Assembly: GCA_031213475.1 (NCBI GenBank) | Contig: JARUPZ010000016.1 | Location: forward strand, 9,936,270-10,000,269 | Direction of reading: 5' to 3' | DNA from: Nereocystis luetkeana | Taxonomy: Eukaryota > Sar > Phaeophyceae > Laminariales > Laminariaceae | DNA: 64,000 nt | Shown here: positions 1 through 64,000 of the stretch, one piece after another | How positions within the stretch are numbered: the first letter of the stretch is position 1 | Layout of the letters: each line of letters begins with the position of its first letter | The notes under the pieces: generated by a model | The model's database searches: none | Told to the model about the DNA's origin: nothing | Seen by the model: only the letters and a program-made list of their open reading frames with translations | Position numbers and translations under genes: made by a program

Positions 1-59
1 TGAGACTGAATAAGAGCCCCCCCCCCCCCCCCCTTTCCCCCCCTCTCCTCCCCCAGTGC

Positions 60-400
60 TCATGGTAAGGCACCCACCAGGAAGATACGTGGTATTCCCA
101 TTGCTGCCTTTGGAATAATTAATTGCCCACACCATAAAGAACACCAGCTCATTCACGCTTTCATCCCTATGCAAGTCCGCCTCACAAGCGGTTCTTAGCA
201 GGATGCAGCTCACCCTTTCTGCGACTCGCCGGACACCTCACGATGCTTCGCGCTTATTGGAAGCAATGTCTGTCTGGTCGGTGAAACTCCGACGTGCTCC
301 GTCGCGGCATTGTAGGGATGCGACGGTATATGGTATTATGACTACGGCCATGTATGAGAACAAGTACCCCCCCCCCCTCTCCCCCCCTCCCTTCTCCTAG
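60..400. repeat. Poly-C-tailed dispersed repeat, + copy
   Basis: CATGGTAAGGCACCCACCAGG (compare ATGGTAAGGCACTCACGAGG at 9690), GCAAGTCCGCCTCACAAGCGG, GGTGAAACTCCGACGTGCTCC, GGCATTGTAGGGATGCGACGG, then a C run. Positions 1-60 are C-rich and 401-867 contain no recognised exon. Confidence 0.75.
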
Positions 401-867
401 CCTCTTCCCCCCTCCTTATATTCTGCTTGTTAAGGTTAAGTCGAAAGTCCCGTGCGGTGGAGGAGAGCAGCCAACATCGGTTGCGAGTTGCACCACACGT
501 CTAGCGAAGAGCCATGACGTATTTATCTAGCCGCGTCCGACGTTCGCACTTTCTAAGCGGCGAATTTCGACAGCGTGTCAGTCGAGAGATAGATACCAAA
601 ACGGGGGTAAAACACCTACAATAATCTTTCCGAGGTAACTCACCTGAGTTTGGTACAGGAGCTCTATTCCTCACCCAAAACACGGACCCTGGAAAAAACT
701 GGAATTGCAACCCAATGGACAATCCCACGGTATTCCAACGATAATAAGGCATGTCGTATTGGGTAGCTCCTCAGTTAAGGAGTCTCATCAGTCACAAATA
801 TTTGCCTTCCAAGGACAAATGTGCTATAAGCTATGCTCTACCGAAGCACGCGTCAGCCAAAACCAAC

Positions 868-1311
868 CTTAGAAGTACCCGTGAAGCCACCGGCGTCGAT
901 GTGAGACCCGGTCAGCACGGTGTCCACGGTGCACACAATCGCGGCGCCGGAGGGGTGCGAGTCCGGCAAAAACTTGCTGCCACCCGCCGCGGTGAAATAG
1001 CGATCGCAGTTACTGCCGTCCACGTCCACCGCCGCCACCCCCGTGTCCGTCAGGACGACCGCATCCAATGCGGTGTTCCCTGTGTTCGAGATGGTGACCT
1101 TAAACCTCGCGACGTCACCCTCGTCCGTCGAGGCCGAGTTGAGCCCTCGAAATGTCGAAATCGACTCCAGCGTTCGGTTCACCAAGATAGCCAGTTTTTG
1201 TGGAATCTTGACGTCGTCGCCGTCTTCGTCGATTACTCGAACCGACCCCGGAGGGGGTGACCAGCCCTCAATTGTAGCGCTGTTTGACACCGAACCGGTG
1301 TTGATATCCTC
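868..1311 (-). CDS. Exon 42 (444 nt), tail of one module fused to most of the next
   Basis: Acceptor CCTTGCCCAG|GAGGAT in phase 0; EDINTGSVSNSATIEG, FKVTISNTGNTALDAVVL, SGAAIVCTVDTVLTGSHIDAG; phase-0 donor TCTAAG|GTTGGT. It matches exon 19 (414 nt) along its whole length, including the absence of two introns. The next exon should match exon 20. Confidence 0.93.
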
Positions 1312-4300
1312 CTGGGCAAGGGGGAACAAATCGAGATTCACCGAAGAACGCGAAGAAGTCAAGTCTCCTAGAGCGATATAATTTACGTTGTTACTGCTCC
1401 TGCCGCACGACGAGTCTCGCAGGCAACAGCCATCAGCGGGAAAGAATCGCGATTGACGCTGATGCGTGGCCTCAATGCGAGAGCGATACACGTCCTACTG
1501 TAGCCTGTTACTGTATCTCAAGGTAGCATAATAGGCTCTATGGCTTCCACAGTAAGACAGGTCTAGCAGGTCAACCCCTAGTTTCGCAGGTGTCTTAGCG
1601 TGACATATTTCCTGCTAGTAGTCGTAGTAGATGGTAAGCAACAGTCAACTCCTTCACTTCGAAGTCACCAACGTTATTGGTAATCGTTGGAAATACACCC
1701 TGCCAGACATGTAGCTAGCCGTTTCCGCAGCCTCTCCGACGCTGCTGCAGTCGCTGGAGATGCACCGCAACCACTCTCTAGCATGCCAATATGTCCCTTA
1801 AATATAAGGGCCGTGATGATGAAACATTAATCGCAAACGCTTCCTGTATTCAAGGAGGGATAGGTAGAAAGTCAGCGACGTCAGTGCGTTTATATACAGC
1901 AATACATAATCGTAAACGGCAGGGGGTATAATGGGTAATTACCTACCAGGGTACCATTCTGTCCGGAACACAAGTACCGTTCCGGTATCCGTATTGGTGA
2001 CGTAACGGTCCTACCTCTTTCAAGCAGAGTGGTAGTGCTCTACCACCCAGGATGCCCACCTGAGTGATGGAATATCGGGACGAGCTCTTGCATTCCACCT
2101 TTTCTGCGGGAGCCAGCGCGAGACCGGACAGGTCCGGACTGCAAACAACGGGCACCTGAGCAAACACCCGAGAGGGAAAAGAGTGGTTCAGGCGAACCCC
2201 TACCCTGTATCCTGAGTGAACAAAGTACAACTCCCCGCCGTCGGGTCCTTGTGGTCCGACCGCGATGCGATTTATTCGAATGAAGCTGCTCGAGGACCAA
2301 GCAGAGAACGTATTCGAACCGACCGGAAGGGAAGGGGTCAGCAGGTATCGAATTGCACTGACAGTATCCGGTGAGCGTACATCTATGTATGTAGCCCATG
2401 CACGTAGCGTCTTGTGAAAATCAACCCATGCATTCATGGTTTCCTGGGTTGTTCGCGCATCAGGTCAGGTCGGGTCGGGCAAGGGTGACTCGACCCGACC
2501 CATCAAAAGTCCTGACTCGGCCCGACCCGACCCGTTTGGTTTCAAAGCCCACCTGATACGACCCGCTGGTTGGCTCATAATCCTTGAAGAGCCCTGATTA
2601 TTTTACCCCTCACAAATATTATGGACTGTTCGTATCACATTTGTTTTTTAGCCACCTCTCTCGGGTGTGATAATTGGTTAGTGACTGCAGTAGTGCCACA
2701 CCTCTTCTTTTGCTTACCTCCCTCCTTTCTACCCATGACAGTCGTCTACCGCCGCAACCTCCGGATCGAAAGCAACCCTTCGTATATGGTATGAGAACTG
2801 TCCGTCGCCGAAAACCGCGGGACAACAAATCAGCCCTTGGCATCCATAGCAATTATCGACCGTTCGTTGTCAAGCCCGGATAACAGCACAGGTAACCGGG
2901 ACCCCTTACCTTGCACAATGTAGGTGTAAAATAATCCCTGTGGAGACTTGGAATGATGTAGCACACCCCACACGGTGTCGAACTTCTCTCAATTCGGTAC
3001 GTCTAATGGTGTGCTACACTGTTCAATGTCTCTCCACAAGGATAATTTTACGCCCACATTGTGCAAGGGGGGCATCATGGTCCCGGCCATTTGTGAATTA
3101 TCAACCTACCTTCCAGTCTCCAACTCTATCTCGACTACAACGGTTTCGAGCAGATCCACTGACCAAGCTGTCCTCGAGGATCAAACGAGAGATTGTCGTC
3201 GTGCCCGCGTTTCGGATGGAAAAGGTGTAGATAATCCCGTCGCCGAAGACCACATCGTCCTCTTTCCCGTCGATTTTCCCGTCCGCCTCTGCACGTTTTC
3301 GTCATGTTGAACCAAACAAGAACACACGAATGGGAGAACATTTGCGCGAGTACCTACTCTGAAGGTGCCCGGGTGTCTACCGTACCCGAAAATGACCATA
3401 CCAACCAAGTTTGATACCCAGGTACTTCAAAGTTTGTACCCCACGATACCCGGGTATCCTAAACCTGTACCTGAGTACGGTTTATACTCAGGTGCCCCAG
3501 AGTCCGGGCGGCCCGAACTATGTACAGGCCCCCTCCTATTGTAGAGTATAGTAGGTATCATCTGGCGTACCTGGGCACCCCAGAGCATGGTTCATAGTAA
3601 GTTGGAAGTGTTGGAAAGAGGGGAGTATACTCGGGGGATACCCGGCTACCTACCCGAGTATGACAAAAACAACTGGATTTGGTACCCGGGTACCTGCTTC
3701 AGTATGATCAACATAACTAAATTGGGTACCATGGTACCTACCCGAGCAGGCCGAAACAACTACAGTGGGCTTGGCACCGAGGTACCCCAGAATTTATGCC
3801 TTACTGCTAAACACGCGCGTGTTACTACTTGGGCTTGCCGACACGATTGCCAACTACGTAGCGCGTAGAATGAGGTTATTTCAGCATACAGTTCGCCACC
3901 TCGCTTAAGAAGTTGCTAGTCAAGAAATCCGGAGGTAACAAATTGGGAGTTCACTGTCTTTTGACTCTCATGTTCTACATCTTTGAAGGCAGATTATCTG
4001 CATGATCTGTATGACTTAGCTCGTGTTGCCGGGTAGGAGCCCTACGACCAACATTATATTTTAGTAGCACATGTTTTTTGGGTTGGATCTGTGCTATAAG
4101 GATCCTGACACCAACCCATACCGTCAGTAGCCATCCCACAGTAGGGGTGCACCATAAGTTCCTGAGCCCCTTAAATTTGGAGCTCAATATCTCACCCGAT
4201 ACAATACCGGGAAGAAATTCGTTCGTGCCACCCGATCGGTACTTACTTGTATGCGCTAGTCCTAAAACGAATACACGCGTACTTCTTTCATCCGAACTGG

Positions 4301-7300
4301 TAGTTCCTCACTTAAGAAACTCAATTAGTCAGGAACCTTTGGCCCGAAACGTGCTACCCCTACCGTGGGGTTTGATTAAAAAGGTCAGGACCTACTACGC
4401 GTATAGATGATCTGCAGGAGATCGCGATCTAAATCGTTACGCGTCCGTAGATGATCTAGATCGTCATCTGCCTGGCGATGTGTGAACACCTTCATATCCG
4501 AACTTACCAAGAACGAGCTTGTTGGTACGGCGGAGGTTGACCAGTGTAGTCGAAGAAGTATCGTCGCTTCCTCCTTGTGTATCCACACACGAAACGCCGA
4601 TCGACGTTTCTATGTAGCCCACGTCAACGTCTGCTTGCTGTACCTGCTCGTAGAATGGACCAAATGGGTAGGGATCACGCCAACGCTGTTAATGGGAATG
4701 GCGTCGATAGCGTCACGGGGAACACAGAGGGCTTCGAACGGATAGTTGAAATAGGTTTTGCCATACATACGCGCGCAGCTGGATGTCGTATCTGCGTTGA
4801 TGATGACTAGAATGAATTTTCGGGGTACATGCCTTTCGCTACGAGCTCTCGTGCTGGTGGTTATCTGCAGCTATTATCGTGTCAACGGTTGTGTGTATGT
4901 CTGGTGATATAAACTATTTATTTTTGAAGAAAATTTCGTCCGAACGGCGCGGATCTCTTGTTTCGCTCAGCTCGAAAGTAAAGCATGCCTATATTTCCAG
5001 TGCTGTTCATGGGTCAGGTCAAACCCCGCGGGTCGGCCCGGGTCGGGTAGGCTCGGGTCGGGCCAGAGTGACCTTGCCCGATCCGTGAGTTTTTTCAAAC
5101 CTCCTGACCCGACCCGAACCGACCCGTGAGATTTGGAACACCTCCTGGACCTGACCCGCGGGTCGGGTCATGACCCTTAAATAGACCTTGTTGTTGTCCG
5201 TACCTGTAAATCCGCACATCTGTTCGTTCGGACCGTTCTAGCAGGGAAGAATGTTCAATCTACGCTTGAAGTAATGGTGAGCTGATGGTGTGCTGATGGT
5301 GTGCTGATGGTGTGCTGATGGATGCGTGCTGTGGTAGGGGTGTTGTAGCTCCTTAAGGGCACTCATCGATTTCGTGAAATCAGTGAGGTTAGACGGCAGG
5401 GAGAGACGCCTATGTCCTCGCTCGAGGCGATCTCTACCTCGACCCAACACAACTTGAGGAACCAAACACCACGGCCCTCGACTGCGGTTGGCTTACAACG
5501 AACTTAATCTGAAAAACGTTCATAGGGTTCCAACAATATTGTGTAGTGGCGTCAATGCCTTCAAAGAGCCAGCTCCGCTAGTCAAACATACATTACGACA
5601 TGTGTGTTTTTGCCAATAAACGATACACTGATCGTGTCGTAGCCCGCCTCGAATGTCAATGCCCGAACGTATTTTATGGGTGCGGTCAGCGCGGTATTCA
5701 ACAACAGCAGAACGGAACTTTTACTGCTGTTGTGTCATACTATTCAACGTACCTCGACGTCGAGCGCACATTTGAAGCTTTCTCCGGGGGCTAACTTGGC
5801 GGCATGCGGGCAAGCCTGGCAGATGTCATCCACGAAGTAGTCGCTCGTGAGACAGTAGCTCAAAAGCGTGGTGGTGCCCTCGTTCGTTACGGTGCAGACC
5901 AGGCTGATATTCTCGCCAGTGCCGGCGACGAGGGCGTTACTGTGCCCATGTTTCCCGTCTCCGTCTCCATCACTCCAAGCCCCGGCCACATCTGATCGGT
6001 GTCGAGGGGTATGGACCGCGAAGCAAGCTAAGCGTATTCAAGTAGTCAACTATTTTACGACTCGGTTGTTTTCGCAAATACTACCAAACTTCCCGCAGGA
6101 TTGACTGCGTATGCAGCAGAAGCGAGACCTGAACGCCGTGTGAACCTTTACTACGATGGTGACTGCTTGTTCGGTAACTGCTTAGGTTGGTCCCCAACAA
6201 AATGTAGAGCTTAAGCACCGACCTAGAGAAACGCTCGCAGTGCCCGCCAGAACGATCCTAATCTCCTGTTTGGCGTCTTTGGAGGACCCCTCACGGTCCA
6301 CGCACCGAACGTTTCCCTCGCCGAATATCTCCCCGTTGTCCACATCATCCTGCGTGACGACGTACTTGCCGGAGCACCTGATCGCGGCATCCTGAGGGCA
6401 AAGCTCTGACACGATAATGGGCAGAACGTCAGAACCGCGATACAAAGGGCGTAAGCTAACCCATTCCACGGTAGGGGCACTCTGTACTGCTCTTTTGCCT
6501 TCTGAGGAAATATTGTCCCACCGGTTGAGCTCCTACAGTGATCCTCTACCGGCTAGTATGACACCTTTATTACCAGTGTAATCAGCATTTTTTCGGACTT
6601 TAGTCAGGTTGAACATTGGCGGCGAACCGTGACGGTTACATCAACTATTGTGGCCACTGCCTCGCTGGGGGTTGATACAAATAGATAGGTGTCCGGGTTG
6701 CGATGCGAGGAGCCGTACGGCACAGTCACGGCCGCAACAAGATCCTCTCCGTACCACGGACGGGACGCTAGCGCTGCTACTCGTAGACGGCTGATGGCAC
6801 CAACCAAAGCTATCAACCTTTGTTCTGGTCGCTACCCTTACCAATAAGGAGGGGGTCAAAGGAGTTCAGGTACCAGCGGAAACGATAATTTGGTCGAGTT
6901 GTGCGGAAAAAGTTTATGACGGTAGAAAAAGTCACGTTTCCGGCGAACCGTACTGGTATTGAGCCCCTCGTGTGAGCGAGTAGGAGCTCTGGAAATAAGG
7001 CTCCACCTCTCGTAAAAAGCGTCAACTCGAATCGTGCAGTGGAAATATCGACCTGCGACGGCGTCGGTCGCTCGTTTACATATTTAATTCCCTGACACAA
7101 GCGGAAAACCAACGGCAACCGCAAATATATTATACACGTGCGAGTATTGTATTTTCGTGAGCGGAAGGGATCTTGCGATTAGTCCGCACGTCGGGAAAAC
7201 AAGTAGATGATCTACAGATAGATACTTTACAAATAAATAATCTACTGTATACCCTGGTATAATCTACGTAGACTCTGATCTGCCGTTCTGAGCTGTTGTG

Positions 7301-10300
7301 CAGGGTTTGTGCAGAACATATCCACTTCAGGAAACATGTCTTTGACCGTTCAGATTGTTTAGCTCCCACCCGTCCACGTGGGCTAGACCCTGCCACTCAC
7401 TGCGGTCGGAGACATAGAGGTCATTTCGACACTAATACAAAGATCGAGTGGTCTATATATTTCGCAAAGAGCAGTACATATATATCAGGGATGCATGTAT
7501 CTGCCTTGGGAGATCTGGATCCTCCAGTAAGAACCGTCGGTATGTATGTGCAGGGTGGGGAACAGTCACGGTTTCATCAGGAATGTGTTCGAATACTTAG
7601 CTATGGTATTATTTTTCCGGTAAAAAAAGGCATATACCAGGGGGGGGGGGGGGGATGAAGGGAGAATTCGGAAAATGAGAGGAGGAAAAAACTCGATTCG
7701 TACAAGGTAGTAATTAAGGGCCTATACCACTGTGCTCGTATCGGATTTCGGGATTTCACAGAAACGTTGCTCGGTTCATTATTGGTTACCAGGCACAATC
7801 GTATGTACCATGTGTTGATATGAGTGCAAGGTCTCGGGTGGGTCGAATACACTAAAAGCCCGCTCCATCGTTGGATACCTGGTATATCCTTTTTGGTTCC
7901 CTGGAGTCCGCAGTGGTGGAGTGCGTATGCTTGTTTTTTGTTTTTGCCTCTGTTTTACTACCACCGAGGTATTTCTTCCACTCCAGAGTTATTGGAGCCT
8001 GTCCTGCAACCACGGACTGCATTGCATTGTGCGTGAATGTGAGAACAACAACAATAACCGTCACAAGTGACTGCTTCGGCCGCTTCATAGCACGCGCCGG
8101 AAATAGCACCGCGAACATTATCGCAGTGGGGGCTCCATCGTCGAGAGTACGTTTATTCAAGAGGATCTACATCAACTTTTGAGAAGATTGTAAATTTGTT
8201 CAAGGTTGTTTTAGATCGAATTCAATTAGCTAAATAAAATATCCAGTTACAGCTTGTCCCAAAATAGACAACACGTTTTCGAACTCTTCTAACGCAGGCT
8301 TCAGAACCTTTTGACTGGGCCGCAATTGCACCTCAAAGAGGGTTGAGTATAATACAGACGAACGACACCTGCCAAGCAGACACTACGGGCACCACCACGA
8401 CGCTCGCGACTCGTACAGTTCCACACATTGCAGCTCGGACATACTCGTCTACCCCAGGAGCGCCCGGGTTCCTTTGTGTGGGCCGATGCTGCAAATAAAT
8501 GCCGTTTTCTTAGTAGTAGTGATCGAAGGGGGTTTAACCCTATTATTTAGCACTGCAGTCCCGTTTTGAGGACAGATTACCCAGAATCTGAGTGGATTTC
8601 CCCCCGAAAGGGACTGCGGTCCTAACAGTCCTAAAAGGGTTTGATCGTGGTAAATATAGGGCTCCAGAACACGAAAAAAAAAGGCCACCTCACCCGTGGT
8701 TGAGATGTCGCACGTGAACGCTGACCTCTCCACAAAGATCTCCCACAGGCAGGTGTTTCCCGTGTTCGAAATCTCAATCTCGTACTTGATAGTGTCCCTG
8801 GCTTTCAACTTGTTTTTGTCGCCGGCTTGAGCTTCGGGAGTCACCACTGCAGAAAGCAAAACAAAACACAACCCGGCCATGTAGAAATCAGCTTTCTTTT
8901 GCAGTGCATTGTTCAAGCGCTGGGGATATTGGCCATGTAATGTGTATGACCATCGGTAATTTCGAGCGAACGCAACTCTTGCGCGTTTTGTCTTCGAGCG
9001 CACCAGCCCACGTACAGCATGATGTTCGGGAATCGTCGGGCTGGTTCACCCTTCGGGGTTGGTACATAGCATGGGTTTGCGCTTCTTCGGAAAAGGGGTA
9101 TACTTAACGAGTTAGGAACATTAAAGGCCCGCCCCCCTGTTTTTGCGCCTTTGCTTTTCAGGAAAAACGTAACGAAAGCGGAATGTTTTGCTAATTTATC
9201 AAAACCTCTAGTAACAAAGAGATACACAACAGGAACGCCTACGTAGAAGTCATGTTTCAGGAACAGTTGCGGTAATTTATCCAAAAATCCAACAAAGAGC
9301 AAACACACAGGAACGCCTACGGACCAGCCCTACTTCGGGAACAGTTCCGGCATACAATACTTGACCCTTTTAGGACCGCAGTCCCGTTTTGGGGACAAAT
9401 TACTTAGAATTTGACTGGTTTGTCCCCAAAACGGGACTGCGAACCTAAAAGGGTTAAAGAGCAAGAAAATCCCTCCCCTGAGTATTTTACAGGTTGGGTT
9501 TGCGTCGGTTGGCAATGCCACTCACTGTAAAACATGACCCTCATTGCGTGAGCCAGACAGACAAATTACCGTTTCAATTTTTCTTTGGCGGTTGGTCACA
9601 GCTGGCGATCGAGCTTGATAACTTGTGCGGTGTGGATAACCTTTACTCTGCACGAGAGAAACTATCGTATCACGTACCTGGAAGCGTTTATGGTAAGGCA
9701 CTCACGAGGCAGTTATATAGTACCCCCATCCATGGCTGTCTTCGAACGTGATCACACCGTAATACAAATGAACCCGTTGAAGCTGTCATCTAGACGTAAG
9801 TCCGCCTTTCTTTACCAGCGGTTCTTTGTAGCACCCTCGCCGAGCACCTCACGGCGCTTGGTGCTTGGTGGAAGCAATGACTGCCTGGCCGGTGAAAACC
9901 CAACATGCTCCGTCCCGGCATTGGAGGGATGCGAGGGTCTATGGTCACGCGACTACGGCCATGCATGATATCGAGTACACCCTCCTCCCCCACTCCCAGT
10001 CTTTAATATTGCTTTTCACCGCGTCGGGCGGTAGCAAGGTTTTGCCGGACTCAAACCCCCCGGGTGCCGCGATAACAGGGGCCTTTACCAGCGCCTACAA
10101 AATACTGCTTCAAGACTTCCGCGCGGTGTAATCTCGGGAGTGTATGCGCTATCATGTATGGAGCAGTTGAAGTACCTTGTAGTTTTTTTCGCTCCTCAGA
10201 ATGACTCCGCCTCTTTAGTGTACTCTAATACGGATTTTGTTGGACTAATAACAGTGGTACATAAATACAGAGTTGGCGTTTATTTCCTGTGGTTGCCACT

Positions 10301-13300
10301 CGAAAGAAAACGAGGGTCAGCCGCATCCTTCCCCTCTTTTGGCAAAGTTAATTGATCCACGCTCGTTCAAGAGATGTTTGAATTTTTTTCATCCACCCCT
10401 ACCCCTGTACTGTCTCGATTTAGTTATTCCTCATAGCGCAACCGCGGAACTGCTGTCCAACAGACAGCACCTCACCGATTCCGATCGAGGGGTTTCTGGT
10501 CAGTGGTTGCCATCTATCGTGACGCTCTGAAACTTCACGTTGAGGCCCTGCTGCCGTGACTTCCACGTCGTTGCCGATCCCGCCGTGCTCAATATCGCCT
10601 TGTCGCACCTTGCATTTACAAATAAAAACAGATTCGAAATAAGGACAGTTCTGTCAAGAACCACTCCGAATTTGAAGGCTGTGTAACACGTCGGCCGGGC
10701 GCGGTCTGCTGTCCACGTTGAAGTAAAACTTTTGTTGCAGGTACTACAGGCGTGAGTCCCATCTACGCTTGCGCAGAAGTGTCACTTGATACTCAGTTTT
10801 TTCAAGCTGTGCCGGGAAGATAAGTAATATTTTCCCCAGGTTATCTTCGAGAAGCCGGTTCGGCGATCTTCACCATCGCTCACTTTACCGCCGCACTCAC
10901 TGCTGTCCTACGAGTATAAATGCTCCCGTCAACTACTGCGCTGGGTACAGGCAGAGCCTCAGACAGCAACGCGGTGGCGGTGACTGTAACGTGGTGTCAG
11001 ATACTGACTGGTTCTACACGCGATAGTGAGGTCACTTTTAGGTCTCGTGTTTTCCGTCCGCTCAGAACCACTCGGTCAAGTAAGTGCCTACTACTGCTGT
11101 AGTACCATCTCAATAAGTTGTTTTGGCCTTTCATGCATTTGGCTTCTCGACACATGCACCGCCATCATAGTAGTGGTATCATTATGTTACGCTACACCAA
11201 CATAACTACTTTCAAGTGTAACGTTTGAGCGAGGTACGTACGCAGAGACTAAAACCCAGAGGCCTGTAAGCGGAAATGGAAATAATGGCATCATACCTAC
11301 CATTCACTGTGGAGTTGTTGGTGAAATGCGCCATTAATAGCAACAGCGTAGAGGAGGGAATGCTTTTTACGGCCCGTTATTCCCCCCTTTTCAAATCACC
11401 CCACCTCGGCGACCATTTCGCAGTTGGTGGTGGCTCCGGGATCTAGCCTGAGTAGACCCAGAGAAGGATCACAATGCCACCCTGCACCAGAATTGCCGCT
11501 GCTGAACACAGACAGGTCAAACGGTGAGTGGACGGGTGAGCGATAGGTTGTCGATGACCCCTCGTGCAAGGAAGCCCTGCCTATTGTTGCCAAGGCTGTC
11601 CACAGTTCGGGTCAAACTTCGCGGGTCGGGTCGGGTCGGGTCGGGTTGGGCCGGGCCGAGTCTGGTCTGGTCCGGGTGCGGTGACCGGACCCGATCCGCG
11701 AAAAGTTGAAAATCTTCTAACCCGCTCCGACTCGACCCGGCCCGCCTCACCACAACCCAACCCAACCCGTGAAAGTTGGAAAACTCCCTGAACCGATCCG
11801 TGGGTTGGGATCATGACCCGTAAGCAGCCTTGGTTTTCAATTTCCTGTCTGAAGTTGGCCCTACCGAAGTTTCTGTCAAAAATATTTTTCGCCACTGACT
11901 TGTCGGTTTTTAACACTGCCGAAATATTGCAATATCCCACGATGGAGCTGAATCAACTGATATGGAGACACGTCCGCTTGTCTATACATAGCTCCCTGCA
12001 TTCCCGCACACACCTGCACCGCTACGAGTTGTAAAGTACGCACTGCGATTCCACCGCGAACGCTGCCAACGCCGTGGCACACTGGGCGTTCGCGCTCTGG
12101 CAACAACAGGTTACCTGAAACGCGTCGACCCCCCGCTTTATCTAGTCAATCTTCTGGGCGCGAACCACAACAAGCTAGGCGTACGGAGGTTCGTGGAGCC
12201 TGCCGACCCTGGTGTGGTCTCTTCGTGCATCACGAACACCTACCAGCGTTTTGCAATGCACTACGCACTGCTCAACAACGGAAAGGATACCAATGCCGAG
12301 CAGATCCATACATCATCTAGACCATAGCCGCCGTTATTGAACGATGAGAAGGATCTGTGTAGTACATATAGATCCAACTCAGGAAGCAGGCCCTAGATTA
12401 CGCAGGTTATACGGCTCCCACGTCCGGTAGCAGGAGGTAGGTCACAGAGGTCAGCAATCCATCTAGTCGTGCATAAGAGCTAAGTAGTGAATGAAGGGGA
12501 AGCCGATGATATGTTCGACGTGTGTCGAAGGTCGCCGCTGCCGAACAGGGCAGGGTGTGTCTCGTGAGGTCTGGTCGAAATCTTACCAAAAAGATAACGT
12601 TCAACGTTACCCACCCTCTCTATTGTCGAGAAAACGACCGCCAAAAACCGATAGCTACTATTATTATATAGCTGTGCCGAGACTCATTCCACCGTAGGAG
12701 TAGGGGTTTCCACTTTCTGACTCTATCTTTTCCGACGGTTTGAGGCCCTCAAGTGAGCAACTACCTCAAGGGTAGTATGTCGTTTTGTACCACAAGTATA
12801 CGGAGCATGTGTTCTAAGACCAGCGCATATAAATGTCGGTTAGGGTGCGCGAACAGCCTTGTCCGAAGTAACGTTTCGGGTGAGATACTTGCGAGCCTCA
12901 TAATTTCATCATTTGATCGTTTGAGGACCCCAGACAGTTTGGCGAAACCGGTAGAAGGCATGCACTACTACTCTCGAACCAACGCGTTTCACGGTAAGTC
13001 GCTATTACGGGGGACCATAGTTAATAGGACCAAATATTGTTAGTAAAAGTGGGTAAATATATAGGTTTTTATTTATACCATAGGTCCTATTAACTATGGT
13101 CCCCCGTAATACAACAGTTATCACGTGGCTCACCTTTGACTTGGTTGATTTGGAAGCGAGCTGGTGATAGCAACGTTGGTAAGTGTGGTGGAACCCGCAT
13201 TTTTTATGCCAACCTCGTACTTCATCGTGTCCCCAGCGGACACTCCGATGGTTAAGTCGCTGTCGACCAGCGTCTCGATAACCTTTATCGATATTTCAGG

Positions 13301-16300
13301 CTTTGTCGCCAGGGCTACCGTCGCCTCGGCGGTTTCATCTATCGGGTTTCCAAACGGAGGCGTGCCCGTCACACTGAAAGAAAATGTGAAATAAAGTGCA
13401 AGAGACGCGTCGAATTGTTTTTTATAATGTAGGCATAACTTATTAAACAACTATATGAGTAACACCAGATGTGAGATCGAGACTCCTCTTCGCAAGCTGT
13501 GCGTGATACTGTGATAAATAGACCGCGCGTCCTACGGGTTTTAAGTAACCTCCATCATGGAATAGATATCGAGGGAAGCAAAACGGGTATATACTCGAAG
13601 GAGTATGTACTCTCGGCAAACAAATGTGAAGACCCGTGCTATGGTAGGCAGGGGTGGCATTTTTGAGCGTTAAAGAAATCTCCATGACGGGGGAGCCTCA
13701 ACCATAGGCTCAACCATTGCATCAACCTTTACCACCGAGAAGTTTAATAAAGATCCACCCAATCATGGTTATATTTCGATCCGAAGAGCATACGTTCTCC
13801 GAAATCGTTCGCGGTATGATACCTAGTCCAGGGGATTGTGTGCCAGGCTTGCCTAATGTTTTTTATCGAATTTGGTGGCTGGGTATCAATCTCGCGTGGG
13901 AAACGCCTCGGAAAACATCGGTGCTATATGCATGCCACTACCATACATAGCATGCACGTGTCTGAAGTCACCTGACGGTGTTTTTCACATGTCCCGCGTC
14001 AATGTCTTCCTGCGTTAAGACGTACGTCGGGGTGCAGCTGAACTTAGCGTTCACCTCCCACGGATCGGGAATACCGCCTGCACAGTCTTCAAAACCTCCT
14101 GCGGCAACAAACGCGGTGGCGGTGCAGTGTCACTCTGGTAAAAATCGGTCGACCTCAAGCACCGCCCCGACTGACACATCCACAAAGCTACCATACAACA
14201 CCAAACACAACATTTAATTTGAATGGTACTACAAAGTCCAAGAGCATGTTTTGCACATTCGGGGGAGAGGGTACACCATATTTCACGCTGGCCGGAAAAA
14301 AAGTGCACGTTCAATGCTGAATTCAGAGTACCAAGAGGTGTTTTATTGACGTCCATAGTTGTTTTGTTTAGGGGACGATTTACCAGGTGAGCAGAAAAAC
14401 AACAGGATAGCAAATAATATGACAGGTGAAAATATGTTTCCCGCCTCTTCTTGCTTTCCCGCGATTTTTTCGTGAAACGAAAACGGTGCAAGTCGGCTGC
14501 TGGGTTCACTGACTGCCAACACGAGCTGCGGTATACCTTCTGAGCGGTCAAACAGAGTGTCTGCGATGCCTGTTTCGGTCAAGTCGACGTTCCCGATGTT
14601 GGCGGCAAAGATGTCGTACTTTACTGTCTCTCCCGCTGCCGCGCGCTTGTGATTTTTGTCGGCTGGATTGTATACCGCCTTCTTGGTGACTTCGACTTTA
14701 GCTTTCTGGCGAGTCGAACGAGGTGGTGTCCGGCGAAAATAGCGCATGAGATAAAAATAAACAGGTCGCTGACGTTGTGTACTATCAACTATTACGGGGG
14801 ACCATATTAAATAGGGCCTACGGTACTCACAGAAACCTATATATTTGCCTATTTTTACTACCAATATTTGGTACTATTTACTATGGTCCCCCTTTGTACA
14901 TGCCTGTGGAGGTCCAGGAGCGAACGCTGCACGTGTTCGAGTCGTGTATACCACCCAGTACCACGCGCAGAAAGAGAATTTGTCGGGCGAGCAGCACCGC
15001 CCTAACAAGGGGCGCAATATGAACGAACGAGGATAAAAACTGTAGTGCGTGTCTGTCCTGCCGTTGCTACGCTCTCACCTGTATGAGGGCGACAGCTTCG
15101 TGGTAACTGTCAGACACCAGCGCGTCAATGTCGCCGGAGCTTCCCTGGTGAAACGCTTCCACGACGGGACTGGTCTTCTTCACCCCTGCGTTTATCTAGG
15201 ACGATTAATTAGGAAAGCATAGACGGAGGAGAGCCTCGCTCAACGGTCCCTTCGACCACCACCGCACAAACGAAATTACCCGCAGCTTTCAAACGCAGTT
15301 GTCTCCCGAAATATGTTGGTGCCTTTCTAGGCATAGTGAGGTTAAATCCGCGTTCGAGGCGGTTTGCGTTCGCCACCCTCCAGGCTGCCTCGAAAGGACA
15401 TGTCGGCTTTTGGTGTTGTCACTCTCTTGCGTGTCCCAATGCCTTGCACAGATCGAGACAGATCATCTACGGGCCATTCCCACTCAATGATCCAGGTATT
15501 TCAAGGCAGATCTAGTCCCGACCTTGTATGATCTGTATGATCCGTATGATCTAGCTCATGGTGTCGGGTGGGACATCTGCATGATTTATCTAGCACGTGT
15601 TTCCTGGGTTGGATCTGCCCTACAAGGCAGATCCTGCAAAACCCCTCACAAAGGAAGGTGAGGAACTACTGTAGCTGATCTGCATCCCGATTCATTCTAC
15701 AGCAGTAGGCGTGCAATACATCTGGTCTTCAACAGTTCAACTCAGGCAGTCTGTAGTACGCAGCGAATGGCAAACCTACCGAGTAGGTTTAGCCATCTGG
15801 GGGAAGGGATCTTTCGCAAACGCGGCGCAGCCGCGTTTATGGCGAGTTTTGGCCCGTTTTGGCTGCGGTTTGGGGTCAGGGCTAGGGTTAGGGTTAGGGT
15901 TTGGGTTTGGGTCAGGGGTTGGGTAGGGTCTTCGCACGTACCTTCATCCCAACAGGAACCAAAACACCTTCCAGCCTACCAGCCTAAAGATCCTTTCTTC
16001 CAGATTGTTAAAGGTCCTCAACCTGCCAGCATGGCGTGGTTATACCTACTGTAGTAACATGAGTTGGTGATTTGCACGGCCGCCTGAACGTGATTCGTCA
16101 AAAAGAAATCATGGCCGTCAAAAGGCGAGTTGCTGATCTCCATGGCCGCCCAAAAAGCGAGTGGCTGTTTTCCGTGGCCGCTTGGAATGTTGAGGCGCCC
16201 CTTGTTAAGGGTGAACCCGAAGGCTGTTTGTATGGGAAATCTGAAGCCGGCGTTCCGCGCGGTGTGCCCCGAATTCCGAAACGCTTGTGATGTACTGCTT

Positions 16301-19300
16301 TCTTCCAGCGCACACAGGTGACTCCAATCACATGCACTGTATCACACCCCGAACGTATCATCTACAGACCGTCTACAGATCATCTACAGATGGGTCATGA
16401 TCTAGATTTTCAAAGCAGATCAATTCCCGATCTTATGTGATCTGGCTCATGTTGCCGGGTAGGACCCGTACATTCGGCACGGTCTGGCACATGTTTCCTG
16501 GGTTTGGAACTGTACTATGCAGATTCCGCATTACCTCTCACAACGGGAGATGAAGAACCATTGGTAGGTGATCTGTCTGTAGACAGATATATCATGATCT
16601 GTCCATGGGATACACTCTTTGGATTTTCCAATCGAAGGGCTTGCGAGCTTGCCTGCAAATTGCATGCGATTGCATGTAATTGCGTTCAAGTTCCATGCAT
16701 GCAAATGCGTCGTATGCAAGTGTATAAATGCAAACACATGCAAGTACTTGTCAGCTAGTAGGTATTGACAAGCAACTGCCATGCAAGCTACTCAGGCAAG
16801 CGCACGCAAAAATGCCCTCATGATAGCATAAACCTGAGTATTTATCATCACATCCATATAGAAATGTCCTTCAGAGAACAACGACCTACGAGTATGTCCT
16901 AGCACTATTACGAAGTAGATCATTTGAAAAACGCAGTGACCTGTAGAGTCTCTCCAAACACACAGCGGCCTACGAAAGTCTGTCCAAACGCGTACTTCCA
17001 CGGTGAGCTAGAGTCTTTTCAAGTACAGCAACCAAGCATGCCTTTGGGATTAGGGTTACATTAGGGGAGGGGTTCGGGGAAGCGTTATGGTCGGAGGGGT
17101 GGCCACCGTGCGCCAGCTGCACCAAGATTAAGCACCTCCAAACAGTCTGTACAGATATCCACCCTCACGAGTCCCTAGCAACAGCGAGATCTTCCCTATC
17201 TTGTTATAAATAAGCGAGATGAACCCAAGAAGGGAAACCGTGAGCTTATGGTTGGACACGGAGGGGCTCGATTCGACCGCGTCGACGATACCCTCCTGGG
17301 GGCACTAACTAACTGTGCAAGCTGTGCCCCACGAACAAACATGCCTTCCTAGATAGAGCGGCCACATGTCGCAATCGACGTTCTACCTCGAGCAAAAACA
17401 CGTGAGATTATGGTGATTTGACCCGGATGAGCTCGGTTCAACCGAGCAAACAGTGTCCGCCTGGGTAGGGGCATTGTGGGGGTGATTAGGTAACGAGTGA
17501 CGACCCCCCCCCCCCAACAACCCCGAACAAGATTACACGCTTAACCCTCCTTCTGGTACTTCAAACATTGCCCTACACTACTAGTAATTCCAAGTGGTCT
17601 GCGCCGAAAAGCGTGGGCATAGATAGGTCCAAAGACTGCACTCCCGCTGGGGAGCCTCCAAACTTCGAATTTAGAGTAACATTTCAGTTTGTGTCCAGTA
17701 AGTGCATCAGCAAATAGAACGAACTCCTTTGGGAGCTATAAAAATAACCCAAAATAAGGAAGAAAGACGTGCAACTGTTATTGATATTATTGGTATCGTA
17801 ATCATTATCATTACTACTATCGTCATCGTGAGTATAAAACAAACTACCATGATTCTTGGCATCTGACCGTTGGTCACTCACTCGTACTGCTACCACGCCG
17901 AAGCGACGTGCACCGCTCCTTGCATTGCAGATCAAATCAGACGCACCCACCCCTTCTCCCCTATACGTACTTATACCCTACAGCAATCTGAGCTACTTTG
18001 TGTGGCCGGTGCTGTGATTTGTTTTGTATTTGATCACCCTTTTTCCTCGATACTACCGCCCAGTTCATCAAGTCCCAGGAGGGTCAACGTTGTCATGCGC
18101 TGCAACCGGCATATTTCCCCCAAGAAAACAAGTTAACATAAGGCGGACAGGTCACGCTTTACTGTACGAGTAGAAGGTTGAAACAGTAATCCACTGTTAT
18201 AAATTGTTGCGCAGGGTCTGTGTATCTACCTACTGTAGTATCAATAGTACAGATCCAACTCGGGAAACGCGTGTATAGATCATGCAGATTAAACGGCTTC
18301 CACCCGGCAAACTGAGCTACTATTAGATAACATACTGTGGATCAGGAACCCACATTACCTGGAGGATCTAGACGAGGATCTATCTGTAGATGATATGTAT
18401 GCAGATGATATAACTGTGGGTGATATATCTGTAGATGATATATCTGTAGATAATATATCTGTCTTACGTGTGAAAACGTTGCACTCCTACTGGATCATAC
18501 CTCTTCTTGGGTAACCACGTCTGTTCCCGTGCAAACCAGCTGCTCCCCTGGAGGAAGACCGTTGTCGGGCTTTCGGGCGAGCCCAGCCACCGCACCAGCG
18601 ATGGAACCTTCAAAGGTTTCCCCGTCCGCATCCTCACACGTTATGACCGTTCCGTGTGCTAGGAGAACGCCGTCGCGAAGCTCGATGTCGTAGAGGTTCA
18701 GGACGCCGCTGTTGGTCAACTCGTACTTGTAGGACACGGTATCGGCGGTTGAAGCTGGTGCTCCCCCTCCTGTGTTTTCGGCCTTGTACTCGGGCGTGAC
18801 CTCCAGTCGGATTCGACCATCCTGGATCCGTTGCGCGCGACAACTAGGTTGTGTTTTCTTCCAAGAAACGTATCCGAGTTTGTCGCATTGGTACTGACGA
18901 AGAGCGTCCGGCATTCATTCGTCAAAATAGTCATCCTCGGGGATAAAAATTGGATGAATTGTTTCGATTTATTTTTGACAGTGTAGGATTAACACCTCAA
19001 TTTTATGAGGCTTTATTCACACCTGATCAGCTCCAACAGCCAATTTTCGAGAATTCGTGTGAACCAAGCCCGATTCCTGGGCCAAGTGTAAAACAAAAAA
19101 ACTAGAAGAATTAGGCAGTTTGAGAGCTGAAGCTACGCTAGAATTAAGTGAAATATTTGGTTCATACTGTATTGAAGATAAGCCCGACCGTGGCACGGAT
19201 CAGTACGAACCTCGTACATACCAGGTACCCCTTGTATGGATGTCTTTTATTTCTTATATTTCTTTTTATATTTCCATTTATCATCTTCGCCATTATTTTC

Positions 19301-22300
19301 TCTCTCCTTTCTACCATATATTTCGGGGGACCATAGTAAACAGGACCTACGGTAAACACAAAAACCTATACATTTCCCTATTTTTACTAACAATATTTGG
19401 TCCTATATACTATGGTCCCCCGTAATAGTCGTAACTCAGATCAACCATCCGGGCACGTATATGGCAGGCTTTCCTTTCCCCCACTACACCACTACGGTTC
19501 GCGCCTTTCTTTTGATCACGAGAAAACTTCGACCATGTCTTCCCTCCTCGACTCGTGTCGAAGTGACAGCTGTTACCCTCTCTGACACGAAGCCGTATAC
19601 AAGTAGGAGGTAATTGATATGTGTTCAAAGTGGCTATGTACCTGTGGTACCTGGTAGACTATGTGCTCGACTCGCCGTGTCATGAGTTGAAAAGCGTTAG
19701 GATCACCGAACCAAATCAAACAGCATTCATCGTCAACAGCGTCTAAATTTTTGCGTGGGGGCGTCACGGCCTGAACTAGTAGGGAAAAAGAAGACACGCT
19801 GCATGCATTCTTGGTGGTGACTGCAAGTGCGATGCCCAACGGTGTGCTGTTGCTCGCCTGGTAGAGTGGCACAGTCCTCGGCACGGACATCCCCACGTGG
19901 TAGCCTTCCTCGTCCATCGCCTCCACTGTTACCAGGCTCTCTCGCCGGAGGTTCTCGACATCGTCGGACGTCAGCGTGTAGGTTCCAGTGCACACAAGCG
20001 TATCACCCACCTCAAGAGGTTTCGTGAATATCACGGATCCTATACCAAGAGGCTCGGTATCAATGCTGGGGCACTCGATGATCGATGCCCCCGCCTCTGC
20101 CACAAGGCGCACGTGATTGTACCGCAGTATCAGCAATCTTCCAGATATATATGGAAGCGTCGCATCCAGGATATCAGTCCTCAGATATTGAGGCTATCTG
20201 GATGATGCACGTTCGTTGGATGCTGTATGGGGCACACCTGGGGTACACAGTGATGCCTAGTAGTAGGGCATCACTCCCGTGGTGTACCCCCCATGGAGCA
20301 TCCAATGAAAGCACAGCAATGGGCGATGTTCTCTAGTCGCAGCCTAAGGGGCCCAAGAATGGGTGCGATAGCAACATAATACTAGCATTGCATGCACAAA
20401 GAAAAACGGCCTGTCAACACGTGGCGGTGTTGATGTCATTGACCGCGTTTATTCCTGAAGTCACAACGTGTGCTGATCAAAGTGCTGATCGAAGTTTCTT
20501 GGCATGACATAGCTCTGATGCGGGATATATTTCGCCATCGTGTATACCTGGCATCACCGACGACTCCTTGAGGGAAATATCGTAGAGGGTTGCATAGCCG
20601 TCATTGGAGACCGTGAACCGGTACCTGTGGCGGTCCAGCGTGACGGCATGCAGCAGTATCAGGCTTTTCTGAGTGCAATAACCATAGTTTGACCCTCTTG
20701 GAACCTCAGAGGGGAAAGCTACTGTAACAGTAAACACGACGGTTGCAACACAACCATTGTGGCCACTGCGGTCATTGAGGGATGATACAATGGTTGGTGT
20801 CCGAGCTACGATGGTTGAATGCAATGGGCCGTACGGCACGGGCGCAGCGTGATCCTATCATGCCCGCATGACATACCGGTGGAAGCTCACTCTGCTCGTA
20901 CGTACATAGGCAGCGGTTGACAACAACGCCGGAGCTATCTCTATGTCGATCACTACCTCGGGGTTCCAAAGAGGTCAACAAAGGATGCTGATGTGGTCGC
21001 AAAATGAAAAAAAAAAAAAAAAATTGACCTAGTTGGATTTCGGCGGCTACGAATTTAGTAACTGGGTGACAAAGTTGAACCACCAACTTTCGTTTCAAGT
21101 CTGGGAGCAAAAACAAAACAGTATACAGTTCGAGTCACAAACGCAACAGGCACAAAAAAAAAAACGCACCCCTTACCCAGCAAAACAACGCACACAACCA
21201 ACTCCAATACCTAGCCCCTTACCCAGCAAAACAACGCACACAACCAACTCCAATACCTAGCTGACTACTAGGTCTTCGGTGACTTATAGTCAGAGTCAGC
21301 CAATTCATAGCCCTACCAAAAAAGTCCCAACGTTTTCACCGCTAAAGCATCCACTCACGTAATGGGGTCTCCTGGACTGACCTTCCCACCGGCCGGTATT
21401 GATTCATCTTCGAAGAAAACACCTTGGAGGGAGACAAACATGGGCAAGCAATACTGGTGATGCTATCTCGGAGAAGAACACCTTCAGTCTACTCAGGTTT
21501 GTAGTAATTCTCTGTATTACCCCCCCCCCCCCCCCCCCGGTGAAAATCCGACGTGGTCCGTCACGGTATTGTGGGGTGCGATGGTTTGTGATCATACTCG
21601 TACGCCCATGCATCATTATGACCACACACACCGTATGCTCAGAAGGGTTATGAAGTCGGTGAAAACGTACAGTTAATTTAATTCCATAGGAGACAGACTC
21701 CTTCACCTTTCTACCGACGGAATGGTACGAGCGTTCTACCGACCGTCGTATGAGTTATAGCGCCGACTGCAGTAGTACATTTTTTTCGCGGGTATGAAGT
21801 AAGCCCCGTGACATTCTCCTGTCGTGTCGATTCCAGACAAAGAGAGCGGCGAGAAAGCGTCTATATGTGTGCCCTCAAAATCGGGGGCATTTGGGTGTGT
21901 GATTCTACGCAAACCAAACACGGGTACAAAACATATCTATGTTTGAAATAATTATAGATTTGCCGAGGCTCCGTTTGTGTGGAGAGAGAGGGCAGAGGTG
22001 GCACCAAAGTGTCTGTGGGTGCCATGCGAAGCGCGCAAAACTCAAACGCGGGTACGGTAGTACCTCTCCCTCTCTTCGTGGCGTACGGAGCGCGCAAAAA
22101 CCAAATGCGGGTACAAACTGTCTCTCTTTCTCATGGCATGCGGGGCGCGCTAAAATCAAATGCGGGTATAGAGTATCTCTCTCTTTCTTCCTAAGATGCG
22201 AAGTACGCAAAACCCTAGTGCGGGTACAACTTATCTCCCTCTCGTCGTGGCAGGCGAAGCGCGCAAACTTTCAATGTTGGTGGCCAGGAAATCTCGGTTC

Positions 22301-25300
22301 TGATGGCATGCGAGGCGTGCCACGGAATAGTGGTAGCAACCTCAAGCGCCTGAGGCCCTTCGCGTGGGGATCTATCTGTGCCGTCGTCTAGAACAAGAGT
22401 GAGTGCATGCTAACTCAAGTCACCAAGTCAGTGATTTCTTTGGCACAGGTCGGCGAGGGAAGACACTGTGGACGCTTTTTTCACGCAAGAAGCATGCTAA
22501 GGCACGAACGTCAGCGGCGAGGATGGAAGAAGGAGAGCCTGATACTGTATGACGGCGGACCATAGTAAATAGGACCAAATATTGTCACTGAAAATAGATA
22601 AGTGTATAGATTTTTGTGTGTACTGTAGGTCCTATATACTATGCCCCCCCGGAATAGTAGGAGGGGGAGAGAAAATAAGGGCGGGTGCAGTACATGAGAA
22701 CAGGGAGGAAAAAGTAATAGCACTCAACGAACACCCTGGTATACATCACCCTTTGAGCAACACTTGTTGTAAGCGAAACCCGATATATATTGCCATTCTG
22801 GCTGAATATCGAACGAACGTGTTTGTACACTGTGCAACGATATCGAGGAAATATTCTTCAGCCGGAACCGTTTGCGGTCAAAACGTGCAAACCCCGACTT
22901 TAGCGTCAAGCCAAGCATCCCGTCCTCACCAAGTCCGATCGACGGAGGCTTCTTCAGCAGGGTAGTTGTGGACTCCAGTGTCGACACCTCGCCCGACAGC
23001 GGGTCGCGGGCTTTGACCCTGTCAATTTCAATTGATAACGTTAACCGGAGCATACCCGGGGGGGGGGGGGGGGGGGGGTACTCGCATGTCATGGGTGCAG
23101 CCTTCCACACCACGGACATGGCATGATCTATCTGTCTATCTACAAACGGATCATCTAGTTCCTCACACCTCGCCCCACAGCTGGTCGCGAGCTTTGACCC
23201 TGTCAATCTCAATTGATGAATTTCACGTGAGCATACACGGGGGGACGGTACTGGCATTCATGGCTGCAGCCTTCCACACCCCGAACAGACAGATCATAAC
23301 TTATCTATCTATCTATCTATCTACAGCAGATGATTTAGTTCCTCACCTTCCGTTGTGAGAGGTTGAGTAGGATCTGCTTAGTACAAGATCTAACCCAGGC
23401 AGGCATGTCCTACAGTAGATCATGCGGATTATAAGGGTCCCACCCGGCAACACGCAGATCATACAGATCAGGAATGTGTCTGCCCTGGACGATCTAGATC
23501 ATGAACTGTGGGAAGGATCCGTACATGATTTGTCTGAGGTGTATAACCGTCTGCCAATCGGACATGTCTTACAAACGTACTCATAGCAGGTAGATATAGC
23601 ACGTGCAGTGGAGCGTGCTATTCCGATGTCTCCCTCCGGGGGTCAATCTAACTGAACGAACTCGTGGAAGACTTGTGACGCAGATCAGGTATAGGCGTGC
23701 CGGTGGCCCTCCCTAAGTCCATGCTTGCCAAAAACAAACCATGCGCACGGCCACGGTAAGGCATCGGGGCGGCAGACGCCCGACATCCTCTCAAGTGCCG
23801 CAAGGACGCGTTACTCCAATCAATGCTGGCTCCCATTTGAAATTCAGATTGAAAGAATTGTGGTGCCTTTGTTCCCTTGGTTACGCCAAGCAGGGCTACA
23901 CACACTGGCAGCCCTCCCTAAGCTGGAGCTTTACTCAAAATAAGCAAAGCGAAAGACTATAGGTTTCGAACCGCAGAATGTGCACTACCCCCCATAGTGA
24001 CCAAGAGAGTGCGTTCGTGCGTCTCCGGGCGAGGTTTGCCCAATACTTTAATCGCTAACAGATGTCGTACTTCAAGTTGGCCATAGAACTCACCGTGCTC
24101 CTCGGATGTGCGTGATGCTGCACACATCAGACAGAATACATGTCGTGACCTCATGATATACTGTAGATATTTCAGAACAGAGGCACCCCGTGCCTGATGC
24201 CAGGTGTGGATGATCTAGTGCAGGTCACGCTGCCGGGTCAGAGCCGTACAACCTGCATGATCTACGTTGTACAGGCCTCCTGGGTTAGATCTGTACTGAA
24301 CTTATCCTGCAAAACATCCCGCGACGGCAGGCGAACATGCACTGTAGATCATCTGTAGATCGAGATCTGTGTGTGGGGGGTGTGTGTGTAACGCCATCGA
24401 CGGTTTCCGCGTTCCGCCAAGCCCCCGAAGCATACCAGCACAGCAATAACTGAACCTACAGTACGAGACACCAATCTATGCTGTAGTAAGGAACAGGAAA
24501 GCTGGTCCAGTCTGGGTTTCTTACTTGGGAAGGCGTGTTCTACACAAACTTTAGGAGAAGAAGTCCAGAATCCCTTACGTTCTTGCTAATCCCGGCCTAA
24601 CAGTTATTTTTAGTGATAGGCCTTCTTAGCACTAATAGAACTACTATTACGGGGGACCATAGTAAACAGGACCTACGGTACGCACAAAAACCTACATATT
24701 TTCCTATTTTTATTAACAATATTTGGTTCTATTTACCATGATTTTTTACTATGGCCCTCCGTAATAGTATCAATCAATTTCATTAAATTTGTCCGTGTTG
24801 TACAGCATAGCAGCACCACGCCTGCAGTGCGTATAGATCGGGGGCACGGTGGGTAAACACGCTGGCCGGTGCCGGTTAGTGTTCAAGTGAGCACGGAACT
24901 CTGAGGGTGAAGACGGGGACTCTCGCAAGTATCGCACCAGGCGAACAAAAATATCAGCACTCACGTGGCAGAACTGTCAATCCGTCCTTTCATGATGTCG
25001 GGCAGCGATATTGTCCGGGTTCCAGAGCACGTAAAACTCTGGCCGACATCGAGTCTGTCATGTTTTCGGCAATCGTGTGCCATGTGCGCGCTGGAAACCG
25101 TGGCATCCAGCAGATCGATGTTGCCATTGTTGGTAACCTGCGTGTACAAAGGGCGGCGCGACAGAAGGGTGTACGCGTATTGGCAGCTGCAAACTGGGCC
25201 TGACTGGATCACAGTCACTGCCAAGTCGTGCCTTGCGTAGACAAGCTGAGCGCCTTTTGTAACATCCATGGCTCTTCACGGGTCATGCGCCGACGCACGG

Positions 25301-27383
25301 GTCGGGTCAAGACTTTTTTTTAAGTATCACGGGTCGGGTAGGGTTGGGTCAGGAGGCTTTCGACCTTTCACGGATCGGGTCGAGCTGGGTCGGGTCCCCT
25401 TGACCCGATCCGACCCGACCTGACCCGCGAGGCTTGACCCGACCAAGTGAACAACGCTGAAAACAATTGGTCTTGTCGCCCCACCTTTATCCTTCACGAG
25501 GCCATCAACCCCGTAGCACGCTCCATTGCAGTCTGGTTTTTAAGTGAGCAGAATTGTTCGGCTGCATGTTTCTAGTGGTAGATTAAATTCCTCGTGTGGC
25601 AAGCTAAACAACGTTGCACCATCGCTATAAAGCGTTGCTCAACCTGAAAAACACTCAAGGCACATCGTGTGCCTCGGAGGTGGAAAGTTAATCATCTCTT
25701 GAATCAGCATGAGCTATTACGGGGGAACATAGTTAACAGGACCTATTGTGTACATAAAAACCTATATGTTAACCCATTTTTACTAACAATATTTGGTCCT
25801 GTTAACTATGTCCCCCCGTAATAACTCAGTTTTGTTGCTGACCAATATCTGACTGTCGGGACTGTCCTCCTCAAGTGCGGAACTACCCAATATGACTGAA
25901 ACACCATTATTATTAGCAACGCTGCTAATAATAATGGTGTTTCAGTCATATTGGGTAGTTCCGCACTTGAGGAGGACAGTCCCGACAGTCAGATATTGGT
26001 CAGCAACAAAACTGAGTTATTACGGGGGGACATAGTTAACAGGACCAAATATTGTTAGTAAAAATGGGTTAACATATAGGTTTTTATGTACACAATAGGT
26101 CCTGTTAACTATGTTCCCCCGTAATAGCTCATGCTGATTCAAGAGATGATTAACTTTCCACCTCCGAGGCACACGATGTGCCGACGGTGAGGCAAAGTGC
26201 GCCAGGTCGGTCTCTCAAGTCTGCACCGTGCTAAGTGTATATACCTGGATACGCTACTGCAAAGAGGTCAATGTGAACAGCATACCATGTGGACCTCTGG
26301 CGGCCGTGCGAGACTTACTGTGTTCACGGGCTTTCACTCGAGCTCTGAGGTGCCAAACCAATGGGAAGGGCTCTATGCGGGGTGAAACGGCAACATGAAA
26401 ACAGTTTGACATGTGGAAAAACACAATGCGCAATGTATACCACCTGGGCCTATCGAAGGTATCGCTCTGATTGTATTGCAGCACGAACATGGGATCAACG
26501 ACACGAGGATAGTTCCTTACCGCCCCTAACGAACCCCGCCGATCAGAAATGTTTTGGACAAAACATGCTGCTCTTTTCGCGCTTGGTGCGAGCACGCAAT
26601 GCCTGCCCGGTCGACGAAAACCCGACGTGCTCCGTCTCGGCATTTTGTAGGGATGCGAGGGTCTATGGTCATACGACCTCGCCCATGCACGCCAACGAGT
26701 ACACCTCTTCTCCCCTTCCCTCCGCTATCGCAGCACGCGCCCTTCCCAACATCGTGCTTTTTCTACCAGAATGTTCGCTCTATCCCTAGTAGGCCATGGG
26801 GCTGCCGTTTCTTGTTTCTTCTAGAAGCCTTCGGTGGGGTACAGAGCTCCTGTACTGCAATCAAGTGAATAAATAACCTCACAAAATATGGGGTGGACCC
26901 CTACACCGTGCATAGCATGCATCGTTCGCTACACAGCGAGATCAGTGGATGAAGCTAACCTTGATGCTGCTGACCACGATATCTGCACTGTCGGCGAACC
27001 CAACGGTGCCGTCGACCATGTCGTCCTTCCAGTGGGCCTTCAATTCTGTCGAGAAAAAACACGGAAAAACAGAGAGCACAACATCGACAAGAACGACTGT
27101 TACAATTCTTTGATATTTTTTCAACTGTATTAGTGTATGATGAAACACGTCAGTTGTTGTGAGATCGAGGGTTTCGTCGAAACGCTTCTTTGTAAGCTCC
27201 GTGGGATATTTCCACATAGCGGACACAGCACGAAAGGAACAGAGCGCAACAACAACGACGGCACGTCCACGAAAAAACGATCGACACACACTGTTATGTT
27301 AGCGACGCTTGGCGTCAAAGTCCACACGGTCAGACTACTTGGAATTTGTCAGGGATAACGCTGGCAGCGGCGGTCTTTGTTGC

Positions 27384-27414
<31 letters not shown>

Positions 27415-30400
27415 GCCTTCATGTTAAAAAACATTGTTTTGACCCGACGAAACCATTTCGCACACCCAGTGTCGGTCGCAATCATTCCTTCTACAGTAGG
27501 GAGATACCACTACGTATGCGGATACACTGAAGTACTGTTCGCATGACATGATAGAGCCTAAGCATGATCCTTATCTTTAGGCCCAGCGTGACACAACTGT
27601 AGAGTTGGCCGTTTTAATATAGGCTGCAGCCCCGTTTTGGGGACAAACCTTTCAAATTCGAAGTGGTTTATCTCCAAAACGGGGCTGCAGTCCTAAAAGG
27701 GTTTAAGGTGAAACGAGCAGGGGAAACTATGATCGCCAGTCGCTCCTTCAGAGGTACATCTATGCGCGGTGAGAAGCCCCGCGCACTTGATTTATGTATG
27801 ATTTACCTAGTCTAATGCTGGGCTTTGGGAGAAGGGAGATGTCTGTCTCGACAGAATCCTCCACCTCGACACCATTGACAGCCACAGCAGAAGCCACCAC
27901 TGATTTTGCCGCTCCCCTCGCGTTTATCTCGCTTTGTGTGACCTAAACATCGGCCATACAAAGTCGGCGACAACGACCGGTGGTGGATGTTTGTGAACTT
28001 GCACCTCCCAGTCAGTCCGTCCCTAAACAACTTGCGACAACAAGTACTTGAGATATCGGCTGGACGAAGAAAGTGGTTCTGGAGAACGAAGGGCGAGACA
28101 ACACAACAAGCAGCGCGCCTCTATTTTTCATGTAATTTGACACGATTGCCGTTTCGGTAACATGTATGTGCTGCATACACCGTCCACATTGAACCCATAA
28201 GCAGCGCACTTTGAGGCCGTCGTCTGGATTACACGCGACATACTGCTATATATATAAGAATATATATATCGGTTTTCGGCTAATGAGTCCATCCATAAAA
28301 CGCCACATCTTCAATCAGGATTTCACACACACCTGGCTCGAAAAATGATCCATACCTGGCTTGAACAATCGCATTGAAACTGTCCGCCCGCCCCGAGAAG
28401 TGCAGAGGCCGGCATCTCGCAAACTATCACGTTGTCAACCGTGACCACCAGGGAATCGAGTGTCATGGTGCCCGAGTTGGTGACCGTTCCGGAGAACGAT
28501 ACGCTTTCCCCTTTGTCGACCCGCTCGTTGCCGTTTTCGTCTTTCCACGTTCCCGTTTCGGCTAATTTGACTGTTCAAAGATAATTCAACACAATGATAC
28601 GGCCCGTATGACAAACTCTGAACACGTCACGGCCAAAGAGACAAGCTATTACGGGGGGCCATAGTTAACAGGACCAAATATTGTTCGTAAAAATGGTTAG
28701 AACATATAGGTTTTTTATGTATACCATAGGTCCTGTTAACTATGGTCCCCCGTAATAACACGTTATACGTGGTAAGAGACTTATTAACAACACAGTAGTC
28801 TATTGCAGTAGTAGTATCAACGTGACACGATAGGGCCGCAAGACAACTGAACACATTCACACGATAAAATTGAGACACGTAACACACGATACAAAGTGCA
28901 GCATTGAGTTATGTTCGCAGGATAATACACCACTAACACCACAGCGTTGAGACAGAATAACGCGATACAGTATAAATCCAGGAGACGCAGACCACCGAAA
29001 AAGTAGTTAATACGACATCATCATGAGACACAACGAGGCAAGTTCTCACGATGTATACCATACGAAAAAACAACACGAAGCACCGACAAGTCAACACGAT
29101 ACACACTGCAGCACCTTCAGGGAGCAAACCGTAACTACAGCAGCCGACTTTGGTGACACACTTGATAGGTAGCGAATTCGCAGTAGCTTGTAGACCCCTC
29201 TGAAAACCTATACACCCCGCAGAAGGCGCGATTGAATTATCACCAGTTTTGCGTCACACCAAGCTTGCAAAGAGGAGCTCTGAGGAGAGTTTCGAATCTC
29301 AAAAGCTTCTCGGTTTGTTCTATCTTTCATGTGCAATCAGACAAATCAACGTTACACTTCGTCGTACACCCTTACGAAACACAGCACCACGATGAGCGTG
29401 CGCCAAGTCGGTCCCTGACACGAACAATTGTATACCTGGTACCGCTTTGGCCGGGGAAAAAATCCCGTTTGATATCCATGTCAGAGTCCAAACGAGTAGT
29501 ATTGACGGCCAGAATGGGACGGTATTAGGCACCTACACAGTACGCGGTACTGGTGGCCGGGACTCCCCCTCCTTGCATAGTGTTGGCGTGAAGAAATCAT
29601 TGTGGAGACATCGAATACTATAGCAGACCATAATCAGGCGTACGAAAAATTGAGAGGTTGCCTAGACAACCGGCGGGGTTTGCTGCATTTTTCAACGGCT
29701 TCACAAGGAATTTTTCACGCCGGCGTTCTGCAGAGAGGGGGGGGGGGGGGGGGGGGTGGTGTCCCGGCCACCTGTGAAAATATCAAGAAAACATACACCA
29801 AGCGAATACTAAAAGCCTCAGACTGGCGTCGACAAGAACACAAGAAAGCCGTGGGCCGTTACACTGAAGCTAGTGCAAGAACACGAATGCACCCTTTTCT
29901 AAAGTAAGGGGCATGCCTAACGAACAAAACAAACCGCGATTCGTGAGTTTTTTTTTGTCATGAATAGTGAGATCACAATTCACGTCCATACCCCTCACGA
30001 ATCATGACGCCATGTATGTTTCAGCCCTCTGCTAAAAAAGACAATCACGATCCGTGATAATTTTGTTGTGGCTCAAAACATGCGCCTGATCAAGGCACTA
30101 CGTAACCCACGCGCACCAACGGTATCCTAAGGCCGGTATAGGGACATGGCAGACTCTGCGTCGTTTTGACGAAGGCAGACGACAAGCGGGTACCCGGAGA
30201 CACCGCTGGGCGCGGGCGAACGAGCACGTTGTGGCCTGCTAATCTCTAGGAGGAGAAGCCACAGCGCGAATAAAGCGAAAATAATTTGAGAATCTCCCGG
30301 ACCAGACAGGGCAGACGACCTGTGAGGTTGGAATCTCGCGGACCGGGCTTGTCCGACGGTGGGTGAGATTGGAATCTCGCAGGCTGGGTCAGGCAATGGC

Positions 30401-31813
30401 CCGAGATTTGAATGCGGTCAGCCCGGCTCGGCCTGGCCGTGCCCCACCCGAGAGAGTTGGCCCCACCGGCCAAAGCCGTTAAATTTGAAATATCACAATT
30501 TTTGCGCTTGGAAAATATCACGAAACGAGATGAATTTCAGCTTTTTTCGTCACGACTGTAATGTCACGGATCGTGATATCTGGCCATGCCAAAGGTCACG
30601 AATCGCTATTCTGTTTTGGTTCGTTAACCCAGGATAACCAGCCTAGCTCAGTATTGATGTGAGATGGACTCGAAAACCATGTATCCTACTATATGTACAC
30701 AACATGTTTGGTGCTGATTACCATGCTCCTCTCAGCTCTCAACCGTCCAGGCTGTGTGTGTGCAAAGCAAACGCCAACAACGCTTCGCGTATTCCTTTTA
30801 ACCCCCCCCCCCCATCCACTCACCCACGCTGACGCGAGCAACTCGGTCCAGCTCGTACGTAGATGTAGCATTTCTCGTATCCGTTTCCCCGGATGAATAG
30901 GCGTAGGTGACCTTGACACAGCGAGACCAGAGAGCGGGAAGATTACGGAACTGTGTAAGGGTCGGTTGGTAGTTAGCATAACCCAAACCAAGGCCCTTAA
31001 ATATCCACGCGGAGTGGTCTTTCCTGGACAAGGGCAGAGATGACCTCTTGCGGGATCCATCCAGGTACAAATACCGAGAATATTGTTTTTTTTATATTTT
31101 GATCAAGCTCTCTAACATTACAGGGGGGCGCAGTCATCAGAATCATAACCTACTATGGACCCAAAAATCCTGTACAAGGTATCCCCCCATATTTACACAC
31201 CATCCTTGGTTGCTACCACTGTCAACACCAAATTAAATGCTGCGTGTAGAGACGTAGGACGTTCACAGTCGGTCAACTGGCTGCTGGGGACCGACGCGGT
31301 TGCCCAATCGCTGCAACCGAGGAGCGACCCATGAAGTCGAGAAGGCATGCCTTGTTTCAACAAGAGTTTTCCTTATATATCGGATTGTTGGTCGAGTGTT
31401 TCCCCTCCTCGTATTTTTTCAAGGTTAGTGTTTGGGGGAGCTGAATAGCTCTTAGGACAAAAGCCCTCAGAAAAATCTCGGGACAATTCGGGTGCTACCT
31501 CATACCATGCTGCGTGGTTGTTGTTGTGGTACGGTTCCTTACATTGCAGATCGGATACAAACCCTGTACATGATGTATACCGCGCCGACGAAACTAATGC
31601 CCAAGGCAGTCCAAGGGGGGTGTCACAAGATAGATGTAGATCAGCCTTGCACAGGTTATCAGGCGATTCTTGTAGGCGAGGGCTAAGGCCGTTATGCCAT
31701 AGTGCAGCAAGGAGAGCAGACCATGCAATTCAATACCATGTCATCTATCGTTGCTGGATACGGCAGTGGGTGCAACTGACTGACTGACAGACTGACGGAC
31801 TGACTGACTGACA

Positions 31814-31844
<31 letters not shown>

Positions 31845-34800
31845 GGACTGACTGACTGACTGGCGGACAGACTGGCTGACTGACTGACTGACTGACTGAC
31901 TGACTGACTGACGGACTGACGGACTGACTGACCTCTATCGTTCCGGTGACGATGCCCGCGTCGACATCCGCGGGAGACAACACCTTCGAGGCTTCGCACA
32001 AAATCGGATGCCCACCAGGTTGATTTGACGTAGGAACGATGTCGTGATCGCACGGTATAATGGTATCACCGAACGTGTCGTCGAGCAGGACAACAACAAC
32101 CTGATTCAATCTGGTGTTGCCGGTATTTGTGAGAGAAATTTCGAAGAACGCAGTGTCGCCTGCATCGCTGTACGCCGGGTGGATGCCTTTCTCGGTTGTC
32201 ACCATTCGCAGATCTATCTCCAACAACAGGCCGAATGTCTGACGAAGAGGGGTCTCGTGATTTGCGGAGGCTTTCGCGCCTCTGGAGTCGCCGGAAGATC
32301 CGGTGACCGTGGCGTTGCTGAAGAGGAAGCCGGCATCAATGTCGTCCTGCGCGAAGTAGGAAGATAAACAAATATTTCCCTAAACCCTGTTGTTGGTGAT
32401 TTTCAGGTACAGGTGTTATGGGATCCCCTCTCCCTTGTTGCGACGTCAAGATTAATAGCAAGTGCCCCCTTAGCATAACCGGCAGGCGGTATCGCGCGCC
32501 TGGACCACAGGGTTCTTTCGGAAATTCACATGAGTAACGCTTCAATTCCTCGTGTTAGTTCCTGGGCTCAGCCGGGCAAAGAGTTACCACTTTGTAGGGG
32601 TTCCAAAAGGATGACGCCGGCGTAAATCCATTCTGTGCAATGGAAAGAAGGCTTACGTATGTTGTTGCGAGTGGATTTACGCATATTTGTTTCTCCCGCG
32701 CGGGGTTTCGCGTGTGCCGGACAGGTGTTTTGGGGTAATCATCATGATAGTGCGAGCTTTGACACACCGCAAGCTCCCCCCCAGCCAGATGATGATTTCG
32801 GTAAAGATCTCCCACTAGAATTTAAGTGTTTGAGGAACGCAAGAGGAAAACACGAACCTGCGAAATAGCGTAGCCTGATTTCGTTTCACACGACACAGCA
32901 GCTCCTGGCGCGAGTTGAAGATCATCCAGAGCCGGTGTACACTTCACGTCGCCCTGAGGCTATGCATATATAACGCACGGTTTGGGATTGGGGGAAGTTC
33001 CGCGCCTTCCTCTGCCACATGTGAATCGAAGGTTGAGTTGGCAAATCCACGCACGTGGCAATGTCCTTATACCGTGTGCATCGGAGGTGGGAGTTAAACA
33101 AGACTTGAATTACTGTAGCAAAATGGTTGAGGCGTTCTACGATAGAGTTTCACCCTTCATTTTCTGAGTCTCCTCCCTTAAGAGATTCCAAAATCGAATT
33201 GTATCCCGATGAATAATCCCATGGCCCAAGTATACAAAAACGTCTTTTTTCGAAACAAGATGGGCATTCCGGCGATTTCGGATTAAGGAGCCCCGTCATT
33301 CAGAACAGATTTTAGCGGAAATGTGCTATTAGTACCTCTATCGTAGAACGCGTCGATTCAATCACCAGGGTACGTTTTGGCGTGTAGATCTGAGAATATG
33401 TCAAATGTCGTGTGCGGTCGTTCCCGTGTCGATAGGGAGGGGCTTACAGAACCCATGCAAACATTTCCAGGATACATCGCTGACAAACGGCGTCGACATC
33501 CGACGCTAACCGAAACGTATTGAATGTAGCTTGAACGAGCTCGTTCTACTACAGAATATGCCAGGTACCAGGCATCTATAGGGGGGGGGGGGGGGTAAGA
33601 TGTTTTTTTTCTTTGTTGGGAGATGATTTGGGATCATGGTTACTCAATAAAAGCGTGAACCTAACTCTGGCGGCAATGGGATAGCGGGATGTCTTCTGAC
33701 ACTATCGACAGCAGGACCGCCATACAACGCAGCACATCATAGCTTGCAAGTGACGCAATGACCAACCTCGGCGCCAGTGAGCTTCAGGTGGGATAGTGTT
33801 GCATCCCCAGAATTCTGAATGCCATAAGTCTTGGTGACGATGTCTCCCACGCTCGCTTCGTCCACGTCTCGTCTGTACTCGTATTCGCTTCCCATCTCTG
33901 TGAGAGGTAAATTGGGTCGGTCACCCAGAGAAAGAGTGTCGGTATCCGTTGTATATACCATGACGGAGGACCATATTCAATGGGACCTACGGCACACACA
34001 ATAACTATATCCTATTTACTATGGTCCCCCGTAATAGCATATGTATACATTGTATGTATTAATCCTCCGGCCGAGTTGTAAAAATAGCAACTTCAAGCTC
34101 ACGTAGTGTTGTGGATATCGATATTCGAATCGACTTCGATATGATAGTGAACTGAGTCCCGGGCTACTGATAGTTTGCTAAAACCGCAAACAACAAAACG
34201 AATCGATTTAATATCCCGATATTAGATACAACGACGCTTTTCGTGCAGTATTACCTCTACATGGAAAACACGCGGATGCCAGAGCATGGGGGGAAAGCAG
34301 GTTCGATATGTGCTGCATCGGTCAATTCCGAGTAAGTATTCCAACGCTAACCTCGCCGCATTTCCGCATTTAAAGCATGTGTGGTGTGTTTGCCTCACTC
34401 GGTTGCACGTAGTACCCAACGGTTCTTGCGCAATCAGTAGTACCCAACGGTCATTGCGCGTTCAGCAATGTACGCGCAGGATGCCGTCTCCCATCTATGC
34501 ATGAGCATATCGACCCGACCCGACCGTCGTACAGCAGGGGGTCGGGTAGGTGCCTCGTGTGGGATGACTCATGGCTCTAATTTATTTATGGTGGCACGCA
34601 AACTGATGCATCCGACTATTAAGGGGGGACAATAGTTAATAGGACCAAATATTGTTAGTATAAATAGTTAAATATATAGGGTTTTATGTATACCACAGGT
34701 CCTATTAACTATGGTCCCCCGTAATAACAGGGAGTGAGGTCTGCGCAGATTTGTTGCTGACTACGGGTAGATAGAGCTGCCATCGACAGGCGTTCTATTG

Positions 34801-36450
34801 TAGCCGCCCTCAGGAACGCCCCCGTTTGGACACGGATCCACCACACGGGTTGTGTGCGTATGCCAAGCACACGTTTTCACTTGCGGAATCACCTGTTATA
34901 GTGTGAAAACGTCGTCTCTTGAAACAGACCAACCATTTTTTCATATCATTCCTTCAGACGGATGTTACTCTATACCACTGTGGCCGGCAACGTACTCCCC
35001 GTTTAGAATTATGATTTCAACCTGAAACGGGGCCCATGGTCCCGGTCGAAGTGGTATACTACCAGGTGTACTTCGCTGCTGCCCAGTTCTTTCTTTCGAC
35101 CGTGGTGAACTGCTTGCCTGTAGCGTGACCATTGACGCTTCCTAAAGGTGCAGATGGACTCATCCCTCCGGATGTTCGACTTTGGTTTTTTGCCGGTTTT
35201 TATATCAATGTCTTGTTTGGCAAACGCGCGATGTCTGCGATCAACGTCTCGAACGCTTTCCATCGAGCTGCCTGTGGTGGCGAGCCCCCCCCTCTCCCTC
35301 CCCCTCTCCCTCCCTCTCTCCCTCCCTCCCTCTCTCCCTCACCCACTTACCTAGAGAAAGTGAGTTTTTACAATTTATCGGAGTGGACGACACAGCCTCG
35401 GCACCGATTCTTTGCTTTCGAGCGTTCGTTGCGTTCACGAAGGCGTCCATGGGTGCAGCTCCTTCGTCGATCTCGGCCTGGCTCACCTGCGCAAACAAAG
35501 GGAGGCAAGGGAAGGGAAGAGGAGACAAGGCAAGGCAAGGCATGACAAGGCAAGGCAAAGCGAGGCAAGGCAAGTCGAGGTAAGGCGAGGCAAGGCAAGG
35601 CAAGGCAAGGCAAGGAAAGGCAAGACAGAGCGAGGCAAGGCAAGGCAAGTCGAGGTAAGGCGAGGCAAGGCAAGGCAAGACAAGGCAAGACAAGGCAAGA
35701 CAAGGCAAGGCAAGGCAAGGCAAGGCAAGGCAAGGCAAGGCAAGGCAAGGCAAGGCAAGGCAAGGCAAGGCAAGGCAAGGCAAGGCAAGGCAAGGCAAGG
35801 CAAGGCAAGGCAAGGCAAGGCAAGGCAAGGCAAGGCAAGGCAAAGCAAGGCAAGGGAAGGCAAGGCAAGGCAAGGCAAGGCAAGGCAAGGCAAGGCAAGG
35901 CAAGGCAAGACAAGGCAAGGCAAGGCAAGGCGAGGCAAGGTGGGGTCCTTTCCCCCACATATTACAGCCAATATACCGCACCCCCCTTGGATGATTGTTC
36001 GATTTTCCCCAAACCTTAGGGGGGGTGCACAGCCAAAATGACGACTTAGAAAAAAACGATATTTTCGAGGCCTCGATGCATTTTTAGGATAGAGGTCCGC
36101 CTAACACCCCGCCCGCAACCTGATCTCGAAGAAAACCGAAAATTATTATCCGGTGAACTTTTTTCATATGCCTCCAGAGGTATACAGGGATTAATCGAAA
36201 AAACATGGAAACAAAAATCATTTTCCAGCGATATTGCGTAATTAGTTCATCAGTCGAGGAGTGTCTTAAGTCAGTCAGAAATGTTCAAGCATTTAGGCCC
36301 TCGGTCGAGGAGTGTCTTGAGTCAGTCGGAATGATTCGGGGTCTATTAACAGTCCATTTCTCAGTCGAGGAGTGTCTTAAGTCAGTCAGAAACAAAAGGC
36401 CCAAAACAAACTAACTACCCCTATGGCGTCATTATGCCATAGGTAGGTGC

Positions 36451-36493
<43 letters not shown>

Positions 36494-39039
36494 GAGAAAA
36501 TCAGCTTGGGACTTCGTCCGAGCTTGTGGGCTGTCGCGACTGGTACGGTAGATAATCCTTTCATCGCGGAACACAAATATTATTTTATTAAATCTGAGTA
36601 ATTTGGGATCTTTTACGGGGGGGCACATTAAATATAATCTACGGTACCCACGAAAACCTATAATTTTTCGAAGTTTTGCCAACAATGTTAATCCTACATA
36701 CTATTATCCCCTCGAATAAACCGTGGGCGGCATTTCTGAAGCGGGTAACATCCGAGCGGATTCGGCAAGTATCAAAGCGGCTACAGAAGGGGAAACAGGG
36801 GTGTCGTTTCAACATGCACGGATTCGAGGAAAAAACGCGCCTAAACAGACTCAGCTGCACGACATGCGACGGGCACTCCGCCGTATGATGTCGTCAAGTG
36901 GGCGCAGAAGGCACAACACTGCTGCACAATGTCAGCGTATGGACGTTGAGATCCATGTCTATGTTGGTGTGCAGTCACTTCACACGAGCTTACTAAGTAT
37001 CTTATGATAGATGCGGAGAAATACGATATGCCGCGAGACTTGACTTTGTTCTTTCTTGCCGACGCACTGTATTCAACTTTACCTATATCATACTGATCGC
37101 AATGTAGGGTAGCTAGCTTACCACCATAAGTATCAGGTAACGTTACACAGAACTGTACGAGTACGCTACATAGAACGTTGCAGGGATATTGCTAGGAACG
37201 GTTCAGGGAACCTTGAGTGGCTGCTGTAGGATACACCTGCCCGTAGCATGGGCATTGCCTCGTGATGAGGTGATGGCATCGCCCACCTCGATCACTCTCT
37301 CTCATTCATTTCCACATTATTTCGCCACATATGCGACCTTTTTTCAAACCAAGTTCTTTCTTCATCACAAGTGATCTTCACAGACACTTCGGTGCCACCT
37401 CCGCCATCTCTCTTCACAGAGACAGAGCCTCGACACATGCATTATTCCTTCAGGTTATGAGCCTCGACACATGCATTATTCCTTCAGGTTATGAGCCTCG
37501 ACACATGCATTATTCCTTCAGGTTATGAGCCTCGACGCATGCATCATTCCTTCACACACTACTAGGTGGAGGACAAATGAGATGGGCATGGACACGCGCG
37601 AAGGGACCACGTAATGTTGGAATAGAGGGGAGGAAGAGAGCTTCCGACAGAAAGTGGCGGAGGAAAACAGTTTTCTCCTGGTGTAAACAGAAAAGGAGTA
37701 ATATTTCGAGGCTCTCACTTGTCGGGTGAGGGGATTTATAGAGTGTCACGGGTCGGGTCGGGTCGGGTCGGGTCGGGTCACCTTTACACGAGCCGACCTG
37801 ACCCGCGACGTTTGGCCCGACCGGTGAACAGCCCGATTTTCAGCCATGGAAGGGTGAATCGAAGCAAACCAACGTAGCCGGCTGTATTCAGGGCTGGACC
37901 CTGAGCCCCAAAGCTTCACGGTTGGCATTGAAGAGCAAGATACACACGCAATATCATCAAGATTGACTAGCAAGGGCGTAGTATGTTTTCTACGGCGGTG
38001 CGTACCACGAAAACAGACAAAAGACAGTCTCAAGTAATCTGGTGGCCTCTCAATCCGAGTGGCTCTCGTCGGCTGAAAAATACAGGAACCCTTTTAGGAC
38101 TGCAGTCCCGTTTGGGTGAAAAACCGCTTGAACTATGTGCAGCTTGCCCCCAAACCGGGACTGCACTCCTAAGTGAGTCAAAAAGCGGCCTCCTCGCACT
38201 AGAATACCAGCGCAACACTATTAATACTTGTGAGGCAATGTATAAGCCACGATATGCCGCCTCTAGGTAGGATAGCAAGGCAACACAAATACGTGATTCG
38301 CCGGCCTTAGACAGGCACACCTCCGCTCGTGGAAACCCGTGCCAGTGAGGCGCGACGGCTTCCCCAAGTACGAAAAGGAGAACCTGTCACGATCCACAAA
38401 CCAGCGAGGGTTTTTTCGTGAAGGGATATGCTGAGCCTAAACAAGACTCGTCCTGGGGGAATAAATACCGTGCTGTAACGGAGTGCTGTAAAAACGGCCG
38501 AACGAAACTTACGTCTGAGGTGACCTTGCACACGCAGGCCTTTCCCGGCGGGATGAGACCATCTTCCGGCACGTCGTACTCGAGGCAGTCGGTGCCAAAC
38601 TTTGGGTCGACAACGCAAGGCTTGGACAGCGTCGTTGTCCCGCGATTCCTGACTCTGTAAGTTCTCGTCAGCGGTTTACCGGCGTGAGCGTTGTCGTCGA
38701 TTTGGTCCCCGTCCTCCCACACCCCGCCTACATCTGCACACGCGTTTATTTTGGGTGAATAATAAGTAGAGTGGAGCAGTAGATGGTAGATTTAGCGCAC
38801 AGGATTGTTTCGCTCGTTTGTTCATGGCGTTCGTTGTATTTCGGGGGGTGTCCATGTTTATTGCGGGTGATCAACGTCTATGGGTGATCGATGTTTAAAC
38901 TCATGCTTCACGCTGTCCGATAGCAGCCATAACAACAACAATAACAACAACAGCAACAACAACCATAACAACAACAAGAATAACAACAACAGTAACAACA
39001 ACAACCATAACAACAACAACAACAACCATAACAACAACC

Positions 39040-39089
<50 letters not shown>

Positions 39090-42000
39090 AACAACAATAA
39101 TAACAATAACAACAACAGCATATCACAGCGGCATGCTAGAATCTGGATTATGTAGGTCGTGATCTAGTTAGTCTGGGTAGTGACCTCGATCGCGACCTGT
39201 CCGACCTGCGCAAGCGCCACGACTTACATTTTGTTCTCACGTTCGTTAGGAATGACCCTTGCACCTCCTGAACCCGGGCAGTGCACAGTCTACACCAATC
39301 GCAAAACAGACCCCAGAATAACGCTCAAGATAGAAGACCGCCTCGGACGGGACTCCCAAGCTGATATTTTTGTCGGAAACGGGGGAAAATGCAAACGCCG
39401 AGCGATGCGTCTACAGGAAAGGTCATATCTACGAGAGGTTTCCCAAGTTGCCATTTCCGTTAGGTGTACGTACTCCCCCACGTGTTTTTACGTGGGGGGT
39501 AAAGCAGAGCGCGGAACATCTTCCCAGGGGGTGCGCAGTAAGTAATATTATCACCCTAGTGTGATACGGTTTGTTATCTTATCTCCCTGGTGTGATACGG
39601 TGTGCTATCTTGTCACCCGTGGGGTACGGTATGCTATGTTATCACCCTAGTGTGATACGGTGTTCTATCTTATCACCCGTGTGATACGGTGTGTTGTCTT
39701 ATCCCCCTAGTGTGACACGGGATGCTATCTTATCACCCGTGTGATACGGTGTGTTATCTTATTACCCTAGTGTGATACTGTGCGCTATCCTACCACCCTA
39801 GTGTGATACGGTGTGCCCCTAATCAAATTTATTAATACCGTGATACGGTGTGCTGCCTTACCACCCGTGTTACACGGGGGTGTATGTTTCTCCCACAAAA
39901 GTGTGGTGTGCTTCCATGAGAACACCCAATCAGTGGCTGTATACACACGTACACGTACTGACCCGTGCTACGGTAGAGGGCGCCCTTTACGATCAAAACA
40001 TTTCTGACTGGTGCGGCTCCTAGAGTAAGGAACTACCTGTGTCAAATGTCACTGTGAATGCTAATACTGCGGTGCCAATGTCACAGGAAATGCCATAACC
40101 GCTTTTTCACTAAGGTTTTTTATATGTCGTCGTTTATACCTAGGCCATACCCTTTGCTCAAATCAGCAGCCTCGTGAACCTTCCGGTGCACCCCTATACG
40201 CCTGGCGCAGTTCAAAGCGGCCCTCACCGATAGTCATGAAGGCGGTACCAATCAGTTCTTGCGTAAAGTCGTCCGTCCCAACAACGCCGCGCGTACCCGC
40301 GGAGCTCAGGGATGTCACCTCGATCGTCCTGCTCCATGCTCCCTCGTCGACATCGGCCTGATCGAGGGCGTATGTAACCGAGCACCTCATGGTCTCGCCA
40401 TGTGGGCAGAAATCTTTGAGCAACATTGAGGCGGGAGGGCGGGGGGGGGGGGGAAGGGGTGTACTCATTTGTTGCTTGCCTTAGTCATTTGACCGTTAAC
40501 CACCCATCTCTTTTGAGACGGAGCACCGCGGGGGGGTGGGGGTTGTTCCATGGCATACTATGTTTCGCTTAACATGCTTATCACGCGAATGACTACTGTC
40601 AATATCGGCATTTTGACCGGTCTCGTGCGCGGCAGAGCACCTTGGCCTCTCTGAGGTGAGTGACCAACAACGGAAGGAGGGGGGGGGGGAGAGCGAAAAA
40701 AGAGGATAATTAGGAAAATGACAGAGGGCATCAGCTCTCGTTCAACCGTTCAAACTATTTCGAGGGACAACAGTATTACATACCAGGTAGATATACATGG
40801 CAGCACATAGTAGTACATTGTAGCACATAGTAATACAATGTAGCACATAGTAATACAATGTAACACATAGTAATACACAGAAATAAATGGTAATACATGG
40901 TAGTAATCAGAGCCCACGGTGGAACCAAAAACCCACCTATAACCACACCCTATACTTGGTTCTCACTACTACTATATAATACTATTAATAGTATGTATCC
41001 TCGTAGTATTTCGAAGATGCTCCCACACTAATTCTAAGCCGTATGCCCATCGAAACGTGGGTACAGCAATGTAGATGTGAACACGCTTGCTTGTCTCATC
41101 AAGTGCAAATTGATATAACCTTATGATTGCTCCTTTTGCACGAGCACTGCGTACGCCAGTCAGTTCCACTATTGATAACATGTTGCGCCTTGGAGTGCTG
41201 CCGTCGAGACCCACTCCTAGTCGATGTCCGTTCATCACCCCCTTTCCGATACGGCCGAAGAAACTAAACACGTGATTTATTTGCTTTCTGAAGGTATTTT
41301 TCGAGCGAAGTTACTACCCGACTATAAAAAAGAGACGAAAGCAACCGGGCGACAGTTACAAAAATGTGCGACAGTAAGAAATAACCTGCTTAAGCCATAC
41401 TACACTATGCTGATTCCATTCATTCATGACCCTTGTACTACACATTCCCCCCCTTCCCCCCCTCTACTCAATATTGAGTCTTAAAACGTTCTAAGTCCTT
41501 GCGGGCGCATCGAAACGTGTAGCACATCATTGGGTGTGCCGATAAGAGAAATTGTCGACAAGTCGAGGGGCTTGCTGCTTTGTCTAATGCCTCCACAAGG
41601 AGTTACTTACGCCCACATTTTTCAAAGGAAGGCAGCGAGTCCCGGCCACCTGTTACACTGCAGTGCGGGCTATCGATGCCAGGCTAGCAGGTCACGATAT
41701 CACATTCACGTGTGGCTATTAATTTACCGTGGGCCGACTGTGTGAAACGGAGGGGCTCACCCGAATAGGGTGGCTTGCACACCATTGCGGAGTTTCGATC
41801 GTCCCTCACGCGGGTGCCCTTAAGACACGTGTTGCCATTGTTGGTGATCTCCGTCGACAATGTGATGTCATCTCCCTCTCCGACGACATGATCGTCTCCC
41901 TTCTCGATGGATCCCGTCGTCACTTCACGCGGGGAAAGAAATGTATGTGTGGAACCCATCAGCAATAATACATAGGCGAGAGGAGAGGGGGGGGAGCATG

Positions 42001-45000
42001 TCATGCATCGCCGTAGTCGTATGGCCATAGACACGCGCACCCCAACAATACCGGGACAGAGGCCGCCGGTTTTCGATGACGAGGCAGACATTGCTTACGC
42101 TAAGCGCGAAGCGAAACGTGAGGTGTTCCTCGAGTATTTTAAAAGGGGGGGGTACATCCTGCTTAGCGGAGAGGGGGGGGTAGTTTTAGTTCCGAACACG
42201 ATAAGTCATGTACCATGTCGTTTTGGAAGTTGTGCTGGTTTTCGAGCGCGATAAGCCATGGCAAGCGCGCGCAGAAAAGCAGGCATGTGGAGCTTCTCCA
42301 TCGTGGCTTCACCAGCGCAAACAAGCTGCCTCATCTGATATATTCGACTCAAACTACTGTACATCAACCAGATAATCGATTGCGCGCGATTGGTGCGGGG
42401 CAATTCTTCGCACGATTGGTGTGGCTGAGCATGTAGTGGTGTGGCGCCGGCATAAAAATAGCAACGCGCGAGGATGATATACACGAGCGACTATTACGGG
42501 GAATAAAACCTACGGTACACACAAAAACTATATATTTCCCTATTTTTACCAACAAATATTTGGTCCTATTTACTGCAGCCCCCCGTAATAGGACGGCGGT
42601 GAGAGTGAGTCGGGCACAGTAATTCCTGTAGTAGGGGCAAGCCCAGTTGCTGGGGGGGGGGGGGTGTACTCGCTAGGAGATATTTACTCGATCTCATGCA
42701 TGGCCATAGTCGTACGACCACAGACCCTCGCATCCCTACAATGCGGGGACGGAGCATATCGGGTTTTCACCGACCAGGCAGACATTGCTTGCACCAAGCG
42801 CGAAGCGCCGTGAGGTGCCTGGAGAGGCCCTTGAAATGTGAGCTGCATCCTACTAAGAACCGCTGTTGAGGCGGACTTGCATATATATGGATTACAGCAT
42901 GAATGAGTTGATTGTTTACATGGTGTAGGTATTTCCAGAGACCGTAATGGGAATATTATGTAACTACGTGATATGTTGGAGTAAAGGTTGTTCACCTCGC
43001 ACAAACGATCTAACTCAACAACCAGCTGTGACCGACCACCAAGAAAAAAAACAAAAGCGGTACCCTGGTTGTCTAGCTTACGTAGTGAGCGGCGTGTTTT
43101 ACAGTGCAGGTGCCAACCGACGCCAACCCAACCTATATAATACCTATATAATACCGGGAGGGGTTGCTGGTGGGGGGCATCCATACATAACAGGCAGTCT
43201 CTCCTCCCCCTTCCCCACTACGGTTCGTGATTTTCTATACTGATCGCGAGGAGACTGAAGTCCTTTCTCCCCTCGTTGCGTGGCGTCTAATGCATTCGCG
43301 GAGAGATGATGTATATGCTGCAATAGGTGGCATACGCAACACGCCTCGACATCGGACCCAACCCGTGAATGGAGACGGCACCCTTCAAGGAGAGGGGTCT
43401 CGTGTGCCTAAAAGGGTAGAACACGCCTTTGAACGCTAACGATGCACCACAGGAAGCAGTATATACGACGCGGTCCAGGTTTGACAAAGTGGTTGATCGT
43501 TCACACTACATCTTCCTTGCTTATTGATTTCGAGAACAATCCCGGGCGGTCGATCAGTGTGCACGGCTTGGTCCAGGCTCGACCAAATAGTTAATAGTCC
43601 ACGCTGGAACTCTTCAATACGTCAATCATTTCCATTCCTTCCGTAGAAACCCCCAGGCGGTCGGTCAGTGTATACGACTTTGTCTCCAGGTTAGACCAAA
43701 CGATTGGTATTTCACCCTAACTCTTCAATACATCAACCATATTTACTCCGAGAATTCCCGGGCGGTCGATCAGCGTACACGGCTTGGTCCAGGCTCGACC
43801 AAATGGTTATTCATCCTCCCTTACTCTTCAATACGCCAATCGTTCCCATTCCGTGGAAACCCCCAGGCGGTCGGCCAGTATATGTGACTAGGTTGGACCA
43901 GTTGGTTGCGGATTCAGCCTAACTCTAGAGTACATCAACCACCTTCATTCCGAGAAAACTCTCAGTACCTGGTCCGTGTAGGCGATTGGTCTAGGTTCGA
44001 AAATATAGCTGACCATTCACCCTAAACTCATCAAGCTGTCGGGGATAGGGTCAGGGTTTTGATCTAACGTCAAAGTGTGTTTCCAACCATGTCGTCGACG
44101 CGGGGTTCAAGGTCTATACAGCCTCCAACTGCCACCTTTCTGGTGGACCACGAAACAGTCTTAAATTAACACTTTTACCGACTTGAAATTAGAGGGTACC
44201 AGGCGTGAAGTAGGAGGAGACGAAAACTAACCAAATCGACGTGCAGCATCTACCCAAAGCCGGCGGTGCGCTTAACAAGCGTGCAGGTATGTGTGTCGCC
44301 CGCTGGAAGTTATCGCAAAAGGGAATCGCAGCGCATGCGATAGTTTCATGGTGACGAATATAAGGCTCGGGAGGGGGGGGGACAGGGGACCGCCATTTCC
44401 ACCACCGAGTTATTGCCACATGCAAGCGGGGCTCTATATATACCTCACTGGTACAATAGCTAGAAACGAAACGGTCCCACGCTGACGGATAAAAAAGAAG
44501 CCAGAAAGTCACTGCGGACGGAAATATGTAACGTTTTGTGAATATGCCATGAATATCAAACGGTAGGCAGATACTTTCGGGCAGAGTGGTAAGTAAGGGC
44601 GATACACATATATTAGTACTGCATATACGCAGGGTAGCCACATACACATGTGGTTGTAAGGCGCTGAAGAAGAAGAGGTAGATATGGCCTTACGACTAAG
44701 GCGATGCATGACATGAACGCACCCTCCCCCCCTGTGGTAGCTATGGTCTGGTTTGCTGTTAACTGTTGGGAGGGGCGCAGACTGCTTACCAAACCGCACC
44801 GCAGGGTGCCGAGAGAAGTCAGAAGACGCCTGCACGATTTTTTGCACTATTCCCGAGGGGCTTGTTGCTGACACCGTTGCAGTGATGGACGCTCTCCCCG
44901 AGTCGATATCGCCTTGCTGGACCTGCGAGAGAAATATTCCAGCCAGCGGCATATGGTTACAGAAAAGCATGACTCCCTTCCACAGCAGCCAGCGGGTCTC

Positions 45001-48000
45001 CGTCTAATCACCTTCCTAAACCGCTTCTAAAAATAAATGAGCAAAGGCACAGCTAGCGAACAGGACAGCTGCCAAGGATACCAGTAATATCTTGGAGATA
45101 CATCTCCCCTCGTAAGAAACAAGGCAATCAGTGTGGGAGGTACCTGTGAAGCGAATTAATATGTGTCCCGAGTTAGTTTCTTACGAGGGACCATAGTAAA
45201 TAAGACCTACGGTACACACAAAAAAAACTACATGTTTACCTATGCTTACAAACAATACTTGGCCATATTTACAATGGTCCCCCGCAATAGTAGTATTAGT
45301 ATATGCACTCTATCCGTTCGATGACGCGTGCTACCATAGGACTATAATAGCACGTTTTGTCGGTCAAAACTCTGAATAATGGACTTCCTCCACCCTCTTT
45401 GAACTATTTACGGGGGACCATAGTTAATAGGACCTATGGTATACATAAAAACCTATATATTGAAGCATTTTTACAAACAATATTTGGTCCGATTAACTAT
45501 GGTCCCCCGTAATAACTGACGGCATAAAATTGACGATTACAGCAGCGACGGTCACTGCGTGCTCGAGGAACGGTACAAATCGGCGTCCGGGGTACAACGC
45601 AAGGAGCCGTGCGGCACAGGCACGGGAGCAACCACGATCCCACCCGTTTTGCTGGGCGCTCCAACCTTTTCAACCATTGTCTTCGTTGCTACCCGTTTAA
45701 GGAGGGGCCCAAAGCGGATATAGCCCAAATTCGTCGGATATGCCATTTTTCGTACGCCCGTTGTTTATCGGGGTGCGCCTTCATTTTTTCTCATAAAATA
45801 TGCACTATTATTATTACGGGAGACCATAGACAACAATAGGACCAAATATTGTTGGTGGAAATAGGGAAACATATAGTTTTTTGTGCGTACCGTGGGCCCT
45901 ACTTACTATTGTCCCCCGTAATACTAATACTATGGGTGTAAGGCTTCTCAGGTGGGGAGCCTTCAGCTTAGCGTACCATGTCAAATCCTCATAAACGACC
46001 GACCTCTCGGTTGTACGGCTTGGTGACGCGGTAGCAGCAAGTTTATTTGAGAGCATAGACTGGGCACCAACTTACGCGTCGACGATGCGTTTTTTTGTAG
46101 ATTGTGATGCTTGTGCGCTGAGCACGCTCAGCCACTCTATAGCACAGACGGTGTCAGCATTGTCTGCGCGACTTGTCTATTGCTGCTGTTTTGGTGCATG
46201 CCATGGTTTTAGTTTTTCGCTCGGTCGTACCTCGTAAAAGGCGCGACACGAAACCGTCTCCCCCGGACCGAGCGCCAGGTTGTCGAGGCTTGGGCTGCAG
46301 CTGACCTTGGCATCAGAGTAGCCGCTGCCGCAACAAGAGGGGTTAACAGTCAGCACGCACATACCGACACGCAGGGCGCTCGCAGATTGCCAGGGCTTGG
46401 GTTGCAGTAATGCTAGCATCAGAGGCACCGTTGTCACAAAGAAGAATAGAAAAACCTCGTCCGCATCAACACCTTAAGTACGCTTTTGATAGCATGCTTT
46501 AACCCACATCAGTTTGCGGAAGCCCGCCGCGTCACACACACACACCACGCAAATTCCAACCCTTTCCACTCCGCCACGACTGCATATTTTATCTTGCGCT
46601 GACTCCAAGTATCATAGCGTGCCCAAAACAAAGGGTGCGGCGGTTAAGGCCTTCTATTTCGGCGGTTGACATTATTACCCAGGACCACACACCTAGGACC
46701 GATCGGCCATTCTCCAACCTACATTCGATGGAGAAATGCTGGACATTGTCGACAGATCGTCAAGTTTCGGTATGATGACAACATGGCCCCGCCGCCGCCC
46801 ATACAGGCGGCGGGGCCAGTTCCTTTTTCGTTTTTTTTATCTTTCTTTCTCAATCGTTTTGCCTGTCCTTCTTTCTGTTCTTCTGTCTCCCTCCGATGAA
46901 AAGTCGTAACTCAGATCCGGAGTCACACATCAGGCTCTTCTCCCTCCCTCCTCCCCACTACGGTTCTTGCATCGCGAGACATTATTGTCGCGAGAAAAAA
47001 GACTGCTGCCCGTTCTTCCCTCGTCGACTATTTACGGGGGACCATAGTAAATAGGACCTACGATACGCACGAACGCCTGTGTATTTACCTATTTTTGCTA
47101 CCAACGTTTGGTCCTATTTACTGTGGTGCCCCGTGATATTTATAGCATGGAATCGCACCTACCCACGCAACGCGCGCTCACTGCTTGATTCCTATTTATT
47201 TATTTTTTGAATGAAGAAATCATCACCTCCGTGGGATTTGCACTTACTTTCGGGATCAACTCTATTAACAGCAGCATTCGAGGGCACCGCTAGGCCACCG
47301 AGGCGCCCGGGTGCTTGATAGAACCTGACCAATACATGGCGAATTATGTTACCAATGCCAAGTCCGTGAAGCATCGCAGGATGCGAGGCACTTTTTTTTG
47401 GACACCGCCAGAGAAACTCGGACAGGCTCTGACGACCTTCAAAGCTTTGCTAAGTGGAAGGAAACCGCCGCGCTATACGCACGTACATCGAAACAGTTAG
47501 GTCATAACAGAATGCCCTGAGATTCACGCCAAACATTTGCCGCCCCAACCGTAACAGGTCGGGTACCGGAGATTTCCGCCTAACCTCATCCTTCACGCTA
47601 TTTTTTTAAAGGTTGGCCAGTAACACCAGTAAATTCCCGCCAAAACGATGTTTACCTTTCAACCTGATTGCGCAGCTCAACGCTGGAGATGTCTATTGCC
47701 GTCAACGTCGTACTGCCTGTGTTGCCGAGGTCGATCGTGAGCTTCATTTTGTCTCCGGCGGAGTCCCCGCCGATGCCGTCAGAGTCAGACACTATGCAGC
47801 CCCCGCTGGCCGAGAGGGAGCCGATTCGTTCCAGGTGATGCGTTGTTTTCGAAGAGTTCGTGACGAACCCTCCCGACGCCGGGACGCCCACCACGCTGCA
47901 GGATAAGCAAAGCGTCGGGGAGGTGCGAAGCGAACGAAGTGTCGGACAGTGTGACGGAGGTAAAACTATTTTTTATCGGCCTCCACAACACGCGCAAAAG

Positions 48001-51000
48001 GCCGGTAAAGTTACGTGTCGAGGTCGGCACGGTTCAGCCTTTAGTAACACAGGGGTTGTTGTTGTTATTGTTTTGTTGATGTTTTGTCGGTGTTGGTGTT
48101 GGTGTTGTTGCTGTTGTTGCTGTGGATGATCTTGTTGATAGTGGTGGGGGTTTTGCTGTGGCTGTTGTTGCTGCTGTTGCTGTTGTTGCTGTTGTTAACT
48201 CTGTGGCTCTTGCTGCTGTTGATGCTGTTGCTGTTGCTGTTGATGTTGCTGTTCTCGCATTAACCCATCGCCACAGTCTACTATTGTAGTCCATGGTCAC
48301 CAGGCAGACTCTAGTATTTATGAATCGGAATATGACCTCTAGGGGGGGACAAAAACATGAAATAAAAAAATGTACCAAACAAATAGTTGTTGCTGTTGTT
48401 CTCGCGTTGACCCATCGGCATGGCCTAGTCCGTGCTCCGAGACAGGCTCCAGAAAACGCTCTTTGCGTGGAAGATTGCCCCACAAAACGAAAACACACAC
48501 ATATAGTGGGCACCGGTCACGCTACGATATCTCGGCAGATTAGTTCGCGTGGAACTAACACCACGCACGACATCACGAGGGTGGGGGGGGGTCATGATGA
48601 CGACGGTAATACGACGCGGCTCACCCTCGCCGTCGGCGACATTTACGTAGTTTACCTTGCGGTGCTGCTGACGAAGCCGACATCGATGTCTGATTGCTTG
48701 ATCACGTACGTGCCCGTGCAAGCGAATGAAGCGCCGATAAGCCAACGCCCAGGAATGCCGTTGTTGCCGCAGTCCAATCCGTGGCCATCGGGAGCACCTG
48801 ATAAAAAGCAAACGCGTATGATACTCATTAGGGTTATGAGTGTCACGGCTTAAGAAAGGAGTTGCACATTCGGACGCAAAGTACTTCTCACAGACGGTAC
48901 CCGTAGCCTGTTAGTACTCAACTGAGGCTCATAACCTATTAGTAGTCGACTGAGACTCTTGAACTGTTTCTACTCAACTCAGGTTTCTGACCTATAATGT
49001 AGTACTCAACTGAGACTCCTACCCTGCTGCTAGCAACAACTTAGTAAGACTCTTATCCTACCACCCCCAGATAGATACTTCACTGAGGCGCTTAACTTGT
49101 TAGTGATTCACTGAGGCTCTTAATCTGTTGGTACTTAACTGACGCGTTCTACGATAGAGGTAGCGCATTTCCGCTATTTTGTTTCTGAATGACGGGGCTC
49201 AATAACCCAAAATCGTCGGAAGGCCAACCTTCTCTCGAAAAATGACCCTTTTGAGTACTTGGGCCATGGGAATATCTATCGGGATGCAATTTGATATTTG
49301 CTAAACTGTGTTTTCGGGTGAGGTATGGAGCTACTAAAGGTAGGAGCTTCAGAAAAATTAGGGTGAACCTCTATCGTAAAAGAGGCTCTCAACCTGTTAG
49401 TGCTCAACTGAGGCTCATAACCTGTTGGTGTTCAACTGGGGCTGTTAGTCTGTTAGTGCTCAGCCAAGGAGTTGCCTAATATAGTTATATTTGTATGTGC
49501 GTGTTCAACAACGTGTTTTGTTGGATAACTGCGTAGCTCATGGTACTATGGGGGACCATATTAAATAGTACCTACGGTACACACAAAACCTATATATTTC
49601 GGGGGGGTTTTCTAACAATATTGGACCCTGTTTGCTATGGTCCCTCGTAATAGAGTGCACACCGGCCTTGTCAGGGGTTTGGGCGAGTGAGTACAGCACC
49701 CCCATTTTCACGGTCGGGGGGACGGGAGATGTCGGATGTACTCGATATCATACAAGGCCTTAATATTTTGACCATAGACCTTCACATCCCTACCATGCAG
49801 GGACGGACCACGTCGAGCTTTCACCGACAAGGCAGACAGTGCATGGGGGAGGGGGAGGGGGGGTGGTGGTGGTGGGGGTTTGGGGGGGGGGGGAGGAGTG
49901 GGGGGGGTCCCCCCATTCTCTAGGCAGGGGGGTAACCCCATTCCACGGCAGGCGGTGAAGGGAGGGGGGGGGGCATTATCACGGTCAGAAGTTTCCCTTT
50001 TGCCCGGCAGAGGGGGGGGGGGGTACCCCTCTATTCACTACCGAGTTTAGGCCACTCGCACGTGTGGCGCTACACCTAAACTAAACAAAATGGGCTTCAA
50101 ATCGTTCGTTTGGCGCAGCGTCTGGAGGTTAAGGTCTAGACCTCACCGTGGACACTCTTGAATAGGTCGTTGGAGACCGTCACGTCGTTGACGTCCACAT
50201 TCCCCATATTCGTCGCCGACGCCTTGAAAACCACAGATCCTCCCACACTCGCCAAGCCCGGGGAATGCTCGTGCTCGTTATTCACGACGATGCTAGGCAC
50301 CTGTCGAGGTTAGTCGGTGTTGTGTACTATGAATATATCGAATGCTCGATGATACCACATGTCGCAGGAGTACCCCCCAACCTTCACTGCGGAGATTAAG
50401 CGTATCCCCCCGCTTTCACCTCCGACGTTAGGCGACTCGTGCGAGTGGCTCTATACCCCTCTCTCTAAAAAAAACGGGAGTATTATGTAAACCAGTTGTG
50501 CTGTCAGAAAGCAACATGCATGTCCATGGTGGCGGTTCCTGCTCACCGCGGAACAATCACAACACACGCAAACGCTCAATAGGAGACTGCGCACAAACCG
50601 GTGCACGAGCCACCCGAGCCAGTGGCGCCGAGCCGCGTCAAAACGGGGTGCTACGAATAAGCGGGCCCCCTACCGTAGCCGCTGTCCTAGGGGATGGGTG
50701 CTTGCCACCAAAGGCAAACTAGGCAAGGGGACAAGGCGCGCAAGAAAGTTCATGGCATACATGGACCACGAGTATTAAGCACCCAAATGTTGCCGGTGTC
50801 TCTAGTTGGAGTAAGAACCGTGCTCCGGCTCGACAGGGCTTCGTAGTCTATGGTCAAATCATTAAGGCAAGGAAGAAATGAGCCCCACACACACTGCAGC
50901 CTTGATCTTATGTTGACGCCGCCGGTTTCGCCCGTTTAGATGCACCGGAAAGCTTTTTATTGCCCTTGGACGACCCAAACATCCAAACGGAACGGTCCAC

Positions 51001-54000
51001 ATCCCAGCAATCTAGAACTGTTCACTGGTGCATACCTAGTGGTTAGTGCTTCAAATATCTCAGCTGTGAGTTTGACCAATTGAATTGTTGAAAAGATGAA
51101 TAAATCGAAGGTGGGTCTAATAACGTCATATATCACGTTTTCACCCATGTTCTACATATGTTGAAGCGCATCGGTTCACATTGCATCACATGTGACTCAG
51201 ATTGCACCGCATTTGGCTCAGGCTGCACCGCATTTGACTCACGGCTCACCCCGTTCGGTTCAGGTTTCATGGCATTCAGCCTGCGTTGGCATTCATGTAT
51301 TCTACTTATCTCGCAACGAACAAAATCATCGGCAGTAGATGTTTCAACCCTTGCGATTCGACCCTTGTGCCTCTGGTTTCGCGCAGAGGTGCGACCGTTT
51401 GTCGGCGCCCGTTTTGTTCGACAAATCGAGCGCTAAAAATACCATCGATGCGGAGGAGAACCAGTGTGCGGCACCGAACCGCTTTACGTCTGCCTCAAGA
51501 TACGCCAGGCTTTGGCTCTGTCACCTGGCGGAGGGAGACCGTCGACCAAAAAGGTACGCTCTCGATCGCATGTTCTCCCAAGACGCCGGCGCTCTTTTCA
51601 TAGTGTGCAAACGCCTTCACGCTGTCCTCCTTCGCTCCGGCGTTGATCTGTGGTTTGGTTTTGGCAGAAAACAAACGCGGTGCCGGAGGCAAGCGTCAAC
51701 CGGCGTCAGGCAGGCAACAGTGGTCTGCAAATACATGAGTCTGTCTTTTTTGTATTTGTGGTCCTCGTGTGCGCCGGGATGCCCGGGCGGGGTAGTCTAA
51801 AATCAAAGCACCAGAGATGAATGCATTTCCTGCCTTTTTTCTGGAGGACAATCTACTGTAGGTATGTCGCCGGTCAATGAATGAAACCATTAGGTTCGAT
51901 GAGGCCTTCTGCCCTGACTAGTGGGTGGGGTCGCCCCCGGATGTAAAACATCCCCACGTTGAGTGCACGCTCGCCGCGACAACCATCCTGATTGTGCTCC
52001 GGAACACCAGAGCTGGGCAGTCTCAGATGAACGCACTATTCATATAGAGAGGCATGCACGTTATGCCCTCAATTTTGATTAATTCGGTGGCGCTTGCAAA
52101 GTCGTCACAATTGACCGTATGCCAATCGCGCACTGCACTTGTCAGATGACACAACACTCGCGAGGCCGGGTACGGTACCGCCGCACGACTCGAAATTGGT
52201 TTTTCGAAATCTCCAACAAGGTCCTGTGGCCAAACACTAATTCATGTACCCAGCATTGCTGAAAATCGTTAACTCCAACCAACCCCTCTTCACCAAACAC
52301 TAAAATAGAAGGGTGACTATTGTAGTGTACACCCTGGTGTAAATACCGCCTCCCTCGGATATGAAAACCATTTTTTTCATCCTATTTATTATCTTCGCCC
52401 TCCTTTTGTCCCTCCTACAAATAGCCGCTACTCAGATCCGGGATCACACAGCAGCCCCCCCCCCCCCCCCCTCCCCTCCCCACGGCAGCTCGTGCCTTTC
52501 TTTTCTTATCGCGAGATCACTCCAGCAATTTGCTTCGCGTCGAATTGATGCCTTGAAGTAATAAAAATGCTAAGACATCTCAATATATTTCTGTACCAAC
52601 TGGAGTTGGGGTGAGGAAGTAATGGGAGGGGGAGGGGGAGAAGGGCTAGGGGGGGTGGGAAGGATTCGGGGGAAAGCGACGGCGATAATAATGAGGGGAT
52701 TCGAGGTTGAGTCGGCGCTAGAAAGGGAAGGGACGGCGGGAGAACGTGGTGATGCCGATGGGGGCGCGGGGGAGGGGTCGAGTGGGACCAGGAGGGGTTT
52801 GTGAGTGCTACGTACAATAGTACTTCGTCTATTTACTGTTTCGCTGTGCCTCACCTCTGCCTGGGAAACGGCGCTTGTCGCGGTGCACTCGATGTAATCG
52901 GCGGGGGCCAATCCCGCCTGGGGGTAGTAGGTGGCAAGGCCAACCACTATCCCCGCGCTCGCCCCTGTGACGGGCTGACCGCTGGTGGTGTCCACGCAAT
53001 GAATGACTTCGCCGCTCTCCAGAAGAGATTCAGCTTGCAGTGAGATGTCGTACAGGGTCAGCAAACCGCTGTTCGTGATGGTATACACGTACTGGACCTT
53101 GTCATCCGTTGCTGCCGCTACCGTTTTGGGCCCCTTTCGGATGTAGGTGCTAGTCAGTTCGAGTCTAACGGAGCCGACCTGGGATAGCAGAGAACGACGA
53201 AGCGAGAAGAAATTCGAGTGTGTGCTGCGTTTGGCGAGGGGGTATGCATATATATACAATATATACCAGGTATATATATTGTACTTATATATATATATAT
53301 ATTTATATGTGTCGGCATTGGCGTGTCCTTGGACATATCGCCTCCCTCTTTTGTTATATTTACTTAATTCACACTATTAGCGATAATAGCCCAAGTTGGT
53401 CATGAACATATATGATCCACCCTTCCCCATACGTATGTGTTTTTATCGTCTCCTCATAAAAAATTGATGCATGATTTTTCCACCCCCTTGGGAAGCCTGT
53501 ATCGGCCAACAGTGAAACTATGACTTACTTCACACTACCGTAGTATAAGTAGTATAAGTCCACGAATAAGGATATAAGAACGGATCAGAACATAAGGCTC
53601 ATTTCGGGGGGGGCGCTAAGAAAATTGCAACAAGAAATCGTGCTGAGCGGCGAACGCTTCATCGGAGTATTATATATGATAGCCTATGTTCAAGCCCGTT
53701 TCAGGATGATGTCGGAATAATGTTCTAAGAATTGCTTACAGAATGCCCCGTCTTGGCGGGCCCTTACTCTAAATAAGTAGGGAGATATAAACCAGGGTAC
53801 CGGGTATTTGGTATGTTTATCTCCCCCCCCCCCCCCGAATGTGGAAATGACGATTGTGTTGAAATATAAAACTGCATGAATCAACTCGAATCTACTATCT
53901 GGCACACTGTCTACAAACCAAATACCACTGCAGTAACTAGAATAACTCTGCGGAGAACAAGCAAAACATACATGAACACGTGTCATCGAAGTGCAAGACG

Positions 54001-57000
54001 ACATAATGAAACATTGCATACTACTGCTGCTGCTGCTTTACAGGCCAAACACGCGACAATCTCAACTCCACCTAAAAGGTGTGTTGGTTTTTTCGCTTTT
54101 CTGTGGCGGTATGATACCCCCTATATACGACCGACCGCGATCTGTTCTCATAAATATTTTTAGACATTTCGCTCCCCTCTGTTCTGCCCGATGCTGTAGG
54201 CAGGTGTCAACGTGGGGTCTCGAAAAACTTGAATGGGCCTGATCAAAAAGGCAACACTATCCCTTGTTGTGCGCAAGGGTTGAATATAAAGGCGTACAAC
54301 AAGCAGAAAAAAAACAAATCTTCACGGGACGATGTGAAAAGTATCAACATCTCGGACAGAAAAGCGATTCCCACAGTTCATGACATACTACTGTATGCAC
54401 TACTGTAGATCTTTGGAGGCAAACATATCATATATTCCCGAACTTGTTTGATCTACATACAGTAGCTCATGCTGCCGAGTGGGACCTTTGTAATATGCGC
54501 GACCTAACAAGAGCACATGTTTTACGAGGTTGGATCTGCCCTAGAAGGCAGATCTCGCGCAACATTTCACGATGGCAGGTGGAGAACTAAATTTTCTATC
54601 GTCCATAGGTAGATCAGATGTATCACGATCTATCTGTCTATCTGAGGCGTGCAAGCATGTCACCTGTTCGAGATCGACGGTGGTGGGTTCCGTCGCTTCC
54701 ACGCTCGTCTCGTACGCATCGACAGCCGTCACGGTGGTGCTGCTGTCTTTCTTGAGGTTGTCGACGTCGGCGCCCGTAAGCTCGTAGGCGCCAGTGCATT
54801 TTATTTGACCGCCGACGACAAGTGGGGACGGAAAAATAATCGTGCCGCCGACCACAGAGTGTTCTGGGTCGCAGTGGACACTTGAACTCCCCCCGCTGCT
54901 GCCACCTATAATATCGCAGGAGAAGCCGATGGTGATGATGTAGTAAATGAGGCAGGGAGGGAAAACTGTAACTATGAACGATTGCGGAAGGCAAGATACG
55001 CTTGCGTGTATGTTCCACTTGTACAGGTGGCGTACTGTTTAGGAACTGGCAGAATGGGAAGGCTCACAGGCCTATGTTTGCGCGTTTTGAGAGCAGTAGC
55101 AATCCACCGCTTCTTGTATTGCATATCATACCAAGAATAACGCATTCCACAGGGACAAACTAGGGGATTGGAAGAAGGGGACAAGGAGCGATTGTATGTT
55201 TCTGTTAACGACAAAAATACACTTCGGCTGTGAGAGCGAGGGTTTCGTCAAAACACACACATTTGTGAGCTGCGTGTGATAGATCGACTAATGTTGCCAT
55301 AGTGGGAAGGCTTGCGTGCCTACGCGAGTTGTGAAACTATACATATGATGACCTATTGGATAGATTGGGTTGCTTGGTAAACCGAACGATAAATGAGTGA
55401 TCAAAGTTGAAGCTCATGCGGCATATTTTCGGAGAACGAACGCAATAGTAATAAGAAACCCCCTGCAGACCATAGTGTATGTAGCGCCTAGCTGTCTGGT
55501 ACTGCACCCTCATTCACTTCATTGGGTGGAAGAACGCGAGGAGTTGTTTGTCGAGGACCTTCGCGAGACGTAAAATTGGCAGAACTTTACAAGTGTGGCA
55601 ATTTGAACAGGGAAACATAGAGATACAGAGGGAAGTTAGAATTTTCTTTTTTCGTTTGGTTCCTCTTGGTTTTCGTCTTCGCGGCAATGTTTATGAGTGA
55701 TCAACGTTGAAGCTTGTGCTATGCTTTGTCGGATGGAAAACACGATCACACTGATAGCGCGGTATGCATAATAGTATTCCAGGTACCGGTACCAGAGGAA
55801 TACCACTCTGTCCGCCCCCTTTGATGTTCGTATAGTAGTCCAAACGGGTACCTGGTAGAATGTAATACCCGTTTGGGGCTTTATCTGCACAGCAAATAAA
55901 ACCTACATTATTGGCGTTTTTGGCTAGTCCCCAAGGGCACTCCATGGAAAACTAGCCCGCGGAAGGCCCACGGACAGCCCACGGACAGCCTATAGACAGC
56001 TTGCAGGCAGCCCATGGAAAGCCCATAAACGGCAGCCCACGAGCGGTCCACCGGCAGCCCATGGGGAGTCTTTTATATTAATCGCTCTGGTTATCCTGCG
56101 GGAAGAATGGCCCACGGGAAACCCATGGGCAGCCCACGGATCCCCCACCGAGATCCCATGGACGGCCCGCGGACAGCCCGCGAAGGTCCTGCTGCTCGCC
56201 CGAGGACAACCCGTGGATAGTCCAAGGACAGCCTGTGGATAGCGCACAGGTAGTCGACGGTTATAGGTTTTAAATAATCTTCATGGTCAGCCTTTTGAAG
56301 GAAAAGCCTGTGGACGGCCCAGAGACAACCCACGGACAGTCCACGGACAGTTCTCAGAGATCCCGCGATCAGGTCGCGGACGGCCCACGGACGGTCCATG
56401 GACATCTCGCGGACGGTTCGCGGACGGTTCACTGACAGCCCGCGGATAGTTCGCAGACAGTCCGCGAACAGGCTGTTTGAATAATATTCATGTGCGTGTT
56501 ATGAGGAGAATTTCGTCGGACAGCTCATGGACAACCCACGAACAATTAACGGGCATCCCAAGGACTACGCACGGGTCCGCGGGCAGTCTGGGGACAGCCC
56601 GTGAACTTTTCACGGGAAACCTTTAGACAGACCGCGGACAATCCACGGGCATCCAGCAAACACCCCGTGTAAAAGTAATAGAGAGCCGCGAACAGTTGGT
56701 GGACAGCCCGCAAAACAGTCCATGGACAGCTCGCGGGTAGGACCAATATTGTCCACGGGCAGTCCATGAAACGTTCACGGACAGCCCATGGACAGAGCAC
56801 GGACAGCCCGCGAACATTCACGGACAGTTAATGGACAGCCATAGTCAGCCCGAGGACAGCGCATAGACACCCCACGGACAGTCTGCGGACAGTGTACAAG
56901 CAGCTCACGGACAGCTGACAGACAATCCACGGACAACCCATGAACGGATCGCAGGGAGTCAACGGACAGTATGTTTCGATACTCATCATGGCAGGTTTTA

Positions 57001-60000
57001 GAGCAGATGTATCCGCGAACAGCCCATGGACAGCCCACGAAGAGCTCGCGGTCAGCCCATGGAACGCCCGAAGACAGCCCACGGACAGTTCGCGAACAGC
57101 CCATGGCCCGCCCGCAGATGATCCACGGACACCCGCGCACAGCCAAAGGATAGCCCGTGGAAAGTCCGAGGACAGTGTGTCTGAAGAATCACCATGCTGT
57201 GTCTATTGGTAGCAATATATCCGCGTACAGACCATGGAAAGCGCGCGGAAAGCCCACGGACGTTTGCGGACAGGCCACGGTCAGCTCCCGGACAATTCAC
57301 GGTCAGTTCACGGACACCACGCGGTCAACTCGCGGACCGACGACGGACAGTCCGCGATTAGCCCATGGACATCCCTCAGGCAGCCCCCGCGGAGCCCACG
57401 GACAGGCCACGGACAGCCGGCGAATAGTACATAGACAGCTCGCAGACAGCACATGGACAGTCCATTGACAGTTCGCGGACAGCTCACATACAGCCCGCGA
57501 ATAGCACGCATCCATGGACCGTCCGCATACAGCCCGCCGACAGCCCATGAATAGCCCCTGGACAGTCCGTAGACCGCCCATGGACGGCCCACAAGCAGTC
57601 CATGGACAGCTCGCTGACAGACCAAGGACAGCCAGCCCGTGGATAGTCCGTGGACTAAATAAAAACAATCCCATTCTGTAAGGAAAAGACCAACCCATAG
57701 CACACGACATCTGACGAAATCGCAACAAAATTACACGGAAAAAAAGAACCACACGCAATACCCAAAAACCACACACATAAAATCACTTCATAAAAAACGA
57801 GTACCTGGAACCACACTACAATACGATACATGGAACTCCCACAATATTGAACAACATCGCTGAACATCTACATATCAGCACAGACAAGGAAATATCCGAA
57901 ATCAGACGATATATTGCAGTTTTACTATTGCTACTGCTACTACTGTACTACCACTACTGCCTCCCACCCATGGACAGTCCGTGGGCTATTACTCCCGTGG
58001 GCTGTCCGCATATTGTCAGTCAGCTGCCTGTGAGGTGTCTTCGAGCCGTCCGTGGTGCCATTGGTCTGTTCGCGAGTAGTCGGTGGTCTCGCCGTGGGCT
58101 GTCCTTGTGCTATCCTTGGGCTGTCCTTGTGCTGTCCGCGATATATCCATGGGCTGTCCGCGATCTGCCCATGGGCTGTCCATGTCCTGTACGCTATCTG
58201 TCTGCGAGCTGTCCGTCAGCTGTTCGCGAGCTGTCCACGGACTGTGGGCGGCCTGTCGGTCGGCTGCCTGAGAGGTGTTCGTGGGCTTTCGGCGACCTGT
58301 CCATCGACAGTTCGCGGGTTATATACGACCTGTCGACGAGCTGTCAGCCGGCTGTCCGTGACTGTCCACGAGCTGTCCATAGGCTGTCAATGGGCAGTTC
58401 AGGGGCTGTTCATGGTCTATTTGTAGGTTGCCCATGGGCTGTTCGTGGACTGTCTTAGGGCTGTGCATGGGCAGTTCGCGAGCTGTTCATGGATGTGGGG
58501 TATCCGTGGGCTGTATGTGAGCTGTCGACGAACGGTCTATAGGCTGTCCATGGGCTGTCTGCGGGTTTCCCACGGACTAGCTGTCCATGGTCTGTCCGTC
58601 AATAGTCTATGGGCTGTCTGTGGGCTGTCCATGGCCTGTCCGAGAGATGTCCGTGGGCTGTCCATGCATTGTCCGTGAGTTGTCCGTGGGCTGTTCAGGG
58701 GCTGTCGGCGGGCTGTTTGTCGAGTGCCCATGGATGTGAGCTGTCCGCGAACTGTCTGTGGGCTGTCCGTGGACTGCCTATGGGCTGCCCATGGGCTGTT
58801 CGCACTTTGTATGGGCTGTTCGCGGGCTGTGAATGGGTTGTCCACGAGCCGTTCACGAGCTGTTCTCGAGCTGTCCATCGGATGTCTACGTGTTTCTGTG
58901 AGCTGTCTATGGGCTGTCCGCGGGCAGTCCATGAGCTGTCCGCGAGCTGTCTGAGTGCCGTCTGTGGACAGACCGTGGGCTGTCCGCGAACTGCCCGTGA
59001 GCTCTCCGTGGGATTACCATGGGCTGTCGAATCCGCGGACAGCCCACGGTCAACTGACGGACAGACAACGGTCAGGCCGGCGACAGCCCATGGATTATGG
59101 ATGGGTTTCCATGAGCTTCAACAAAGTGTTCGATAGCTGCCTATGGGCTGTCCGTGGGCTGTCCACGGGCTGTCCATCAGCTGCCCACGGGCTGTCCACG
59201 GGCTGCCCTCGGGCTCTGCGGGGGCTATCTCATAGACTGTCCGCGTTCTGTCTATAGGCTGCCCTTGGACTCCCAGGGGCTTCCATGCCCAAGCCACGAA
59301 CAGCCTGTGGGCAGCACGCGGACTGTCTGTGGGCTGTTTGCGGACGACCCGTGAACTGCCCTTGGCCTGTCCGTGAACTACCTTTGGGTTGTCCGTGGGG
59401 TTTCTGCGGCGTGAAGGTGGTCTGTCAGTGGGCTGTCCGTGGACCATCCGATCGCTGTTCGCGGACCGTTAGTGGGTTAACGTCCGCGGGCTGTTCGTGG
59501 ACTGCCCATAGGCCGCCCATTGGCTGTCCGCGACCTGTCCTTGGGCTGTTCGTGAGGCATACCCCCGATTCGATGCCTTGGAAAAATCATCAACGTACAA
59601 TCATGTCGATCGTCGAGTACAGCGGTAAATTCACAATATGTATTATCTTGTTTTGCCATCCGGCAGTGTGCAGCGTGAGCTTCAGCTATCACTCGTAGGC
59701 ATGCTTATAAAAAGAAGAAGAAAAATACGAAAAAACCAAGAGAATACTTGTACTTTTTTAGGAATGATAGTGCAACATGCACTCACCATGGTGAAACCTA
59801 TACATGGCGCTATATATATAAACACGGTGTGCTCCCTGTACTGTGTGCAGACCGGACCGATTGCGGTAAGGTACCTGACACGAGTGACGGATCGCTGACC
59901 CGAACGTCGGATAGTGTGGCGTGCCCGGTGTTCGTTACTATAGCGGTGTACCTGTGAGATTACGAGCGCAAACATAATATAACGAGAAGGAAACGGAAAG

Positions 60001-63000
60001 GGCAGCAGTTGAAGCATCAACAGGTTACGCAGGAAGTAGATGTGCAGGAGGGAGTAACACTTCGTGCATACGTTTCCTTGATGTTTCGGTTTCCCTTGGT
60101 TTTTTTCTTCTTTCGGAAAACGTTTGTGAGTGATCAACGTTGAAGACCATTCTGCTGCACATGATTGGATGGTGCACGGGATATCAATACAATCATAAAT
60201 GTTTGCCCCAAAACGATATGTCACACATAGCTAAAACAAACAGAAATACAGGATGTTATTATGTACCAGGTACATGGTATAGAGCATGGCCGATTTTCGG
60301 CGTTTCAGCCACGATCCTGGTGATGTCCTGACCGCACCCATGTGGTATAGCTCTGAGACCGCGGTGAAGCGCCGCAATGACCTGACTGTCGTAATCCCTG
60401 CACATTGAACACTACAGCAGCGATAGCCCACTCGCTCTAACAGTAGGGGCATCATCTTTTTCACAGAGCACGGTGCGCTTACACGATAGTTTCTCCAGCG
60501 TTTGCACGGTCGTCCTTAGAGTCCGGACTGTCCACGAACAAACCCGTCACGCCTGGAGGTGTGGAGAGGATAGAATGAGCAGAGGGCACACGCACGCGAT
60601 TGCCGAGAGTGAGGCGTCCGGACCAGCCGCGTGTTGCGGTATCTACCTCGCAGACGCTGGTCAACAGGACTGAAAAACAGGGTCCTTCTGGGAGAGATGG
60701 AGAGCTGTAACAGATGAAGGCCCGCGACAAGGACCCTCGTGGTAGTAGCTACTGTTAATACTGTTGTATTCATCGATCCAATGGGAGTGTCGAGGCACAT
60801 GGTACGAGCGCGGTGTGCAGCTGCGTTTGTTTTATGGGATCCACCCCTTAGCGTTGAGGGGGGAGAGAAAGCGCACCCCGATGGCCTAGGTATACAAGGG
60901 ATGCCTAAATGGAATTCACAGATGCTGTTCCAACGATATAGGGTACGATAGTTCCTCGGAAAACTAGCCCCGGCAGTCAGTTTTGTTTTGGCTAAAACTT
61001 TCCCCCCTATCGCACCACATGCCTTCAGCTACAGCACCATGGAAGGTCCTGCGCGGCTCGGCGAGGCCGAGCGCGTTCAATATTTCTTCAGCAAATACCC
61101 CGACGCATTTGCATCAACAACACGCCGACTTTTGCCTTTTACGTGAAGCCTTTGATAGCATCAGAGTCGAGTCGGACCAAAGCTATCAGATATTTCCACG
61201 AGCACAAACAGGATAGAATTTGTCACTCACCCAACGAGATGGATGGAGGCGGCTTGAGGACCACCTCGAGTGTAACCGGCTTGGTCTTCGTACCGAGAGC
61301 ACCTGCAGCCGTAGCGGTCACCCTGAGAGGGGATATAGCGGCAAAGCCAAAGAGGATGAAGGTACAGACCTTGAGGGCCATCTAAATCAATTGGTGCTAG
61401 GCATTCCAGCGGGGGGGGAGACAGCCAACAATGCAGGCACCATATAGCGGGAACCAGCACTAACTACTCCGCATACAGTCACACTGGTTAATTCAACCCA
61501 CATACCAAGCGAATTTGCTGGCGGCACTATAGCGGGCAGCCGGCACTACTCAACGGGCAATGTAAAGGGACACCTACTGCTCTGGTGGGGGTTCGGAGCT
61601 TTGTTTCCGTGTTCCTCTGGTGGCGAGTGTGATCGCATGCAAAGAAAACAAACCAAGGACTATCGTTTTTGTTTTATGTGCAGAGATCAACATCGCACTG
61701 TGTTTGTTTTCGTTATGACCTTTTGGGGGGGCGGGGGGGGGTATGGTGTCGTTGAATTTGTCTGTCGTGTTACAGTATAGGCCCAGTAAGAAATAACTTG
61801 ACTAAAAATAAGATTTTGGGGGGGGGGCGCTAAGAAAGTTAGCTGCTCAGCGACGAGCGCTACCGTAAATCCCACCAGGTATATACAGTACTTCGAAGTA
61901 AGGTTGTTCAAATATTGTGTCACTGTACTCCGAAGTAAGGTTCTAAGGTTTTGGCCACCTTAGTTAGGCCTTTCTTCTTGAAGGGCCCGTGCTACTGTAG
62001 TCGAGTACTAAAACTATACTTCCTCTGTCTCATAAGTCTGGGAACTTCTAGACTATTAATTGCTCGCGTATGCACACTATTCCGATCATCCTATAGTTGG
62101 GTTCGTTGGAAAGATGAAGCGCCAACGAAGTTGATGCAAAAAAACAAGAAAAAAAAGAATTTGTCCATACTACAATGAAGTCAAAATATGCCCATTTTGG
62201 CCCTTTTTTTATAATATTTTTGAGAACGTTTTTGAGGTTTTTTATGAGAATTCTTGTGATAATTCGTGATCAGCACCCCAAACCTACCCCACACACACTA
62301 CAAACGATGGATACGCCCCCAAGTACCCCCCCACCTCGCTGTAAGGGTGGCGAGCTATCAGAGGGCCGCCGCGTTGCAATTGCGGTGGAGGTGGCGCTGG
62401 CTATTCCGCCGGGCAAGGTGCGGGTGCCCAAGGGCTCGATGGGCCCGATCTGCGAAAAGTACGGTGTTGGTCCCAAGTGTTTTGGTTTTAGTGTGATCCC
62501 CCAAGTGTCTTGGTTTTAGTGTGATCCCCCAAGTGTATTGGTTTTAGTGTGGGACCCTCAAGTGTATTGGTTTTAGTCTGGGGTCAATATTATATTGGTT
62601 TTAGTATAGGGGGAAGCGACATGGATACGTGGGGGTTGGGATTGGGCCCTACTGGTGTTTGGTTTGCCCCGCAAGTGTCTTGGTTTTAGTGTGGGCCCAC
62701 CAAGTGTCTTTGTTTTAGTGTGGAACCCCCAATTGTCTTGTTTTCAGTGTGGGTTCATTATTCTACTGGTTTTAGTATAGGGGGGCGCGACATGGATCGT
62801 TGAGTAGCGAGGGGCGAGGTTTAGGGTCAGGGATAATTCTTGGGGATTTCTAGTTTTATTTTCCAATAGTGCCCCCACCCCCCCCCCCTCTGGAAAGGGG
62901 TCAAATACGGCCATTTTCGGCCTGACTATTTCTTTATTAGCCGCTAGCCAATGCAAGGTAGTGCGCAAGAAAAAAAAAAAAAAAGTGTTTCAACCCAAAC

Positions 63001-63331: not shown

Positions 63332-63405
63332 CTTGCAGGCAAGGAAGGGTGTTTCACGAAAAAATATGTGTCTGTCACCTTGCAGGCAAGGAAGGGTGTT
63401 TCACG
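63326..63405. repeat. Tandem duplication of the exon 1 acceptor (47-bp period, 2 copies plus a decayed third)
   Basis: The segment TGTCACCTTGCAGGCAAGG recurs at 63326 and 63373, and a degenerate third copy follows to about 63455. The duplicated block includes the last bases of the intron and the first bases of exon 1, so copy 2 carries a decoy CTGCAAG|GTGACA acceptor about 47 bp upstream in transcription order. Confidence 0.8.
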
Positions 63406-64000
63406 TATTTTTCAGTGTTCTTCACCTACCTTCCAAGCAACCGGTATATTTCACGTGTGTGTGTGCATATGAGACGAAAAAGTGGTTTTCTTTTGGGGCG
63501 GGGCTTGCGCCATGAAGGGAGCCGAGTCGGCCTTCAGACAGTACCGTATTAATAGTGGGCCTTTTTATTTCGGCGTCTCAGTGCCACTCGTGTGGTGAAT
63601 GCCCCCCGCCCCCCATCATTATACGGATTTCGATGTGTTTTTTCACCTTCGGCATGCACCTCCCCCCATTGGAGCACGAGTGAAAACGGACCTCTCTAAG
63701 GGACATAGCTCGGTGTCCGTCAAGATAACGATATGATCTTGAACGTGGCGGGCATACATGTTTTTACTGCGGTACGTAAAAGTATGTTGCGCTCTGCTGC
63801 TGCCGCTGCTGTTCCACATGTATGTACGTGCTTCCAGGAACCAGGTACGATATGTATGTAAATACCAACCAAACATTGTACGTATGGTACGCTCGTAGCA
63901 TAAAATTGTGTGAGGATTTGTTGTGTGCTCGATTGTTTTGGGGCGCACTCTATGTCTAGACAGGCCCCTGCGGAGAAAAATAGTGTGCTCAAGCGTATGT
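63406..64000. other. Intronic sequence at right edge, no exon recognised
   Basis: By analogy with exon 23, a short exon of about 86 nt must lie upstream of exon 1. I do not see it here, and the expected spacing of about 1.8 kb places it outside the window. Only a C-rich patch (63600-63670) and unremarkable sequence are present. Confidence 0.5.

Follow-up and report, generated by a model that had tools for sequence, protein, structure and literature searches.

A predicted giant gene of a brown alga with a DUF7507 stalk grown by block duplication, a candidate cell-surface adhesion receptor

Arrays of Ig-like modules in titin have grown in a block-wise fashion, with 10-Ig and 6-Ig blocks in the I-band as well as 7- and 11-domain blocks in the A-band (PMC12241362; PMC10665226). 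In nebulin, the triplicate region is described as a segmental duplication in which a set of eight exons occurs three times in highly identical form (PMC9109913). In prokaryotes, DUF7507 builds surface stalks; the domain is compact and Ig-like, and an intramolecular Lys-Asp-Asn isopeptide bond is predicted for it. The survey from which this description comes judged that the eukaryotic hits it obtained were likely to be false positives or contamination (PMC12617251). Bacterial tip adhesins include proteins in which a von Willebrand A (vWA) domain occurs with Ig-like domains (PMC7835359), and an integrin-like sequence of Ectocarpus (CBJ33612.1, 348 aa) is described as having a MIDAS match to human beta3 (PMC3192720). 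Here we describe a locus of Nereocystis luetkeana that resembles each of these systems in some respects and departs from each in others.

The window, that is the whole stretch of 64,000 nucleotides that was analysed, corresponds to C16:9936270-10000269 in a genome assembly of 465 Mb and 1,987 contigs, and has a GC content of ~50%. The size of the genome and its long introns are in keeping with a kelp; the assembly of Saccharina japonica is given as 516 Mb with a mean intron of 1,816 bp (PMC11836290). On the minus strand the gene model comprises 42 exons, amounting to 7,008 nt and 2,336 aa, with no stops and no phase breaks. The model was obtained with a small Viterbi gene finder, which itself forces continuous phase, and subsequent inspection of the borders; the curation was done knowing the claims of an initial annotation, which had proposed 42 exons and more than 2,300 residues in the window. 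The number of exons and residues and the ends of the exon blocks were recovered (E1 ends at 63331 and E23 at 27045, E1' starts at 24965 and E19' at 868). The first finder run overpredicted, with 288 exons, and later runs took low-complexity isoleucine/valine runs for exons; finder exons at reverse-complement window positions 39884, 46706 and 53094 were dropped as having no place in the model. The predicted exons are given below in window coordinates, E1' to E19' being exons 24 to 42.

63159..63331, minus strand: E1, module 1 second part, 173 nt, phase in 0 (finder and module profile match)
61231..61322, minus strand: E2, module 1 end, 92 nt, phase 2 (finder)
60483..60552, minus strand: E3, module 2 start, 70 nt, phase 1 (border picked via partner; 5' border differs in finder)
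59875..59951, minus strand: E4, module 2, 77 nt, phase 2 (finder)
54664..54905, minus strand: E5, module 2 end, 242 nt, phase 1 (5' border via partner; finder preferred 60 nt upstream)
52855..53178, minus strand: E6, module 3, 324 nt, phase 0 (finder and Pfam DUF7507)
51525..51647, minus strand: E7, module 3 end, 123 nt, phase 0 (acceptor from finder, donor by inspection; whole in no-pairing run)
50147..50300, minus strand: E8, module 4, 154 nt, phase 0 (finder)
48656..48797, minus strand: E9, module 4, 142 nt, phase 1 (finder)
47656..47895, minus strand: E10, module 4 end and module 5 start, 240 nt, phase 2 (finder)
46231..46324, minus strand: E11, module 5, 94 nt, phase 2 (finder)
44790..44922, minus strand: E12, module 5 end, 133 nt, phase 0 (finder)
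41761..41922, minus strand: E13, module 6, 162 nt, phase 1 (3' border first via partner; returned by no-pairing run)
40228..40413, minus strand: E14, module 6 end, 186 nt, phase 1 (5' border first via partner; returned by no-pairing run)
38513..38733, minus strand: E15, module 7, 221 nt, phase 1 (finder and Pfam DUF7507 below cut-off)
35351..35486, minus strand: E16, module 7 end, 136 nt, phase 0 (finder)
33767..33897, minus strand: E17, module 8, 131 nt, phase 1 (finder)
32858..32953, minus strand: E18, module 8, 96 nt, phase 0 (finder)
31933..32346, minus strand: E19, module 8 end and module 9, 414 nt, phase 0 (finder and Pfam DUF7507)
30824..30911, minus strand: E20, module 9 end, 88 nt, phase 0 (finder; partner E20' left of window)
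28356..28570, minus strand: E21, module 10, 215 nt, phase 1 (finder; partner E21' left of window)
27807..27942, minus strand: E22, module 10 end, 136 nt, phase 0 (finder; partner E22' left of window)
26960..27045, minus strand: E23, module 1' start, 86 nt, phase 1 (finder; partners E23' left and E23o right of window)
24965..25137, minus strand: E1' (24), 173 nt, phase 0 (finder)
22930..23018, minus strand: E2' (25), 89 nt, phase 2 (finder)
21359..21422, minus strand: E3' (26), 64 nt, phase 1 (first finder run and border inspection)
20548..20624, minus strand: E4' (27), 77 nt, phase 2 (border inspection; returned by no-pairing run)
19858..20096, minus strand: E5' (28), 239 nt, phase 1 (GC donor picked by eye)
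18501..18821, minus strand: E6' (29), 321 nt, phase 0 (finder and Pfam DUF7507)
15079..15195, minus strand: E7' (30), 117 nt, phase 0 (first finder run and inspection; later finder form shorter)
14537..14705, minus strand: E8' (31), 169 nt, phase 0 (finder)
13972..14098, minus strand: E9' (32), 127 nt, phase 1 (finder)
13134..13373, minus strand: E10' (33), 240 nt, phase 2 (first and no-pairing finder runs; one run shorter)
11405..11498, minus strand: E11' (34), 94 nt, phase 2 (chosen by similarity to E11; 97 nt possible, an acceptor 3 nt upstream scoring 4.7 vs 2.8)
10476..10608, minus strand: E12' (35), 133 nt, phase 0 (first by similarity; returned by no-pairing run)
8694..8846, minus strand: E13' (36), 153 nt, phase 1 (border inspection; no-pairing run)
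6223..6405, minus strand: E14' (37), 183 nt, phase 1 (border inspection; no-pairing run)
5753..5991, minus strand: E15' (38), 239 nt, phase 1 (finder)
4508..4643, minus strand: E16' (39), 136 nt, phase 0 (finder)
3110..3288, minus strand: E17' (40), 179 nt, phase 1 (finder)
2060..2155, minus strand: E18' (41), 96 nt, phase 0 (first and no-pairing finder runs; one run longer)
868..1311, minus strand: E19' (42), 444 nt, phase 0 (finder and Pfam DUF7507; gene goes on leftward, next exon E20')

The borders of E3, E5, E7, E13, E14, E4', E5', E7', E11' and E12' were picked with the partner in view. Two checks of reliability, neither of them fully blind as their codon and splice statistics were learned from the curated exons, address the borders of this model and of the longer, 88-exon model described below. 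A finder run without pairing information reproduced exactly 34 window exons out of 42 and, in the longer model, 76 out of 88, the other eight window exons having different borders or being absent; and when each border was chosen singly, ignoring neighbour and partner, the curated acceptor was obtained in 83 and the curated donor in 80 of the 88 exons. Module pieces are confined to one strand: an iterated profile built from eight exon-piece seeds finds 27 on the minus and none on the plus strand of the window, and a profile of the 19 spliced modules finds 79 and none, respectively, over the 224 kb obtained when 160 kb of flanks are added.

Exons 24-42 repeat exons 1-19, as the initial annotation had noted: phases are equal in 19 of 19 pairs of copies A and B, all length differences are multiples of three, and the seven pairs listed as equal in length (173, 77, 240, 94, 133, 136 and 96 nt) were all reproduced. 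The two halves align with an SW score of 1354 (378 identities in 1,032 columns), compared to 60.9 +/- 8.1 and a maximum of 81 in 30 shuffles, and the diagonal that had been expected at 1,245 appears in the self-comparison of the predicted protein at a best offset of 1,243. All nine module pairs in the window are reciprocal best matches; paired modules are 28-40% identical, against a mean of 22.5 for non-pairs (sd 3.9, maximum 39.2), and among the window modules an offset of ten gives a mean score of 156 with other offsets at 42-80. Comparable introns of the window pairs, module 9 being outside the comparison, have an identical phase in both members of every pair, and their alignment columns also match between partners with two exceptions that adjoin length differences, one where module 2 starts and the other at the middle intron in module 8. 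Within the exon set of the run without pairing information, phase and length modulo three agree in 37/37 homologous pairs versus 15.0% of all exon pairs, and lengths are identical in 17 of these 37 versus 1.2% of all pairs; with singly chosen borders, both phases agree in 47 of 57 homologous pairs versus 13.7% of all pairs. A lower-order period inside the ten-module unit was rejected, cyclic offset 3 being the highest of 1-5 and not significant (0.092 of 3,000 permutations).

Homology of the introns between the copies was likewise rejected, for matched introns have merely scattered mobile-element pieces in common and show no correlation in length (Spearman 0.07, p 0.79, 18 introns); the fragments shared by matched introns 10 and 12 are in three of four cases on opposite strands. 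This argues for an old duplication, as had been proposed, and the identical phases of the 19 pairs place it after the intron positions were fixed. The evidence supports the view that a ten-module block was probably copied as a unit, after its intron positions were set and long ago. The size of this block had been put at ~38 kb; today exons 1-19 take up 31.4 kb of copy A, against 24.3 kb for their counterparts in copy B, and either figure may differ from the original extent. The period of exactly 1,245 codons applies to exons 1-23 (unit A, 3,735 nt) and is not invariant, unit B having 1,265 codons.

Positions in the flanks are given as R, the position in the reverse complement of C16:9836270-10060269, which equals the reverse-complement window position + 60,000. 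Partners of exons 20-23 had been predicted to lie to the left of the window, and they were found there with the same phases (88/212/136/86 nt vs 88/215/136/86), all four being returned by the finder without pairing information.

R 124140-124227, minus strand: E20', 88 nt, partner of E20 (88)
R 125106-125317, minus strand: E21', 212 nt, partner of E21 (215)
R 126362-126497, minus strand: E22', 136 nt, partner of E22 (136)
R 127044-127129, minus strand: E23', 86 nt, partner of E23 (86)

After E23' a third copy (C) contains partners of exons 1-14, i.e. modules 1-6; its exons E2'' and E3'' were located by similarity to their partners, and the form of E9'' given here was preferred over a 163-nt form. 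The lengths in copies A/B/C are, in nt, E1 173/173/176, E2 92/89/89, E3 70/64/70, E4 77/77/77, E5 242/239/233, E6 324/321/315, E7 123/117/117, E8 154/169/154, E9 142/127/130, E10 240/240/240, E11 94/94/94, E12 133/133/133, E13 162/153/165 and E14 186/183/138, and those of the pairs in A/B only are E15 221/239, E16 136/136, E17 131/179, E18 96/96 and E19 414/444. Upstream of E1 lie an 86-nt exon, E23o, which was chosen by similarity as the probable counterpart of exon 23 and for which a better acceptor exists locally, a module-10-type exon pair (218 and 136 nt) and a module-7-type pair (224 and 136 nt). Past the third copy, nine further modules follow within the exon chain, which in total has 88 exons, 84 GT and 3 GC donors, 4,581 aa, 37 modules and no stops. 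With singly chosen borders, phases are compatible at 78 of its 87 joints, where chance would give about a third; those of E22-E23-E1' and E22'-E23'-E1'' are among the compatible ones, and the upstream joint E22o-E23o is not. The chain ends at R 178104 and leaves out the vWA exons described below as well as R 181188, 182344, 184468, 186415, 187579, 190399, 192328 and 194136. Removed from the model by hand were R 44378, 48604 and 180252, which are of low complexity, and R 211433, 211677 and 214558, which are located past the stop; R 36748/36763, a possible N-terminal exon that is unproven, was dropped as well.

The two-copy block of the initial annotation is therefore confirmed as one part of a larger arrangement, to which an incomplete third copy, a remnant upstream, nine or more additional modules, a vWA domain and a predicted transmembrane segment also belong. 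That the array belongs to a single giant gene, as had been claimed, is supported on phase, domain logic and position, whereas its predicted extent, C16 about 9,865,300-10,021,100 on the minus strand or ~156 kb, is far larger than had been thought; as one exon between R 178104 and 181188 is missing from the model, only position and strand connect the C-terminal part with the array. The predicted protein is estimated at about 5,500 residues with at least 37 and probably ~40 modules. A search of the genome, unspliced and exon by exon so that a faint gene elsewhere could be missed, placed all 12 DUF7507 matches (E <= 1e-3, 41 candidates scored) at 9,872,491-10,007,883, inside this gene. The same genome has 150 EsV_1_7_cys matches (150 of 1,710 candidates scored), and none occur in 14 control genomes; the EsV-1-7 family is expanded in brown algae, so that the matches make a brown algal source very probable.

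Compared among all 37 modules, 23 of the 26 modules of units A-C have their best match at the same block position; the best match of M7 and M7b is the upstream M7-like module Ua, and that of M8b is M5c. In the 37-module tree the trios M1, M2, M3, M4, M6 and M10 and the pair M9 form starred clades, M5/M5b are grouped with a support of 94/85, position 7 joins the upstream module and two later modules in a loose group (87/92) and position 8 is without a resolved grouping. Support in this tree is shallow, with 8 of 34 inner branches starred and 15 open, and a long-branch warning applies to M9/M9b. The 19-module tree, made before the flanks were added, had starred pairs 2, 3, 4 and 9 only, and M1/M1b and M7/M7b were not clades; in that tree and in the window comparison M1 is without its first exon, and in the 37-module analyses it includes E23o.

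The modules had been described as DUF11-like; they are indeed related to DUF11, but the family itself is DUF7507, its sister. The Pfam scan of spliced modules covered 16 of the 19 window modules (M1, M3 and M3b left out), and 16/16 match DUF7507 (PF24346) at E <= 0.01, with a best value of 2.6e-20; of unspliced minus-strand ORFs, 10/10 match at E <= 1, and four exceed the cut-off of 27 bits. Other Pfam matches are to DUF11 in some modules, with weak ones to few other families, and the scans gave no match to I-set, FnIII or kinase domains. NCBIfam TIGR01451 is found in two of seven members, at best with 18.9 bits against a cut-off of 24, and, with regard to the seven-strand Ig-like beta-sandwich expected of the family, a seven-sequence profile had no PDB sequence match at E <= 1 among solved structures. 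On viral contigs, none of six candidate stretches proved related with one module as the query, a search that reaches close relatives only.

Two cysteines are kept in 37/37 modules, a second aligner setting the first of them in its column in 32 of the 37, and a conserved Asn and a conserved Gly are each present in 36. The Lys-Asp-Asn isopeptide triad is found in the alignment of one module out of 37 (M4b), the placement of the N-terminal Lys column being unsure in diverged modules. For bacterial DUF7507, 58 domains were taken from five loci chosen for their resemblance to this gene; the triad is present in 55, and cysteine occupies the two columns in 38 and 37 of them. By profile the modules belong to DUF7507, and by these residues they are predicted not to be of the isopeptide-bonded class. 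A DxxDG(D/N)-type calcium loop opens just 5/37 modules and no claim is made of it.

Exons of a von Willebrand A domain lie upstream of the array (R 39148-46627). A peptide joined from five exons, two of which have uncertain borders, matches PF00092 with an E value of 2.9e-18 and 67.1 bits over profile positions 1-168 of 174; it consists of approximate joined pieces, and the uncertain exon borders lie in the middle of the domain. Tested alone, two single vWA exons score 25.2 and 23.8 bits, the cut-off being 23.8. By eye, the motif DESGS is present and the usual TDG reads THG; the complete metal-ion MIDAS motif is DxSxS...T...D. In the finder model, where phase is forced, exons R 44746, 46402 and 49257 lead from the vWA domain into the array in phase, and neither a first exon nor a signal peptide was found in the upstream flank. 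At the other end of the gene, the last exon (R 194136-194966) encodes a strong hydrophobic segment, RR, a tail with NPLF and NPMF, and the stop. With a value of 2.39 this segment is the sole strong one in the array and the last two exons, peaks in the array reaching 1.65 and 1.85; the predicted cytoplasmic tail has about 165 residues, and the membrane-proximal part of the predicted protein contains cysteines. A type I transmembrane protein would combine one such helix with a cleavable signal peptide. The tail motif of integrins is NPxY/F. NPxF motifs are short and may originate by chance.

Seen directly in the sequence are the identity of the modules, the correspondence of exons, phases and modules in three copies, the single locus, and the vWA and transmembrane predictions. 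We consider it probable that the window holds the middle of a giant gene for a single-chain cell-surface adhesion receptor with a block-grown DUF7507 stalk; a vWA head, a stalk presumably stabilised by disulphides and a single helix anchor would together make such a receptor. All parts would be spliced into one mRNA and the protein would be located at the surface, where the vWA head could attach to a ligand, either of the wall or of a neighbouring cell, and the stalk of Ig-like beta-sandwiches would carry load and keep the head well away from the membrane. The two invariant cysteines of each module would form one disulphide, replacing the bacterial isopeptide cross-link, and the tail may couple to the cell interior. 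As to its origin, single modules and their introns would have multiplied first; next the ten-module, 23-exon block would have been copied inside the gene, leaving two complete copies and a third one limited to modules 1-6; afterwards the block positions would have diverged yet stayed recognisable. More tentative, and in our judgement somewhat doubtful, is a broader proposal by which brown algae, whose multicellularity arose independently, evolved their own single-chain integrin-like receptor, with a vWA head, a prokaryote-type stalk gained once, the isopeptide lock lost to disulphides, a titin-like lengthening by ten modules and a ~5,500-residue, ~156 kb single-copy gene, the length of the stalk setting the reach into the alginate wall.

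The array might instead represent two or three neighbouring genes of about ten modules each, produced by duplicating a gene in tandem. In favour of this, E23 is entered by an open frame that has an in-frame ATG (ORF 26942-27298), a stop is seen by eye about 15 codons past the E22 donor, and the phase continuity is forced by the finder. We nevertheless hold separate genes to be unlikely, because E22-E23, E23-E1', E22'-E23' and E23'-E1'' are phase-compatible when borders are chosen singly, as are the great majority of joints overall (78/87), and because the joint falls inside a module: E23 opens module 1' and E1' continues it, and a gene starting there would begin in mid-domain. Moreover, E23 and E23' are both 86 nt long with the same phases, as is the similarity-chosen E23o, and one vWA domain and one strong hydrophobic segment were found, at opposite ends of the gene. 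Multiplication of modules singly with inherited introns, with no block duplication and a pairing that is only apparent, is very improbable in view of the exon patterns, which vary inside the unit and agree between units (37/37 vs 15.0%; 47/57 vs 13.7%), and of the 9/9 reciprocal best matches in the window and the score at offset 10 (156 vs 42-80). It would account for the module start phase 1 shared by unpaired modules, for an intron at column 131, phase 0, common to M5, M7 and M10 and one at column 146, phase 2, common to M1 and M4, and for a best unpaired identity that, at 39.2%, reaches the paired range; such intron places common to unpaired modules indicate that an older round of single-module copying took place.

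We attach next to no weight to the notion that the repeat is an assembly artefact or the result of unmerged haplotypes. A perfect 260-nt palindrome in the A/B intron is of a feature type that can be an assembly error, but misassembly or haplotypes would yield near-identical copies, and here paired modules are merely 28-40% identical and the introns are unrelated beyond mobile elements. A decayed, non-functional gene is very improbable: its long introns rich in mobile elements, a few weak splice sites and three GC donors would suit decay, yet 4,581 aa are free of stops over 88 exons (openness being required by the model, with each exon open at about the length of its partner) and the two cysteines persist in 37/37 modules though pairs are about a third identical. 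As regards function, the protein could be a wall-embedded or secreted spacer or ruler, with a head and a tail engaged in neither ligand binding nor signalling. Repetitive stalks can be structural only and the vWA motif is non-canonical (THG for TDG, by eye), but the clear C-terminal hydrophobic helix, the basic residues after it and the long tail with two NPxF motifs make this improbable.

To our knowledge, the attachment of brown algal cells to the wall and to each other is poorly known, and a single-locus giant gene with a vWA head, a helix and a tail would be a direct adhesion-receptor candidate, open to tagging or knock-out. There is strong evidence for a truly eukaryotic DUF7507 gene, since bacterial contamination does not fit with ~ninety predicted exons, long introns and an 11-Mb contig. 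Among the matches listed from the open-licence literature we found no account of this gene or of any eukaryotic DUF7507 gene, and likewise, among those matches, no adhesion receptor with this architecture; the parts are known, and novelty appears to lie in how they are combined, in the lineage and in the loss of the isopeptide triad. The locus also allows the isopeptide-locked form of a module to be compared with a natural counterpart that is probably locked by a disulphide.

With the bacterial and archaeal DUF11/DUF7507 (CLIPPER, CLIPPER_2) fibrillar adhesins the predicted protein shares the module family, the tandem stalk and a long surface protein (PMC12617251). It differs from the bacterial adhesins in the triad, which nearly all domains of the five similarity-picked loci have and a single algal module shows, and the bacterial DUF7507 genes examined are single uninterrupted reading frames whereas the algal gene has many introns. 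In Mfa5 of Porphyromonas gingivalis and in streptococcal vWA adhesins the vWA domain likewise adjoins Ig-like domains, there at the tip of a surface structure; Mfa5 has two Ig-like domains in its solved half, an isopeptide bond and fimbrial assembly (PMC7835359) and, unlike the algal gene, is portrayed with no giant stalk, introns or cytoplasmic tail. Integrins, compared on these features alone, resemble the predicted algal protein in an outside vWA-type head, a single transmembrane helix and NPxF-type tail motifs, but the algal stalk is made of DUF7507 modules. Integrin beta subunits carry PSI, hybrid and EGF domains around the I-like domain and pair with an alpha partner. Like nebulin, the locus has a multi-exon block repeated within one giant gene; in contrast to the highly identical copies reported for nebulin, its pairs are about 28-40% identical in protein and its introns are not alignable.

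Parallels exist also with titin, which is likewise a giant many-exon gene of Ig-like modules grown by the copying of domain blocks, ten-domain blocks occurring in both, and in whose central A-band blocks same-position domains also resemble each other most. The modules are DUF7507 here and Ig and FnIII in titin, which are unrelated families, and unlike sarcomeric titin the algal protein is predicted to be transmembrane and extracellular. The middle-Ig segment of titin is described as having one exon per domain, whereas here the modules are cut at differing places, and for this reason the block is visible in the exon structure. The predicted protein grew like titin and is not a titin, having the super-repeat and no homology to titin's domains, and as such it would be an independent parallel to titin in which growth of a stalk by ten-domain blocks is recorded in the exon structure.

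In the flanking sequence (L018-L033 region), modules 5 and 6 of the third copy of the ten-module unit are followed by one other module, X1, and then by X2, which resembles module 6 and has its best matches in M6 and M6b, the sixth modules of units A and B. This order of modules hints at a further, smaller duplication.

The introns of the giant gene carry repeats of their own, listed here with X2 (window coordinates, except for R, a position in the reverse complement of C16:9836270-10060269):

R 148796-150385: module X2
56333-59397: minisatellite array of 11/22-bp units (GGCTGTCC...), inside intron 4 (4,969 nt)
35503-35940: AGGCA 5-mer, about 88 copies, intron 15, directly upstream of exon E16
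24644-24740 and 26031-26127: example copies of a MITE-like element, in introns
25659-26182: perfect palindrome, intron between E23 and E1'

The long minisatellite array gives rise to spurious ORFs on both strands, and the AGGCA repeats likewise generate long spurious open frames. The MITE-like element, about 110 bp long with inverted ends, recurs across many introns in both orientations, and its copies constitute many of the intron-intron matches among the 50 listed of 76, which have 71-97% identity. The palindrome comprises two 260-nt arms around a 4-nt centre; it is either an error of the assembly or a fold-back insertion that took place very recently.

The source genome assembly is very rich in EsV-1-7 motifs: all 150 scored of 1,710 candidates match (at least 150), many within ORFs whose lengths run from several hundred aa up to 1,700 aa.
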